NCBI GenBank assembly: GCA_902805975.1
Contig: CADCUT010000236.1
Location: 1-57,752 of the forward strand
Direction: 5' to 3'
Source of the DNA: an uncultured Rubrobacteraceae bacterium
GTDB taxonomy: Bacteria; Actinomycetota; Rubrobacteria; Rubrobacterales; Rubrobacteraceae
DNA: 57,752 nt
Below the pieces are notes generated by a model, which saw only the letters and a program-made list of their open reading frames with translations, ran no database searches and had not been told where the DNA came from. Shown piece by piece: positions 1-57,752 of this stretch. Numbering within the stretch: the first letter of the stretch is position 1; each line of letters opens with the position of its first letter. Position numbers and translations under genes: made by a program.

Positions 1-254
1 TCGAGCATGGGGACCGAGATCTCACCGGTAAAGGCGCCGGAGTCCTCATAGTAGAAGTTCTGGGCGCCGGCTATGACGGACGAGTCCTCTGCCATCCTGC
101 CAACTTCGTGCAGGCAGGTAAACGGCACGAAGACCGCGACGTCCACCCCTTCCGCGTCCGCGGCCCGCGGCAGCAGGGCCGCCGTGTAGTTCTGGGCCTC
201 CGTCACGGTCTTGTTCATCTTCCAGTTCGCGGCCATCATCGGGCGTCGCGCCAT
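1..254 (-). CDS. tpiA: Triosephosphate isomerase, N-terminal part (cut by window edge)
   Basis: Triosephosphate isomerase interconverts glyceraldehyde 3-phosphate and dihydroxyacetone phosphate in the cytoplasm. Only the first 84 or so codons lie in the window, and the gene runs off the left end. The ATG at 254 opens with MARRPMMAANWKMN. The AANWKMN box carries the substrate-binding Asn and Lys of the TIM barrel. A purine-rich stretch (GAGAGGGGAG) precedes the ATG. The gene lies 25 bp downstream of pgk on the same strand, so it is very probably co-transcribed as gap-(beta-lactamase-like)-pgk-tpiA. The identification rests on the N-terminal motif and operon position; the catalytic His and Glu are outside the window. 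Confidence 0.95.
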   Translation of the reverse strand, partial: MARRPMMAANWKMNKTVTEAQNYTAALLPRAADAEGVDVAVFVPFTCLHEVGRMAEDSSVIAGAQNFYYEDSGAFTGEISVPML

Positions 255-279
255 GGGTTACGCTCCCCTCTCGTTGGTC

Positions 280-1458
280 CTATCTCTCGGGCAGTACGGC
301 GACGCCGGGCAGCTCCTTGCCCTCAACGTACTCCAGCGAGGCCCCGCCGCCGGTGGAGATGTGGCTCATCTGGTCATCGAGGCCGAGCTTGTTGACGGCC
401 GCCACCGAGTCGCCGCCGCCGATCACGCTCGTAGCGCCACCGCCGCTTGCCTGTGCGACGGCCCCGGCCACACCCTCCGTTCCCCTGGCGAAGGCGTCGA
501 TCTCGAAGACGCCCATCGGCCCGTTCCAGAAGATCGTCCGGGCGCCGGAGATCTTCCCCCGGAAATCCTCGACGCTCTCCGGCCCGATATCGAGCCCCAT
601 CTTGCCGGCCGGGATGGAGTCAACCGGAACGGTCTGCGTCTCGGCGCCCTCCTCCATCGCGTCCGCGACGACCACGTCCACGGGAAGGACGAGCCTCTCC
701 CCCGCCTCGTCCATGAGGCGTTTCGCCTCCTCCAGGTAGTCGTCCTCGACGAGGGAGTCGCCGATCTCGTACCCCCTGGCCTTGAAGAACGTGAAGCACA
801 TGGCCCCGCCGATGAGCAGGGAGTCGGCCACGCCGAGCAGGCTCTCGATGACGCCGAGCTTGTCCGAGACCTTCGCCCCGCCGAGGATGGCGACGAAGGG
901 CCGCCCCGGGTCGCTCAGGACGCCGTCGAGGTAGTCGATCTCCGCCTCCATCAGCAGCCCGGCCGCCGAAGGCAGCCTCTCGGCCACACCCACGGTCGTC
1001 GCGTGCGCCCTGTGGGCCGCGCCGAAGGCGTCGTTGACGTACAGGTCGAAGGGTTCGGCGAGCTCCCCCGCGAACCCGGCGTCGTTCTTCGTCTCGCCCG
1101 GGTAGAAGCGCGAGTTCTCAAGGAGCACCACGCCGCCGTCCAGCTCGTCCAGCGCGTTCCCGACCTCCGGGCCGGCCGCGGTGTCGAGCTTCGTTACCGG
1201 CCCGCCCAAAAGCTCCTCCAGCCTCTTTGCCACGGGGTCCATCGCGTACTTCGGGTCAGGCTCGCCCTTGGGGCGTCCGAGGTGTGAGATCAGGGCCGGC
1301 CTCGCCCCCTCGGAGAGCAGGTGTTGGATGGTAGGCAAGGCCCGCCGGATGCGCGTGTCGTCCGTGACCTCGCCGTCTTTGACCGGCACGTTGAAATCGA
1401 CCCGGACCAGCACGCGCTTTCCCTGCGCCTCGAGGTCCTTCACGCTTTGCTTATTCAA
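280..1458 (-). CDS. pgk: Phosphoglycerate kinase
   Basis: Phosphoglycerate kinase transfers phosphate between 1,3-bisphosphoglycerate and ADP in glycolysis (cytoplasmic). It has 392 residues, the usual bacterial length. The N-terminal domain shows VLVRVDFNVPVKDG and DDTRIRRALPTI (about residues 16-46), the 3-phosphoglycerate side of the cleft. The nucleotide-binding C-terminal half has AILGGAKVSDKLGVI near residue 190 and VIGGGDSVAAV near residue 340. The start is a TTG (1456-1458) giving MNKQSVKDL, chosen because GGAGGAG lies just upstream and no ATG fits. It lies 29 bp after the beta-lactamase-like gene and 25 bp before tpiA, consistent with one transcript. Confidence 0.97.
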   Translation of the reverse strand: MNKQSVKDLEAQGKRVLVRVDFNVPVKDGEVTDDTRIRRALPTIQHLLSEGARPALISHLGRPKGEPDPKYAMDPVAKRLEELLGGPVTKLDTAAGPEVGNALDELDGGVVLLENSRFYPGETKNDAGFAGELAEPFDLYVNDAFGAAHRAHATTVGVAERLPSAAGLLMEAEIDYLDGVLSDPGRPFVAILGGAKVSDKLGVIESLLGVADSLLIGGAMCFTFFKARGYEIGDSLVEDDYLEEAKRLMDEAGERLVLPVDVVVADAMEEGAETQTVPVDSIPAGKMGLDIGPESVEDFRGKISGARTIFWNGPMGVFEIDAFARGTEGVAGAVAQASGGGATSVIGGGDSVAAVNKLGLDDQMSHISTGGGASLEYVEGKELPGVAVLPER

Positions 1459-1487
1459 GCACTCCTCCGATCGTTGGCCGGGGTCGC

Positions 1488-2636
1488 TTATGCCCCGGTC
1501 GCCTGCCCCACCTCGCGCAACGCCTCTGGCAAGATGCCGGCTACCGGCAAAGCCTCGGACCAGGCGCCTTCCGCTAGATCCTGGTTGAGCGTACCGCAGA
1601 GGGTCGTGTCTTTCTCAGGCCAATAGAACATAAAAGACTTGGAGGAGCCCGAGTGCCCCCAAACCTCGCCGTACCCGCGCATTCCAAGTTCGTCCAACAT
1701 GAACCTGCGCACGCCCAATCCGTAGTAGACACCGCCCTCGCCCGTGGGCATCCAGGAGAGCATCTCCCGTCGCGTGCCGGGCTTTGCAAAGACACCGTTT
1801 TCGGCGAAAGCCCGGATAAACCGGTTGAGGTCCCCGCTCGTGGTGACCAGCCCGCCGCCGGCCCAATCCGCGGACAACGCCCGCACCGGGGTGTAGTCGA
1901 GGTCGCCCAGGTACACGTGAGAAGGCTCGTCGCCGACCGGTCCGGGCCGCCGTTCTTCGCGGAAAACCATGTAGGTGCCTTCCAAACCCAGGGGTTCCAG
2001 GAGCCGCTCCCGATAGATCTGGTGCAACCCCTTTCCAGTGACGTGCTCGACGATCAGGCCGAGCAGCAGGTAGCCGGTGTCGCTGTAGTGCCACCCACCG
2101 CCGGGCTCGAAAAGCGGCGGCGCTTGATCTTTGACGTAGGCGATAACTTCCGATGGTTGCCACAGCCTGTCCGGGGCCTCTGCCAGCATCTGTTGGAACC
2201 CGGGGAGCCGGAAGTAGTTGGCGAGCCCGCTGGTGTGGTTGAGCAACTGGCGGGCGGTGATCTCTGCTCCCCGGTCTCTGCCATCGAGCACGTGAAGCCC
2301 GCCCACCAGCGCGCCAGGGAGATGCTGGCCGATCGCTTCGTCCAGACCGAACTCGCCCTCCTCCACGAGCATCATCACGGCCGAGGCGCAGAACATCTTG
2401 CCGACGCTGGCCGAGCGAAACTGGTCGCCGGGCGTCATCCCGGTACCCGTGCCCGGGTCGGACATCCCGCTCGCACCCTGCCAGAAAAAGTCGCTGCCCG
2501 GCGTCTCGACCAGCAGCACGCCGCCACGGACCGAGTCATCCCCCGCCACGGTTCGGTCCAGCAGTCCTTGTAGCCTCCGAGCGAGACTCGAGTTCGACGC
2601 CATTGGTTCACGAGCGCGCGGAGGTTCCACACTCAC
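1488..2636 (-). CDS. Serine beta-lactamase-like hydrolase (class C / D-Ala-D-Ala carboxypeptidase fold)
   Basis: This is a 382-residue protein of the beta-lactamase / penicillin-binding-protein-like serine hydrolase family. The active-site S-x-x-K is visible as SASVGK near residue 77. The second motif appears as HYSDTGY (Y-S-D in place of Y-x-N) near residue 190, and HSGSSKSF near residue 330 resembles the third HxG/KTG-type motif. No signal peptide is evident, so it may be cytoplasmic. Substrate cannot be predicted: members include esterases and D-peptidases as well as beta-lactamases. The start is uncertain; a GTG at 2636 gives the full ORF and an ATG at 2603 is 11 codons downstream. It sits between gap and pgk, which are adjacent in most relatives, so it looks like an insertion into the glycolytic operon. 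Confidence 0.8.
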   Translation of the reverse strand: MSVEPPRAREPMASNSSLARRLQGLLDRTVAGDDSVRGGVLLVETPGSDFFWQGASGMSDPGTGTGMTPGDQFRSASVGKMFCASAVMMLVEEGEFGLDEAIGQHLPGALVGGLHVLDGRDRGAEITARQLLNHTSGLANYFRLPGFQQMLAEAPDRLWQPSEVIAYVKDQAPPLFEPGGGWHYSDTGYLLLGLIVEHVTGKGLHQIYRERLLEPLGLEGTYMVFREERRPGPVGDEPSHVYLGDLDYTPVRALSADWAGGGLVTTSGDLNRFIRAFAENGVFAKPGTRREMLSWMPTGEGGVYYGLGVRRFMLDELGMRGYGEVWGHSGSSKSFMFYWPEKDTTLCGTLNQDLAEGAWSEALPVAGILPEALREVGQATGA

Positions 2637-2660
2637 CCCCGCGCGCTCGGGGCACCAGTT

Positions 2661-3668
<1,008 letters not shown>

Positions 3669-3811
3669 AACCCTCTCCTCTCGTCGTTTTCGGGCTCTCC
3701 CTATTGTTACCGAATTGGCGGATGTTTAACAGTGCCGGCCACACGTACCGCCCTATGCTGATCGAGTACGCCCTTTTCCTCCCGGTTTCTCCACGTTCCC
3801 GCCGGGCCGTT

Positions 3812-4678
3812 CTAGGGGTTCAAGGCTCCGGTGCCGCGGGTCGCCTTGTTCCGCCCGAGATCCACCAAGCGCCGCAGCCGGTGGTTGGCGGCGCTCCTCG
3901 AGAGGCCCCCGAGCGAGGCGAGCTCGGTCAGGGAGGCGTCCGGGTGTTCGAGCCTGAGCTCCAGCATCTCGCGCAGGGCGTCCGGGAGGGCGGCCGGGTC
4001 GAGCTTTTCGAGGATCCTCTGCTGGCGGGCCGCGGCGGTGGCGGTGCGGCCCGCGTTGGCGGCGTCGAAGTTGGTGACGCGGTTGGCGTTCGCCTTTACC
4101 TCGCCGAGCACGGCCCTGGCCTCGTACTCTAGGACGGCCTCATTCAAGCCCATCTGGGCGAGCAGGGAGGTGACCCCGTCGGCGCTCTTGGTGTAGGCGA
4201 CCCACCGGCCCCGCCTTCGGGCGACCTTGAGCGGGACGCGCGAGAAGGCGGCGACCCGCCGGACAAAGTCCTCGTCCCGATGCACGACCTCCAGGTGGTA
4301 GCCGCCCCTGCTGCCCGGCCGCGTGACGGAGCCCGCGCCCTGGAACGCGCCCCTGAGGTAGGCCGCCCGGTCCGCCGCGGAGCGCGTACCGCGGACGAAC
4401 CTAAGCTCCTGGGCGGCCTGTATGGCGCCGTTGCCCTCGGTCCGCACGGCGTACCTGGTCCGCCCGAAGCGGTCCGGCTCCGTCGGGTAGAGCTTTGGCT
4501 CGAGCCGGAACTCGGAGCGCCACAGCCGCACGGCCGAGCGGGCGACGGCGGCGCTCGGGGTTCGGAGCGTGACGCCGTTCTCGTCCCAGGCGCCCGCGGC
4601 GTCCATCAGGCCGGCGAGCTCCGGCCGCGTCCGGCGCTCCGGCCCCATCCCGAGGCCGGCGGCCAGTTGCCGGCGCAC
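3812..4678 (-). CDS. whiA: WhiA DNA-binding protein (LAGLIDADG-derived)
   Basis: WhiA proteins combine a degenerate LAGLIDADG homing-endonuclease fold with a C-terminal helix-turn-helix; in Streptomyces WhiA acts with WhiB in sporulation gene control. The 288 residues show the family signature YLRGAFQGAGSV near residue 105, NFDAANAGRTATAAARQQ near residue 200, and the HTH HPDASLTELASLGGLSRSAANHRLRRL near 240-268. The start is GTG at 4678, separated from the yvcK stop by a single base (TGAGGTG), so translation is probably coupled. It is slightly short at the N-terminus compared with the 300-330 residues common elsewhere. The rapZ-yvcK-whiA cluster supports the identity. Confidence 0.93.
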   Translation of the reverse strand: MRRQLAAGLGMGPERRTRPELAGLMDAAGAWDENGVTLRTPSAAVARSAVRLWRSEFRLEPKLYPTEPDRFGRTRYAVRTEGNGAIQAAQELRFVRGTRSAADRAAYLRGAFQGAGSVTRPGSRGGYHLEVVHRDEDFVRRVAAFSRVPLKVARRRGRWVAYTKSADGVTSLLAQMGLNEAVLEYEARAVLGEVKANANRVTNFDAANAGRTATAAARQQRILEKLDPAALPDALREMLELRLEHPDASLTELASLGGLSRSAANHRLRRLVDLGRNKATRGTGALNP

Positions 4679-4679
4679 C

Positions 4680-5642
4680 TCAGAGGCGAACGAGGGCAGC
4701 CCCGCACACCTCCTCCGCCAGGCGTTCGGGGTCGTGGCGGACCCCCTCCCGGTCGTCGCGGGAGAGCACGTCCGCGGCCCGGACCCGCAGGCCCATGCCC
4801 CGCAGCGCCTCTTCGTCGGCCGTAACCGGCGCGGCCTCCTCGGCCTCGTAGCGGGCCAGGACGCCGGGCGACAGCGTCCCGCTGTGGACCAGCACGTCCG
4901 TGACGACCGGGCCGAGGTGCTCGGAGATCGCCCTGACGTGGTCGGAGACGGCGAACCCGCCCGTCTCGCCCGGCTGGGTCATCACGTTCGAGACGTAGAC
5001 CACGGGGCCATCGAAGCGGGACAGGGCCTCTCTCACCCCGCCGCCGAGAAGGGCTGGGATGGTGCTCGTGAAGAGGCTCCCCGGCCCGAGGACGACCACG
5101 TCCGCCTCTTCTATGGCCCCGATCACACCCGGCGGCGCCGGCACTCCCTCGGGCTCGACGGCGACCCGCGAGACCCTCTTGCCGACGTCGTGCACCACCG
5201 ACTCGCCGCGGGAGACCGTCCCGTCCTCGTAGCGCACGACGAGGGTCAGGCTCCTCTCGGCCGCCGGGTAGACGTGGCCCTTGACGCGCAGGAACCTGGC
5301 GGCCTGCTCGACACCCTCGCAGAAGCCGCCGGCCATGTCCGCGAGCGCCGCGATGATGATGTTCCCGACGCTGTGGTCGTTCAGATCCCCCGGCGCCTCG
5401 AAGCGGTAGTTGAAGACCTCGGCAAGCCTCTTGCGGCCCGCGAGCGCGACCAGGCAGTTCCTCACGTCGCCCGGCGGGGCGACGCCGAGCTCCTGGCGGA
5501 GCCTGCCGCTCGAGCCGCCGTCGTCGGCCACCGTCACGACCGCCGTCAGGTCCCGCACCCGGTCGCGCAGGCCGCTCAGGAGGACCGGCAGACCGGTCCC
5601 CCCGCCGAACGCCACGACCCGGAGATCCTCGACCCTATCCAT
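4680..5642 (-). CDS. yvcK: YvcK/CofD-like gluconeogenesis factor
   Basis: This is a YvcK-type protein of the CofD superfamily (320 residues). Characterised YvcK proteins bind UDP-sugars and are needed for normal cell shape on gluconeogenic carbon sources. The N-terminus carries the Rossmann-like FGGGTGLPVLLSGL (residues 12-25), then VTVADDGGSSGRLRQELG (37-54) and PPGDVRNCLVAL. GPGSLFTSTIPALL lies near residue 185. All are family hallmarks. ATG start at 5642; the stop is one base from the whiA start. It lies downstream of a transferase-like gene and a small membrane gene that separate it from rapZ, its usual neighbour. Confidence 0.94.
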   Translation of the reverse strand: MDRVEDLRVVAFGGGTGLPVLLSGLRDRVRDLTAVVTVADDGGSSGRLRQELGVAPPGDVRNCLVALAGRKRLAEVFNYRFEAPGDLNDHSVGNIIIAALADMAGGFCEGVEQAARFLRVKGHVYPAAERSLTLVVRYEDGTVSRGESVVHDVGKRVSRVAVEPEGVPAPPGVIGAIEEADVVVLGPGSLFTSTIPALLGGGVREALSRFDGPVVYVSNVMTQPGETGGFAVSDHVRAISEHLGPVVTDVLVHSGTLSPGVLARYEAEEAAPVTADEEALRGMGLRVRAADVLSRDDREGVRHDPERLAEEVCGAALVRL

Positions 5643-5693
5643 CGGCGGCCAGTATACCCGCTGCCCGGGCGCCGCCCCGAGGTCCGTCCCTCC

Positions 5694-5954
5694 TCAACCG
5701 GGGTTCCGTATAAAAGTCCGTAGGATCAGCGCGAGAGAGGTCAGCACGAGGCCCGCCACGAACAGCCCCGAGTAAAGCATCACCTGGAACGGACCACCAC
5801 CCATGTTGTCGTAGGGATACGGGCCGCTGATGATCCAGACGTAGCGCTCGTAGCTTCCGTGGATCCACCACCACAGCAGGATGGGGCTCGCCAGGAGAAT
5901 CATCCCGAGCCCCAGCAACAGGGAAGAGATCAGGTCACCGAGCACCCGCCGCAA
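5694..5954 (-). CDS. Small two-helix membrane protein, function unknown
   Basis: This is an 86-residue protein with two clear hydrophobic segments, about residues 8-30 (LISSLLLGLGMILLASPILL) and 58-80 (FQVMLYSGLFVAGLVLTSLA), joined by a Tyr/Trp-rich loop. I recognise no family. It starts at ATG 5954, only 4 bp after the stop of the upstream transferase gene, and ends 51 bp before yvcK, so it is probably part of the same transcript. The codon choice is G/C-ending like its neighbours. It is probably a real gene, but there is no functional clue. Confidence 0.6.
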   Translation of the reverse strand: MRRVLGDLISSLLLGLGMILLASPILLWWWIHGSYERYVWIISGPYPYDNMGGGPFQVMLYSGLFVAGLVLTSLALILRTFIRNPG

Positions 5955-5958
5955 CGGT

Positions 5959-6924
5959 CTACCCCGATATCCTCTCTCGGCCGTGAGATCCGGAGAAGTC
6001 GAGGATCGGGCCTTTCGGCACGATGCGCGTCGGGTTGATGGACTCGTGACTGCGGTAGTAGTGCTTCTTTATGTGCTCCATGTTGACCGTCTCGGCGACG
6101 CCGGGGTACTGATACAGGTCCCTGACGTAGCCCCACAGGTTCGGGTAGTCCACGATGCGGCGGAGGTTGCACTTGAAGTGGCCGTGGTAGACCGCGTCGA
6201 AGCGTACCAGGGTCGGGAACATGCACCAGTCGGCCTCCGTGACCCGGTCGCCGCAGAGGTAGCGGCGCGAGCCAAGGACATTCTCCCAGTGGTCCAGGGC
6301 CTCGAAGAGGTCCGTCACGGCCTCCTCATAGGCCTCCTGCGTGGTCGCGAAGCCTGAGCGGTAGACGCCGTTGTTGATCGGCTCGTAGATGGCGTCGATG
6401 GTCGCGTCGATAGGCTCGCGCAGGTCCTCCGGCGCGAACTCCGCGCCCGCCGTGGAGATCCCGCCGAACTCCTCATCGAGCATGCGGATGATCTCGCGCG
6501 ACTCGTTGTTGACGATCGTCTCCCGCTCTTTATCCCACAGGACCGGCGTCGTCACGCGGCCCGTGTACCCCGGGTCGGCCCTGGCGTAGACCTCGCGCAG
6601 AAAGCGGGTGCCGTTGACCTCGTCCGGGATGACGCCGGGTTCGTCGTAGAAGGCCCAGCCGTCGTCGCCCATAAACGAGCCGACCGCCGAGAGTCCTATG
6701 GCGTCTTCGAGGCCCTTGAGCCGTCGCATGATGGCGGTCCGGTGGGCCCAGGGACAGGCCCACGCGATATACAGGTGGTAGCGGCCGGCCTCCGCCGGGA
6801 AATCCGTGCCACCGTCGGAGGAGATCCAACCGCGAAAGCTCGTCGTCGACCGCATAAAACGGCCGTTCTCCCGCGGTATGTCGCCTTCGGTCTTCCACGC
6901 TCCATCGACCATCATGCCGGACAT
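5959..6924 (-). CDS. Glutathione S-transferase family protein (glutathionyl-hydroquinone reductase-like)
   Basis: This is a 321-residue protein of the Xi-class / ECM4-YqjG type, which reductively deglutathionylates glutathionyl-hydroquinones. The thioredoxin-fold catalytic motif CPWAHRT appears near residue 55, followed by GRVTTPVLWDKERETIVNNES (the cis-Pro region) near 125-145. A helical C-terminal domain contains RYLCGDRVTEADW near 225. The ATG at 6924 is preferred because AGGAGG lies 6 bp upstream (AAACAAGGAGGCCGC) and the protein then starts MSGMMVDGAWKTEGD. An upstream extension to 7290 would run through the intergenic repeat element and is rejected. Actinobacteria usually make mycothiol rather than glutathione, so the thiol cofactor is unknown. 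It is inserted between rapZ and yvcK. Confidence 0.88.
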   Translation of the reverse strand: MSGMMVDGAWKTEGDIPRENGRFMRSTTSFRGWISSDGGTDFPAEAGRYHLYIAWACPWAHRTAIMRRLKGLEDAIGLSAVGSFMGDDGWAFYDEPGVIPDEVNGTRFLREVYARADPGYTGRVTTPVLWDKERETIVNNESREIIRMLDEEFGGISTAGAEFAPEDLREPIDATIDAIYEPINNGVYRSGFATTQEAYEEAVTDLFEALDHWENVLGSRRYLCGDRVTEADWCMFPTLVRFDAVYHGHFKCNLRRIVDYPNLWGYVRDLYQYPGVAETVNMEHIKKHYYRSHESINPTRIVPKGPILDFSGSHGRERISG

Positions 6925-6954
6925 GCGGCCTCCTTGTTTAAGGTTTGGGGCTAC

Positions 6955-7105
6955 GGGCATCAGGTTACAGGTTCTGCGCGGGACGAGACGTGACCAAGCT
7001 CGCCCATGTCTAGCCGCACAGGCGGGAGCAGGACGAGGGGTTCGAGCCGAACACCTGGCTCGTACGCCCCAATATCTGAAGCCTGATACCTGAAACCTGA
7101 AGCCT
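6955..7105. repeat. Heptad inverted-arm intergenic element A
   Basis: The left arm is three 7-bp units in register (GGGCATC, AGGTTAC, AGGTTCT; 6955-6975). The right arm is four reverse-complement units (GAAGCCT, GATACCT, GAAACCT, GAAGCCT; 7078-7105). About 100 bp of unrelated sequence separates them. The arms can pair imperfectly. The rapZ stop codon (7104-7106) is formed by the last unit. The same organisation recurs at 18272, 23294, 38024 and 51953, and a one-sided version occurs at 8104. Confidence 0.75.
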
Positions 7106-8075
7106 AAAGATCCATGTCCCGGTGACGGACGAAGAGGTCTACGCCGGTGATCTCCCCCCCGAGCCGCCGGGCGAGCTCCTCGACGATGGCGACGGAGCGG
7201 TGGCGGCCGCCGGTGCAGCCGATGCCTAAAGTGAAGTAGGTCTTGCCCTCGGCGTCGTAGCGCGGGATCAGGAAGGAGAGCAGGTCGCACGCCTTCTCAA
7301 GGAACCTCTGGCAGTCCTCGGAGCCCAGGACCGCGTCCCTGACCGGCGCATCGTGGCCGGTGAGCGGACGGAGGTCCGGGTCGTAGTGGGGGTTCGGGAG
7401 AAAGCGGACGTCGAGCAGGGTGTCGACGTCGAGGGGGGTACCGTGCTTGAAGCCGAAGGAGATCAGGGACAAGGTCAGCCTACTCGAGAACGACTCGGCG
7501 AGCTTCTTGAAGCGCAGCCTCGCGTCGAGCGCGGAGTAGCCGGAGGTGTCGACGATCAGGTCGGCCATCTCCCTCAAGGTCGAGAGGTCCTGCCGCTCGC
7601 TCCTGATAGCCTCGAGCACGTCCCCGTTGCGCGCGGCGGGGTGGGGCCTGCGGCTCTCCTTGTAGCGCCGCACGAGGCTGGGGTCGTCTGATTCGATGAA
7701 CAGGATCCTGTGGTCCCACCCCTTCTCCCTCTCGACGGCCTCCAGGCTCCGCTCCAGCTCCTCGCCGAAGTACCGCCGTCCCCGCGTGTCCATCACCGCG
7801 ACGACGCCGTCGGACCCGCCCTCGCCCTCGCCCGTTGCCTCCATCACAGCCGGCACCATGCGCGGCGGCAGGTTGTCAACGCAGTAATAGCCCGCGTCCT
7901 CGAAGGCCTGCAGGGCGTTCGACTTGCCCGCCCCCGAGAGCCCGGTGATGATGACGATCTGGCGCCTGCCGGCGGCCCCCTCGGCCGTCGGCGCCTCCCC
8001 GCTCAAACCCGCCCGACCAAAGGGGAAAACAACATCTCGAAGATGCACACTAGCACCGCGGACCCGACCCTGCAA
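7104..8075 (-). CDS. rapZ: RapZ (YvcJ-type) nucleotide-binding protein
   Basis: This is an RNase adapter / P-loop protein of the RapZ family, which in E. coli controls glmS through small RNAs; its actinobacterial role is unclear. The Walker A is ITGLSGAGKSNALQAFEDAG near residue 43, followed by YYCVDNLPPRMVPAV. The C-terminal domain has SFGFKHGTPLDVDTLLDVRF near 205-225 and the family-defining GIGCTGGRHRSVAIVEELA near 290. The ORF opens with TTG at 8075 (323 residues). Its first 35 residues precede the usual P-loop start, so an internal TTG or GTG is possible; no strong Shine-Dalgarno decides it. Co-orientation with yvcK and whiA fits the conserved cluster. Confidence 0.93.
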   Translation of the reverse strand: MQGRVRGASVHLRDVVFPFGRAGLSGEAPTAEGAAGRRQIVIITGLSGAGKSNALQAFEDAGYYCVDNLPPRMVPAVMEATGEGEGGSDGVVAVMDTRGRRYFGEELERSLEAVEREKGWDHRILFIESDDPSLVRRYKESRRPHPAARNGDVLEAIRSERQDLSTLREMADLIVDTSGYSALDARLRFKKLAESFSSRLTLSLISFGFKHGTPLDVDTLLDVRFLPNPHYDPDLRPLTGHDAPVRDAVLGSEDCQRFLEKACDLLSFLIPRYDAEGKTYFTLGIGCTGGRHRSVAIVEELARRLGGEITGVDLFVRHRDMDL

Positions 8076-8103
8076 CGGAAGTCCGTATATTTAACGAGGA
8101 GAT

Positions 8104-8165
8104 TACAGGCGTCGGGTATCAGCCGTCAGGTATCAGCCGTCAGGTATCAGCCGTCAGGTTATGGG
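8104..8165. repeat. One-sided heptad array B (AGGYNNN units)
   Basis: About eight consecutive 7-bp units occur here: AGGCGTC, GGGTATC, AGCCGTC, AGGTATC, AGCCGTC, AGGTATC, AGCCGTC, AGGTTAT. Three copies of the 14-mer GTATCAGCCGTCAG at 8116-8129, 8130-8143 and 8144-8157 are exact, suggesting recent local duplication. It lies upstream of rapZ. No inverted arm is seen to its right. Confidence 0.75.
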
Positions 8166-8516
8166 TGCGGCGTGACTTCTAGCCGTTCTCGCCCACACGA
8201 GCAGCAGACACCCCCGGGCCGCGCGCCCATCGCGACGTCGGATGTAGGGTGGATCGACGGGACGCCACAAGCGCCGCGAAGGCATTGAGGAGAACGGAAG
8301 AGGCCTGGCTCGCCGACCTCCGCCATCGCCATGCGGCCACCCGCATTCCTATGCACCGCCACGACATGCGGTGGTCAACCCAAAACGCCGCGAGGCTGGA
8401 TCGCACACGTCTCGGCCTTCCGAATACCGCGTATCCCGGATCCTGCATACCGGCTTCGGGGAATCGGCCTCACCCGAAGGTGGGTGAATAGCAGAGTTCA
8501 TCAGTTACGCTGCGGT
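8166..8516. other. Intergenic tract without a supported gene
   Basis: These 350 bp separate the heptad array from the MocR stop. Two overlapping minus-strand frames stay open (67 and 89 codons), but neither has a ribosome-binding site, a recognisable domain or the strong G/C third-position bias of the neighbours. The tract is richer in A/T and CpA than the flanking genes. It contains a small dyad (CACCGC cacgacat GCGGTG, about 8347-8366). I see no RNA gene. It could be a decayed or transferred fragment. Confidence 0.4.
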
Positions 8517-9923
8517 CTACTTGCGGGCGCCCGGCACCAGCGCGAGGATCCCCACGCCCCGGGCGAGCTCTTCGGGACCGGCGCCCACGTAGCTGAGGCG
8601 GAGGAAGGGGCCGGTCGGCTCGGCCGGGAACCAGTGCCTCCCCGGGCTCACCACCGCCCCCGCCCTCCCCGCCTCGGCCGCCACGAGGGCATCGTCGGTC
8701 CCCTCGGGCAGCCCCACCCACAGGTGCAGGCCGCCCCCGGGCACGGCCGGGATGCTCACCCCCGGCAGCCGCTCGCGGACGGCGGACACGAGCGCGTCGC
8801 GTCGGACCCGAAGCTCCTTGCGCAAGCGCCGGCGGTGCTTCTCCCACCCCGGCGAGGATAGGACGTCCAACGCCGCCTCCTGCAACGGGCCCGCGACGAA
8901 GAGGTCGTTTACCAGGCGGGCGGCCTTTAGCCGCGCGCCCGCCGGCCCCCTGGCGCACAGGGCCGCGACCCTCATGCCCGGCGCGAGGGTCTTCGTCAGG
9001 GACCTAACGTGGACGACGTGCCCGTCCGGGTCACCGCTCGCCAGCGTCGGGGGCGGCTCGCCCTCCAGCGCGAAGTCGCGTGCCCAATCGTCCTCGATCA
9101 CGAACGCCCCCGCGCCCCTGGCCGCCCCCAACACGACCTCGCGGCGGTCCGGTGCAAGCACCGCCCCGTGCGGGTTGGCGTACAGGGGCTGGCAGTAGAA
9201 CAGCCGCGAGCCCGTGGAGGCGAACGCCTCCTCCAACAGCTCCGGGCGCACCCCGCCCGCGTCCGTGGGAACCGGCACCGGCACCAGCCCCGCCGCCCGC
9301 GCGGCCGCGAGCGCGCCCACGTAGGTAGGCGACTCGAACAGGACCGGGGAGCCCGGCGCGGCCAGCGCCCGGAACGCCGCCGAGAGCGCCGCCTGCCCGC
9401 CCGGGGCCACGACGGCGTCGTGCGCCCCGAAGCCGCCCCCAGCCTCCCTGGCGAACCACGCCCTGAGCTGCTCCGAGCCCTCGATCGGCGCCCTGCCCCA
9501 CGCGCCCGGGCGCCGCGCCGCCCGCCCCATGGCCGCCGAGAGCGTGCCCAACGGCTGGAGGTCTTCGGAGAGGTAACCGCTCGTGAGCGGCACCGCCCCT
9601 GCCCTCGGCACCGCCAAGAGCTCGCCTAGCCCATCGGCCGAGACCGTCCTCTCCCCCAACGCCACGCTCTGCCACCCGTAGTCCGGCGGGGACGCGCCCG
9701 GGGCGGCAACGTCGCGCGCCGCGACGAAGCTGCCCCGCCCAGGCCGCGCCTCCACGAGGCCCTCGGCAACGAGCCGCTGCACCGCCCGCTGCACCGTCAC
9801 GGGTCCCGCCCGGTGGCGCGCCATGAGCTCCCGCACCGAGGGCAACCTCTCCCCGGGCGAGCCAGCCTCCGCCGCCGCCCTGAGGTCTTCCGCCACGCGC
9901 GTTATCGTGTTATCGTTGTTCAT
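8517..9923 (-). CDS. MocR/PdxR-family transcriptional regulator with aminotransferase domain
   Basis: This is a chimeric regulator: an N-terminal GntR winged helix (residues 1-70, with ERLPSVRELMARHRAGPVTVQR and LVEARPGRGSFVAARD) fused to a fold-type-I PLP aminotransferase domain. The PLP lysine is visible in HVRSLTKTLAPGMRVA near residue 320. The motif VIEDDWARDF (D-x-x-x-E/D region, about 275) and YANPHGAVLAPDRR (N-P-x-G, about 250) also fit. The start is the ATG at 9923, which gives a complete helix 1 (MNNDNTITRVAEDLRAAAEAG). MocR proteins usually regulate a divergent neighbour, here the EamA exporter, whose ATG overlaps this one. The effector is probably a PLP-reactive amine or amino acid (family knowledge); the target is inferred from divergence. 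Confidence 0.9.
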   Translation of the reverse strand: MNNDNTITRVAEDLRAAAEAGSPGERLPSVRELMARHRAGPVTVQRAVQRLVAEGLVEARPGRGSFVAARDVAAPGASPPDYGWQSVALGERTVSADGLGELLAVPRAGAVPLTSGYLSEDLQPLGTLSAAMGRAARRPGAWGRAPIEGSEQLRAWFAREAGGGFGAHDAVVAPGGQAALSAAFRALAAPGSPVLFESPTYVGALAAARAAGLVPVPVPTDAGGVRPELLEEAFASTGSRLFYCQPLYANPHGAVLAPDRREVVLGAARGAGAFVIEDDWARDFALEGEPPPTLASGDPDGHVVHVRSLTKTLAPGMRVAALCARGPAGARLKAARLVNDLFVAGPLQEAALDVLSSPGWEKHRRRLRKELRVRRDALVSAVRERLPGVSIPAVPGGGLHLWVGLPEGTDDALVAAEAGRAGAVVSPGRHWFPAEPTGPFLRLSYVGAGPEELARGVGILALVPGARK

Positions 9924-9951
9924 GAATACTAAGAGTAACGTTATCGAAGCG
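9899..9951. promoter_or_regulatory. Overlapping divergent leaderless promoters and GATAAC repeats
   Basis: The mocR (minus) and eamA (plus) start codons share the tetramer CATG at 9921-9924. There is no Shine-Dalgarno on either side. On the minus strand TACTCT lies 8 nt before the ATG; on the plus strand TATCGT lies 5 nt before the ATG. Both fit a TANNNT -10 box for leaderless mRNAs. Three copies of CGATAAC occur: two in direct repeat on the minus strand (CGATAACACGATAAC, 9902-9917) and one on the other side of the starts (9945-9951). These are candidate MocR operator sites. Confidence 0.5.
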
Positions 9952-10896
9952 GCGTCGAAAACGCAAGCCCCGCGGACGAGGGGCCTCCTGTTCGGGTTCT
10001 TGGGGGTACTGGCCTTCAGCTTCACGGTCCCCCTGACCCGCGTGGCGGTGGCGGAACTGGACCCTGCGTTCGTTGGGCTCGGGCGGGCGTTGGTGGCGGC
10101 GGCGCTGGCCGCGGCCCTGCTCCTCGTCACGCGGCGGGGGCTCCCGGAGCGGCGGCACTGGGGTCGGCTGGTGGTGGTGGGCTCGGGGGTGATCGTGGGT
10201 TTCCCGCTGTTCACGTCGCTGGCCTTGAGGGAGCTCCCGTCGGCGGAGGGGGCGGTGATCGTGGGCCTGCTTCCGGCGGCGACGGCGGTGATGGCCGTGT
10301 TGCGGGCCGGCGAGCGGCCCTCGCGGGCGTTCTGGGGGGCGTGCGCGTTCGGGCTCTTCGCGGTCCTCCTGTTCGCGGCCTCGCAGGGGGCGGGGCTGGT
10401 GCCGGATCGGGGACACCTGCTGGTGCTGCTCGCCGTGGTGTTGTGCTCCCTGGGGTACGCTGAGGGTGGGGCCCTGGCCCAGGAGATGGGCGGCTGGCGC
10501 GTGATCTCCTGGTCGCTCGTCATCTTCGCCCCGTTCCTCGCCCCCTTCGTGGCCTGGTCGGTCCTCGGGACCGGCGGGGTGGGCCTGGCCGGGGCCGGAG
10601 CAGCCGCGTGGGCGGGGTTCGCCTACGTGTCGGTGGTGAGCATGTTCCTGGGGTTTTTCGCCTGGTACAGGGGGCTCGCAGAGGGAGGCGTGGCGCGCAT
10701 CGGGCAGGTCCAGCTCTCCCAGCCCGTCCTCACCCTCCTGTGGTCAGCCCTGCTGCTCGGGGAGCGCATCGGACCCCTGACTATCCTTTGCGCCCTGCTC
10801 GTCTTGGGCAGCGTCGCCGTCGGCCAGAGAACCAGGGTCGCAGGCGATGCCGGGGGCGGAAAGGCTGTCCCCGCGAAAACACCTCGGGAGGGATAG
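9922..10896 (+). CDS. EamA/DMT-family transporter
   Basis: This is a 324-residue integral membrane protein of the drug/metabolite transporter superfamily with about ten predicted helices in two EamA repeats. The first repeat starts with RGLLFGFLGVLAFSFTVPLTR. The second contains SVVSMFLGFFAWYRGLAEGG and the family-typical QLSQPVLTLLWSALLLGERIG near residue 270. Likely exports a small metabolite such as an amino acid; the substrate is not predictable. ATG at 9922 is used; a longer frame opening at 9823 would overlap mocR heavily. The first codon overlaps the divergent mocR start codon, implying shared control. Confidence 0.88.
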   Translation: MNTKSNVIEAASKTQAPRTRGLLFGFLGVLAFSFTVPLTRVAVAELDPAFVGLGRALVAAALAAALLLVTRRGLPERRHWGRLVVVGSGVIVGFPLFTSLALRELPSAEGAVIVGLLPAATAVMAVLRAGERPSRAFWGACAFGLFAVLLFAASQGAGLVPDRGHLLVLLAVVLCSLGYAEGGALAQEMGGWRVISWSLVIFAPFLAPFVAWSVLGTGGVGLAGAGAAAWAGFAYVSVVSMFLGFFAWYRGLAEGGVARIGQVQLSQPVLTLLWSALLLGERIGPLTILCALLVLGSVAVGQRTRVAGDAGGGKAVPAKTPREG

Positions 10897-11028
10897 CGCG
10901 TGGCCGAACCTGGCTCCAGGGTCCCTTCTGTCGGCAAGGCGCGGAAGGCTGTCTCGTGATGGTTTGCACTATGACGGGTACGTGACACCCCGACCGCGAA
11001 CTCAAGACGGTCAGGTAAAACCCGAAGC

Positions 11029-12867
11029 CTACCTGTGAACCCTCGCGTGGACCTCGCGGGCGACGCGGCCGGGGAGGCCGGGGACGGCTTCCAGTTCCCG
11101 GAGCGAGGCGTTTAGAAAGGCGTCCGGGGTGCCGAAGTGGTCGAGGATCTGCTTTCGGCGCGCGGGGCCTATGCCCGGCAGGTCATCTAGGACGGACTGG
11201 GTCATTGCCTTGCCGCGCACCTTGCGGTGGTAGGTGTTGGCGAAGCGGTGGGCCTCGTCGCGGACCCGCTGGAGCAGGTGCAGCTCAGGGGAGTTGCGTC
11301 TCAGCAGTACGGGCTGGGGGCGGCCCGGCTCGAAGACCTCCTCGTCCCTCTTGGCGAGGGAGCGCAGGGGTATGTCCGGCAGGTCCTCGCCGACGTTCAT
11401 CTCGTCAAAGACGGGGACAACGGCCGAGAGCTGGCCCTTGCCGCCGTCGAGCACTATCAGGTCAGGCGCGGGCAGAAACTTCTCGTCTTCTTCTTTGAGC
11501 CGTTCGAGACGGCGTCTTATGACCTCGGACATGCTGGCGAAGTCGTCGGCGCCCTCGACGGTCTTTATCTTGAACCGGCGGTACTGGTCCTTGGCTGGCT
11601 TGCCGCCCTGGAAGACGACCATCGAGGCGACGGAGTTGGTGCCCATGGTGTTTGAGATGTCGTAGCACTCGATGCGCATCGGGAGCTTCGGGAGCGCCAG
11701 CTCCTCGCGCAGCGCATCCAGCGTCGAGGCGACCTGGTTGCGGCGGGCCTCGTCGAGCATCTTCTCGTGGGAGAGGCCCAGCTCGGCGTTTCTGACGGCG
11801 TTCTCGAGCACGCGCCGCTTGTCCCCGCGCCGGGGGCGGTGCACGTTCACCCTGGTGCCGCGCACCCCCGAGAGATGTTCCCGCAAGGGGGCGAGCGTCT
11901 CCTCATCCGCCTCGGACTGGACCAGGACCTCGCGGGGGACGGCGGCGTTGTCGTAGTACTGGGGTACGAACTTCAGGGCGACGCTCTCCGCGGGCTCCTC
12001 GCCGTAGTTGTCGAGGAGGAACGAGTCGCGGTTGACGACCTGGCCGTCGCGGACGGCGAAGACCTGCACGCAGGCCGAGCCGTTCTCGGTAAAGGCGCCG
12101 ACGGCATCGAAAGAGTCCTCTGAAGTGATGGTGGCCTGCTGGCGGTCGCGGACGTGGTCGAGGGCGGCGAGTTCGTCGCGCAGCTTGGCGGCCCGCTCGA
12201 AGTCCATCTCGCGGGCGGCGGTCTTCATCGCCTCCCTTCGGGTTCGGATCAGGCCGTCCACCCGACCTTCGAGAAAGGAGACGACGTCGGCGATGATCCC
12301 GTCGTATTCCTCCTTGGTGACGGCCCCGATGCACGGCGCCGCAGACCGGCCGATGTGGTAGTTGAGGCAAGGCACCCCGCTTTTGCGCCCCGGCTCTGGC
12401 CCCCGGCACTTGCGGAATGGGAACGTTTTGTTCAGGACGTCGAGCGTCGAATGGACCGATCCCGCGCTCGGGAACGGCCCGAAGTAGCGGTGGCGCGAAT
12501 CGTGGAGGGAGCGCGTGGCGAAGACCCGCGGGTACTCGTCCCCCATCGTCACCACGATGTAGGGGTAGCTCTTGTCGTCCTTGAGGGAGGCGTTGAAGCG
12601 CGGGCGGTGGCGCTTTATAAGGTTCGCCTCGAGGACGAGCGCCTCAGTCTCGGTGCGCGTGGCGATGAAATCTATCCGGGAGACCCGCTCGCGCAGCTCC
12701 GCTATCTTCGGGCGGCCGTCCCCGCCCTTGGTGAAGTAGTTGGCGACCCGGCTGCGGATGTTCTTCGCCTTGCCGACGTAGACGACCCTGTCCCCGTCGT
12801 CTTTAAAGATGTAGACGCCGGGAGAGGTCGGGAGGTGGGATCTGTCGGGGTAACCGTCGCGGGACAT
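11029..12867 (-). CDS. uvrC: Excinuclease ABC subunit C
   Basis: UvrC makes both incisions around a lesion in nucleotide excision repair. The 612-residue protein has all expected parts. The GIY-YIG nuclease is at residues 12-90 ([25 protein letters not shown]). A UVR motif near 205-235 ([15 protein letters not shown]) binds UvrB. The RNase H-like endonuclease starts at [19 protein letters not shown] near 400. Tandem helix-hairpin-helices at the C-terminus include [18 protein letters not shown] and [15 protein letters not shown]. The ATG at 12867 lies 7 nt after a perfect TATAAT, so the mRNA is probably leaderless. It is upstream of rapZ-yvcK-whiA in the usual actinobacterial order. Confidence 0.97.
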
Positions 12868-12874
12868 CGAGCGT

Positions 12875-12880
12875 ATTATA
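12875..12880 (-). promoter_or_regulatory. uvrC -10 box (leaderless arrangement)
   Basis: A perfect TATAAT on the minus strand ends 7 nt before the uvrC ATG. No Shine-Dalgarno intervenes, so the transcript should begin at or within a base of the start codon. No convincing -35 is visible. Confidence 0.55.
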
Positions 12881-12907
12881 CCGCGCCCCCGCGGCGGCCC
12901 GGTCGGA

Positions 12908-13639
12908 TCAGCGGGGCTTCTGGCGGGAGACGCGGGGTTGGATCGCAGAGCCCGGCGGGATCATCTCGTCCCCGCCGGCCCGCGCGTAGCCACCCGCGCC
13001 GCCGACCCAACCGGCAAGGCCCGCCGAGACGGCAGAGATCAAGACCGCGGCGACCCCCACGGCATCAGGGTCGGAGAAGACGAGCCCGGCGCCCGCGAGC
13101 ACGGCGAGGCCCGCGCCGGCGAGGCCGAGCCTCCACCGCCGCGAGGCATCCATCCCCTTCGAGTAGAGCGCGATGAGGACGAGAACCGCCGCGGCCAGGG
13201 TAAGCGGCGGGAAAAGGTAGAAAGCCACGCCGCCGATTTCGGCGAAGGTCCCGCTCCTGAAGGCCTGGTCCCGCTCGGCGAAGCCGAGCGCGGCGGAGAT
13301 CCAGACCAGCGAGAGGAAACCGGAGAGCCCGATAAGCGCCCCCACCCCCGCCCCGACCCTTCCCGCCACGCGGCGCGGGGAGCGGTAGGTGCGCGCCCCG
13401 AGGACCGCCGCGAAGACCATCCCGGGCACGAGCAGCACCGTCCCGAGGTACGCGAGCGTCGGCGGCGTGTAGTTGTAGACCGCCTCCCCGCCGAGAAACC
13501 GGAACGCCAGCGAGATAAAAAAGTTGGCCGTGAGGAAGGTCAGCATGGCCATATACAGCCACGTGACGCACCCGAAAGCCCGCCGGTAGCGGGGCTGGAG
13601 CCCCCCCTGCTCCGCCCGTCCGTTCTGGCTAGAGGACAC
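12908..13639 (-). CDS. Multi-pass membrane protein, function unknown
   Basis: This is a 243-residue protein with about six hydrophobic helices (for example [56 protein letters not shown]). It has a soluble C-terminal tail ending PRVSRQKPR. No family is recognised. The start is taken as the GTG at 13639, which overlaps the last codons and stop of the phosphatase-like gene (GTGTCCTCTAG), implying translational coupling. The frame stays open further upstream only as a shadow of that gene. Coupling suggests the two products act together, perhaps the membrane protein delivering or anchoring the hydrolase (inference). Confidence 0.7.
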
Positions 13640-15125
13640 TGGGCTCCGCGGTCTTTCCGGCGCCGAAGTGGTCCAAAAGCATCGGGGCGACGTCCGTGAT
13701 CCTGCGCGGCGCCCTCTCGCCCTCGCCGAAGCCGCCCGCCAGCATGAACACGTTGGAGTCTTCGGCATGCAGGGACCCGTGGTCGCTGGCCTTGTGGTAT
13801 CCCCCCGAGACCTCGCCGAACGTGTACCCCGGCTCCGCGGAGAGGATCAGGTCCCCGCACCGGGGCGCGTGCATGCAACCCCACAATCGTTCCAGCGCGT
13901 CGGGATAGTCCCCGTACCGTACCCCGCCGTCCGCCACCCCGAGATCCAGCGCCCGCGGGTCGCCGTCAAGCTCCCACGTGCGCCCGAAGGGGTCGGCGGG
14001 CCCGGCGCCGGGACGGAACCTCAGGAGCCCGCCGGAGCCCAGCGCGTGCCCCCACCCGTCCTCCGACCAGGCCGCCAGGTCCACGCCCCGGCGTCCGACG
14101 AGGCCCTCGGCCAGCGGGCCGCGCTCGATTCCGTCGCGCAGGTAGATGAGGGCCGACCTTCCGTTGGGGACCACGACCGCGTCGTCGTTGCGGCCGAAAC
14201 GGGCCTTTATCCCGGAGGAGACCTTCAGGCCTAGCAGGCGACGAAGGTCCACGTGGCGGCGTCCCGGGAGCAGCGGCGCGTGGCCGTGGTCGGAGAGCGC
14301 GAGGACGGCGTAGTCCTCCAGCAACCGGTCCACGCCGCCGGCGGCGGCGAAGATCCTGCCGACGTAACCGTCTGCGGTCTTGAGCCACTCCCGTTGCGCC
14401 TCGAGGCCGTGGTGGTGGGCGATCGAGTCCCCCTTGAAGAAGTACACGAGGTTGAAGGGCGCGGACTTCTCCCTGACGAGCATCGCCCCGACCCTGGCGG
14501 CGTACTCGTCGTTGATGCCGGCCGAACGCCGGAGGCCGCCGCTCGCCTTGCGCCCGTTGAAACCGGTCTCCCGGCTGTAGAAGAGGTCGCCCATAAAGTA
14601 CTCCTTCGGGCCCTCGACGGAGGCCCCGAGGTAGCGGCCGTTCTTGCGGTAGTTCTCGACGGATTTCATCCTGATGGGGTGCGTGTGGGGTCCGCGGCGG
14701 ACGGGGAAGTTCACGCACGCGCCGTCGAAGCCCCTATCGTGGAGCGTCTCGAAGAGGGTGGCGGCATGGAGGTCGTCGCGGTTCATCCGCCAGACGTTGT
14801 TGTGGAAGACCTTTATGGGGCCGGTCGCCATCACCGTCTCTGTCATGGCGCCGTAGATGACCACCCGCCGCTCGCGCTCGTCGTACCAGGCGTGTCCGAC
14901 GATGCCGCTCTTCGCCGGGGCCTCGCCGGTCGCTATGGCGGCCGTCGCCGCGGGCGTGATGCTCGGGAAGACGGAGACCGCATCCCAGAGAGCCTCGCCG
15001 CGGTCGGCCAGCGCCCCGAGGTTCGGGGTCTCGCCCTCCTCGATGGCCGCGCGCAGCACGTCGGGCCTGATACCGTCGAGCACGAGCAGCAGGACGGGTT
15101 TGGGTGTCTCGTCAAAAATCGCCAA
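13629..15125 (-). CDS. Alkaline-phosphatase superfamily protein (type I phosphodiesterase / nucleotide pyrophosphatase-like)
   Basis: This is a 498-residue hydrolase of the alkaline phosphatase superfamily. The first metal Asp is in LLLVLDGIRPDVLRAA (about residue 17). The putative nucleophile loop is PSITPAATAAIATG (about 56), matching the T/S nucleophile of nucleotide pyrophosphatase/phosphodiesterase proteins. The second metal site appears as LSDHGHAPLLPG (about 280), and a C-terminal HGSLH-type motif is near 470 (ASDHGSLHAEDSN). There is no N-terminal signal peptide or membrane segment, so it is probably cytoplasmic. The substrate could be a phosphodiester, phosphoglycerate or sulfate ester. 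It overlaps the downstream membrane gene by 11 bp. Confidence 0.85.
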   Translation of the reverse strand: MAIFDETPKPVLLLVLDGIRPDVLRAAIEEGETPNLGALADRGEALWDAVSVFPSITPAATAAIATGEAPAKSGIVGHAWYDERERRVVIYGAMTETVMATGPIKVFHNNVWRMNRDDLHAATLFETLHDRGFDGACVNFPVRRGPHTHPIRMKSVENYRKNGRYLGASVEGPKEYFMGDLFYSRETGFNGRKASGGLRRSAGINDEYAARVGAMLVREKSAPFNLVYFFKGDSIAHHHGLEAQREWLKTADGYVGRIFAAAGGVDRLLEDYAVLALSDHGHAPLLPGRRHVDLRRLLGLKVSSGIKARFGRNDDAVVVPNGRSALIYLRDGIERGPLAEGLVGRRGVDLAAWSEDGWGHALGSGGLLRFRPGAGPADPFGRTWELDGDPRALDLGVADGGVRYGDYPDALERLWGCMHAPRCGDLILSAEPGYTFGEVSGGYHKASDHGSLHAEDSNVFMLAGGFGEGERAPRRITDVAPMLLDHFGAGKTAEPSVL

Positions 15126-15180
15126 AGCCCGCCTATTCTAACGCGAAGGGCGGGAAGGCCCGTGATCCCTCTCTCGGGCT

Positions 15181-16674
15181 CTAGGACTCCTCCGTATGCC
15201 CCCCGGCGGCCTCGGTGCGGCCCAGCCGGCTGTGGGAGCGGCTGTAGAGGAAGTAGAAGGCGACGCCGATAGCCATCCAGCCGAGGAACCGGACCCAGGT
15301 CCCGATGGTCAAGAAGCCCATGACGAAGAGGCAGAGGGCGGCCGCCGCGATCGGGACGGCGGGGACCAGCGGCGTCTTGAACGCCCGCGGCAGGTCCGGC
15401 TGGGTGCGCCTCAAGACCAGCACCCCAAGGGAGACCAGAACGAACGCGGCGAGCGTGCCGATGTTGACCAGCTCCCCGAGCGTCGTGAGCGGGAGGAAGA
15501 AGGCCAGGATCGAGGCGACGACGCCCGTGATGATCGTGATCCTGTACGGCGTGCGGAAGGTCGGGTGGACCCCCGCCAGCCACCGCGGGAGCAAGTTGTC
15601 CCGGCTCATGGCGAAGGCGACGCGGCTCTGGCCGAGGATCAGGATCATCACGACCACCGTGAGCCCGACGAGGATCGCCGCCGAGACGATCAGCTGCGCG
15701 GCCGGGAAGGGCGTGTTCTCGAGCGCCGTGGCCGCCGGCGCCGAGGTGGCGAGCTCCTTGTAGGGCCTGAGCCCGGTAAAGACCACGGACGCCAGGATGT
15801 AGAGGACCGTGCAGATCCCGAGCGAGGCGAAGATCCCGATGGGGATATCCCTCTGCGGGTTCCTGGCCTCCTCTGAGGTCGTCGCGACGATGTCGAAGCC
15901 GATGTAGGCGAAAAACACGAGCGCCGCCCCGGTAAAGATGCCGGTCACGCCGTAGATCGTGTCAATCCCCAGGATGCTCGGAAGCAGGTAGGCGTCGAGG
16001 GCGCTGCCGTAGGCCCCTCCCCCCGGCGCGGGCTCAGGGATAAAGGGCGTGAGGTTCGCCGCGTCGATAAACCAGACGCCGAAGCCTATGATAAAGAGCG
16101 TCACCAGGATCTTGATGGCCGTGATCACCTGGTTGAACTGCGAGCTGAGCTTGATCCCCAGCACCAGGATGACCGTCATCGCGACGATGACCGCGACCGC
16201 GACAAAGTCGTAACCGGTCCCCTCCGAGCTCGGAATGAGCGCACCCGGCACCGTTATCCCGAGAAACTCGAGAACGATGACGAAGTACCCGGACCAGCCC
16301 TTGGCGACCGTGGCAGCCCCCAGCGTGAACTCGAGGATCAGATCCCAGCCGATCAGCCACGCCACGAACTCGCCCAAAGCGGCGTAGGAGAACGTGTAGG
16401 CGCTCCCCGCGACCGGCACGGTGCTCGCGAACTCCGCGTAACACAGCGCCGCCAGCGCGCAGGCCAGCCCGGCGACGACGTAGGAGAGCGCGATCGCGGG
16501 CCCCGCGTACCCGGCAGCCGCCTCGCCGGTAAGGACGAAGAGCCCCGTGCCGATGATGACGCCTATGCCGAAGACCGTCAGATCGAGGGGACCAAGGGAC
16601 TTGTTAAGCCTGAACTCCGGCTCTTCCGTATCCCTGATGGATTGCTCGATAGACTTGGTGCGCATGATCCCCAC
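15181..16674 (-). CDS. APC-family amino acid permease
   Basis: This is a cytoplasmic-membrane transporter of the amino acid-polyamine-organocation superfamily, 497 residues with about twelve helices. The first helix contains the unwound consensus FGIGVIIGTGLFVLTG (about residues 37-52). The region FAYIGFDIVATTSEEARNPQRD (about 240-260) is typical of cationic amino acid transporters of the CAT/YfnA branch. The start is placed at the GTG at 16674 because AAAGGAGGG lies about 6 nt upstream; the ATG three codons later (16665) is too far away, and further-upstream codons lack a site. Substrate specificity is inferred only from family resemblance. A possible -10 (TACAAT) lies upstream near 16730. 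Confidence 0.92.
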   Translation of the reverse strand: MGIMRTKSIEQSIRDTEEPEFRLNKSLGPLDLTVFGIGVIIGTGLFVLTGEAAAGYAGPAIALSYVVAGLACALAALCYAEFASTVPVAGSAYTFSYAALGEFVAWLIGWDLILEFTLGAATVAKGWSGYFVIVLEFLGITVPGALIPSSEGTGYDFVAVAVIVAMTVILVLGIKLSSQFNQVITAIKILVTLFIIGFGVWFIDAANLTPFIPEPAPGGGAYGSALDAYLLPSILGIDTIYGVTGIFTGAALVFFAYIGFDIVATTSEEARNPQRDIPIGIFASLGICTVLYILASVVFTGLRPYKELATSAPAATALENTPFPAAQLIVSAAILVGLTVVVMILILGQSRVAFAMSRDNLLPRWLAGVHPTFRTPYRITIITGVVASILAFFLPLTTLGELVNIGTLAAFVLVSLGVLVLRRTQPDLPRAFKTPLVPAVPIAAAALCLFVMGFLTIGTWVRFLGWMAIGVAFYFLYSRSHSRLGRTEAAGGHTEES

Positions 16675-16797
16675 GGCGGCCCTCCTTTGAGCTTCTCCCA
16701 TCACCCGCGTTCGCACGCTCCGCGCATTGTAAAGGGTTGCGAGACGGTACGCTTACCCGGATTAGGTACAACGGCCCCGAACGTGCCGGGCCCGGTG

Positions 16798-17667
16798 TTA
16801 CTGGGCTGCTGGGGAGGCGCTGGCGTCCGGGGCGGCCTCGCCCCCGGCGGCTGGAGAGGCGCTCGAAGGATCTTCCGGCACCGGCTCCGGGGCCGGGGAG
16901 GCGCTGGAGGGCGCCTCTTCCTCAGGTGCCGGGGAGGCGCTGGATGGGGCCTCGTCCCCGCCGGGGATCAAGCCCCCGCCATCGGGCACGCCTCCGGGCA
17001 CGCCTCCGGGCACGCCTCCAGGCACGCCTCCGGGCACGCCCCCACCCTGCCGGATGGAGTCTATGACGCCACCGCCACCGCCGTAGTCAACGTCCCCGCC
17101 GGAGAGCGTGGAACCCGCGCCGGAGTCGTCGAACCCGGCGACGTGTATGCCGGGGGCGGCGCCGTAGGGGCATTCGGCCCAGATGCCGCAAGAGAGGCTG
17201 TTGCCGATAAGCTTCTCCACGCCCCAGATCGCGACCAGGCAGATCACCAACGCCACGACGGCGGCGAGGAGGGCCTTCATGAGTATGGGGCGCCTCGCGG
17301 GCGTCGGCAGTTGCCTGAACCAGTCCACGGCAGCCCTCATGCGCCCCGCGAAGTTGTTGCGGAGGTCAGGGCGGCCGGGGGGGTTGGCCTGCTCCGTGGG
17401 AGCCTCCTGTGCCGGCGCTGCCGCCGGGCGTTCCGTCCTGCGCTCCTGGAGCCTCGTCGCGCCGCTTCGCACCCGGCCGGCGGCGTTCTCTATGTAGGCC
17501 TTCAGGACGGCGGAGCCGCCGGTGATGATCATGGCCGTCAGGGCAGCCCCGAGCAGCGTCCCCGCCACGCCGAAGCGGGACGTGATGAAGGCCGCCCCGG
17601 TGGAGGCGAGGCCGGCGGCCATGATCTGGTTGGTGTCTATCCCGGGGTTTGCGCTTCTGGTACTCAT
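16798..17667 (-). CDS. Membrane protein with low-complexity Gly/Pro/Ser C-terminus
   Basis: This is a 289-residue protein of unknown function. Two hydrophobic segments near the N-terminus (ITSRFGVAGTLLGAALTAM) are followed by a charged Ala/Pro-rich stretch. A strong membrane helix is near residues 140-160 (LAAVVALVICLVAIWG). A small Cys-containing extracellular part (SCGIWAECPYG) follows, then a low-complexity tail of tandem GGVP units and repeated SSASPAPE-type blocks to the end. Architecture suggests a surface protein with a flexible stalk or tail. The start is taken at ATG 17667 (MSTRSANPG); a GTG nine codons upstream is also open and neither has a clear Shine-Dalgarno. Confidence 0.65.
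   Translation of the reverse strand: MSTRSANPGIDTNQIMAAGLASTGAAFITSRFGVAGTLLGAALTAMIITGGSAVLKAYIENAAGRVRSGATRLQERRTERPAAAPAQEAPTEQANPPGRPDLRNNFAGRMRAAVDWFRQLPTPARRPILMKALLAAVVALVICLVAIWGVEKLIGNSLSCGIWAECPYGAAPGIHVAGFDDSGAGSTLSGGDVDYGGGGGVIDSIRQGGGVPGGVPGGVPGGVPGGVPDGGGLIPGGDEAPSSASPAPEEEAPSSASPAPEPVPEDPSSASPAAGGEAAPDASASPAAQ
16985..17040. repeat. In-frame 12-bp tandem repeat (GGCACGCCTCCG)
   Basis: There are four near-perfect copies plus a partial fifth of a 12-bp unit inside the coding sequence of the low-complexity membrane protein, encoding repeated GGVP tetrapeptides. Because the unit is a multiple of three, copy-number change would alter tail length without shifting frame. Confidence 0.85.
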
Positions 17668-17822
17668 GGGGGAAGAATTTAGCAGCCGTCCCACGGGGTT
17701 TCAAAGACGATTTTCGGTGTACGTCCCTATCCTCCTCTGAGGCCCCGTAGCGCGGAGGCCCCGCGCCCGGTTAGAATCCCCCCGTTCTACGCAAGTGCGA
17801 CGACATACGCGAGAGGATGGGG

Positions 17823-18272
17823 ATGGCTGGCACAAACAACGGGAAGTTCTCCGAGTTATTCGCGGTTATAGAAGATTACGCCCGGCGGGAGTACCACTAT
17901 CAGGACAAGGCGCTCCAGATCATAGCCGGCTCGTACGTGTTCATGTTCGAGAGCGAGGACATGCCAGACGCCCGTCCCGTGCTTGACGGCATCCTCGAGC
18001 AGTACGACTACGCCTTCACCACCATCGAGCGCGGCAACCTCGACCCCCTCATCGTGGACGCTATCGTGAGGGTCGCCCTCTACCGCGAGGAGTACATGGA
18101 ATGGGGCATCAACCGCCTCGGCAAGGTTCTCGAGTCCCTCTTCCGCCGCTCCCGCACCGACGACACCTACGCCGACTACGTCGAGGACTCGGCGCTCGTC
18201 ATCCGCGGCCTCGAAAGGATGATCACCGGCTCGGTCCTGGAAGACTTCGTCGACGCGGCGAACGGGCAGTAA
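17823..18272 (+). CDS. Helical cytoplasmic protein, function unknown
   Basis: This is a 149-residue acidic, mainly helical protein with no signal peptide or membrane segment. No family is recognised; it contains several aromatic-rich helices (EDYARREYHYQDKALQIIAGSYVF) and ends AANGQ. Two ATGs are in frame (17817 and 17823). The second is preferred because GAGAGG then lies 6 nt upstream, whereas it abuts the first. It is monocistronic and convergent with uvrA. The TAA stop merges with the first heptad unit of the intergenic element that follows. Confidence 0.7.
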   Translation: MAGTNNGKFSELFAVIEDYARREYHYQDKALQIIAGSYVFMFESEDMPDARPVLDGILEQYDYAFTTIERGNLDPLIVDAIVRVALYREEYMEWGINRLGKVLESLFRRSRTDDTYADYVEDSALVIRGLERMITGSVLEDFVDAANGQ

Positions 18273-18448
18273 GGCTTCAGGTTCTAGGTCTCAGGCTTCA
18301 GGTCGTGGTGGCGGTTGGGGCGTTCGCCTGACCATGCTCCCTTTAGCAGCGGGGCAAGCCGTAGCCCTGAACCTGTAGTTTTCGTCGGTGCCCCTCTCGT
18401 CCGGCCCAACGCGACCGGCTTCCACCGAAAAACCTGATGCCTGATGCC

Positions 18449-18449
<1 letters not shown>
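18272..18449. repeat. Heptad inverted-arm intergenic element C
   Basis: The left arm has units AGGCTTC, AGGTTCT, AGGTCTC, AGGCTTC and AGGTCGT in perfect 7-bp register (18272-18306). The right arm has AAAACCT, GATGCCT, GATGCCT (18429-18449). The element fills exactly the space between two convergent stop codons: TAA of the 149-residue gene on the left and TGA of uvrA on the right. A further inverted fragment (CCTGAACCTG) lies inside near 18367. Confidence 0.78.
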
Positions 18450-21301
<2,852 letters not shown>

Positions 21302-21555
21302 CGCCCATCACCCCTTCTCTTCAAGATGTTACCGGCAAGTATACGGCCCCCTCTAGGGAGGCCAAAGAACCAGATTACTCTTCGACAGATTCTAGCACCG
21401 GGCGGCGGCCCGAAAAGGTCCGAAGTCCCCCTCCCCGCCGCTTTCGGCTACCAGCTTTCGCACACCCGCCCCCGGCGTCCTCCGCCTCGACGCCGAGGGC
21501 GAAGCCGGAGCGCGCCAACGACCAACGTTTGCCATTGGCGCGGGTTGGCCTCACA

Positions 21556-23295
21556 ATGATACTGGCCCGTTACACCGCGTTGCGAACGGAGTTGGCCGTG
21601 ATCCTCAAAGACTTTTCCCGGGTGCTGCTGGAGGAACTGGGCGCCGACTGCCCGCTCCCCGGCGACCCATCCTGCACGGTCTCTGGCATCGCCGTGGACG
21701 AGTCGCTTAAAGGCTGGCTCGGCAGGGACGAGGCCGCGGTGACGGCGAGGCCGGTCCTCGACGAGGAATTTCTGCGGGAGGTCGCCGCGGGCGGCTCCCC
21801 GGCCGTCGTGTGGCGGTCCGAAGCGAAGGCGCCGCCGGAGGCCCTGGAGCGGGCGTCGGCCCTCGGGCTGGCCCTCTTCGAGCTCGCGCCCGACGTCCCG
21901 CTGCGGCGGTTGGGCGCTCTCTTCGGGGGCGGCGACAGGCTCCTGCTCCTCTCCCACGGCGCCGGCAGAGCGTTGCTCGAGGGCGCGGGGGGCGAGTCCT
22001 CCGTCGCCGAGACCGCCGCCCGCGTCTCCGGGCTCCTCGGCCGCTCCGTGGTCATAGAAGACAGGGTGGGGCGCCTGATCTCCTCGGCCCCGAACCCGGA
22101 GAGCGATGAGGTGAACCCGCTGCGGGACCTTCTGGAGGAACGCAGCCTGCGCGCCTCGCGCTCCTCCGGGGTCGATGAGACCAGGCGCGAGCGCCGGGAC
22201 CGCTACGCGAGGCTGCCTGACGGCTACCTCTCCGTCCCCGTCGAGCGGTGGCGCGTCGAGGACCACGAGCTCTTCTGGACGCCCATCGGCACAGGAGCAC
22301 CCGCCGGCTACCTCTGGGTAGACCTCGAAGGCGAGACGCTAAGACCCGAGGACGTCGTCCTCCTCTACTGGGCCAGGCGCGTCCTCGAGACGGAGCTCGG
22401 CAAGGACCGGGTGCGGCTTGAGACCGAGCTAGGCGTGCGGGGGGACTTCGTGGACGACCTGGTCAAGGGGCACTACGGCTCGGTGAACCTGCTGCTGCAG
22501 CGGGCGGGGTATCTCGGGGCCGACCTCGCCGCGGGCGCGCTCGTCCTGATCGTGGACATCGACGACTTCGCCCGCTACCTCGAACGCCGCCGTCCGAGGG
22601 AACCCGCGATCCAGGAGCTCAAACGCCGCCTGGCCGAGGCGGTGCGCATGCAGACCCGCCAACTCTTCTCGAACTTCCTCCTCGGGCCGCGCTCGGACAA
22701 CGTAATAGTCTTTTTAGGCTCATCGGAGGACACCCCGCCCGAAGACCTTCCCGAGAAGGCGCAGCTTCTGGCCAAGGGCGTTCAGCGCTACGTCAAGGGC
22801 CTGCTGCCCGACCTGACCATCTCCGTCGGCATCGGCCGCCACAAGACGGACCCGGCCCTCCTCCCCGACGCCTACTCCGAGGCGGAGGTGGCCCTTGAGA
22901 TCGGCCACCGCATCCAGGGCCCCTCGGCTGTCTCCACGTTCGAGGGCACCGGCACCTACAAGCTCCTCTTCCGCGTCCTCCAGGAGAACCCGGAAGAGCT
23001 CGAATCCTTCTACAACGAGACCCTCGAGCCCGTCGTCCGCTACGACTCTCGCTACAGCACCGAGCTTGTCCAGACCCTCGTCACCTACCTCGGCAACGAC
23101 GCCTCGACCGTCCGCACCGCCTCAGACCTCTACGCCCACCGCCATACGATCCGCTACCGCCTCGACCGCGTCGGCGAGCTTACAGGCCTCGACGTAGACA
23201 AGAGCGAGGACCGCGAACGCCTCACCCTGGGCATAAAGGCGATGCAACTCCTCGGCCGCGTCCCCGAAAGACCGACCAGCTTCGCGGATCGCTAG
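21556..23295 (+). CDS. PucR/CdaR-family transcriptional regulator
   Basis: This is a 579-residue regulator of the PucR/CdaR type. The N-terminal half resembles a GAF-like sensor region. The middle (about 320-450) is the GGDEF-related CdaR domain (ALVLIVDIDDFARYLERR, LTISVGIGRHKTDPALLPDAYSEAEVAL). The C-terminal HTH_30 has VTYLGNDASTVRTASDLYAHRHTIRYRLDRV near 530-560. The start is taken at ATG 21556, where the conserved protein begins (MILARYTALRTELAV); there is no good Shine-Dalgarno, and the frame stays open upstream only as antisense of uvrA. It is divergent from uvrA and upstream of amtB. PucR proteins often control purine or nitrogen catabolism, so amtB is a plausible target (inference). 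Confidence 0.87.
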   Translation: MILARYTALRTELAVILKDFSRVLLEELGADCPLPGDPSCTVSGIAVDESLKGWLGRDEAAVTARPVLDEEFLREVAAGGSPAVVWRSEAKAPPEALERASALGLALFELAPDVPLRRLGALFGGGDRLLLLSHGAGRALLEGAGGESSVAETAARVSGLLGRSVVIEDRVGRLISSAPNPESDEVNPLRDLLEERSLRASRSSGVDETRRERRDRYARLPDGYLSVPVERWRVEDHELFWTPIGTGAPAGYLWVDLEGETLRPEDVVLLYWARRVLETELGKDRVRLETELGVRGDFVDDLVKGHYGSVNLLLQRAGYLGADLAAGALVLIVDIDDFARYLERRRPREPAIQELKRRLAEAVRMQTRQLFSNFLLGPRSDNVIVFLGSSEDTPPEDLPEKAQLLAKGVQRYVKGLLPDLTISVGIGRHKTDPALLPDAYSEAEVALEIGHRIQGPSAVSTFEGTGTYKLLFRVLQENPEELESFYNETLEPVVRYDSRYSTELVQTLVTYLGNDASTVRTASDLYAHRHTIRYRLDRVGELTGLDVDKSEDRERLTLGIKAMQLLGRVPERPTSFADR

Positions 23296-23406
23296 GTTCG
23301 AGGTTTCAAGGCCCTAGGTTATAGGTTCTGGGCGGGCAGTGGGCGGGGCAGCAGTGAGAACGTAACACCGCCCGTCGCCCTTCCTAATGCCTCAAACCTC
23401 GAACCT
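23294..23406. repeat. Heptad inverted-arm intergenic element D
   Basis: The left arm has AGGTTCG, AGGTTTC, one 8-bp slip (AAGGCCCT), AGGTTAT and AGGTTCT (23294-23329). The right arm has AATGCCT, CAAACCT and CGAACCT (23386-23406). The pucR stop codon TAG (23293-23295) is completed by the first unit. The core carries complementary G-rich and C-rich runs (GGGCGGG against CCGCCC), so the whole can fold as a long hairpin. Confidence 0.75.
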
Positions 23407-23502
23407 CGTGCTCCCTTGTACATCCGTTGCATCAGGGACGCCGCGCCAACGTCCCATCTTTGTACACCCGGCCAAAGATCCTTGCGGGGGCGATACATAG
23501 AC

Positions 23503-23521
23503 TATGTTCCGAGAGAACATA
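23503..23521. promoter_or_regulatory. Perfect inverted repeat upstream of amtB
   Basis: TATGTTC, then 5 bp (CGAGA), then GAACATA: perfect 7-bp arms ending 23 bp before the amtB start. A possible -10 (TAGACT, 23498-23503) abuts it, so a bound protein would block transcription start. This is a candidate operator for the adjacent PucR regulator or a nitrogen regulator (inference). Confidence 0.5.
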
Positions 23522-23544
23522 CTACCGTTTCCCTAGGAGGCATT

Positions 23545-24969
23545 TTGCGACGGTTAACAATCTTCATGCTGACGACGATGATGCTCGTGCTGGCGGTACC
23601 GGCGCTGGCGTTCGCGCAGGACGCGCCCTCGACGGCGGAACTATCGCTCGCGATGGACACGATGTGGGTCATCATCGCGGCGGTGCTGGTGCTGTTCATG
23701 CAGGCCGGGTTCGCGATGCTCGAGGTCGGGTTCTCAAGCATGAAGAACGTCGGGAGCGTGGTGGCCAAGATCCTGGTCAACCTCGCCATAGCGGCCCTCC
23801 TGTTCTGGGCCGTCGGCTTCGCCATAACGTTCGGCACCGGTAACGCCATCTTCGGGACGCAAGGCTGGTTCCTCGCGGTGCCGGCCGGGCAGGTCAACGA
23901 GGTCTACGCGGGTCTCGCGTGGACGCAGGTCCCGCTCTCGGCCAAGTTCCTCTTCCAGGTCGCGTTCTGCGCCGTCTCTTTGGCCATCGTGTGGGGCACG
24001 ATGCTTGAGCGGACCAAGTTCGCCGTCTACGTCATCTTCGCGGTCGTCTTTGCGGGCTTGCTCTACCCGCTGGTGGGGCACTGGATCTGGGGCGGCGGCT
24101 GGCTGACCGAGCTTGGCATGCAGGACTTCGCGGGCTCCACGGTCGTCCATCTCTCGGGCGCCATGGCGGCGCTCGCCGGAACCCTGCTCCTCGGGCCCAG
24201 GCTCGGCAAGTACGACGACGAGGGCCGTCCGGTCACCATCCCCGGTCACAACATGCCGCTCGCGGTTCTCGGCGTCCTGATCCTCTGGGTCGGCTGGTAC
24301 GGTTTCAACCCGGGCTCCACAATGGCGGCAAGCACCCAGATCGCCGACATCGCCCTCACCACCACCCTGGCCGCGGCGGCCGGCGTGCTCGGCGCCATGA
24401 CCATGAGTTACGTCTACCGCAGGAACATCGACGTCGGCATGGGCGGCAACGGCGCCATCGCCGCGCTCGTCGCCATCACCGCCCCCTGCGCCTTCGTGGC
24501 CCCCTGGGCCTCCATCGTGATCGGCTTTCTGGCGGGCGTCATCATGTACGCGACGCTGGTCTTCGTGGACAGGATCGGGGTCGACGACCCGCTCGGCGCG
24601 ATCGCCGCGCACGGCATGGGCGGTATCTGGGGCACGCTCTCGTGCGGCCTCTTCACAACCCCGGCGCTGGCCGCGGTCGGCGAGCCCGGCCTCTTCTACG
24701 GCGGCGGCTTCTACCAGCTCGGCATCCAGGCTCTGGGCATCGTGGCCTGCGGCGGCTTCGTCTTCCTCGCCTCTCTCGCGGTCTTCGCCGCCCTCAAGGC
24801 GACCATCGGCATCAGGGTCAAGCCCGACCAGGAGCTCGACGGACTGGACATCCACGAGCACGGCGTCTTCGGCTACCCGGACCTCGTCGCCACGGACTAC
24901 CAGAACGGCAACGGGAACGGCCGGTCCCGCGAGCCGGTGAGTGGTGCCAAGACGGAGGGCACCTTGTAG
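23545..24969 (+). CDS. amtB: Ammonium transporter
   Basis: This is an Amt/Rh-family ammonium channel, 474 residues, with an N-terminal signal-like segment (IFMLTTMMLVLAVPALAFAQ) and eleven helices. Diagnostic sequences: DTMWVIIAAVLVLFMQAGFAMLE near residue 37, DFAGSTVVHLSGAMAALAG near 190 (containing one of the pore His residues), and DDPLGAIAAHGMGGIWG near 345 (the second pore His). The start is TTG at 23545, chosen because AGGAGG lies 4-5 nt upstream; the open frame to 23416 is unsupported. No glnK gene accompanies it. It ends in a strong rho-independent terminator. Confidence 0.95.
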   Translation: MRRLTIFMLTTMMLVLAVPALAFAQDAPSTAELSLAMDTMWVIIAAVLVLFMQAGFAMLEVGFSSMKNVGSVVAKILVNLAIAALLFWAVGFAITFGTGNAIFGTQGWFLAVPAGQVNEVYAGLAWTQVPLSAKFLFQVAFCAVSLAIVWGTMLERTKFAVYVIFAVVFAGLLYPLVGHWIWGGGWLTELGMQDFAGSTVVHLSGAMAALAGTLLLGPRLGKYDDEGRPVTIPGHNMPLAVLGVLILWVGWYGFNPGSTMAASTQIADIALTTTLAAAAGVLGAMTMSYVYRRNIDVGMGGNGAIAALVAITAPCAFVAPWASIVIGFLAGVIMYATLVFVDRIGVDDPLGAIAAHGMGGIWGTLSCGLFTTPALAAVGEPGLFYGGGFYQLGIQALGIVACGGFVFLASLAVFAALKATIGIRVKPDQELDGLDIHEHGVFGYPDLVATDYQNGNGNGRSREPVSGAKTEGTL

Positions 24970-24984
24970 GGAGAAGGTTTCGGT

Positions 24985-25019
24985 ACCGGCCGGGGAGCGG
25001 TTCCCGGCCGGTGCTTTTT
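24985..25019 (+). terminator. Rho-independent terminator of amtB
   Basis: A 10-bp perfect GC-rich stem (24985-24994 with 25003-25012, ACCGGCCGGG) with an 8-nt loop is followed by GC and five T residues. It lies 16 bp after the amtB stop. Confidence 0.9.
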
Positions 25020-25077
25020 CGCGCCCATCCCCTGTATGCTGGCGTGAGGAGCCAATCTAAAAAACACGGAGGGCAGC

Positions 25078-25356
25078 TTGGAGGCACCCATAACGCAGGC
25101 CACGGCGCATAACAACACCATCGTCGCCGTCTTCCCGGACCGCGTCGAGATCAAGAGCGGCTGGCAGTCCCAGAACGTCGAGTCTTTTAACCTCAGGGAG
25201 ATCTCCGCCGCCACGAGGGGCTTCGTCAACGCCACGCTGAAGCTCGAAACCAACAAGGGCCGCGTGCTGGAGCTAACCCGCATGGCACCCCCGGACGCCC
25301 GTCGGGTGAGGAACGCCATAGAATCCCAGAAACGTCTCGCCGGCCTCTACGACTAG
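25078..25356 (+). CDS. Small PH-like domain protein
   Basis: This is a 92-residue soluble protein whose pattern of short beta strands and a C-terminal helix (TIVAVFPDRVEIKSG, TLKLETNKGRVLELTRM, ARRVRNAIESQKR) resembles a bacterial pleckstrin-homology-like domain. The assignment rests on pattern only. The start is TTG at 25078, preceded by GGAGGGCAGC with good spacing. It lies after the amtB terminator and is convergent with the membrane protein that ends at 25364. Function unknown. Confidence 0.65.
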   Translation: MEAPITQATAHNNTIVAVFPDRVEIKSGWQSQNVESFNLREISAATRGFVNATLKLETNKGRVLELTRMAPPDARRVRNAIESQKRLAGLYD

Positions 25357-25363
25357 CCTCCCC

Positions 25364-26128
25364 TCACCCCGAACAGGCGACTAAACTGGAGCAAGCAACG
25401 TGCGTCACCAGCGCGACACCCGGCAGGATGGCGGCCACCAGCGCGAGCGTCGCGGCCGCGTCACGGCCCAGTTCGCGCCCCGGCGAGAACCCGCCGGACC
25501 TCGCGACCCACAACGCCAACCCCGCGACCAGGGATAGTGCGCTGACCCAGATCAGGCCCTCGTAACCCAACGCCCGGACACCTAAGGCCGGAACCCCGGG
25601 AAGCAGCCCGGCCCCGCCCGCCGAGACCCCCAGAGCTAACACGGCCACCGACGCCAGAAGGGCCGCGGCGCCGTCCCATCCCAGCCGTCCCCTCGGGCCG
25701 CGAAGGCGCAGCGCGGCGACGCCGGCGCCCAGGGCGACGGCCCCGACACAGATGAAGGCCCAGATCATCAAGGGCGCGACCGGCAGGTACTGGCGCGACC
25801 CGGGCAGGAACGCCGCCGCGAGTGCCACTACGAACACCACCGCCGCCGAAGCCTCGGCGACGGCCAGCACCGGCAGCAGACGGCTGCGGTCCTCCGTGAA
25901 CAGGCTGCCAACCCAGGCCGCCCCGAGCGCGGCCGGAACCGCGCCCGCCACCAGCGCGAGCGGGACGATCACCCCAGACGGCACGACGAGCCCCATCGTC
26001 AATACCGGGACCCCAACCGCGAGCCCGAGCACCGACGCAACCGCCACCGCGGCCACGAACCGAACAACAGAGACCACGCCAGAACCCCCACCGCGCCTAC
26101 ACCTCATACCTACACTTACACCGTACAT
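25364..26128 (-). CDS. Multi-pass membrane protein under likely TetR control
   Basis: This is a 254-residue protein, almost wholly hydrophobic, with about seven helices (VRFVAAVAVASVLGLAVG, AEASAAVVFVVALAAAFLPG, APLMIWAFICVGAVALGAGV) and no recognisable family. It ends ACSSLVACSG. The ATG at 26128 is preferred because an excellent promoter (TTGACA, 17 bp, TATACT) ends 10 nt upstream, giving a nearly leaderless mRNA; an ATG seven codons later is an alternative. It is divergent from a TetR regulator with a palindrome overlapping the start, so it is likely the repressed target, perhaps an efflux or permeability component (inference). Confidence 0.7.
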   Translation of the reverse strand: MYGVSVGMRCRRGGGSGVVSVVRFVAAVAVASVLGLAVGVPVLTMGLVVPSGVIVPLALVAGAVPAALGAAWVGSLFTEDRSRLLPVLAVAEASAAVVFVVALAAAFLPGSRQYLPVAPLMIWAFICVGAVALGAGVAALRLRGPRGRLGWDGAAALLASVAVLALGVSAGGAGLLPGVPALGVRALGYEGLIWVSALSLVAGLALWVARSGGFSPGRELGRDAAATLALVAAILPGVALVTHVACSSLVACSG

Positions 26129-26167
26129 TTACAATGTAAGTATAATAAAGATCCTGTAAGCTGTCAA
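26114..26167. promoter_or_regulatory. Divergent promoter with TetR-type operator
   Basis: On the minus strand TTGACA (26162-26167) and TATACT (26139-26144) are spaced exactly 17 bp. A 15-bp inverted repeat, TACATT-TAC-AATGTA (26124-26138), covers the transcription start. A wider pair, ACTTACA and TGTAAGT (26114-26120 and 26135-26141), encloses it. On the plus strand TATAAT (26141-26146) could drive tetR. One repressor site could thus shut off both genes. Confidence 0.65.
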
Positions 26168-26189
26168 CAGAGACGCGGGAGGTTGTCGG

Positions 26190-26816
26190 TTGGTGGAGTC
26201 GAAGAGGCGGCCGTTGAGCAGGCGGCGGGTTCTGGAGGCGGCGGTGAAGTTCGCCGACCGGGAGGGGCTCGACGCTCTGAGCATGAGGAAGCTCGGGGCG
26301 CAGCTCGGGGTGGAGGCGATGTCGCTCTACAACCACGTCCCGAACAAGGACGCCCTGCTCGACGGGATGGTGGAGGTCTTGTTGGGGGAGTTGGAGGTCC
26401 CGTCCGAGGATGCGGGATGGGAGGAGCGCATCAAGGAGGCGTACCGGGGGTTCCGGCGTCTCGCGCGCCGGCATCCCAACATCTTTCCGTTGCTGGTCGT
26501 CCGGCCGCCGGACACGATGGACGGGGTCTGGCTCGTGGAGGAGTTCATGAAGACCATGCGGGGGGCCGGTTTCGATCCGGCGATCTCGTTGTACGCGTTC
26601 AGGACGTTCTCCGGCTACGCGATGGGATACGCGATGGCCGAGATACGGGGCTTCGCCATGGAGCCGGGCGGTGGCCGGGACGGCGCGGCGACCCTGCCGG
26701 CCGAGCAGTTCCCCCACATCTCAGGTCTCGGGGACACGCTCGATGAAGTAGACCGCGACGCCGAGTTCGAGTTCGGGCTCGACCTCATCCTGGCCGGGCT
26801 GCGGGAGAAGCTCTGA
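26190..26816 (+). CDS. TetR-family transcriptional regulator
   Basis: This is a 208-residue repressor. The N-terminal HTH is RRRVLEAAVKFADREGLDALSMRKLGAQLGVEAMSLYNHVPNKDALLDGM (about residues 10-60). The C-terminal ligand domain resembles the TetR class (RHPNIFPLLVVRPP, FRTFSGYAMGYAMAE). The start is TTG at 26190 (GGGAGG is 7 nt upstream) or GTG at 26193. It is divergent from a membrane protein, with an operator-like palindrome between them. The ligand is unknown. Confidence 0.9.
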   Translation: MVESKRRPLSRRRVLEAAVKFADREGLDALSMRKLGAQLGVEAMSLYNHVPNKDALLDGMVEVLLGELEVPSEDAGWEERIKEAYRGFRRLARRHPNIFPLLVVRPPDTMDGVWLVEEFMKTMRGAGFDPAISLYAFRTFSGYAMGYAMAEIRGFAMEPGGGRDGAATLPAEQFPHISGLGDTLDEVDRDAEFEFGLDLILAGLREKL

Positions 26817-26862
26817 TCCCCTACCCCCCACAACAACCTCTCTATCGGTGTGAGAAGTTGAG

Positions 26863-27675
26863 GTGAGGCGTCTACTCGACCGGCGGCCCGGGCTGTTCTG
26901 CCTGGCAGTGGTAACCACACTGTTCATCCTGACGGCGGTGAGCAGGTTCTCCTTCCCCCGAACGCCCGTCAGGAACATCGAGCGGCTGCCGCAGAGGGCC
27001 TTCGAGCCGCCGGCCGGCCTCGACCGCGTCGTCTCCGACCTGAGGAGCCCCGAGGTGCTGTTCTGGGGGCTCGCGATACTCCTGACCCTCGTCCTCTTGC
27101 GCTGGACGGGCCTGTGGCGCGAGGCGGGGTTCAACCGGCCGATCACGAAGAACCTCAGGTTGGTGTGGTTCCCGCTCTTCGTCGGTATCCTCACGCTCTC
27201 GGGGGGCGCGTTCGTGTCCGGCTTCGACGCCCTCGCGTCCGCGTTCCTAGTGGTGCTCATCGCGGTCTTCGCCGAGGAGCTCGTGTTCCGCGGCCTGCTT
27301 TGGCGGGTGCTCGCGCCCGGGGGGCCCGTGGGGGCCATGATCCTGACCTCCCTCCTCGCCGGCGCCCTGGCGCTCGGCAGGACCGCCACCGACGGCCCCT
27401 GGCCCGAGGCCGTGCGCATCACCGCCATGACCGTCTGCGGCGGTTTCACCTACGCCGCCCTCCGCTGGCGAACCGGCTCCCTCCTGCCCGTCATCTTCGT
27501 CCACGCCGCCTTCGCCTTCGCCGTGGACATCTCCACCCTCGGAACCGTAACCTACCGCATAACGATGCTCCTCAGCACTTTAGGCTTCGTCTTCTACGGC
27601 CTCTTTCTCCTCCGCAACCGGCAAGTACGGGCCGACGGCGGATTGACGGGGCCAAAACCGGCGCGCGTACGGTAG
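26863..27675 (+). CDS. CPBP-family intramembrane glutamic protease (CAAX protease-like)
   Basis: This is a 270-residue multi-pass membrane protein with the CPBP (Abi) motifs: EELVFRGLLWRVL near residue 145 (E-E-x-x-x-R) and a second-motif His in VIFVHAAFAFAVD near 215. Such proteins cleave within the membrane or act in prenyl-protein processing and stress or bacteriocin immunity; the substrate is unknown. GTG start at 26863, 47 bp after tetR in the same direction, so it may be co-transcribed with it. It ends before the convergent uvrB. Confidence 0.85.
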   Translation: MRRLLDRRPGLFCLAVVTTLFILTAVSRFSFPRTPVRNIERLPQRAFEPPAGLDRVVSDLRSPEVLFWGLAILLTLVLLRWTGLWREAGFNRPITKNLRLVWFPLFVGILTLSGGAFVSGFDALASAFLVVLIAVFAEELVFRGLLWRVLAPGGPVGAMILTSLLAGALALGRTATDGPWPEAVRITAMTVCGGFTYAALRWRTGSLLPVIFVHAAFAFAVDISTLGTVTYRITMLLSTLGFVFYGLFLLRNRQVRADGGLTGPKPARVR

Positions 27676-27773
27676 GCCGCGCCCGCGATCTGTTCCACGG
27701 CCCCTGGGAGGAGATCGCCCCGGAGCGACCGTCGTTCTAAAGCGGTCCATCATCAGCCGCCCCGCCGGTTGTC

Positions 27774-29771
27774 TTAGGAGAGGACCTCCTGTAGCTGACG
27801 CTCGAGGTCCTTGACCTCGTCGCGGAGCTTGGCGGCGTACTCGAACTTGAGCTCCTCGGCGGCCTCTAACATCTCGGCCTCGAGGTCGGCGATGAGGGTG
27901 CGGAGCTCGTCGGGGTCGCGGGGTGCCTCGCGTCCGCTGCGCTTGTTCGCCTTGTAGAGACCCTTCGCCTCGGCGGCGACGAGGATGTCCGAGACGCCCT
28001 TGGAGATCGTGCGCGGCACGATACCGTGGCGCTCGTTGTAGGCGGCCTGGATCTCGCGCCGCCGGTCCGTCTCGCCGAGCGCGACCCGCATCGAGTCGGT
28101 CTCCCGGTCCGCGTACATGATCACGCGCCCCTTGACGTTCCTGGCCGCCCGCCCGATGGTCTGGATGAGCGCCCGCTCCCCGCGCAGGAAGCCCTCCTTG
28201 TCCGCGTCGAGGATCGCCACGAGCGTGACCTCGGGCAAATCCAACCCCTCCCTGAGGAGGTTGATGCCCACGAGGACGTCGAACTCGCCCGTGCGGAGAC
28301 CCCTTATGATCTGGATGCGGTCGAGCGTCTCGATGTTGGCGTGCATGTAGCGCGCCTTGACGTTGTGCTCGAGCAGGTAGTCCGTCAGGTCCTCGGCCAT
28401 CTTTATGGTGAGCGTGGTGATCAGGACGCGCTCGCCGTGCTCGACGCGCACCGCGACCTCGTTGAGGAGGTCGTCGATCTGGTTCTTCGTCGGCCGGACC
28501 TCCACCTCCGGGTCCACGAGGCCGGTCGGGCGGATGATCTGCTCCACTATCTGCCCCGAGTTCTCCAACTCGTACGGCCCCGGCGTGGCGGAGACAAAGA
28601 CCATCTGCTCGGTCTTGAGCAGGAACTCCTCGAAGGTGAGCGGCCTGTTGTCCAGCGCTGACGGCAGGCGGAAGCCGAAATCAACGAGCGTCGTCTTGCG
28701 GCTCCGGTCGCCCTTGAACATGCCCCGGATCTGGGGCAGCGTGATGTGCGACTCGTCCACGAAAGTGACGTAGTCGTCGGGGAAGTAGTCGAGCAGGGTA
28801 TATGGCGTCGACCCGGGTGGCCTTCCGTCCATGTGCCTGGAGTAGTTCTCGATCCCGCTCGTGAAGCCGAGCTCGCGCATCATCTCCAGGTCGTACTGGG
28901 TGCGCTGCTTGAGCCGGTACGCCTCGAGCACCTTTCCCTCGCCCTCGAGCTCGGCGACGCGCTCCTCGGCCTCGATCTCGATGTTCTTGATCGCCGTCGC
29001 CATCCTGTCCTCGCCCGTGACGAAGTGGGTCGCCGGGTACACCGTCATCACGTCGAGCTCGCGCAGGACCTCGCCGGTGAGGGGATCCGCCTCGATCATC
29101 CTCTCCACCTCGTCCCCGAAGAAGCTCACCCGGTAGATCGTGTCCTGGTAGGCAGGATGCACCTCCAGGGCATCGCCCCTGACACGGAAGGTGCCCCGGT
29201 TTAGCTGGAAGTCGTTGCGGGTGTACTGGATCTTGACGAGGTCCCGCAGAATGTGATCTACGTCGTAGAAGCCGCCCTTCTCCAGAAGCACCATCTTGTT
29301 CCGGTACTCCTCCGGGCTCCCGAGGCCGTAGATGGCCGACACGCTGGCGACGACGATGACGTCCCTACGCGTGAACAAACTGCTGGTCGTCGAGTGCCTG
29401 AGCCGGTCGATATCCTCGTTGATCTGGGCGTCCTTCTCGATAAAGGTGTCCGTGCGCGGGACGTAGGCCTCGGGCTGGTAGTAGTCGTAGTATGAGACGA
29501 AGTACTCGACGGCATTGTTCGGGAAAAAGTCGGCGAACTCGCTGGCGAGCTGGGCCGCGAGCGTCTTGTTGTGCGCGATGACGAGCGATGGCCGCCCGAC
29601 CTTCTCGATGACCCGGGCCATGGTGTGCGTCTTGCCCGACCCCGTAACGCCGAGCAGCGTCTGCGCCTCGAGCCCCGCGTCCAAACCGGCGGAGAGCTTC
29701 TCTATGGCCTGCGGCTGGTCGCCGGTCGGCCGGTACTCGCTGTTTACCTCGAAATTCGTCCGGGTCTCGAT
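27774..29771 (-). CDS. uvrB: Excinuclease ABC subunit B (probable AUC start)
   Basis: UvrB is the helicase-like damage-verification subunit. It shows Walker [18 protein letters not shown], the beta-hairpin region [22 protein letters not shown] (DEAD-like box), and the C-terminal UVR motif [22 protein letters not shown]. The first ATG/GTG/TTG in frame is TTG 29684, which would remove the conserved N-terminus [19 protein letters not shown] (the adenine-binding Q-motif region). The frame is open upstream to a TAA near 29840 and contains no ATG, GTG or TTG. The only plausible start is ATC at 29769-29771, 8 nt after AGGGAGG. This gives 665 residues, normal for UvrB. -10 TATAAT at 29843-29848. Confidence 0.96.
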
Positions 29772-29898
29772 GAGAAAGTCCTCCCTAGGAACGGCCTGAC
29801 GGGTCGGAGAGGCCTCCTCTACCGGCCCACGCCCACCATGAGATTATACGGCAGGACCCGCGTTTTTCTCCCCGTTTTTGGGCTCGGGCCGGGACTTT

Positions 29899-30180
29899 CT
29901 ACTGGCCGTCCCCGGCCGCCTTCTTGGCGTCCTGCCCTACCTGCTCGGCCTGCTTCTTCGCGTTCTTGGCGCCCTCTTCGACCCTCTGCTGGACCTGGCC
30001 TGCCCCCTCCTCCAGCTTCTTCTGGCCTTTCTGCACCTCTTCGTTGACCCGCTGCTTGCCCTTCTCTACTTGCTTGTTCACCTCGTCGCGCGCCCGGTCC
30101 TCGATCGCCTGCCCGCACGCCGCCGCGCCGGACAGCGGGACCAGGGCGACCATCAACAAAACCGCCAGTCTTCTTCTCAT
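29899..30180 (-). CDS. Small lipoprotein with LEA-like Lys/Glu/Gln repeats
   Basis: This is a 93-residue precursor. The signal peptide MRRRLAVLLMVALVPLSGAAACG has a lipobox (SGAAAC). The mature part is a charged, Gly-poor amphipathic region with recurring E-x-V-x-K-G-x-x-x-x-x-E patterns (DEVNKQVEKGKQRVNEEVQ, EEGAGQVQQRVEEGAKNAK), like the 11-mer-type repeats of late-embryogenesis-abundant and apolipoprotein-like proteins. Start ATG 30180 with GAGAGGAGAG upstream; the longer frame to 30210 is not needed. It sits between the lytic transglycosylase and uvrB. It may protect the envelope during drying (inference from repeat type only). Confidence 0.75.
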   Translation of the reverse strand: MRRRLAVLLMVALVPLSGAAACGQAIEDRARDEVNKQVEKGKQRVNEEVQKGQKKLEEGAGQVQQRVEEGAKNAKKQAEQVGQDAKKAAGDGQ

Positions 30181-30255
30181 GACTCTCCTCTCAAAAGGCC
30201 CGTCCGTCACGCTGACGTTACCACCGGGCGCCGCCGGCGCAACGTTGCGCCCACG

Positions 30256-30852
30256 TCAGCCCGTGTTGCGGCGCAGGTCCTCCCCGTAGAGATCCTCGTA
30301 CCTCTGGCGGGCCTCGAGGGAGCGCTCGACGTACTGCCTCGTCTCCTGGAAGGGGATGTCCTCCGATATGTCGAAGCCTTCGTCGGAGATCCAACCGTCC
30401 ACCGTGCCCTCGCCGGAGTTGTACGCCGCGAGCATCAGCCGCTCGTTGCCCCCGTACCGCTCGTCGAGGTAGGCGAGGTACCAGGTGCCAAGCCTGATGT
30501 TGGTTCGCGGCTCCCTGAAGTCGCCCCCTATGCCGCTGCGCTGCTGGACGAACTCGGCCGTGTCGGGGATCATCTGCATGAGCCCGTAGGCCCCCTGGGA
30601 GGATTCGGCATCCGGCCTGAAGCGGCTCTCGGTGTGGATCACACCCGCCACGAACGCGGGCTCAAGCCCGTTCTCGCGGCTTGCCTGCCGGATGGTCTCC
30701 TCGTAGCGCAAGGGGTAGATGGCTTTCCGCACGGTCTCGGGCGCGCCGAGCGCGAAGGGAAGCGCGGCGAGACCCGCAAGTACGGCCAGCAACGCGAGCA
30801 GCCCGCGCCGGCGGCTCCTCGACCTGCCGTACCTACGTTCTTTTTTCGTCAC
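30256..30852 (-). CDS. Lytic transglycosylase (SLT domain), membrane-anchored
   Basis: This is a peptidoglycan-cleaving transglycosylase of about 198 residues. The N-terminal positively charged stretch and helix RRRGLLALLAVLAGLAALPFA anchor it. The SLT domain has the catalytic Glu in VAGVIHTESRF, then GAYGLMQMIPDTAEF, NIRLGTWYLAYLDERYGG and LMLAAYNSGEG, all the family's ordered motifs. The start is placed at the GTG at 30852, which overlaps the end of coaE by 20 bp; a longer frame (to 30930) would overlap much more. It is part of the rpsA-coaE-slt transcript. Confidence 0.9.
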   Translation of the reverse strand: MTKKERRYGRSRSRRRGLLALLAVLAGLAALPFALGAPETVRKAIYPLRYEETIRQASRENGLEPAFVAGVIHTESRFRPDAESSQGAYGLMQMIPDTAEFVQQRSGIGGDFREPRTNIRLGTWYLAYLDERYGGNERLMLAAYNSGEGTVDGWISDEGFDISEDIPFQETRQYVERSLEARQRYEDLYGEDLRRNTG

Positions 30853-31444
30853 CGCCTTCAGAGCTCTTCTCCCCCGATACCCTCGCCCAGAGTTCCCCGG
30901 CCTTCTCTTTGAGTCTATCCAGGTCTCCATCGTTTTCTACCACGACGTCAGCCCGGTTTGCCTTCTCCCCCGGCGGCAACTGCCGCACCTCTATCGCCCG
31001 GAGCGTGTCCCCGTCGACACCCCGCTCGGCGGCCCAGGCTCTCTGCCGCTCTGCCGGCACGATCACGGCCACGGTGTGGTCGAAGTCCTCACCCCGTCCC
31101 GCCTCGAACAGGAGCGGTATCTCGACCACGAACACCTCGCAGCAACAGAAGCTCATCAGCCTGTCCGTCTCGTCGTGAACGAGGGGATGGAGGATGCCCT
31201 CGAGCTCCGTGAGTTTCGCGGGGTCCCCGAAGACGACCCGTCCGAGCGCCTTGCGGTCCACCCCTTCTTCGCCGAGCACCTCCCCGCCGAAGCGCTCCGC
31301 GATCTCCTCGATAGCCTCCGTGTTCCACCGGAGCAGGTCGTGGACGATACCGTCCGCAGACGCCGTGTGCGCGCCGAGGTCGCCGAGCATCCGCACAAAG
31401 GTGCTCTTGCCGGATGCGAAAGGGCCGGTGACCGCGATGGTCAC
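30833..31444 (-). CDS. coaE: Dephospho-CoA kinase
   Basis: CoaE phosphorylates dephospho-CoA at the 3'-hydroxyl, the last step of coenzyme A synthesis. It has 203 residues, normal length. P-loop AVTGPFASGKSTFVRML (residues 4-20), then ASADGIVHDLLR near 33, and the CoA-domain motif VVEIPLLFEAGRGEDFD near 105. GTG start at 31444, 41 bp after rpsA, as in many actinobacteria. Confidence 0.95.
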   Translation of the reverse strand: MTIAVTGPFASGKSTFVRMLGDLGAHTASADGIVHDLLRWNTEAIEEIAERFGGEVLGEEGVDRKALGRVVFGDPAKLTELEGILHPLVHDETDRLMSFCCCEVFVVEIPLLFEAGRGEDFDHTVAVIVPAERQRAWAAERGVDGDTLRAIEVRQLPPGEKANRADVVVENDGDLDRLKEKAGELWARVSGEKSSEGGDEKRT

Positions 31445-31485
31445 CGGCCCTTCCGTGTCTGGGCCCCTGTGTTGCGGGCGCCCGA

Positions 31486-32766
31486 TTAGCGCTCTTCGAG
31501 GTCCAGGTCGGAGAGGGCGTCGAAGGCGCCGGTGCGCAGGCCGCTCCCCTCGGAGGTGCCCCGGCCCCGGTCCGAACCGCGGTCGCCCCGGTCGTCGCGG
31601 CGCGGGGGACGGTCGTCCCGCTGGCGCGGCGGGCGCTCGGCCCGCTCTTCCCGCTCCTCGCGCTTCGGGCGCAGGGAGAGCGAGAGGCGACGGCGCTTCG
31701 CGTCGACGTCGATGATGCGGGCGTCGACCTCGTCACCGGAGCGCACGATCTCGTCCGGCGTCTCGACGTGGTGCTCGGCAAGCTCCGAGATGTGGATCAG
31801 GCCCTCGACACCCTCCGCGACCTCGACAAAGGCGCCGAAGGAGACGAGCTTGGTGACGCGGCCCTGGATCTGCTCGCCGACGTTGACCTGCTCGACGATC
31901 TCCTGCCACGGGTCCTTCCTCGTCTGCTTGAGGCCGAGCGAGATCCTCTCGCGGTCCCTATCGACCTCGAGAACCTTGACCTCGACCTCCTCGCCGACCT
32001 CCACAACCTCGCTCGGGTGGTCGACGTGCTGCCACGAAAGCTCTGAGATGTGGATCAGGCCGTCAATGCCCTCGAGGTCGACAAACGCGCCGAAGTCCAC
32101 GAGGTTCGAGACGGTGCCCTTGATGATCTGGCCCTCTTCCAGAGAGGTGAGGATCTTCTCCCGCTCCTCCTTGCGCTCCTCCTCGAGCACGGCGCGGCGA
32201 GAGAGCACCACGTTGTTGCGCGAGCGGTTGAGCTCGATGACCTTGCACTCCAGCTTCTGCCCGAGGAAGGACTCGAGGTTCCTTACCCTCCGGATGTCCA
32301 CCAGGCTCGCCGGCAGGAAGCCGCGCAGGCCGATGTCCAGTATGAGCCCGCCCTTGACGACCTCGATGACCGGGCCCTCGACGGTCCGCTGCTCGTTGTA
32401 GGACTCCTCTATGCGGTTCCACGCCCGTTCGAAGGCGGCGCGCTTGGCCGAGAGGATGAGCCTGCCGTCGGCGTCCTCTTTCTGGAGGACGAGCGCTTCG
32501 AGGCGCTGGCCGAGGTCCACGACGTCGTGGGGGTCGGCGCCCTTGCGGATGGTCAGCTCGTTGGAGGGCACGAGGCCCTCGGACTTGTAGCCTATGTCGA
32601 CAAGAACCTCGTCCCGGTCGATGCGGACGACCTCGCCCTCGACTATGTCGCCGTCCTTGAAGTCTATGAGGACGCTCTCGTCGACGGGAATGACCTCTCC
32701 GTTCTCCTCACGGAAAAAGTCCTTCATCGTCAACTCGCGGGTGGTCTTTTCGGTGGTGTCAGTCAT
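31486..32766 (-). CDS. rpsA: 30S ribosomal protein S1
   Basis: RpsA binds mRNA and assists initiation on structured or weak-SD messages. It has 426 residues with four S1 RNA-binding domains, starting near residues 33 (GDIVEGEVVRIDRDEVLVDI), 120 (degenerate), 206 (IIKGTVSNLVDFGAFVDL) and 291 (QIQGRVTKLVSFGAFVEVAE). The acidic N-terminus and the Arg/Asp-rich C-terminal tail (RQRDDRPPRRDDRGDRG) are typical of actinobacterial short S1. ATG 32766; a TATAAT lies at 32809-32814 in the 83-bp gap after polA. The leader has AAGGAAG rather far from the ATG. First gene of rpsA-coaE-slt. Confidence 0.96.
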   Translation of the reverse strand: MTDTTEKTTRELTMKDFFREENGEVIPVDESVLIDFKDGDIVEGEVVRIDRDEVLVDIGYKSEGLVPSNELTIRKGADPHDVVDLGQRLEALVLQKEDADGRLILSAKRAAFERAWNRIEESYNEQRTVEGPVIEVVKGGLILDIGLRGFLPASLVDIRRVRNLESFLGQKLECKVIELNRSRNNVVLSRRAVLEEERKEEREKILTSLEEGQIIKGTVSNLVDFGAFVDLEGIDGLIHISELSWQHVDHPSEVVEVGEEVEVKVLEVDRDRERISLGLKQTRKDPWQEIVEQVNVGEQIQGRVTKLVSFGAFVEVAEGVEGLIHISELAEHHVETPDEIVRSGDEVDARIIDVDAKRRRLSLSLRPKREEREERAERPPRQRDDRPPRRDDRGDRGSDRGRGTSEGSGLRTGAFDALSDLDLEER

Positions 32767-32849
32767 CTAACCGGTTGCTTCCTTTTTGCTTAGCTTTCCG
32801 AACACAGGATTATAACAAGAACCGTTACCGGATCGTTGCGAAATCTACT

Positions 32850-35366
32850 CTAGTTTACCTCATTCACCGCCAAGGGTCGCACCTGCCCCCACCGCTCCCC
32901 GACCTTGGCCTCGACCTCGAGCGGCGGGTGCAGGTCGTAGGCGGCGACCATCCGGTCGATGGCGAGGGCGGCGACCATCTCCTCCTGCCCCCGGTCCACG
33001 TCGAAGACCAGCTCGTCGTGGACCTGCATGATCATCTGCGTCCCGAAAGACGCGAGCCGCGCCTGAAGGTCCACCATCGCCACCTTGATGATGTCTGCGG
33101 CCGTCCCCTGGACCTTCGCGTTGAAGGCGAGCCTCTCCCCCAGCTTTCTGACGTTCTTGTTGGGGTTCCTGAGCTCCGGTACGTACCGCCGGCGCCCGAA
33201 GAGCGTGGTCGAGTACCCGAGTTCCTCGGCCTCCTCCAGCGTCTCGCGCATGAACTCCGTCACCCGCGGATAGCGCTCGAAGTACCGCTTGATGTACCGC
33301 TCGGCCTCGGCCGGATGGACGTTTCCAAGACGCGTGGCGAGGCCGAAACCGGAGATCCCGTACAGGATGCCGAAGTTGACCATCTTCGCCCGCCGCCTGA
33401 GCTCCGGCGTCACGCTCTCCATCCGCGTGTCGAAGACCTCTGAGGCCGTCCTAGTATGGATGTCCTCGCCCTTCTCGAACGACTCGACGAGCGAGGGCTC
33501 GCCCGTCATGTGGGCGAGTATCCTGAGCTCTATCTGGGAGTAGTCGGCGACGACGAGGCGGCGGCCCGGGGAGGCGGTGAAGGCGTCGCGGATGCGGGCG
33601 CCGGTCTCGGTCCTTATGGGGATGTTCTGGAGGTTCGGCTTGTCGCTGGAGACCCGGCCGGTAGAGGTCGCGGCTTGCCGCAGCGTGGTGTGGATGCGGC
33701 CGTCTTGGGTGATGAGGTCGCGCAGGCCGTCTATGTAGGTGCCCTTGAGCTTCGTGTACTCCCGGTACTCGACTATAAGCTCGGCTATGGTGTGGCCCTG
33801 CAGGCGCAACTGCTCCAGCACCTTCGCGTCGGTGGAGTAGCCGGTCTTGGTCTTGCGGATCGACGGGAGGCCCATCCTCTCGAAGAGGATCTCGCCCAGC
33901 TGCTTCGGCGAGCCGATGTTGAACTCCTCGCCGACCTCTTCGTAGATGCGGGCTTCAAGGTCGCTTATGCGCTCCACGAGGTCCTCGCCGATCTCTTCGA
34001 GGGCGGCCCGGTCTACGGGCATCCCCACGTCCTCGATCTCGCCGAGCACGTCGGCGAGCGGCAGCTCCACGTCGTAGTAGAGCCGGGCCAGGCCCATCTC
34101 CTCCATCTCCGACTGGAGCCTCGGGGCGAGCGCGAAGATCAAAGCCGCCCTGCGGGCCGCCGCCTCGACCTCATGGTCGTCGTGACCCACCTCGACCTCG
34201 GCGACCCCCCGCTCCCCGGCCAGCGCCTCCAGCTCGTAGCTCCCGAGACCCGGCTTGACCAGGTAGGCCGCCAGGAACGTGTCGAACCCCGCGCCGCGCA
34301 CCCCGAGCTCTTTGGCATCGTGGACCTTCAGGGGCACGTCCGGCACGCCATCGACGAGCCGCACCTCCCCCTCGGCGACGGCCACGCACCAGCGCCCCCC
34401 AGGCCCCACGGGCGCCGCCGCGACCGGCTCGAAGGACAGGTCCACGGGCTCCTCCGAGATCCGAACCTCGAGCCTCTCCAGCGGGGGCAGGGACTCCCCG
34501 CCCGCCACGGGCAGGGCCTCCAGCCGAGATCCCAGGCTCCTGAACTCGTAGCGTTGGGCCACGTCCCGTATCTGCGGGGAGACGCCCTCGAACCTGAGCA
34601 ACTCCGGATCGAACCTGACCGGGGCGTCGAAACGCATCCGGGCCAACTCCAGGGACATGAACGCGCTCTCCCTGCCCTCCTCCAGCTTGCCGCGCGTGCC
34701 CTTGGCCGAGATCTCATCCAGGCTCTCGTAGATCCCCGCCACGGTGCCGAACCGCCCGAGCAAGCTGGAGGCGCTCTTCGGGCCGATGCCGCGGACGCCG
34801 GGGATGTTATCCGACGGGTCGCCTGTAAGAGCCTTGTAGTCCGGGATCTGCTCGGGCGTGACCCCGTACTCCTCGATGACCTCCTCGCGCCCGTAGGTCT
34901 TCGTCTCGGAGACGCCGCGCGTCGTGCGCAGCACCTTCACGTTCCCGTCGACGAGCTGCATCGCGTCCTGGTCCCCTGTGACGATGAACAGCTCCGTGTC
35001 GTCCGGGACCTGGCGCGACAACGTCGCCAGGGCGTCGTCGGCCTCGAAACCTTCGGCCCGGACGGCGGGGATGTTCATGGCGCCGAGGATCTCGTCCAGG
35101 TGGTCCAGTTGCACCTTGAGCTCCTCCGGCATGGCGGAGCGCTGGGCCTTGTACTCGGGGAAGATCTCCATCCGAAACGCCGGCTTGCCGGCATCCCACA
35201 CCACGCCGAGGCCGACCTCTTCCTCGGAGTCCAGAAGCTTCAGGATCATGCTCGTAAAGCCGTAGAGGGCGTTGGTCGGCAAGCCGCTGCTCGTCGAGAT
35301 GCTCTGCGGCAGCGCGTAGAACGCCCGGTAGAGCAGGGAGAAACCGTCGATAAGGTAGACACGCAT
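32850..35366 (-). CDS. polA: DNA polymerase I
   Basis: This is an 838-residue family A polymerase. The N-terminal 5'-3' exonuclease is at residues 1-290 (MRVYLIDGFSLLYRAFYALP, EADDALATLSRQ, TGDQDAMQLV, GDPSDNIPGVRGIGPKSA). The middle domain lacks a D-x-E exonuclease I motif, so proofreading is probably absent. The C-terminal polymerase has motif A (LVVADYSQIELRILAH), motif B (RRRAKMVNFGILYGISGFGLA) and motif C (QVHDELVFDV). The start is ATG 35366, 9 nt after a TATAAT and without a Shine-Dalgarno. It works with UvrABC in repair resynthesis. It is upstream of rpsA on the same strand. Confidence 0.97.
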   Translation of the reverse strand: MRVYLIDGFSLLYRAFYALPQSISTSSGLPTNALYGFTSMILKLLDSEEEVGLGVVWDAGKPAFRMEIFPEYKAQRSAMPEELKVQLDHLDEILGAMNIPAVRAEGFEADDALATLSRQVPDDTELFIVTGDQDAMQLVDGNVKVLRTTRGVSETKTYGREEVIEEYGVTPEQIPDYKALTGDPSDNIPGVRGIGPKSASSLLGRFGTVAGIYESLDEISAKGTRGKLEEGRESAFMSLELARMRFDAPVRFDPELLRFEGVSPQIRDVAQRYEFRSLGSRLEALPVAGGESLPPLERLEVRISEEPVDLSFEPVAAAPVGPGGRWCVAVAEGEVRLVDGVPDVPLKVHDAKELGVRGAGFDTFLAAYLVKPGLGSYELEALAGERGVAEVEVGHDDHEVEAAARRAALIFALAPRLQSEMEEMGLARLYYDVELPLADVLGEIEDVGMPVDRAALEEIGEDLVERISDLEARIYEEVGEEFNIGSPKQLGEILFERMGLPSIRKTKTGYSTDAKVLEQLRLQGHTIAELIVEYREYTKLKGTYIDGLRDLITQDGRIHTTLRQAATSTGRVSSDKPNLQNIPIRTETGARIRDAFTASPGRRLVVADYSQIELRILAHMTGEPSLVESFEKGEDIHTRTASEVFDTRMESVTPELRRRAKMVNFGILYGISGFGLATRLGNVHPAEAERYIKRYFERYPRVTEFMRETLEEAEELGYSTTLFGRRRYVPELRNPNKNVRKLGERLAFNAKVQGTAADIIKVAMVDLQARLASFGTQMIMQVHDELVFDVDRGQEEMVAALAIDRMVAAYDLHPPLEVEAKVGERWGQVRPLAVNEVN

Positions 35367-35375
35367 TCGGTGATG

Positions 35376-35381
35376 ATTATA
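35376..35381 (-). promoter_or_regulatory. polA -10 box (leaderless arrangement)
   Basis: Perfect TATAAT on the minus strand, 9 nt before the polA ATG, with no ribosome-binding site between. No clear -35. Confidence 0.5.
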
Positions 35382-35425
35382 CCGGAGAGGAGGGCTAAAT
35401 CCCGCCGAAAAAATCGCACGAAGAT

Positions 35426-35454
35426 GCCCGGCGCGCAAAGATCACACGCCGGGC
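35426..35454 (-). terminator. GC hairpin after the anti-sigma remnant
   Basis: An 8-bp perfect stem (GCCCGGCG at 35426-35433 with CGCCGGGC at 35447-35454) lies 25 bp downstream of the anti-sigma stop. On the minus strand a run of six T follows, but about 13 nt beyond the stem, so it is not a canonical terminator. Confidence 0.4.
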
Positions 35455-35479
35455 GCCGAGTCGGCCCCGCAAACGGGTC

Positions 35480-36541
35480 TTAGCGTTCCGGCACCTCGAA
35501 CTCGAAGGTCCAGGGGCCGTCGATGGTCTCTCTCAATTGCATAAGCCTGGGGTCGTCGGATGACGGGGATCGGCCCTCTATCCGCGTGACGGTCAGGGTG
35601 TGGCGTCCCGGCTGGTCGTGGACGGACCTGAACAGATCGTAGCCGATGCAACCGATCCTTTTCTCCGTGGGCAAGCCGTAGAGCGAATCGCGGTTGAAAA
35701 CGTCGCTCGCCGAGATCTGGGGCCTCGGGATCACGGGTACCCAGTTGTACTCTTCGTCCCGGGGCGGATCGAAGCAGAGGATCGCCTCGGTCCTGGCGGG
35801 AGAGTTCTCCACCCGCTCCAGGGTCATTGGCATCCCGCTGGCCTCCACGGTCTGCCCGACCTGGATCGTCTGCATCTCGCGCACCGGGACCTCGAAGTCG
35901 AAGAGGAGCCGTTCGTCTTCCGCCCCTTCAGATCCTCTCCCCTCGCGATCCACCCGGTGCAACGTGGGGCCCAGATCGAGACGGAAACGGTGAGATCCCG
36001 CGACCTGGAGTTCTCTGGATGGTTCGAGGAAAGCGAGGTCCGAGAAGCGCCCCTCGTCGCGGGGGGTCATCGAGGGATCGGTGCCCTGGCCCAGCCCGCC
36101 GACGTACTCGAAGGTCCGGCCCTCGTCGTCGGTGACCTTCGGCGGGCCGCTCTGCTCCATGCCACCCTCGACCGAATACCCGATCACCAAGTTGCCCTGG
36201 TCGGCGTAGACTCTGTCCAGCGTGACCGTCGCCCCGTCGAGGGTCCTCTTCATGTTGATCGGCACACCGAAGCCGCGTTCTTCGATCTCCGGCGCCGTGT
36301 AGTCGAAGAGCTCGGTCACCCAGCCGGTCCCGGCTTAGGCGCCGGTCCCGAAGAGCATCACGGCGACGGCCACGAACGCCCATCCCAATCGCGTCCGAGG
36401 GACGAACCTTCTCTTCTCGACGGAGGTCTGCCCCCCCTCCCGCACCCGATCCCGGATCTCGGGCCAGGGAACCGCCACCTCGGGCACGCCGTGCTCGGCG
36501 CAGGCGCGCAGGGCACTCTGTATGCTCTCCCTGTCAGCCAC
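35480..36541 (-). pseudogene. Anti-sigma-like membrane protein (DUF4179/DUF5643-like) split by an in-frame TAA
   Basis: The frame opens at GTG 36541, overlapping the sigma gene end by 8 bp. It encodes a cytoplasmic N-terminus (MADRESIQSALRACAEHG) and a membrane helix (LGWAFVAVAVMLFGTGA), then meets TAA at 36335-36337. Without changing frame it continues AGTGWVTELFDYTAPEIEE to 35480: about 280 residues of an extracytoplasmic beta-rich domain of the kind seen in DUF4179-type anti-sigma proteins. The stop falls inside the membrane helix, between two copies of GGGACCGGC 18 bp apart. The downstream part has a GTG at 36319 but no signal peptide, so it would be mislocalised if made. Either a nonsense mutation or a sequencing error. 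Confidence 0.75.
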
Positions 36542-37170
36542 GGTCGTCTCTCCTCTCCGTGGTGATGTCCACCGCGGCGGGCGTGAGCCGCTCCGGGAGG
36601 TCCACGCCGAGCTGCGGGCGCAGCAGCCCGGCGAGGCGCTTGCGGGCCGCGCTCAGGCGGGACTTGATGGTGCCGGGCGGGGAGGAGACCTCCACCGCCA
36701 TCTCCGCCTCCGTCATGCCCAGGTAGTAGCGCTGTACGATCGCCGCCCGCTGCGCCGGCGGCAACTGCTCCAGCGCCCGCCACACCCTACGCCGCGTCTC
36801 GGAGTCCTCGGCCACCTCCTGCGCCCCTCTCGCGGGGTCCGCCATGCGCGAGATCAACTCCTCGGCATCCCCCCCGTAGAAGGAGACCGACCGCTCGCGT
36901 CTGGACGCGGCCTTCACGGCGTCGTTGAGGACCATCTTCGAGAACCACGGCCCGAACGGTCGCGCCCCATCGAAGGTCTTGATCCTCCCGGGTAACCGAG
37001 CGAACGCGCCCTGGACGACGTCCTCGGCGGTTTCCCGGTCGCGCAGGATCACGGTCGCGCAGGATCAGGTACGCCGCCCGCACGCAGCGGGCGTAGTGCG
37101 CCCTCACCAGCGGCTCCAGCCCGCCGACGTCACCCCCCTTGAGCCTCTCTACCGCCCTCCGCTCCTCCAT
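36534..37170 (-). pseudogene. ECF-type RNA polymerase sigma factor, frameshifted by a 16-bp duplication
   Basis: The ATG at 37170 starts a sigma-70 region 2 (MEERRAVERLKGGDVGGLEP, ARCVRAAYLILRDRD) that loses frame at 37036-37067. In the next frame it resumes as RDRETAEDVVQGAF, then GPWFSKMVLNDAVKAASRR and region 4 (LEQLPPAQRAAIVQRYYLG, SPPGTIKSRLSAARKRL) to 36534. The break is a perfect 16-bp tandem duplication (CGGTCGCGCAGGATCA twice). Removing one copy gives an uninterrupted 206-residue ECF sigma factor. As it stands, region 2 and region 4 are on different frames. It is followed by, and overlaps, its likely anti-sigma gene. Confidence 0.85.
37036..37067. repeat. 16-bp perfect tandem duplication inside the sigma gene
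   Basis: The 16-mer CGGTCGCGCAGGATCA occurs at 37036-37051 and again at 37052-37067 with no mismatch. Its length is not a multiple of three, so it shifts the reading frame. Slipped-strand loss of one copy would repair the gene, so this could be a reversible switch. Confidence 0.9.
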
Positions 37171-37283
37171 CCGTTTCCTCTCCGGTTGGTTCCAGGATGG
37201 GGTCCCCTACTCTATATATCCGGGAGGACGCGCAAAGGTTCATCCAGGCCCGACAAGTCGCCCGGGCCCCCGACCGGAGACGT

Positions 37284-37736
37284 TTAGAGGCGGCGGAAGT
37301 TCGGCCTCCCGCCGTCGTCTCCGGGCGTGAGTTCGTAGCGCTCGAGGTCGTAGGAGACGTACATCCTGGCCGTTATGCTCGCGGCCTGCTCATGCTTCTT
37401 GCCGCCCGCGGCCCTCAGCGCGGCCTCGCGGCTTTCCCAGAGGCAGAACGAGAGGCACCGGCGGCGGTCGTCGGCGTCGCCCTTGAAGTAGCGGAGCAGG
37501 CCGCCGGAGGCGAGGGCTTCCGCGTAGGCGAGGTCGTCGAACCAGCGGAGCAGGTCGAGGTCGGCGTCTGGGAGGCGCTCAGAACGGAAGACGACCAGGT
37601 AGAGCTGGTCGAAGTCATGGTCGGCGATGGCGGGCCAGTCGAAGCCCAGTTCTATCGGTAGGTACTGGTAGTCCGGACGGACAGGATGAATTCTCTGGGC
37701 GGCCTCTTGAAGGCCTACCCGAAGGTCGATCGTCAT
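37284..37736 (-). CDS. Conserved-looking small soluble protein, function unknown
   Basis: This is a 150-residue cytoplasmic protein with no membrane segment. The order of strands and helices (DQLYLVVFRSERL, WFDDLAYAEALASGGLLRYF, RRCLSFCLWESREAALRAAGG, ITARMYVSYDLERYELTPG) recalls dimeric alpha-beta-barrel monooxygenase-like proteins. No active-site residues can be named, so this is a suggestion only. ATG 37736 with GAGAGGTGAAGC immediately upstream. It is downstream of a 400-bp gap and upstream of the sigma remnant in the same direction. Confidence 0.65.
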   Translation of the reverse strand: MTIDLRVGLQEAAQRIHPVRPDYQYLPIELGFDWPAIADHDFDQLYLVVFRSERLPDADLDLLRWFDDLAYAEALASGGLLRYFKGDADDRRRCLSFCLWESREAALRAAGGKKHEQAASITARMYVSYDLERYELTPGDDGGRPNFRRL

Positions 37737-37760
37737 GCTTCACCTCTCTGGATCTGTTCT

Positions 37761-37952
37761 CTAGACTTCACCTCCTTCTACGACGGGTATCCGAAAACGC
37801 CCCTTGATTCCAGCGGCGGTACCGCGCAGGTCCCCCGGCTGCCTCAGGTTGGTATGGCCGAAGCCGTAGGAGCCGAAAGCGAGACGCCGGTACCGGTGGC
37901 GCGGCGCGTGGAAAAGCAAGCCCCCGGGCACGTGTGTTCTGACGTAAAGCAC
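37761..37952 (-). CDS. Possible short ORF in the 37.7-38.0 kb gap
   Basis: This 63-codon frame opens at ATG 37952 and ends 24 bp before the next gene. Its third positions are moderately G/C-rich, but it has no clear ribosome-binding site, no domain and a composition (many Arg, Gly, His) that could be chance. A perfect Shine-Dalgarno-like AAGGAGGTGA near 37766-37775 falls inside its last codons and is too far from the next ATG to be used. The rest of the gap up to 38023 shows nothing else I can support. Confidence 0.2.
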   Translation of the reverse strand: MLYVRTHVPGGLLFHAPRHRYRRLAFGSYGFGHTNLRQPGDLRGTAAGIKGRFRIPVVEGGEV

Positions 37953-38023
37953 AACGCCAATATACTAACCGGGCCGGACAAAGTCCATCGGTATTGTGTG
38001 CAACCTTCAGGCCATTTCTTTTG

Positions 38024-38131
38024 AGGCATCAGGTTTCGGGGGTGCCTGGACGGGGTCGGGTCCCGATCGCCCCCTATAACTCAGAAGGAGAAACCTCGAA
38101 CTTAGAGCCTGACGCCTCAAACCTGATGCCT
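38024..38131. repeat. Heptad inverted-arm intergenic element E
   Basis: Left arm AGGCATC, AGGTTTC (38024-38037). Right arm GAAACCT, CGAACTT, AGAGCCT, GACGCCT, CAAACCT, GATGCCT in register (38090-38131). The core carries GGGGG and GCCCCC runs that can pair. The right end lies 3 bp before the livF stop codon, so it is in the livF 3' region. Confidence 0.75.
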
Positions 38132-38134
38132 ACT

Positions 38135-38848
38135 TCAAATCTCCCCCAGGTACGCCTCGCGCACCTTCGGGTCCTGGCGCAGTTTCTCGGCGGGGGCGGC
38201 GTTGACGATGCTGCCGGACTCGAGGACGTAGCCGCGGGTGGCGATCTCGAGGGCGACGTTCGCGTTCTGTTCGACGAGGAGGATCGTGGTGCCTTGCGCG
38301 TTGATCTCCTTGATGATGTCGAAGATGCGCTCGACGAGCACGGGGGCGAGTCCCATCGAGGGTTCGTCTAGTAGGAGCAGCTTGGGGCTGCTCATAAGCG
38401 CCCGGCCGATGGCGAGCATCTGCTGCTCGCCGCCGCTCATCGTGCCGGCCTCCTGCTTGATGCGCTCCTTCAGGCGGGGGAAGAGCTCGAAGACGCGGTC
38501 CATGTCCCGGCGAATGCCGTCGCGGTCGTTGCGGTGGTAGGCGCCCATCTCAAGGTTCTCGAGCACGGACATGCGGGAGAAGATCTTGCGCCCCTCCGGG
38601 CTCTGGGCGATGCCCTTCTCTATCATGCCGTGGGCCGGCACGCCCTGGATCTCCTCACCGTCGAAGATCACCTTCCCCTCGCGGGCCGGCAATACGCCGT
38701 TTATGGAGCGAAGCGTCGTGGTCTTTCCGGCGCCGTTGGAGCCGATGAGGGTGACGACCTCGCCCTCTTCGACCGTAAGGGAGACGCCGCGTAGCGCGTG
38801 GATGTTCCCGTAGTAGCTGTGCATGTCCTGGACCTCTAGAAGCGCCAT
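38135..38848 (-). CDS. livF: Branched-chain amino acid ABC transporter ATP-binding protein LivF
   Basis: This is a 237-residue ATPase, the shorter of the two in Liv systems. Walker A GSNGAGKTTTL (about residue 37), signature MSGGEQQMLAIGRAL (about 137), Walker B LLLLDEPSMGLAP, and the LivF-specific YGNIHALRGVSLTVEEGE near the start. ATG 38848. Last gene of livK-H-M-G-F, 9 bp after livG. The substrate could be branched-chain amino acids or, as in some relatives, urea or amides. Confidence 0.93.
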   Translation of the reverse strand: MALLEVQDMHSYYGNIHALRGVSLTVEEGEVVTLIGSNGAGKTTTLRSINGVLPAREGKVIFDGEEIQGVPAHGMIEKGIAQSPEGRKIFSRMSVLENLEMGAYHRNDRDGIRRDMDRVFELFPRLKERIKQEAGTMSGGEQQMLAIGRALMSSPKLLLLDEPSMGLAPVLVERIFDIIKEINAQGTTILLVEQNANVALEIATRGYVLESGSIVNAAPAEKLRQDPKVREAYLGEI

Positions 38849-38857
38849 GGCTCTGCC

Positions 38858-39661
38858 CTAACCCGTCTTCGCCGTGCCGAGGTAGGCCTCGATCACCTTC
38901 GGGTCCTGGCGGACCTCGGCGGGCAGGCCCTCGGAGATCTTCTCCCCGTGGTCGAGAACCGTCACCCGATCCGAGATGCTCATCACCACGCGCATCTCGT
39001 GCTCGATGAGGAGGATGGAGATCCCGCGTTCCTCCCGCAACCTGCGGATGAGGTCCGTCAGCCGCGCCGTCTCCTGTGGGTTCATCCCGGCCGTTGGCTC
39101 GTCGAGCAGGAGCAGCGTCGGCTCCGAGGCGAGCGCCCGCGCTATCTCAAGCCTCCGCTGGTCACCGTAGGAGAGGTTCTTGGCGAAGGTCTGGCGGTTG
39201 CTGATGCCGACGAAGTCGAGCAGGTCGCTCGCCCGCTCGGCGGACTCCTTCTCCTCTCGCCGGGTCGCGGGCGTGCGCAATATGGCGCCGATGATGGAGC
39301 TCTTCAGGCGCGTGTGCATCCCGGAGAGCACGTTGTCGACCGCGCTCATCGTGCCGAAAAGCCGGATGTTCTGGAAGGTGCGGCCGATCCCCATCTGGGC
39401 CCGCTGGTGCGCCTTGAGCTTCGTGATGTTCTTGTCCATAAAGACGAAGGCCCCGGAGCTCGGCTCGAAGAGCCCGCTTACCATGTTGAAGAACGTCGTC
39501 TTGCCGGCGCCGTTCGGCCCGATGAGGCTGACGATGGACCGTTCGGGGATGTCGAAGTCCACGGAGTTCACGGCGACGAGCCCGCCGAAGACCTTGGTTA
39601 TGCCGCGCGCCCCGAGCAGGACGTTCGGGTTCTGGCCGTCTCCTTCAGGCACGGGCGCCAC
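38858..39661 (-). CDS. livG: Branched-chain amino acid ABC transporter ATP-binding protein LivG
   Basis: This is a 267-residue ATPase. Walker A GPNGAGKTTFFNMVSG, FGGLVAVNSVDFDI near the N-terminus, the LivG-typical GIGRTFQNIRLFGTMSAVDN, signature LSYGDQRRLEIARAL and Walker B LLLLDEPTAGMNP. GTG at 39661 overlaps livM by 17 bp; a second GTG three codons later is possible. Cytoplasmic, pairs with LivF on the LivHM channel. Confidence 0.93.
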   Translation of the reverse strand: MAPVPEGDGQNPNVLLGARGITKVFGGLVAVNSVDFDIPERSIVSLIGPNGAGKTTFFNMVSGLFEPSSGAFVFMDKNITKLKAHQRAQMGIGRTFQNIRLFGTMSAVDNVLSGMHTRLKSSIIGAILRTPATRREEKESAERASDLLDFVGISNRQTFAKNLSYGDQRRLEIARALASEPTLLLLDEPTAGMNPQETARLTDLIRRLREERGISILLIEHEMRVVMSISDRVTVLDHGEKISEGLPAEVRQDPKVIEAYLGTAKTG

Positions 39662-40814
39662 CCCCCATCGCGTCGCCGGTGCCGGGGTCGTCGTCGCGCA
39701 GTTCCTCCTGGCGTTGGCGGTTCGGGATGATCCCCTCCGGGCGGAGCAGCATCATGAGCACGAGGACCACGCCGAAGATAAAGAAGTTGTAGCGGGCGAG
39801 GTCCACGTCGCTCAACGCCGCGCTGCCGACCGCGTCGCCGATGGCGTGCACGACCGTACTCAGTTGCGGCAGGAGGTAGAAGTTGATCCCCTGGAGTGCT
39901 ATAGCGCCGAGGATCACGCCGTAAATGTTCCCCATCCCCCCGAGAACCACCATGCACAGAATCAGGATGGAGATGTTGAACGAGAAGGCGTCGGGGAAGA
40001 TGTTCTTGATGAAAGCCCCGTAGAAGGCGCCGGCGAAACCGCCAAAGAGCGCTCCTAGAGCGTAGGCCCAGAGCTTCGTCGTGACCGGGTTTATGCCCAT
40101 GGCCGCGGCGGCCGTCTCGTCCTCGCGAACCGAGATCCAGGCCCGCCCCAGCCTCGAGTTCTGCAACCTCACGTTGACGTAGATGGTCACGAGGACCATC
40201 GCGAGTATCGTGTAGTACCAGGGGTTGAGGTCGAGCGTGCTGAACCGCTGCCACGTGTCGAGCGAGTCGGGCAGGAAAGGGAAGCCGGGCGAGTCTATGG
40301 CCTTTATGCCTATGGTGCCGTTGGTGAGGTTGAAGCCGTTCAGGTTGTCCCCGTTCTGGAAGAAGCGGGGGATGATCTCGCCGAACCCGAGCGTGACGAT
40401 TGCGAGGTAATCCCCCCGCAGCCGCAACGTCGGAAAGCCTATGATCATGCCGCAGACCGCCGAGAATACTCCGGCGAGCAGGAGCAGTATCCAGAACGAG
40501 ATGTGTATGCCGTCGGGCGCTTCGCCGCTTAAAGAGGTCGCCGTCGAGCCGAGTGAGAAGCTCACCCCGTTGAAGTGCGTGGAAGCGAACCACCCGACCA
40601 CGTAGGCCCCCAGAGCGTAGAACGCCACGAAGCCGAGGTCGAGCAACCCCGCGAAGCCGACTACGATGTTGAGACCCAAGGCTAGCATCACGAAGATGGC
40701 GATGGTGATGGCCGTAAACAGCGCGTCCGTGCCGAGCGCAGCGTCGATAAAGGGGAGCAAGACGGCCAGCAGAATAAGCACCGCCGGCAGGAGGAACCTG
40801 CGGTAGCGGGCCAA
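39645..40814 (-). CDS. livM: Branched-chain amino acid ABC transporter permease LivM
   Basis: This is a 389-residue integral membrane permease with about ten helices (LGLNIVVGFAGLLDLGFVAFYALGAYVVG, LLLLAGVFSAVCGMIIGFPTLRLRGDYLAIVTLGFGEI) and the EAA-like loop RAWISVREDETAAAAMGINPVTTKLWAYALGA. TTG start at 40814, one base after the livH stop (TAGGTTG), so translation is coupled. It forms the channel with LivH. Confidence 0.94.
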   Translation of the reverse strand: MARYRRFLLPAVLILLAVLLPFIDAALGTDALFTAITIAIFVMLALGLNIVVGFAGLLDLGFVAFYALGAYVVGWFASTHFNGVSFSLGSTATSLSGEAPDGIHISFWILLLLAGVFSAVCGMIIGFPTLRLRGDYLAIVTLGFGEIIPRFFQNGDNLNGFNLTNGTIGIKAIDSPGFPFLPDSLDTWQRFSTLDLNPWYYTILAMVLVTIYVNVRLQNSRLGRAWISVREDETAAAAMGINPVTTKLWAYALGALFGGFAGAFYGAFIKNIFPDAFSFNISILILCMVVLGGMGNIYGVILGAIALQGINFYLLPQLSTVVHAIGDAVGSAALSDVDLARYNFFIFGVVLVLMMLLRPEGIIPNRQRQEELRDDDPGTGDAMGGGARA

Positions 40815-40815
40815 C

Positions 40816-41901
40816 CTACTCGCCCCCGCCCTGGACAGCCGAGCGGTCCCCGAGGAGGCCGCGCGGCCTGAAGACGAGCACCAGGATCAGTACCGCGAAG
40901 ATCACGATAGACGTCCACCGCACCCCGATGTACTGGTCGGCCATGGAGCCAATGATCCCTATAAGGAACCCGCCAACGACCGCCCCGCTGAGGTTCCCGA
41001 TCCCGCCCAAGACGGCCGCCGTGAAGGCGAAGAGCCCCTGGGTAAAGCCGACGTTGAAGACGCTGATGCCGTTGAAGAGGCCATACATGACGCCAGAGGC
41101 GCCGGCGAGGATGCCGCCGAGCAGGAAGGTGATGGAGATCGTGCGGTTCACGTTGATGCCCATCATGGAGGCGGCCTCCTTGTCCTGGGCCACGGCCCTC
41201 ATCGCCTTGCCCTGGCGGGTGCTGGAGATAAAGTAGGAGAGGCCGACGAGCAGGGGGACCGTCACCGCGATCACGAACAGGTCCTTCCAGCGGAAGATCA
41301 CGGCCTCGCTGGGCAGGATGTTGGCGCTGGAGATAAGCTCGGGGAAGGGCACCTGGGCCGGACCCTTCCAGATAAGCCCTATGTTCTGTAGGATAAAGGA
41401 CATACCTATGGCCGTGATCAGGACGGCGAGCCTGGGCGAGTTCCTCAAGGGCTTGTACGCCACCCGCTCGATGCCGACCCCGATAAGGCCGCACGCCGCC
41501 ATCGCCACCACGAGCGCGAATAGAACGCCGAAGATGTTTATAAGGACCCCGCCGCTGCCGGTGATCGGGGCAAAGAAATCCAGGCCCAAGAACGTCCCTG
41601 AGAGCACGGTGATGCCGACGAAGGAACCGATCATGAAGTTGTCGCCGTGGGCGAAGTTTATGAGCTCGATGATGCCGTAGACGAGCGTGTACCCGAGCGC
41701 AATGAGCGCGATGATCGCCCCGTTGGTGATGCCGATGACGAGCTGGGAGGCGAACTGCGCGGGCTCCTGGACCGCCTGCACGAGCAGCAGCACCACCACG
41801 ACGGCCGCGATGACCACGGCTATCCGGGTGTCCCAGCCGGAGTTCCTGACGCTCTCCAGCAGGGCCTCCGACCTGCTCTTCGCCACCCCACCCGTCGTCA
41901 T
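40816..41901 (-). CDS. livH: Branched-chain amino acid ABC transporter permease LivH
   Basis: This is a 361-residue permease. The N-terminal extension contains a helix (AVVIAAVVVVLLLVQAV), then the LivH core ALGYTLVYGIIELINFAHGDNFMIGSFVG, the loop MRAVAQDKEAASMMGINVNRTISITFLLGG and GGIGNLSGAVVGGFLIGI. ATG 41901. It follows livK by 70 bp and is coupled to livM. Confidence 0.94.
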   Translation of the reverse strand: MTTGGVAKSRSEALLESVRNSGWDTRIAVVIAAVVVVLLLVQAVQEPAQFASQLVIGITNGAIIALIALGYTLVYGIIELINFAHGDNFMIGSFVGITVLSGTFLGLDFFAPITGSGGVLINIFGVLFALVVAMAACGLIGVGIERVAYKPLRNSPRLAVLITAIGMSFILQNIGLIWKGPAQVPFPELISSANILPSEAVIFRWKDLFVIAVTVPLLVGLSYFISSTRQGKAMRAVAQDKEAASMMGINVNRTISITFLLGGILAGASGVMYGLFNGISVFNVGFTQGLFAFTAAVLGGIGNLSGAVVGGFLIGIIGSMADQYIGVRWTSIVIFAVLILVLVFRPRGLLGDRSAVQGGGE

Positions 41902-41971
41902 AGGACCCCTCTCCCAGAAGCGGGGACCGGCCCGAAAGGCCGGCCCCCATGCAGACTATCCGTGGCCGCTC

Positions 41972-43225
41972 CTAGAGGTCCGCTACGTCGACGATCCGGT
42001 CGAGCGTGAACTCGCCGCCGTCGACGGTCTGAACGGAGAGCTCCGTGAGGCTCGTGTCGCCCTCCTCGTCGAAGCTCCAGGTACCGAGCACGCCCTCGAA
42101 GTCCTCGGTGGCGAAGACCTCGTCGATGACCGCCTGGCGCTCGGGCACCCCGCCGGCCTCCTCCGCGGCCCGCTCGATGGCGTCGAGCATCACGTTGGCC
42201 GCCTCGTAGGCGTAGGCGGTGTAGGGCTGGATCTCATCGTCGTACGTGGACTCGTACGTCTCGACGAACTCCTGGCCCTCGGCGGAGAGCTCGCTCTCCG
42301 GCAGGCCGCCGAAGGTCACGTAGATGCCCTCGGCTGCGTCCCCGGCCTGGCTAAGGATCTCATCCACGAAGATTCCGTCGGGGCCGACGAAAAGGACCTC
42401 GTCGTTCGGCATCCCGGCGCCTACCTTGTCCTTGATGAGCTGGGCGGCGTTGTTCTCGATGATGCCGCCGAAGTAGACGGCGTCGGGCTCGGCCTGGGCG
42501 ACCTTGTTCATAAGGGAGCGGTAGTTGGAGGCCGAGCCGTCGATGCCCTCGCGCCCGAGGACCTCTATGTCCTGCTCCTCGGCCGCCTCCTGGAACTGGT
42601 CGGCGAGACCCTTGCCGTAGGTCTCCTTGTCGTCGAGGATGTAGACGGACTCCACGCCCTCTTCCTGCATAAGCGCCGCACCCGCCTGGCCCTGCTTGTC
42701 GTCGGCCACGATCACGCGGGCGTAGTTGCGCTCGCCGGTCGGGTAGTACTTGTCCGGCTCGTCCGGCTCGCCGCCGGGCTTGGTGAGGCCGATGTAGGTG
42801 TTCGCGGGGCTGACCATCGCAAGACCAGCCTCGTTGAGGGTCGGGATCTGGGTGGCGGCACATCCGGAGTTGAACGGGCCGATCCAGCCGACGACGGCCT
42901 CGTCCTGGGCGGCGGCCTGGGCGTTCTCGGCGCACTTGGCCGGGTCCCACTGACCGGCCTGGGCCGTGGCGTCGTCTAGGGACTCGTAGTCTATCTGCAG
43001 GCCCGCGACCTCGCCGTCGCGCTCCTCGATGGCGAGCTCGATCGCGTTGACCATCGTCGTGGTCTGGGCGCGGTTCGCCCCCTGAAGCGGCAGGTCGCTG
43101 ACGATCTTGATCGACTCACCGCCACCGGAGTCACCACCGCCGCTGGCGCCACCGCACCCCACCATCAGCAGGGCCGCTAGCAGCCCCGCCAGCACCAAAG
43201 TCGTTACCCGACGCGCTTTCCTCAA
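41972..43225 (-). CDS. livK: ABC transporter substrate-binding lipoprotein (Liv-type)
   Basis: This is a 417-residue periplasmic-type binding lipoprotein. Signal peptide with lipobox (LAGLLAALLMVGCGG), a Gly/Ser linker, then a type I periplasmic-binding fold (IKIVSDLPLQGANRAQTTTMVNAIELAIEERDG; VVGWIGPFNSGCAATQIPTLNEAGLAMVSPANT; DDKETYGKGLADQFQEAAEEQ). The start is TTG at 43225, preceded by GAGGAGGAGAA; the open frame continues to 43423 without support. It is the promoter-proximal gene of the liv operon. Ligand not predictable beyond the amino-acid/amide class. Confidence 0.93.
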   Translation of the reverse strand: MRKARRVTTLVLAGLLAALLMVGCGGASGGGDSGGGESIKIVSDLPLQGANRAQTTTMVNAIELAIEERDGEVAGLQIDYESLDDATAQAGQWDPAKCAENAQAAAQDEAVVGWIGPFNSGCAATQIPTLNEAGLAMVSPANTYIGLTKPGGEPDEPDKYYPTGERNYARVIVADDKQGQAGAALMQEEGVESVYILDDKETYGKGLADQFQEAAEEQDIEVLGREGIDGSASNYRSLMNKVAQAEPDAVYFGGIIENNAAQLIKDKVGAGMPNDEVLFVGPDGIFVDEILSQAGDAAEGIYVTFGGLPESELSAEGQEFVETYESTYDDEIQPYTAYAYEAANVMLDAIERAAEEAGGVPERQAVIDEVFATEDFEGVLGTWSFDEEGDTSLTELSVQTVDGGEFTLDRIVDVADL

Positions 43226-43294
43226 TTCTCCTCCTCGATTCCGGTAAATCCGAGTTCGCCGCCGCAGCGGCCCAAAAATCCTTGTTGATGCGGC

Positions 43295-43324
43295 ATTATG
43301 GATATGCATTATCCGATTTGTCAA
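43295..43324 (-). promoter_or_regulatory. liv operon promoter with operator-like dyad
   Basis: On the minus strand TTGACA (43319-43324) and CATAAT (43295-43300) are 18 bp apart. Inside the spacer lies GGATA-5 bp-TATCC (43300-43314), an inverted repeat that a repressor could use. The transcript would have a leader of about 60 nt before livK. Confidence 0.65.
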
Positions 43325-43364
43325 GCAGCCGCCGACCGCGCGCGGAAGGCCCCTTTTACGTTGG

Positions 43365-43370
43365 TATAAT
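43365..43370 (+). promoter_or_regulatory. tRNA-Leu -10 box
   Basis: Perfect TATAAT (GGTATAAT) 16 bp upstream of the mature tRNA 5' end. No good -35 match is seen. Confidence 0.6.
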
Positions 43371-43386
43371 AGCCCCCGTTCCACGC

Positions 43387-43472
43387 GCCGGAGTGGCGGA
43401 ATTGGTAGACGCGCCGGACTCAAAATCCGGTTCCCCGAAAGGGGAGTGTCGGTTCGAGCCCGACCTCCGGTA
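43387..43472 (+). tRNA. tRNA-Leu (anticodon CAA)
   Basis: 86-nt tRNA gene. Acceptor GCCGGAG pairs with CTCCGGT (G1-U72 wobble, A73). D-loop GGCGGAATTGGTAGAC. Anticodon stem CCGGA/TCCGG with loop CTCAAAA, giving anticodon CAA (43421-43423), which reads UUG. A long variable arm (GTTCCCCGAAAGGGGAGT) makes it a class II tRNA, as expected for leucine. T-arm GTCGGTTCGAGCCCGAC. CCA is not encoded. Confidence 0.97.
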
Positions 43473-43671
43473 CTTATAGATCCCCCATCGACTTTCCGAT
43501 GCCACAGGGTATGGTATCGCCTCGTGTGTGTCCCAGCATCGGGAACGGTGCCATGCGAGAGCCCTCAGGCAAAGTTCGAGGAGGGCACCGAGTTCACTCA
43601 CTCGGGTGCATACACTCGGGGGCATAGAGTAGGACAAGCAGCGATCGGGGTCTCTTCAGGGTAGGTGCTTC

Positions 43672-44205
43672 ATGGTTTCGGGCGGGGCGGCGTGGACGAC
43701 GAGGTCGGGGCTGCGTTGGTTCGTCAGGAGCGCCGCCGTCCTTGTGGGGCTCGCTAGCATGGTCGGCGTGGTCGTGTGGGACGTTAGCGGGCTCTACGTG
43801 CTGGGCGGGGAGGACGAGTCGTCATTGCGGGAGGCTGTACCTTCCGTGATCGCGGCGGTGGCGGCGGGCCTCCTGACTTCGGAGATAGTCTTGCGGGCGT
43901 TCGACCTGCCGGGGCGGGGCTTCGGGCACCGCTACATGATCGTGGTCGCGTCGGTATGCATCGGCGGGACGATAGAGGGCGCGATGCTGGGCTGGGTGTT
44001 CTCCCTGGACGGGACACTCTTCCCCGAAGCGGCTCCCGGAGACTACGTGGGGGAAACCGGCCAGCTTATCGCCGACACGGGGGTGTTGTTGTTCGGGGCC
44101 GGGATGGTGGGCGCCGTAATGGGGCTGGTGGTGGGGGTGGCGGCGGGCGTGGCACTCGGGCTGCCGCTGGCCACGCTCCTCGGGGTGCTGGCGGACGAGG
44201 GCTGA
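43672..44205 (+). CDS. Four-helix membrane protein, function unknown
   Basis: This is a 177-residue protein with four hydrophobic segments (VRSAAVLVGLASMVGVVVWDV; AVPSVIAAVAAGLLTSEIVL; MIVVASVCIGGTIEGAMLGWVF; LLFGAGMVGAVMGLVVGVAAG). The glycine-zipper-like last helices are notable. No family recognised. ATG 43672; the preceding purine-rich AGGGTAGG is weak. It is monocistronic between tRNA-Leu and the convergent thiolase; the 200 bp before it show no other feature. Confidence 0.65.
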   Translation: MVSGGAAWTTRSGLRWFVRSAAVLVGLASMVGVVVWDVSGLYVLGGEDESSLREAVPSVIAAVAAGLLTSEIVLRAFDLPGRGFGHRYMIVVASVCIGGTIEGAMLGWVFSLDGTLFPEAAPGDYVGETGQLIADTGVLLFGAGMVGAVMGLVVGVAAGVALGLPLATLLGVLADEG

Positions 44206-44356
44206 CCCCGGGGGCCGCATAGCCCTGACGTTCCCCGTCCCGCTACCTCCCACGGGCCGACTTTCGAGAACCCGGTCCGCGCCCGGTCCCCGAACCCCTC
44301 GGCCCCGCCCGACGTCTCCAGAATCCCCGCGTCCGGCGAGCCAGGCGCCGGCGGGC

Positions 44357-45631
44357 TTACTCGACCTTCTCCACGACCATCGCGATGCCCTGACCGACGC
44401 CGATGCACATCGTGGCGAGGCCGAATTGGGCGTCTTCTCTGCGGCCCATCTCGTGGACGAGGGTGGTCAGGATGCGCGCGCCCGACGCCCCGAGCGGGTG
44501 TCCAAGGGCGATGGCGCCGCCGTTGGGGTTGAGGCGTTCGTCCTCCGGGTCGATGCCCCAATCGTAAGTCACGGCCAGGCTCTGCGCCGCGAAGGCCTCG
44601 TTTAGCTCGATCGGACCGACTTCGTCCATGGAGATCCCCGCCCTGTCGAGCGCTTTTCTCGTGGCGGGCACCGGCCCTATGCCCATCACCCTGGGCGGCA
44701 CCCCGGCGACCGCCATGCTCCTTATCTTCGCCATGGGTTCGAGGCCGTTGGCCCTGGCGTACTCGGCGGAGACGAGCATCACGGCCGCGGCCCCGTCGTT
44801 GAGGGAGCTGCTGTTGCCGGCCGTGACCGAGCCCTCTTTAGAGAACGCCGGCTTGAGCCGGCCGAGCTTCTCGAGCGTGGTGTCGCGCCTGGGTCCCTCG
44901 TCGGCCTCCACGACGGTCTCCTCCTTGCGCCCCCTGACCGTTACGGGGGCTATCTCCGCTCGGAAACGCTTGCCGTCCTGGGCGGCGACGGCCTTCTCGT
45001 GGCTGCGCAGGGCGAAGCGGTCCTGGGCCTCGCGCGAGACGTCGTACTCCTCGGCAACCCCCTCGGGGTCGTCCTCATCAGGGGTTACGAGGAAATGCTC
45101 CTGGGCGAGGTTCTCGGCGGTCATGCCAAGAGTGTCGGTGTGGCCCAGGGCCTCCATCTTCGGGTTGACCATGCGCCAGCCTAGAGTCGTGTCGTGGGCC
45201 GTGACGTTGCCCGTTGGGAAAGGACGCGCGCTCTTGGGAAGCACCCAGGGGGCGCGGCTCATCGACTCGACCCCCGCCCCCACGTAGGCGTCGGCCTCCC
45301 CGAGCATTATGTCCCGCGCGGCCTGGGACACGGCGTCCAACCCGGAGCCGCACAGCCGGTTCACCGTGACCCCGGCCACTGTCTCGGGGAAGCCCGCCAG
45401 CAGCAGGCTCATCCTGGCCACGTTCCGGTTGTCCTCGCCGGCCCCGTTGGCGCATCCCATGTAGACGTCCTCGACCTCGCCGGGCGGGACGCCGGTACGG
45501 TCTATCAGGGCTTCGAGAGCTCTCGCCCCGAGGTCGTCCGGGCGGACCGAGGACAGGGCGCCGCCGTGGCGGCCTATGGGGGTGCGAACCGCGCCGACGA
45601 TCCAGACCTCTCTCGTTCCCTCGTAAGCCAT
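44357..45631 (-). CDS. Thiolase family acetyl-CoA acyltransferase
   Basis: This is a 424-residue thiolase. Nucleophilic Cys in TVNRLCGSGLDAVSQAA near residue 92. The His motif GGAIALGHPLGASGARI near 380, and the second Cys in MCIGVGQGIAMV near 411. FPTGNVTAHDTTLGWRMVNPKM resembles the PcaF/acetoacetyl-CoA group. It could serve beta-oxidation, acetoacetyl-CoA metabolism or aromatic catabolism. No fadB-type partner is in the window. ATG 45631. Sequence between 45632 and 45887 shows no gene. Confidence 0.92.
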   Translation of the reverse strand: MAYEGTREVWIVGAVRTPIGRHGGALSSVRPDDLGARALEALIDRTGVPPGEVEDVYMGCANGAGEDNRNVARMSLLLAGFPETVAGVTVNRLCGSGLDAVSQAARDIMLGEADAYVGAGVESMSRAPWVLPKSARPFPTGNVTAHDTTLGWRMVNPKMEALGHTDTLGMTAENLAQEHFLVTPDEDDPEGVAEEYDVSREAQDRFALRSHEKAVAAQDGKRFRAEIAPVTVRGRKEETVVEADEGPRRDTTLEKLGRLKPAFSKEGSVTAGNSSSLNDGAAAVMLVSAEYARANGLEPMAKIRSMAVAGVPPRVMGIGPVPATRKALDRAGISMDEVGPIELNEAFAAQSLAVTYDWGIDPEDERLNPNGGAIALGHPLGASGARILTTLVHEMGRREDAQFGLATMCIGVGQGIAMVVEKVE

Positions 45632-45887
45632 CTCTGCTCCCTCGCCGTGGTTGACTAGCCGGACTCGTCACTCCGCCGGGGCATCCTGCTCCCGAACCAA
45701 AGCTCGCGCAACCCATGGAGCCCTATTCTGCCCGCCGGGAGCGAAGACGGCAAAGCGGCGGCCCGCGACGGGGTGAACCGCCGCGACCCGGCGGTACGGA
45801 GGGGCATGGCGCCAGGGAGGTTCGTCAACGGCTCTCCGACTCCCTCCCGTGGCTGCGCGAACGTTACGGAGTATCCCCCGCGGGGAT

Positions 45888-46367
45888 CTAGGTCTCTATG
45901 TTGATGGTCATGAGCCCGGAGAGGCCGTCCTCGTCTCTTCCCACGAAGTAGATGGGGACTTCGGCGGTTCCGGTCTCGCAGCGGTAGACGGCGAGCTCGT
46001 CGTAGCGGCGGTGGAAGAGTCGCTGGAGCCTCGCGAAACCGCGGGCGCTCCTCCTCTGCCCCTCATCCATCCAGGGCTGGACGTCTCCGAGTCGGTCGAG
46101 GGTGGCGTCAAAATCCTGGCGGGAGATGCCACCCTCCGGCGAATCGCAGCCGGTGAGATCCGGGAAACCCTCGACGGAGGGTAGCTCGTCCTCGTCGGGG
46201 TACGAGACGTACCACCAGTCGCTGTCCGCCTCGGAGCCCGGCATCTGGAGGCCCTCGGAGGCTTTCAGCAGCCGCGTCTCCGGGTCGCCCGCGGTGGCGG
46301 CGGCGGCCAGCAGGAGGCCCGATAGCAGCGTTAGAGATCCGATAAAGACGCCCTTCCATCCGGTCAT
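45888..46367 (-). CDS. Secreted or anchored NuiA-like (nuclease A inhibitor-like) protein
   Basis: This is a 159-residue protein with an N-terminal hydrophobic segment (VFIGSLTLLSGLLLAAAATAG), probably a signal peptide or anchor. The rest follows the layout of cyanobacterial nuclease A inhibitor: LLKASEGLQMPGSEADSDW (NuiA has a similar SEGL/SD opening), a helical middle (RGFARLQRLFHRRYDELAVYR) and the end VPIYFVGRDEDGLSGLMTIN-IET, closely matching the family's V-G-x-x-x-x-G-x-x-G-x-x-T-x-x-x-E-T terminus. Assigned from memory of the NuiA pattern. Start ATG 46367. Unusual in being exported. No nuclease gene is adjacent. Confidence 0.6.
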   Translation of the reverse strand: MTGWKGVFIGSLTLLSGLLLAAAATAGDPETRLLKASEGLQMPGSEADSDWWYVSYPDEDELPSVEGFPDLTGCDSPEGGISRQDFDATLDRLGDVQPWMDEGQRRSARGFARLQRLFHRRYDELAVYRCETGTAEVPIYFVGRDEDGLSGLMTINIET

Positions 46368-46509
46368 GCCGGCTCTCCCTTCCCGGTTGCGTATCGTTGC
46401 GAGGGTTATCGGCCGGGCCGGGGTCTTTGTTTAGAGGTTGGGGAGGGCGAGTAAGATGGGCGCGCGGGGCCGGCGATGGGGCCGGTCCCAATCGGTGAGA
46501 GGAGTCTAG

Positions 46510-47049
46510 ATGCCGCATCCCTGGCATGAAGTTGAAATAGGGGAAGACGCCCCCCGGGTGTTTCAGGCGCTGGTCGAGATCCCGAAGAGCTCGAAGGTCA
46601 AGTACGAGCTGGATAAGGACACGGGAATGCTCAAGGTGGACCGCGTCCTGTACTCCTCCATCCACTACCCGGCCAACTACGGTTTCATCCCCCGCACCCT
46701 GGGTGATGACGGCGACCCGCTCGACGTGCTCGTCCTCATGCAGGAGCCCGTCTACCCTTTGAGCCTGCTCGTGGTGAGGCCCATAGGCATGATGCACATG
46801 GTCGATGATGGTGAGAACGATGAGAAGATCATCTGCGTCCCGCTCGAAGACCCCGAGTACCGTTCCTACGAGAGCTACGACCAGCTCCCCAAGCACCGTC
46901 TCGACGAGTTGCGGAGCTTTTTCGAGGACTACAAGAAGCTCGAGGACAAAGAGGTAAACGTGGAGGACTTCGCCGATGCGGGGGAGGCGATAGAGGCCGT
47001 CCGGCACTCGATGAAGCTTTACGAGGAGAAGTTCTCCGGGAATGGTTGA
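46510..47049 (+). CDS. ppa: Inorganic pyrophosphatase (family I)
   Basis: Hydrolyses pyrophosphate to orthophosphate in the cytoplasm. It has 179 residues, normal length. [17 protein letters not shown] near residue 23 and the signature [11 protein letters not shown] near 75 with the three metal-binding Asp. ATG 46510 with GAGAGGAG 5 nt upstream. Followed 67 bp later by the small paralogous genes. Confidence 0.97.
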
Positions 47050-47116
47050 GAACCGGTCCCGCAGGGCATAGAGCCCGCAGCAAGACAGGCGAATGCAAGA
47101 GACGAAAGGAGGGCCT

Positions 47117-47368
47117 GTGGCGGAGCAACGCACCGAGGGGCAGATCAGAGTGCGTCAGGTGACCAACGTGCAGTTCTCGTGGACCGAGGAGGGACGGGGC
47201 GAGCACGGCGCCTTCACGGTGCAGCTCGTCCTCGATAACGGCGCCGAGGAGTACGTGCTGCAACCGACGGCCGAGGACGCCAAGGTGCAGCTGGAGCTCT
47301 TCAAGATCGCCGAGGCGGTCTACTTCGATCTGGACCGGAAGGTCCTGATCCCGAGCAAGGTAGCCTAG
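47117..47368 (+). CDS. Small paralogous protein 1, function unknown
   Basis: This is an 83-residue cytoplasmic protein. It shares with the next gene the pattern VRQVT-V-W-E...G-F-QL-LDNGAEEY...EDA-V-ELFK...VYFD-RKV, clearly a recent duplicate family. The start is GTG at 47117 because AAAGGAGGG precedes it; the ATG eight codons upstream (47093) has none. Probably a small beta-rich ligand- or protein-binding module; nothing more can be said. Confidence 0.8.
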   Translation: MAEQRTEGQIRVRQVTNVQFSWTEEGRGEHGAFTVQLVLDNGAEEYVLQPTAEDAKVQLELFKIAEAVYFDLDRKVLIPSKVA

Positions 47369-47409
47369 CACCCGGTTAGGGCAACGGAGAACGAGAAGCG
47401 GAGGGAACG

Positions 47410-47667
47410 TTGAGCGAGAACGTCGAGCGGAACATCATGGTGCGTCAGGTAACGGACGTGCACGCCAACTGGAGCGAGCAGGAGCGCGGGGGTCCCGGCA
47501 AGTTCTCCTACCAGCTTATCCTGGACAACGGCGCCGAGGAGTACGCCATCAGGCCCGAGGCCGAAGACGCGGACGTCCTGATCGAGCTCTTCAAGGTCAC
47601 CGACAAGGTCTACTTCGATATGGAACGCAAGGTCGTCATCTTCGGCAGCATCCCCCTGGGCGGCTAG
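47410..47667 (+). CDS. Small paralogous protein 2, function unknown
   Basis: This is an 85-residue protein paralogous to the gene just upstream (shared LDNGAEEY and VYFD-ERKV blocks). TTG start at 47410 with GGAGG 5 nt upstream, 42 bp after its paralogue. It ends 15 bp before a strong terminator, so ppa and the two paralogues may form one transcript. Confidence 0.8.
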   Translation: MSENVERNIMVRQVTDVHANWSEQERGGPGKFSYQLILDNGAEEYAIRPEAEDADVLIELFKVTDKVYFDMERKVVIFGSIPLGG

Positions 47668-47682
47668 GACGATAGCAAAGCA

Positions 47683-47719
47683 AAAGAGGAAGGGCCCCGC
47701 TTTGGGGCCCTTCCTCTTT
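47683..47719. terminator. Rho-independent terminator after the paralogous pair
   Basis: A 16-bp perfect stem (47683-47698, AAAGAGGAAGGGCCCC, with 47704-47719) and a 5-nt loop. The A-rich base on the left and T-rich base on the right allow it to work in both directions. Confidence 0.85.
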
Positions 47720-47733
47720 GCCGGACCGAACGC

Positions 47734-47772
47734 GAGGAGGGCCAGCGCCGTTGGTTGGCGCCGGCCCTCCTC
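47734..47772. terminator. Second GC hairpin, probably for the convergent SRPBCC gene
   Basis: 15-bp stem with one mismatch (GAGGAGGGCC-a-GCGCC with GGCGC-c-GGCCCTCCTC) and a 7-nt loop, 34 bp beyond the SRPBCC stop on the minus strand. No long T-run follows, so its terminator role is less sure. Confidence 0.5.
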
Positions 47773-47805
47773 TTGGGCCGTCTTGCAACGGCAGCTAAGG
47801 GCTAC

Positions 47806-48423
47806 CTAGAACTCGAATATGATGCGGGACTTGCCCTTGCCGCCGGAAGAGGAGCCGCCGCCCCGGCGCAGCAGGAACCAGAGCAGCACCACGCCACCGA
47901 TAACGGCGAGGCCGGTGCCGGAGGTCAGCGTCGCGACGGCGCCGCTGTGCGCGTCGGCCACGGCCGGACGCTGCTGGACTTCCTCGGGTGTCGCCTTGCC
48001 CTCGATGATGTCCCTGAAGTTGCGCAGGTCCTGCTCCATGATGGCCTTCGGGCCTGAGGTCAGCCTGGAGACGGCCTCCCCAGCCTTGCCGCCCGGCGGG
48101 TCCGCGTACTTCATCTGAACCTCGAGCTTGGTGCGGTTCGGGGTGACCTCCTGGAAGCGGACCTGGCCCGAGGTCTGGACGTCGCCGTCCACCGTGTTCC
48201 AACCGATGGCGCTGTTCTGCTCGTCCTGGGTGGTCCTGGCGTCGAACTCTGCCCTGTAGCCAAGGGGCCCCTTGACGACCCAGTGGGTGGTGTCAGGCCC
48301 GGTGGAACGTACCTCTTCGATGTTCTTCATAAAGCTCGGCAGGTTCTCGAGGTTACGCCAGTACTCGTAGACCTTGGCAACCGGGGCTTCTACCTCAATG
48401 CTTCCAGTGATCGGCTCCGCCAT
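47806..48423 (-). CDS. SRPBCC (START-like) domain protein with C-terminal membrane anchor
   Basis: 205 residues. Residues 1-145 form a polyketide-cyclase/SRPBCC-type lipid-binding domain (SIEVEAPVAKVYEYWRNLENLPSFMKNIEEV, WVVKGPLGYRAEFDARTTQD, GWNTVDGDVQTSGQVRFQEV). They are followed by a linker and one C-terminal helix (GLAVIGGVVLLWFLLRRG) and a Gly/Ser/Lys tail. The domain should face the cytoplasm. ATG 48423 preceded by GGAGGT. Probable hydrophobic ligand carrier; ligand unknown. Neighbouring crtY-blh could suggest a terpenoid (inference). Confidence 0.85.
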   Translation of the reverse strand: MAEPITGSIEVEAPVAKVYEYWRNLENLPSFMKNIEEVRSTGPDTTHWVVKGPLGYRAEFDARTTQDEQNSAIGWNTVDGDVQTSGQVRFQEVTPNRTKLEVQMKYADPPGGKAGEAVSRLTSGPKAIMEQDLRNFRDIIEGKATPEEVQQRPAVADAHSGAVATLTSGTGLAVIGGVVLLWFLLRRGGGSSSGGKGKSRIIFEF

Positions 48424-48533
48424 TCTGGGGACCTCCGTTGTTAGTGGAATACTGCAAGACTTCGATAAGCTCTCTGTGTACCCTAACGCTGGAGAGGTAA
48501 ACCTGCGTCCCTGACCGCGCCCCCGCACCTTCC

Positions 48534-49613
48534 CTAAGGCGTCAATGGTCCCGGCCCATCGCCCGGCGACGGACGAGTCTTCTTCCAGACACCCTGGCGA
48601 CCGTCCATGTACGTGACGAGGGAGGCGTGCGGGAGCGTGAGCGCGGAGACGAGCACCAGGTAGATGGCGAGAAGGGAGCCGGGGGCTTCCGTCGCGCCCG
48701 GGACGGCCAGGTAGAGCCCGGCGAGGAGCGCGAGCGCCAGCGCGGTCAGGGGCGCCGCGTCCCTCGCGAACCGGGCCAGCGCGCGCCCCGGACGTCCGGC
48801 GCGCAGGTACCGGGCGCCCGCGGGGTCGAGCAGCACCAGCCGGGCCACGTGCCGGGGGGCGTGCCAGAGCGTGAAGTACAGGCCGACGGCGAGGACCGGA
48901 GGCACGACGGCGAAGAAAGCGAAGAGCAGCAACGTCTCGAGCGCGACGGGCAGCAGGGCCCGGCGCCCTCCGGCGAGGTCGCCGGCCGCGCGGAGCAGGA
49001 AGAGTGCCGTGACCACCGCCAACGCGCCCCAGACCCCGAGCCGGAAGGCTGGCGAGAAGGCGCCTGCGAGGACCGTCGCGTCCGCGCCGAACAGCCCGGC
49101 GGCGGCGGTCGCGACCCCGCGGTAGGCGTCCGGGAAGAAGAGGAGCGGGACCAGCATGGGCAGGCCGCCGCGGAGGACGAGCAGCAGGGCGCGGGACGCG
49201 CGCCCCATCCCGCTCAAGCCATCCGGGCCGAAGAAGAGCAGGGCGTGAAGTTCCCCAGCCCCCCAGTGGAAGACCGTGACGCAGACGAAGAGGACGAAGG
49301 CGGCGATGGGTGCCGTAAACCAGAGGGCGAGGCAGAGGCCGGAGAGCACCAGATAGAGAAGCACGACGGCGAGCACGCTCCGGCCATCGGCGTCCCTGCC
49401 GGCGAGCCGGGAGGGCACCAGGTGGTCCACAGCGCCGTGCGGCAGTCCGAAGAAGACGAGGCTCGCGGCGAACGGCAGGTACTGGACCCACCCAGGCACC
49501 CGGAGCCCCGTGGCGAAGGCGAGCGTCAGGAGCAGCACGACGGTGCGGGAGGGCCACACCACCGCAACCCGCCCGGCCGGATACGGCCCCCTGTCAGAAG
49601 CTTTCGCGCGCAC
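48534..49613 (-). CDS. blh: Brp/Blh-family beta-carotene 15,15'-dioxygenase
   Basis: Brp/Blh enzymes cleave beta-carotene to two retinal molecules in the membrane. 359 residues with about ten helices. Conserved His motifs expected to bind iron: FFGLPHGAVDHLV near residue 55, FHWGAGELHAL near 118, LWHAPRHVARL near 250, and LPHASLVTYMD near 330. GTG start at 49613 overlaps the crtY end by 20 bp, so the pair is translationally coupled. No rhodopsin gene is in the window. Confidence 0.9.
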   Translation of the reverse strand: MRAKASDRGPYPAGRVAVVWPSRTVVLLLTLAFATGLRVPGWVQYLPFAASLVFFGLPHGAVDHLVPSRLAGRDADGRSVLAVVLLYLVLSGLCLALWFTAPIAAFVLFVCVTVFHWGAGELHALLFFGPDGLSGMGRASRALLLVLRGGLPMLVPLLFFPDAYRGVATAAAGLFGADATVLAGAFSPAFRLGVWGALAVVTALFLLRAAGDLAGGRRALLPVALETLLLFAFFAVVPPVLAVGLYFTLWHAPRHVARLVLLDPAGARYLRAGRPGRALARFARDAAPLTALALALLAGLYLAVPGATEAPGSLLAIYLVLVSALTLPHASLVTYMDGRQGVWKKTRPSPGDGPGPLTP

Positions 49614-50949
49614 GGTCGATGGCCTCCCCGGCGGCGAGCCGCAGGAAGGGGAGCTTCGGGAGCGCCCCGATAAGCCTGGCGTCGTCGAGGTACGAGCTAC
49701 CTTCGGTCAGGAAGCGGACGAGCGGGTCTGGCGGGGTGCCCGCGAACATGCGGGCGTAGATCCCGGGGCAGTCCTCCGGACGCTCGCGCAGGAGCCGCAG
49801 GAACACCCGGTCAAGCGGCCCGTAGCGCCACGGGTGGACCCTGCCGGGGTCCCCGCCAGAGCCGGTCAGGCTCGCGGCGAGGGCGCGGCAGTAGCGCTGG
49901 ACGCGCAGGAACGTGTACCCGGTCGAGGGCCGGGTCTCGCCGCCGAGCGTCCCGATCACGTGGGTGCGGGCCCCGATCCTCCTCGGGAAACGGTGGGATG
50001 TCATCGGTATGTCCCCCCACTCCTCGCCGTGTACCTCGTAGTCCCCTCCGGAGAGCCCATAACGCTCATGCAGGTAGTCTGAGAGCCCGGCGCGGTGCGT
50101 TTCGGGGGGGGCGCCGCTCTCTGTCAGGTAGACGTTCTCGACGAGCGCCTCGTGCTCGTCGAAGGGCAGCACGTAGGCGAAACGCAAGCCCTGGCCCTGG
50201 TCTACGGAGAAGTCCATGAGGGTGCAGCTTCCGGGGTCGAAGACCGGGCGGCGGGCGCGCAGGCGCCAGCCGAGGAACTGCTGGGAGATCCAGGTCCCCC
50301 CCCGGCGCGCCTCCTGGAGGACCGCGGAGTCCGGCGGGAGGCCGCGCCCGTCGAACACGCGATCAGCGAGGTATGAGCCGGAGGAAGTGACGACCAGCAC
50401 CCCGTCGTCGAGCTCCTTGCACGAGCGCACGTCCTCCCCGAGGCGGACCGTGACGTTGCCGTGGGTGGAGATCTTGCCGAGCGCGTCCTCGTAGAAGTCA
50501 GCGCCGGTCAGGCAGAGGTAGGGGTAACGGCTGCTCGTGTGGATGACCTCCCGCCCTCCGGCGCGCACGGACCAGGAGTTCCACCGCCGGAGGGCGCGGC
50601 CTGAGAAGGGCGTCTCCTCGACCTCCCAGAAGCACCAGGTCCTATCGTCGGCGAAGGTCTTCTTGCGGTCCAGGATCAGGATCGGCGCGTCTACTCCCCG
50701 CTCCAAGAGGTAGTGGCAGAGGCTCAGCCCCGCGCACCCGGCGCCCAGGATCACGTACCCGTACCTCTCCGGTTCCGGACCGCCGGGTCCCAGACGCTCC
50801 GGCAGCGGGACGGATCTCCCCCGCCGCGCCGGGGCCGTCACGGCCCACCGGGTGTCTCTGCCGCCAACATGCCGACGATCATAGCCCATCCCACACGCCC
50901 GCCCCGTCTGTTTAATCTCAAACAGGCCGAAGGTTTTGTCGATTTGCAC
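49594..50949 (-). CDS. crtY: Lycopene beta-cyclase (CrtY type)
   Basis: FAD-dependent cyclase making beta-carotene from lycopene. Dinucleotide-binding VILGAGCAGLSLCHYLLERG near residue 64, DDRTWCFWEVEETPFSG near 100 (family hallmark), and GTLGGETRPSTGYTFLRVQ near 340. The ORF of 451 residues has about 60 residues before the FAD motif, more than usual; the ATG at 50889 or a later GTG may be the real start. Coupled to blh, so the two steps lycopene to retinal are expressed together. Divergent from the arginase-fold gene. Confidence 0.88.
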   Translation of the reverse strand: MQIDKTFGLFEIKQTGRACGMGYDRRHVGGRDTRWAVTAPARRGRSVPLPERLGPGGPEPERYGYVILGAGCAGLSLCHYLLERGVDAPILILDRKKTFADDRTWCFWEVEETPFSGRALRRWNSWSVRAGGREVIHTSSRYPYLCLTGADFYEDALGKISTHGNVTVRLGEDVRSCKELDDGVLVVTSSGSYLADRVFDGRGLPPDSAVLQEARRGGTWISQQFLGWRLRARRPVFDPGSCTLMDFSVDQGQGLRFAYVLPFDEHEALVENVYLTESGAPPETHRAGLSDYLHERYGLSGGDYEVHGEEWGDIPMTSHRFPRRIGARTHVIGTLGGETRPSTGYTFLRVQRYCRALAASLTGSGGDPGRVHPWRYGPLDRVFLRLLRERPEDCPGIYARMFAGTPPDPLVRFLTEGSSYLDDARLIGALPKLPFLRLAAGEAIDRARESF

Positions 50950-51012
50950 TCGACCCGCAGGGAGAGGTAGGCCCGCGACGCCCGTCGAGGGTCCTTACCG
51001 TAGAATGCGGGC

Positions 51013-51921
51013 GTGGGAGGCTACCAGGACGTTAGCGTTATCGTCGCGCCCTACGACTCCGGGCACCGCGGCGTGCGCATGGGCGCCGGTCCGGAGCATC
51101 TCCTCGGCGGCGGGCTCCGGGGGGCACTCCGGGAGAGGGGCCTAAGCCCGAGCATAGAGACCGTGCATCCCGAGGGCGACCCGCCGGCCGAGGTCGCGAC
51201 CGCCTTCGAGCTGGACGGGCTGGTCTCCGAGCGGGTGCGTGGCGCCCTCGCAGACGGCCGGGTCCCCCTGGTGCTCTCGGGCAACTGCAACGCCTCGGTC
51301 GGGACGATCTCGGGGGCCGGCACCAGTAGCCTGGGCATCGTGTGGTTCGACGCCCACGCGGATTTCAACACCCCGGAGACCACCACGAGCGGCTTCACGG
51401 ACGGGATGGGCCTCGCCGTGGCGGTGGGACACTGCTGGCGGAGGATGGCCGGGGGCGTACCCGGCTTCTTCCCGGTACCCGAGGAGAACGTGGTGCTCGC
51501 TGGCGTCAGGGACGCGCAGCCCGCGGAGAAGGAGAGGCTCGCCGCCTCGGAGGTGACCGTCGTCGAAGCGAACCGCATCGACCGGGAGGGTTTGCGGGCC
51601 CTCGCGGGGGCCCTGGATGATCTGAAGGCCGCGGTGGGCAGGGTCTACGTGCATCTGGACCTCGACGTGCTCGACGCGGAGAAGGTGGGCCGGGCCAACG
51701 AGTTCGCCCCGCGAGGAGGCCTCGGCACCGAGGAGCTTCTGGCGGCGCTCGGGATGGTAAGCGGGCGCTTCGACGTCGCCGCGGCGGGCATCGCCTCCTA
51801 CGATCCCACCTTCGACGCGGACGGGCGGGTCCTGAAGACCGCCCTCGCGTGCGTGGGGGCGCTCGTCTCGCCGTCGAATCCCGCCGTCCAGGGCGACCCG
51901 CGAGAACGTAAACCGCTCTAG
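51013..51921 (+). CDS. Arginase/agmatinase-fold protein with altered first metal site
   Basis: 302 residues of the ureohydrolase family. The central motif VWFDAHADFNTPE (D-A-H-x-D, about 118) and HLDLDVLDAEKVG (D-x-D, about 217) carry most manganese ligands. The first ligand motif, normally GGDHS, reads LSGNCNASVG here, so His is replaced by Cys. Reaction therefore uncertain: guanidino-substrate hydrolysis, or a relaxed or lost activity. GTG start at 51013. The stop codon is centred in a 16-bp perfect palindrome (51912-51927). Confidence 0.85.
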   Translation: MGGYQDVSVIVAPYDSGHRGVRMGAGPEHLLGGGLRGALRERGLSPSIETVHPEGDPPAEVATAFELDGLVSERVRGALADGRVPLVLSGNCNASVGTISGAGTSSLGIVWFDAHADFNTPETTTSGFTDGMGLAVAVGHCWRRMAGGVPGFFPVPEENVVLAGVRDAQPAEKERLAASEVTVVEANRIDREGLRALAGALDDLKAAVGRVYVHLDLDVLDAEKVGRANEFAPRGGLGTEELLAALGMVSGRFDVAAAGIASYDPTFDADGRVLKTALACVGALVSPSNPAVQGDPRERKPL

Positions 51922-51952
51922 AGCGGTATGGGAAAGGGTTGCGTCTCTGGTG

Positions 51953-52041
51953 AGGCTTCAGGTACGAGGTACGAGGTTCTAGGGGTGGGTGGCCGGGAGC
52001 CCGCCCCGCCTACCACCCCTAGAGCCTAGAGCCCACAACTC
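51953..52041. repeat. Heptad inverted-arm intergenic element F
   Basis: Left arm AGGCTTC, AGGTACG, AGGTACG, AGGTTCT, AGGGGTG (51953-51987). Right arm CACCCCT, AGAGCCT, AGAGCCC (52014-52034) then ACAACTC-AGG. The central 11 bp TCTAGGGGTGG and CCACCCCTAGA are exactly complementary, giving a strong hairpin. Lies between two convergent stop codons. Confidence 0.75.
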
Positions 52042-52053
52042 AGGAGAACTACT

Positions 52054-53064
52054 CTAGACGGGCGTCAGGACTTCCGGGCCTTGGGGGAGCAGGACGAAGG
52101 TCTCCTCGGCCTTGGCGTTCGGGAGGGATGGGTTCCAGGCGAAGGCCTGGCCCGCGCGGATCTCCTGGTGTGTCTCCGGGGACGCGACCGTCTCGCGGGA
52201 GGCGTAGCCCGTCGTGCCGCCCTGGTGGTGTTCCCGCCAGGCGTCGGGGAAGCCGGCCTCGGCGTAGAACGTCTGGCAGAGCCCGAAGGCGTCGGCGAGG
52301 CTCGTTCCGGGGAGAGTCGCCTCTTCCCTCATGCGGCGCAGGATCTCGTCGCACGCCTCCTGGCGCCGGAGGGATTCGGGGTCGGGATCTTCGAAGGAGA
52401 CCATGCGCGTCAGGTTGGCGTAGAGACCGCCGCGCTCGGCGCAGACCACGAGCATGGCCCGACCGCCGAGGGGGCCGCCGCGGGGTACCGGGTGCCGGTA
52501 GCGCCCGAGCCGGCCCTTCGAGGCGGCGAGCAGGACCGGAGAAAACATGCCGCGCCGCCGGCAGGCCGCCGCGAGCACCGCCGCCGCCTCCAGCTCGTCC
52601 GTGTCGGGTGCGAGCGTGGATGCGGCCTCGGAGATCGCCGCCGCCGCGTCCGCGCCGAGGCGCCGGTAGCGCTCGATCGCCTCCCCGTCGAGGAGGTGGC
52701 GGGAGGGCAGGATCTCCGCGGTGACGTCGGGACCGAGGTCGGATGGATGGTCCGTCCCGATAGGGCCGCCGGCGAGTTCTTTGAGCAGCGCTGCCGGGCC
52801 CGTGTACCAGGGGTGTTCGGCGATATCCATCTCGGGCGTCTGTTCGGCGCGCATTCGGGGCGCCTCGATGTTATCCGTGAGCACGTACTCGTCCTCGCCC
52901 GTCAGCAGGATCGCGGCGACGCCCAGCGGGTCGGAGTGGTCCACCCTGTTGTCCGCGCCGCCCGTGTACCACGCGAAGTTGGCGGGCCTCCGCAGCAGCA
53001 ACGCCCCGAGACCCCGACGCTCCATGACCGCCCGCAACCCATCGCGCCGCGCTTCCCGGCTCAT
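52054..53064 (-). CDS. M24 (Xaa-Pro aminopeptidase-like) family protein with degenerate metal site
   Basis: 336 residues: creatinase N-terminal domain (MERRGLGALLLRRPANFAWYTGG) and a pita-bread C-terminal half. The metal-ligand positions look lost: the usual D-x-T-R-T segment reads YANLTRMVSF, the H-G-x-G segment is EHHQGGTTGYASRE, and the final Glu motifs read WNPSLPNAKAEETFVL. A hydrolase activity is therefore doubtful, or a different one. Related non-canonical members are sometimes annotated as VapB, without evidence here. ATG 53064 overlaps the galK stop by 4 bp, so it is the last gene of the galactose operon. Confidence 0.75.
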   Translation of the reverse strand: MSREARRDGLRAVMERRGLGALLLRRPANFAWYTGGADNRVDHSDPLGVAAILLTGEDEYVLTDNIEAPRMRAEQTPEMDIAEHPWYTGPAALLKELAGGPIGTDHPSDLGPDVTAEILPSRHLLDGEAIERYRRLGADAAAAISEAASTLAPDTDELEAAAVLAAACRRRGMFSPVLLAASKGRLGRYRHPVPRGGPLGGRAMLVVCAERGGLYANLTRMVSFEDPDPESLRRQEACDEILRRMREEATLPGTSLADAFGLCQTFYAEAGFPDAWREHHQGGTTGYASRETVASPETHQEIRAGQAFAWNPSLPNAKAEETFVLLPQGPEVLTPV

Positions 53065-54176
53065 CCCACCACCTCAGCCCCCGCGGCCGGCACGAACTCG
53101 TAGAACTCTGGCTCTCCGAACCCGAGGTCTGCGAACGCCAGGCGGCAGGCCTCCGCCAGTGTTTCGGTGTTGCCAGAGGGCATCAGGGCGATGGCGCAGC
53201 CGCCGAAGCCCGCGCCCGTGAGCCGGGCGCCGGGGGCGCCGTTCGCTTTAGCCGTCTCGACGAAGGCGTCGAGCTCGGGGGTGGAGATCTCGTAATCGTC
53301 GCGCATGGATTCGTGCGAGGCGTACATCAGGTGCCCGAAGACCTCGAAATCTTTGCCCCGCAGGGACTCCGCCGCCCGGAGAACGCGCGCGTTCTCCGTG
53401 ACTACGTGGCGGGCGCGCCGCAGTTCCTCGCCGGAGAGTCGGTCCAGATCCGCCTCAGTCGCGTCCCGCAGGGCCTCGACACCCAGGGTCTCTGCCGCCC
53501 GCTCGCAGGCCGCCCGGCGGTCGTTGTAGCCGGTGTCGGCGAGGCCGCGCTCGACGCGGGTGTCGCAGACGATCAGGGAGAGGCCAACGCCTTCGAGGTC
53601 CAGCGGGACGGACTCGGCCTCCAGCGAGCGGCAGTCGATGAGCAGGGCGGAGCCGGCCTCGCCGAGGAGGGAGGCGTACTGGTCCATGATGCCGCTCGCA
53701 ACGCCGACGTACTCGTTCTCGGCGCGCTGGCAGATCCGGGCGAGGGTCTTTTTGTCCAGGCCGGAGCCGAAGAGCCAGTCGAGGGCTAGGGCCGTGGCCG
53801 CCTCGACGGCCGCCGAGGAGGAGAGCCCGGAGGCGCGGGGCACGTCTCCGGCGAGGGCGGCCTGGAAGCTGTCGGCCTCGTGGCCGGCCTCCCGCAGCGC
53901 CCAGGCGACGCCGCGCGGGTACTTCGCCCAGGAGTCGTCCTCGAGGTGCAACGGGCGGGAACGGTCGAAGTCGGCCGAGTAGAGCATCTCCCCGCCGTTG
54001 CGCGCAGCGGCGATAGCTATGCGGCGGTCGATGGCGCAGGGGAGGACGAAGCCCTCGTTGTAGTCTGTGTGCTCCCCGATCAGGTTGATGCGCCCCGGCG
54101 CGCTCGCGACGACCTCGGGCTCCCCGCCGAACTGCTCGACGTAGGCCTCGCGCGCCCTCTTCTCGGTCTCTCGCAT
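53061..54176 (-). CDS. galK: Galactokinase
   Basis: GHMP-kinase phosphorylating galactose at C1. 371 residues. Galactokinase signature PGRINLIGEHTDYNEGFVLPCAID at 26-49, the ATP loop GLSSSAAVEAATALALDW near 117, and motif 3 GARLTGAGFGGCAIAL near 330. ATG 54176, 3 bp after galE. First enzyme of the Leloir pathway. Confidence 0.96.
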   Translation of the reverse strand: MRETEKRAREAYVEQFGGEPEVVASAPGRINLIGEHTDYNEGFVLPCAIDRRIAIAAARNGGEMLYSADFDRSRPLHLEDDSWAKYPRGVAWALREAGHEADSFQAALAGDVPRASGLSSSAAVEAATALALDWLFGSGLDKKTLARICQRAENEYVGVASGIMDQYASLLGEAGSALLIDCRSLEAESVPLDLEGVGLSLIVCDTRVERGLADTGYNDRRAACERAAETLGVEALRDATEADLDRLSGEELRRARHVVTENARVLRAAESLRGKDFEVFGHLMYASHESMRDDYEISTPELDAFVETAKANGAPGARLTGAGFGGCAIALMPSGNTETLAEACRLAFADLGFGEPEFYEFVPAAGAEVVG

Positions 54177-54179
54177 CGG

Positions 54180-55154
54180 CTACTCGTACCCCCTTGGGTG
54201 CTCTTGCATCCAGCCCCAGGCGTCGAAGATCATGGCCTCCAGATCCGGCTTCTCGGGCCTCCACCCGAGGTCCGCCCGAATAGCGTCGCTTGAGGCGACG
54301 AGCTCCGGCGGGTCCCCCGCCCTGCGCGGCGCCTCCTCGGCCGGGATCTCCACCCCCGTGACGCTTCTGGCGGCCTCGATGACCTGGAGGACGGAGAACC
54401 CGGAGCCGTTGCCGAGGTTGTAGACGCGGTGCTCGCCGGGCTCAGAGGCCTCAAGCGCCAGCTGGTGGGCGCGGCCGAGGTCTTCGACGTGGATGTAGTC
54501 GCGGACGGCGGTGCCGTCGCGGGTCGGGTAGTCGGTGCCGAAGACCTTGACCGACTCGCGGGCGCCGGCGGCCGCCTGGAGGACTATCGGGATCAGGTGC
54601 GTCTCGGGCTCGTGGTCCTCCCCGAAACGCCCGCTGGCCCCCGCGACGTTGAAGTACCGCAGGCTCGTCGCCGCGAGCCCCCGCGCCCGCGCGACGTCCC
54701 CTATCAGACGGTCCACGGCGAGCTTGGAGTTCCCGTAGGGGTTGGTCGGCGCGGCCGGAGCGGTCTCGGGGATCGGGACCTCTTCGGGCTCCCCGTAGAC
54801 GGCCGCGGTGGAGGAGAAGACGAGCCGGCCCACGCCGGCCTCCCCCATCGCGCCCAGCAAGTTGAGCGTCCCGCCGACGTTGTTGCGGTAGTAGCGCTCC
54901 GGCTCCTCGACGGATTCGGCCACCAGCGAGAGCGCCGCGAAGTGGAGCACCCCGTCGAACCCCCCGGCGAGCGTGTCGCGCACGAACGCCTCGTCTAGCA
55001 AGGAGCCCCGGGCGAGCCTTGCGCCCTCGGGCACGGCGTCTTCGTGGCCTTTGGAGAGGTCGTCGAGGACGACCGTCTCGTGGCCGGCCTCGACCAGTTG
55101 TGCGGCGACGACGCTGCCGACGTAGCCGGCCCCGCCGGTGACGAGGAGCCTCAA
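54180..55154 (-). CDS. galE: UDP-glucose 4-epimerase
   Basis: Interconverts UDP-galactose and UDP-glucose. 324 residues, short-chain dehydrogenase fold. NAD motif MRLLVTGGAGYVGSVVAAQL, catalytic Thr/Ser-Y-x3-K visible as FSSTAAVYG and NPYGNSKLAVD. TTG start at 55154 overlaps the galT stop as TTGA, a coupled arrangement. Confidence 0.95.
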   Translation of the reverse strand: MRLLVTGGAGYVGSVVAAQLVEAGHETVVLDDLSKGHEDAVPEGARLARGSLLDEAFVRDTLAGGFDGVLHFAALSLVAESVEEPERYYRNNVGGTLNLLGAMGEAGVGRLVFSSTAAVYGEPEEVPIPETAPAAPTNPYGNSKLAVDRLIGDVARARGLAATSLRYFNVAGASGRFGEDHEPETHLIPIVLQAAAGARESVKVFGTDYPTRDGTAVRDYIHVEDLGRAHQLALEASEPGEHRVYNLGNGSGFSVLQVIEAARSVTGVEIPAEEAPRRAGDPPELVASSDAIRADLGWRPEKPDLEAMIFDAWGWMQEHPRGYE

Positions 55155-56137
55155 GCGCCCGCCCCTCCAATGGCCTTACGGAGCGTCCCGGCCGTGTTCT
55201 CGGGGAGCACGTCCACGACGAAGGCGCCGGCGCCGGTCTCGCTGCCGGCGAGGTACTTGAGCTTGTCCGCGGTCCGGTTCGGGGGGTAGAACTCGATGTG
55301 GAAGTGGGCGACGCCCTCGTGGTCCCCGCCGTCCGTCGGCGCCTGGTGCATGACCATCATGTAGGGCAGGGAGAAACCGAAAAGGTCGTCGTAGCCGACG
55401 AGAAGCCTCTTGAGGACGCGGGCGAGATCCCGGCGTTCCGCGGCGCCGAGGTCCGATATCGATGGGGCGCAGCGTCTCGTGTAGACGTGGGCCTCGTACG
55501 GGAAGTGGGCGTAGAAAGGGACGAAGGCGACGAAGTGCTCGCCCTCAGCGACGACGCGGCGGCCGTCTTCGAGCTCGCCGGCGAGGAGGTCGCAGTGGAG
55601 GCAGTTGCCCGTCCCGTCCCTGTGTTCGCGGGCCGCCTCGAGCTCTTTCTTCGGGCGGGGCGGAACGAAGGGGTAGGCGTAGATCTGACCGTGCGGGTGG
55701 TGGAGCGTGACGCCTATGGCCTCGCCCTTGTTCTCGAAGATAAAGACGTACTCCACATACGGCAGGGCCCCGAGCTCCCCGTAGCGGTCGGCCCACACCT
55801 CAACGAGGTCGCGGATCCGCCCCTCCGGCATGGTCGCGAGCGTGGAGTAGTGGTCCTCGGAGTAGAGGACGACCTCGCAGATCCCCCGGCCCGCCGCGGT
55901 CGGGGTGAGCGCGCCGCCCTCCCCGTCCGGCTCCGGGGCGTCGGGGGTGAACGACGGGAACTTGTTCTCGAAGACGGCGATGTCGTATGACTCCCTGGGG
56001 ACTTCCGTCGGGAAGCCTCCGGGTTTGGTCGGGTCTAGCGGGCAATACTCCGCCGGAGGGAGAAAGGTGCGGTCCTGGCGGTGGGTGGCGTAGGCCACCC
56101 ATTCTCCGAGCGTCGGGTCCCAGCGGAGCTGGTTCAA
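55151..56137 (-). CDS. galT: Galactose-1-phosphate uridylyltransferase
   Basis: Exchanges UMP between UDP-glucose and galactose 1-phosphate. 328 residues of the HIT-like fold. The nucleophile motif HHPHGQIYAYPFVP near 163 contains H-P-H, the CxxC zinc site is CLHCDLLAGE near 197, and the C-terminal HFHIEFYPPNR near 286 matches. TTG start at 56137 overlaps the stop of the preceding 34-codon ORF as TTGA. Confidence 0.95.
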   Translation of the reverse strand: MNQLRWDPTLGEWVAYATHRQDRTFLPPAEYCPLDPTKPGGFPTEVPRESYDIAVFENKFPSFTPDAPEPDGEGGALTPTAAGRGICEVVLYSEDHYSTLATMPEGRIRDLVEVWADRYGELGALPYVEYVFIFENKGEAIGVTLHHPHGQIYAYPFVPPRPKKELEAAREHRDGTGNCLHCDLLAGELEDGRRVVAEGEHFVAFVPFYAHFPYEAHVYTRRCAPSISDLGAAERRDLARVLKRLLVGYDDLFGFSLPYMMVMHQAPTDGGDHEGVAHFHIEFYPPNRTADKLKYLAGSETGAGAFVVDVLPENTAGTLRKAIGGAGA

Positions 56138-56238
56138 CCCTCGTCGTCCCCGGACGGCGCCTTCTCGTCCCCCTCGTCCTCGAACGAAAAGAATATGATG
56201 TAGCGGCCGTCATCCTTTATCTCGCGTTCCTTTTTCAT
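56134..56238 (-). CDS. 34-codon ORF coupled to galT
   Basis: ATG 56238 encodes MKKEREIKDDGRYIIFFSF followed by an acidic tail ending in EG. Its stop TGA overlaps the galT TTG by two bases (TTGA). The sequence GRYIIFFSF is a beta-strand-like core. It lies directly upstream in the operon and is too short for usual gene callers. Could be a structural small protein or a leader peptide that controls galT translation by coupling. The rest of the 56.1-56.3 kb interval shows nothing else. Confidence 0.6.
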   Translation of the reverse strand: MKKEREIKDDGRYIIFFSFEDEGDEKAPSGDDEG

Positions 56239-56338
56239 CGTGGGCTCGTCCTGCAAAGACTTCCTCCCCGTTCTCGGTCCCCCGGCACGGCCCGCAGTCT
56301 ATCCGAGGGGCACGTTCGGCACACCCTACTCCGCCACG

Positions 56339-57352
56339 TTACGACCGCTGCTTGCGCGTCAGATAGGCCTGCACGAGGACGACGGCGATCAGGAAGACGC
56401 CGCTGACGAGTTGCTGGGCGTAGGAGCCGAGGGTGCCGAGCTGGTTGATCAGGTTCTGCAGGATGCCGAGCAGCAGCACACCGGCCAGCGACCCGCTTAA
56501 AGTGCCCGCGCCCCCGGTAAGCAACGTGCCGCCGACGACGACGGCCGAGATCGCGTCAAGCTCCCAGCCGGCCCCGGCCACCGGCTGCCCGGCCGCGAGC
56601 TGGGCGGCGAGCAGCGCCCCCGCGAGGCCCGAGAGAGCGCCGCTCGTGGCGTAGGCTATGATCTTTGTCCGGTCGACCGGGACGCCCATCAGGCGGGCCG
56701 ACTCCTCGTTGCCGCCGATGGCGAAGATCGCCTGCCCGTACCGCGTCCGGATCAGCGCCAGCCCGCCCAGGGCGAAGGCGGCGAGCATGAAGACGATGGG
56801 AACCGTGAGGCTGAGGATCTCCCCCTGCCCGAACCAGACAAACGGCGAGTCGTTGTCCACGCCGACCGGCTGCTCGTCGGCGAGCGCGAGGGCCAGCCCC
56901 CGGATGCCGAGGAGACCGGCGAGGGTCACGATAAACGGGGCCATCCTGGCCTTAGCGATCAGGATCCCCTGGCCGAGACCGAGCAGGCCGCACGCGGCGA
57001 CCGGCACCACCAGCGCCAGCGGCCACGCGACCGGCAGCGCGAGCGCCGCCAATACCCCGCCCAAAGCCAGCATCGACCCGACCGAGAGGTCGATGCCGCC
57101 GCTTATGATGACGAACGTCATCCCGACCGCTATCAGCCCGAGGAACGAGGCCTGGAGCACGATGTTCTCGAGGTTCCTCGTGGTGAGGAAGCTGTCGAAC
57201 CGCACGGAGGCTATGGCGACGACGAGCAGCAGGACCACGATCGCCCCGCGGCGCTGCAACACCGCGAAGATCCGCGCGCGTCGCGACGGGCCCGGCCCTC
57301 CGCCCGCGGCGGGTACGTTCTCTTCGGCGGCTCGGGCCTGTCCGGTAGCCAT
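56339..57352 (-). CDS. Sugar ABC transporter permease (RbsC/YjfF-like)
   Basis: 337-residue permease of the ribose/galactofuranose class with about nine helices: the motif IISGGIDLSVGSMLALGGVLAAL near residue 82, AIGGNEESARLMGVPVDRTKIIAYATSGALSG near 210, and ISAVVVGGTLLTGGAGTLSGSLAG near 275. ATG 57352, next to a second permease of the same family. The pair presumably forms the channel for the sugar used by the galT-E-K genes, galactose or galactofuranose (inference). The ATPase and binding protein must lie outside the window. Confidence 0.9.
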   Translation of the reverse strand: MATGQARAAEENVPAAGGGPGPSRRARIFAVLQRRGAIVVLLLVVAIASVRFDSFLTTRNLENIVLQASFLGLIAVGMTFVIISGGIDLSVGSMLALGGVLAALALPVAWPLALVVPVAACGLLGLGQGILIAKARMAPFIVTLAGLLGIRGLALALADEQPVGVDNDSPFVWFGQGEILSLTVPIVFMLAAFALGGLALIRTRYGQAIFAIGGNEESARLMGVPVDRTKIIAYATSGALSGLAGALLAAQLAAGQPVAGAGWELDAISAVVVGGTLLTGGAGTLSGSLAGVLLLGILQNLINQLGTLGSYAQQLVSGVFLIAVVLVQAYLTRKQRS

Positions 57353-57354
57353 CT

Positions 57355-57752
57355 CTAGGCCGCCCCCCTTCCCTTCTGGACGTACACGGCGATCAGGATG
57401 ATGCCCGCGGTGAGCACCTGCGCGTAGGTAAACGGCAGGTTGTTGGAGATAAACGTCGTGCTGATGAGCTGCATCAGGAGCGCCCCCATCACCGTCCCCG
57501 CCAACCTGACCCGCCCGCCCGTGAGCGGCGTGCCACCGACCACGACGGCCGTGATCGCCGAGAGCTCTATAAGGACGCCGATGTTGGACGGGTCGCTCGC
57601 CCCGAGCCTCGCCGTCGCAACGATACCGGCCACCGCCGCGAGCAGGCCGCTTATCGCGTAGACGGCGAGCAGCGTCCGGCGGACGGGGTGGCCCGAGAGG
57701 TAGCTCGCCGAGCGGTTCCCGCCTATCGCGACCACGTAGCGGCCGAAGGTGG
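57355..57752 (-). CDS. Sugar ABC transporter permease, C-terminal part (cut by window edge)
   Basis: The frame continues off the right end. Visible residues include TFGRYVVAIGGNRSASYLSG, the family's conserved cytoplasmic loop, then ITAVVVGGTPLTGGRVRLAG and a final helix to VYVQKGRGAA. It stops 2 bp before the next permease start, so the two are coupled and probably heteromeric. Confidence 0.9.
   Translation of the reverse strand, partial: TFGRYVVAIGGNRSASYLSGHPVRRTLLAVYAISGLLAAVAGIVATARLGASDPSNIGVLIELSAITAVVVGGTPLTGGRVRLAGTVMGALLMQLISTTFISNNLPFTYAQVLTAGIILIAVYVQKGRGAA

What the first reader, a model, noticed from the sequence alone, without database searches (positions are those of the whole stretch)
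6955..52041. A family of intergenic elements built from degenerate 7-bp AGGYNNN units with inverted arms
Six places (6955-7105, 8104-8165, 18272-18449, 23294-23406, 38024-38131, 51953-52041) carry runs of 7-bp units starting AGG (consensus about AGG[CT][AT]TC). In five of them a run of the reverse complement follows 45-120 bp later. The register is strict (for example AGGCTTC-AGGTTCT-AGGTCTC-AGGCTTC), while positions 4-7 vary between units. Cores differ, but several are self-complementary (11 bp perfect at 51979-52022). All two-armed copies lie 3' of a gene. Several complete the stop codon itself (pucR TAG, rapZ TAG), and copy C fills exactly the space between two convergent stops. Heptad repeats called STRRs are known in cyanobacteria, but I know of no described family with this word and inverted layout. 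Possible roles: bidirectional terminator or 3'-UTR stabiliser, a binding array for a protein reading 7-bp steps, or a selfish MITE-like element.
Basis: seen in the sequence. Interest (0 to 1): 0.85.

Follow-up and report, generated by a model that had tools for sequence, protein, structure and literature searches.

The report
Gene-end seven-base repeat arrays
At the ends of many genes, this Rubrobacter-like bacterium and its relatives carry short ladders of seven-base repeats that often start inside the stop codon; some related species have the ladder at the same gene ends but spell it with a different three-letter word, which makes an old unexplained class of bacterial repeats testable.

Summary
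The window lies in a 3.53-Mb Rubrobacteraceae genome with 204 overlapping matches to a four-unit AGGY heptad run; the reversed word gives 0. In a 708-kb sample, arms sit in 14 of 38 convergent, 39 of 171 tandem and 3 of 62 divergent spacers of 100-600 bp. Arrays are often in register with the stop codon, whose A(G) is part of the first unit (TAG genes: 21 of 190 in phase, 0-4 in each other phase). AGG is better conserved between species than the other four positions. Related species carry the same layout, often at the same gene ends, with another word: AGCY heptads or AGCNNNNC octads. A distant actinobacterial family has YGGAY heptads just behind stop codons.

The layout, not the word, is in print for Xanthomonas GGGAATC and, mostly unpaired, Nostoc GGGGAYT heptads (PMC4692102), so this is a new variant of a known kind. 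New here: stop-codon register, octads, word turnover at shared sites, and words without the G-tracts of the published quadruplex proposal.

Function is unproven. I favour a bidirectional 3'-end element read by its word; slippage or selfish turnover is the main rival. RAYT/REP, copy-and-paste MITE and U-tailed terminator are not supported.

The parts
6941..6975 (+). Element A, left (distal) arm, 5 units
   Evidence: inner two units kept in G004, G003, G001 (by eye)
7071..7105 (-). Element A, right arm, 5 units; its outer AG is the AG of the rapZ stop codon TAG (7104-7106)
   Evidence: RapZ by Pfam
8100..8162 (+). Element B, single arm of mixed AGG and AGC units with a 14-bp repeat of three copies
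   Evidence: orthologous spacers in G004, G003, G001
18272..18306 (+). Element C, left arm; first A is the last base of a TAA stop (18270-18272)
18429..18449 (-). Element C, right arm; first A is the last base of the uvrA TGA stop (18449-18451)
   Evidence: UvrA by Pfam
23294..23329 (+). Element D, left arm in two registers (one extra base at 23308); begins in the TAG stop of the pucR-type gene (23293-23295)
   Evidence: PucR HTH by Pfam
23379..23406 (-). Element D, right arm
38024..38037 (+). Element E, left arm, 2 units
38090..38131 (-). Element E, right arm, 6 units, 3 nt behind the stop of an ABC-transporter ATPase gene; no arm found in the orthologous stretches of G003, G006 and G002
51953..51987 (+). 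Element F, left arm, between an arginase-family gene and an M24 peptidase gene (convergent)
52014..52034 (-). Element F, right (weaker, score 12) arm

Best explanation
These are gene-end heptad arrays. The constrained part is a three-base word (AGG in this genome) repeated every 7 nt; the other four positions vary but are rich in pyrimidines and T. Many arrays are laid in register with the stop codon, whose A or AG is the first unit's A or AG. In tandem and convergent spacers a second array often faces it on the other strand. A transcript from either strand would then read AGG ladder - core - CCU ladder and could fold into an imperfect stem. Most likely the element marks or makes gene 3' ends in both directions (termination, pausing or protection of the 3' end) and is recognised by its word, by a protein or by the transcription or RNA-decay machinery. 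When the recognition changes in a lineage, words turn over while many sites stay. Shown: register, word conservation, gene-end bias, inverted layout, shared sites, different words at them, stem potential. Inferred: transcription of the element, a reader, and any effect on 3' ends.
For: Spacer bias: 14 of 38 convergent, 39 of 171 tandem, 3 of 62 divergent spacers of 100-600 bp have an arm. Stop register (2 or more of 3 downstream units in phase): 21 of 190 TAG genes (other phases 0-4) and 7 of 63 TAA genes (other phases 0); for TAG genes 19 of 89 when the stop itself reads AGG, 2 of 101 otherwise; G006 with its word AGC, TAG genes: 14 of 62 when the stop reads AGC, 0 of 93 otherwise. Word conservation, ungapped identity at positions 1-3 against 4-7, summed: G004 about 0.85 against 0.69, G003 about 0.91 against 0.53; core 0.56 and 0.52, gene ends 0.92 and 0.88. 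Sites shared although words differ: G006 has a detected arm at 8 of 11 own-element spacers and 4 of 41 others (p 8e-5). In G006 all 21 AGG arms of 3 or more units that have a facing partner face an AGG arm; 7 more have none. Stem: 36 of 45 two-armed elements fold with z below -2, mean -3.6; on average 61% of the left arm pairs with the right arm.
Against: No expression data exist here. There is no T-run within 12 nt of any of 94 element ends, and U-tailed hairpins are about as common with elements as without. Pairing beyond the word is barely kept: in 27 pairs the arms of one element were more alike than swapped arms (p 0.007) but not more pairable (p 0.23); in 47 pairs the duplex is -28.3 against -26.1 kcal/mol with swapped arms; within-species pairing does not beat cross-species pairing (6 orthologous pairs, two of them identical, p 0.63). 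One-armed arrays exist here, 8 and 8 on the two strands in tandem spacers, and about nine of ten G318 arrays looked at have no facing arm (by eye), so a stem cannot be the whole story. TGA genes show only weak register (4 of 98; other phases 1-3), and G006 TAA and TGA genes show none; in G006 other phases of TAG genes reach 7 against 14. Elements are gained and lost. Many units are gapped in the alignments (11-14 of 66 per position in G004, 21-25 of 54 in G003), and aligners favour repeated words.
Confidence: 0.4

Rival explanations
1. Mutational or selfish turnover without a host function: heptads arise by polymerase slippage or another array-making process, accumulate where they do no harm (behind stop codons, away from promoters), and each lineage carries the word that happened to spread.
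For: A 14-bp repeat of three copies in element B; gains and losses between close species; scarcity between divergent genes fits tolerance as well as function; long perfect arrays exist in G318; units within one arm share a dialect (0.49-0.51 against 0.44 for random units, p 0.004).
Against: Adjacent units are no more alike than non-adjacent ones (0.49 against 0.51), unlike recent slippage. Word positions are better conserved than the rest, which comes near the core. Exact register with the stop and joint word choice in both arms are not explained.
Confidence: 0.3
2. A double-stranded DNA signal: an oligomeric protein binds the word at 7- or 8-bp steps for nucleoid organisation, replication-transcription insulation or DNA uptake, as Neisseriaceae DUS dialects do; gene ends are simply where such sites can be kept.
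For: The word is constrained more than the positions between words; lineage-specific words, in part at shared sites; one-armed arrays show no strand bias in tandem spacers (8 and 8).
Against: Three words coexist in G006. Register with the stop codon has no evident DNA-level reason. No reader gene was sought.
Confidence: 0.2
3. A transposon-like repeat: REP/BIME moved by a Y1 (RAYT) transposase, or a MITE that targets stop codons.
For: Inverted layout, dispersed copies, gene-end positions, presence and absence between species; runs of identical units are shared between elements somewhat more than by chance (two units 97 against 65 pairs, three units 5 against 1.2).
Against: No Y1 transposase match in G000, G001-G004, G006 or G007; in the genus only G005 and G008 have one. 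Shared runs stay very short and cores are unrelated (58 of 6458 14-mers shared). No target-site duplication seen by eye at A, C, D, E or F. Other transposase families were not searched.
Confidence: 0.06
4. G-quadruplex elements, as proposed for the Xanthomonas and Nostoc heptads.
For: Same anatomy as the published heptads (PMC4692102).
Against: The fixed words AGGY, AGCY, AGCNNNNC and YGGAY carry at most two Gs in a row, and arrays with them sit in the same kind of gene-end place.
Confidence: 0.03

Closest known systems
GGGAATC / GGGANTN heptad repeats of Xanthomonas (Rehm et al. 2015, PMC4692102)
   Same: Degenerate 7-nt units, most often four; mainly intergenic; most often 0-50 bp behind a stop on the sense strand or 0-50 bp upstream of an ORF on the antisense strand; under-represented between divergent ORFs; many convergent inverted pairs; 83% at the same genes in two species with length and sequence variation (section 10 and passages).
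   Different: Word is AGG, AGC or GGA without a G-triplet; an 8-nt form exists in relatives; exact register with the stop codon and word replacement at orthologous sites are not mentioned in the parts I saw.
GGGGA(C/T)T heptads of Nostoc (same paper)
   Same: Intergenic heptads with a preference for positions close to ORFs.
   Different: Few inverted pairs; four-G units; [quoted passage not shown]
TAACTGA direct repeats of marine Beggiatoaceae (PMC4679880)
   Same: Mostly intergenic heptads in sets of two to six; some overlap an upstream stop codon (abstract and passages).
   Different: Mostly just upstream of start codons, nearly invariant unit, one indirect repeat only.
GGGACCG four-heptad elements of Geobacter metallireducens (PMC2700814)
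   Same: Four tandem heptads, 49 locations (passages).
   Different: Also inside genes; found as copies alignable by BLAST.
Neisseriaceae DNA uptake sequence dialects (PMC3630211, search listing and start of abstract only; the rest recalled)
   Same: Lineage-specific words, often in inverted pairs at gene ends (recalled).
   Different: One 10-12-nt word, not an array at 7-nt pitch (recalled).

Membership tests
Gene-end heptad repeats of the Xanthomonas kind | Degenerate 7-nt units in tandem | tested here: met
Gene-end heptad repeats of the Xanthomonas kind | Intergenic, near stop codons on the sense strand, scarce between divergent genes | tested here: met
   1 of 115 arms inside a gene; 42 of 115 begin from -3 to +5 of a same-strand stop; spacer counts
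Gene-end heptad repeats of the Xanthomonas kind | Convergent inverted pairs | tested here: met
   47 two-armed elements in 708 kb; of 103 chains 78 have a convergent and 11 a divergent partner
Gene-end heptad repeats of the Xanthomonas kind | G-tract of three or more, able to form G-quadruplexes | tested here: not met
   the unit AGGYNNN fixes two Gs in a row; no biophysical test
Gene-end heptad repeats of the Xanthomonas kind | Majority of repeats are transcribed | not testable with these tools
   no RNA data
REP/BIME with RAYT | Y1_Tnp (RAYT) gene in the genome | tested here: not met
   no match in G000 or G006; 3 of 36 genomes have one; G000 is 82% complete
MITE | Copies similar along their whole length | tested here: not met
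MITE | Target-site duplication | tested here: inconclusive
   none seen by eye at five window elements; no systematic test
Intrinsic (U-tailed) terminator | Stem followed by a T-run | tested here: not met
   TTTT within 12 nt of 0 of 94 element ends
Intrinsic (U-tailed) terminator | Stable stem | tested here: met
   36 of 45 with z below -2
Cyanobacterial STRR | Identical heptads in tandem (recalled) | not tested
   no STRR sequence was compared
Known Rfam RNA family | Match above the gathering score at an element | tested here: not met
   only a tRNA in the window

The most novel reading that the evidence does not exclude
Many bacteria run a gene-end punctuation system: a 3-nt word at a fixed 7- or 8-nt pitch, counted from the stop codon itself, read by an unknown oligomeric factor that coevolves with the word, so that whole genomes switch word (AGG, AGC, GGA, GGGA) while the punctuated sites stay the same. 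The published quadruplex-forming heptads would then be one dialect of it.
Probability: 0.25. Interest if true: 0.88.

Novelty: new variant of a known kind. Interest (0 to 1): 0.62.

Why it matters
Heptameric repeats have been reported as over-represented in many bacteria since 2007 (as cited in PMC4692102 and PMC4679880), and PMC4692102 ends by saying that the function of its repeats remains to be elucidated (passage). Words without G-tracts in the same kind of place also weaken the quadruplex explanation of the published cases.

Tried and rejected
Copy-and-paste mobile element: rejected on copy dissimilarity and lack of a Y1 transposase; other transposases not searched. Intrinsic terminator with U-tract: not supported. 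Slippage unit by unit: adjacent units not more alike, although a 14-bp repeat of three copies shows that local duplication happens. Element supplying a new stop after insertion into a coding end: at site D the TAG is at the same place in relatives with another word and in G003 without an array, and at site A in four relatives with arrays and in G007 without one, not in G002 (read by eye), so there the array sits behind an older stop. Compensatory pairing between arms: not seen, but only 6 pairs. Known RNA family: none. Literature: 9 searches listed no description of AGGYNNN or AGCYNNN arrays or of stop-codon register; the library lacks most subscription journals. My first gene calls missed genes and were retrained before use; gene starts remain approximate, and short genes may be missed.

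In one search two of 47 elements longer than 230 nt were left out of folding. Most of the 708-kb sample comes from contigs picked because one search listed hits there, so densities are not genome-wide rates; phase, spacer-type and identity comparisons are internal. The G006, G318, G003 and G004 samples were also taken largely around hits. The arm threshold of 14 used is permissive (4 control arms in 338 kb), and some AGC calls there are weak. The chains, which allow one skipped unit, have a background: reversed controls give 6 AGG heptad chains against 96 (own) and 6 against 28 (G006), and 6 AGC heptad chains against 128 (G006); AGC heptad chains in the own genome (6) are below their control (15).
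Full report
What was checked. The window is contig 236 of a 3,528,030-base genome in 238 contigs, 82% complete. Its UvrA matches a MAG contig named Rubrobacter sp. MGR_bin397 at 96% in the best segment, so I call the family Rubrobacteraceae.

Reality and density. In 338 kb, AGGY chains of three or more units number 39, against 0 in reversed sequence and 0.8 per dinucleotide shuffle, and only spacing 7 (with its double, 14) stands out. In 708 kb there are 115 arms at score 18 or more, one of them inside a gene, and 47 two-armed elements with cores of 3-224 nt, median 80. The unit is AGG, then Y, then three positions rich in T and pyrimidines. At positions 6-7 the pair CC occurs in 4 of 250 units where about 40 are expected from the single-position counts (my arithmetic).

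Position. Spacers of 100-600 bp carry an arm in 14 of 38 convergent, 39 of 171 tandem and 3 of 62 divergent cases. Many arms begin at a stop codon: of 115, 19 begin at -2 (all TAG) and 7 at -1 (TAA or TGA). Aligning genes with spacers of 60 bp or more at the stop, AGG recurs at +7, +14 and +21 from the A of TAG in 25, 21 and 23 of 187 genes, where other offsets give about 4. Formally, 21 of 190 TAG genes have at least two of three units in that phase, against 0-4 for each other phase; 19 of 89 if the stop itself reads AGG and 2 of 101 if not. TAA gives 7 of 63 with 0 in all other phases, TGA 4 of 98 with 1-3 in the others, so TGA is weak. The outer ends of many unanchored arms lie short of a neighbouring gene's start (by eye).

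Other species, shared sites, other words. All 8 other genomes of the genus have AGGY runs (5-77 matches); so do 10 of 27 other genomes of the family; of 24 genomes from other families of the phylum one has them, as perfect repeats; reversed controls are 0 except in a few genomes (4 in G006, 9 in G057). In the genus, G006 has 153 AGCY heptad matches and 114 AGCNNNNC octad matches; G005 and G008 have 104 and 114 octad matches; the own genome has 2 and 0. At site A, G006 has AGCY arms where the own genome has AGGY arms; at site D, G005, G008 and G002 have AGC octad units starting at the A of the same TAG (register read by eye). Across 52 orthologous spacers, G006 has a detected arm at 8 of 11 own-AGG spacers and at 4 of the other 41 (Fisher p 8e-5); one of the three misses has octads that my detector does not score (read by eye). 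One single-armed site keeps its place right behind the stop in both species with a different word (L284_681_834). In G006 TAG genes the stop register holds for its own words: AGC in 14 genes in phase (other phases 0-7), 14 of 62 when the stop reads AGC against 0 of 93; AGG in 4 of 42 against 0 of 113; its TAA and TGA genes show none. Of 28 AGG chains in G006, 21 have a facing partner, all AGG, and 7 have none. Of 128 AGC heptad chains, 52 have a partner: 49 AGC heptads, 2 AGG, 1 octad; AGCT is its own complement, so that number is soft. Of 10 octad chains 3 have a partner, 2 of them octads.

What is conserved. In elements A-D, ungapped identity of own to G004 is 76 of 86 at AGG, 51 of 84 at the three last positions and 115 of 219 in the core (counts worked back from the fractions). 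In a second set of 13 aligned spacer pairs (7 with G004, 6 with G003; overlapping the first at window sites), positions 1-3 keep 0.80-0.91 (G004) and 0.85-1.00 (G003), positions 4-7 keep 0.64-0.75 and 0.38-0.65, the core 0.56 and 0.52, gene ends 0.92 and 0.88. Gapped units are left out of these figures, and aligners tend to anchor on repeated words, so part of the gap may be bias. In the 52 spacers, arms are in both species in 9 pairs, in own only in 4, in the relative only in 3.

Stem or word. Any two opposite arms pair well because AGG faces CCT: mean duplex energy -28.3 within elements, -26.1 with swapped arms (1% of 200 shuffles reach the real mean), -12.2 with shuffled bases. Whole elements fold with mean z -3.6; 36 of 45 are below -2. 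But 6 orthologous pairs show no better pairing within than across species, 30 spacer tails have one arm only (the 14 convergent ones are 7 arrays seen from both genes), and 0 of 94 element ends have a T-run. So the stem is real as potential, and the word, rather than the pairing of the other positions, is what is kept.

Wider. Over 396 genomes of the phylum, 51 have AGGY runs, many of the listed ones perfect repeats; degenerate ones occur in a few other families (for example G102, G239, G278, G248), and the reversed control word itself is frequent in 4 of 5 sampled genomes of genus g66, family f21. In G318 of that genus, 67 YGGA heptad arrays lie in 301 kb (0 in reversed sequence), 61 outside genes, and 30 of these 61 begin 1-14 nt behind a same-strand stop (my count from its list). 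There too GGA recurs every 7 nt from the stop, at +7 to +35 behind TAA (7, 7, 5, 6, 6 of 65 genes) and at +9 to +37 behind TGA (7, 5, 7, 6, 3 of 46), more weakly behind TAG. Of ten looked at, about nine have no facing arm and several are followed by a TTGACA...TATAAT-like stretch (by eye). Two contigs from the viral collection, host unknown, carry AGGY heptads with inverted arms at gene edges (L163, directly behind ORF stops in two of three; L175, ORFs mechanical).

Known kind. Rehm et al. 2015 describe the same anatomy for Xanthomonas GGGAATC heptads and part of it for Nostoc. I therefore file this as a new variant of that kind, failing its G-tract criterion. The G-tract is what their quadruplex proposal rests on, so arrays with similar placement and other words speak against quadruplexes as the shared function. 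Stop-codon register, octads and word turnover at shared sites were not found in the nine literature searches listed in Tried and rejected.

Mechanism. I commit, at 0.4, to a bidirectional 3'-end element recognised through its word. The main rival, at 0.3, is functionless turnover tolerated at gene ends. What decides is 3'-end mapping and word-swap reporters. The mended counts did not change these odds.

Noticed in passing
window 8106-8159: Element B alternates AGGTATC and AGCCGTC in a 14-bp repeat of three copies; G004 and G003 have a single AGC unit in the same array, so both words can live in one array.
   Followed up: partly
L128, L135, L138, L143 (site D orthologues): AGC octad elements carry nested GC-rich hairpins with GGCTCCGCC- or GGCTTCGCC-like tips between units.
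   Followed up: no
L312-L327 (G318): YGGA arrays often start with a CGGA unit after an A-rich spacer and often end with TGGATAA; long perfect CGGAACT and CGGAACC arrays (17-18 units) also occur.
   Followed up: no
G097, G318, G359, G389 (family f21, genus g66): High counts in the reversed-pattern control column (42-165); in G318 they are another degenerate heptad word. A fifth genome of that genus, G292, has none.
   Followed up: partly
G037 (another actinobacterial family): Degenerate AGCYANN heptads (AGCTACA, AGCCACA, AGCTAGT), 20 matches; this genome also has two Y1 transposase matches.
   Followed up: no
708-kb own sample: TAG is the commonest stop codon (323 of 644), unusual for a 66% GC genome as far as I recall.
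   Followed up: no
own units: CC before AGG (CCAGG) is nearly absent within arrays, while TC, CT, CG and AC are common.
   Followed up: no
L163, L175: Contigs filed as viral carry gene-edge AGGY inverted arrays; host unknown.
   Followed up: partly
window 43387-43472: A tRNA gene, the only Rfam match in the window.
   Followed up: no
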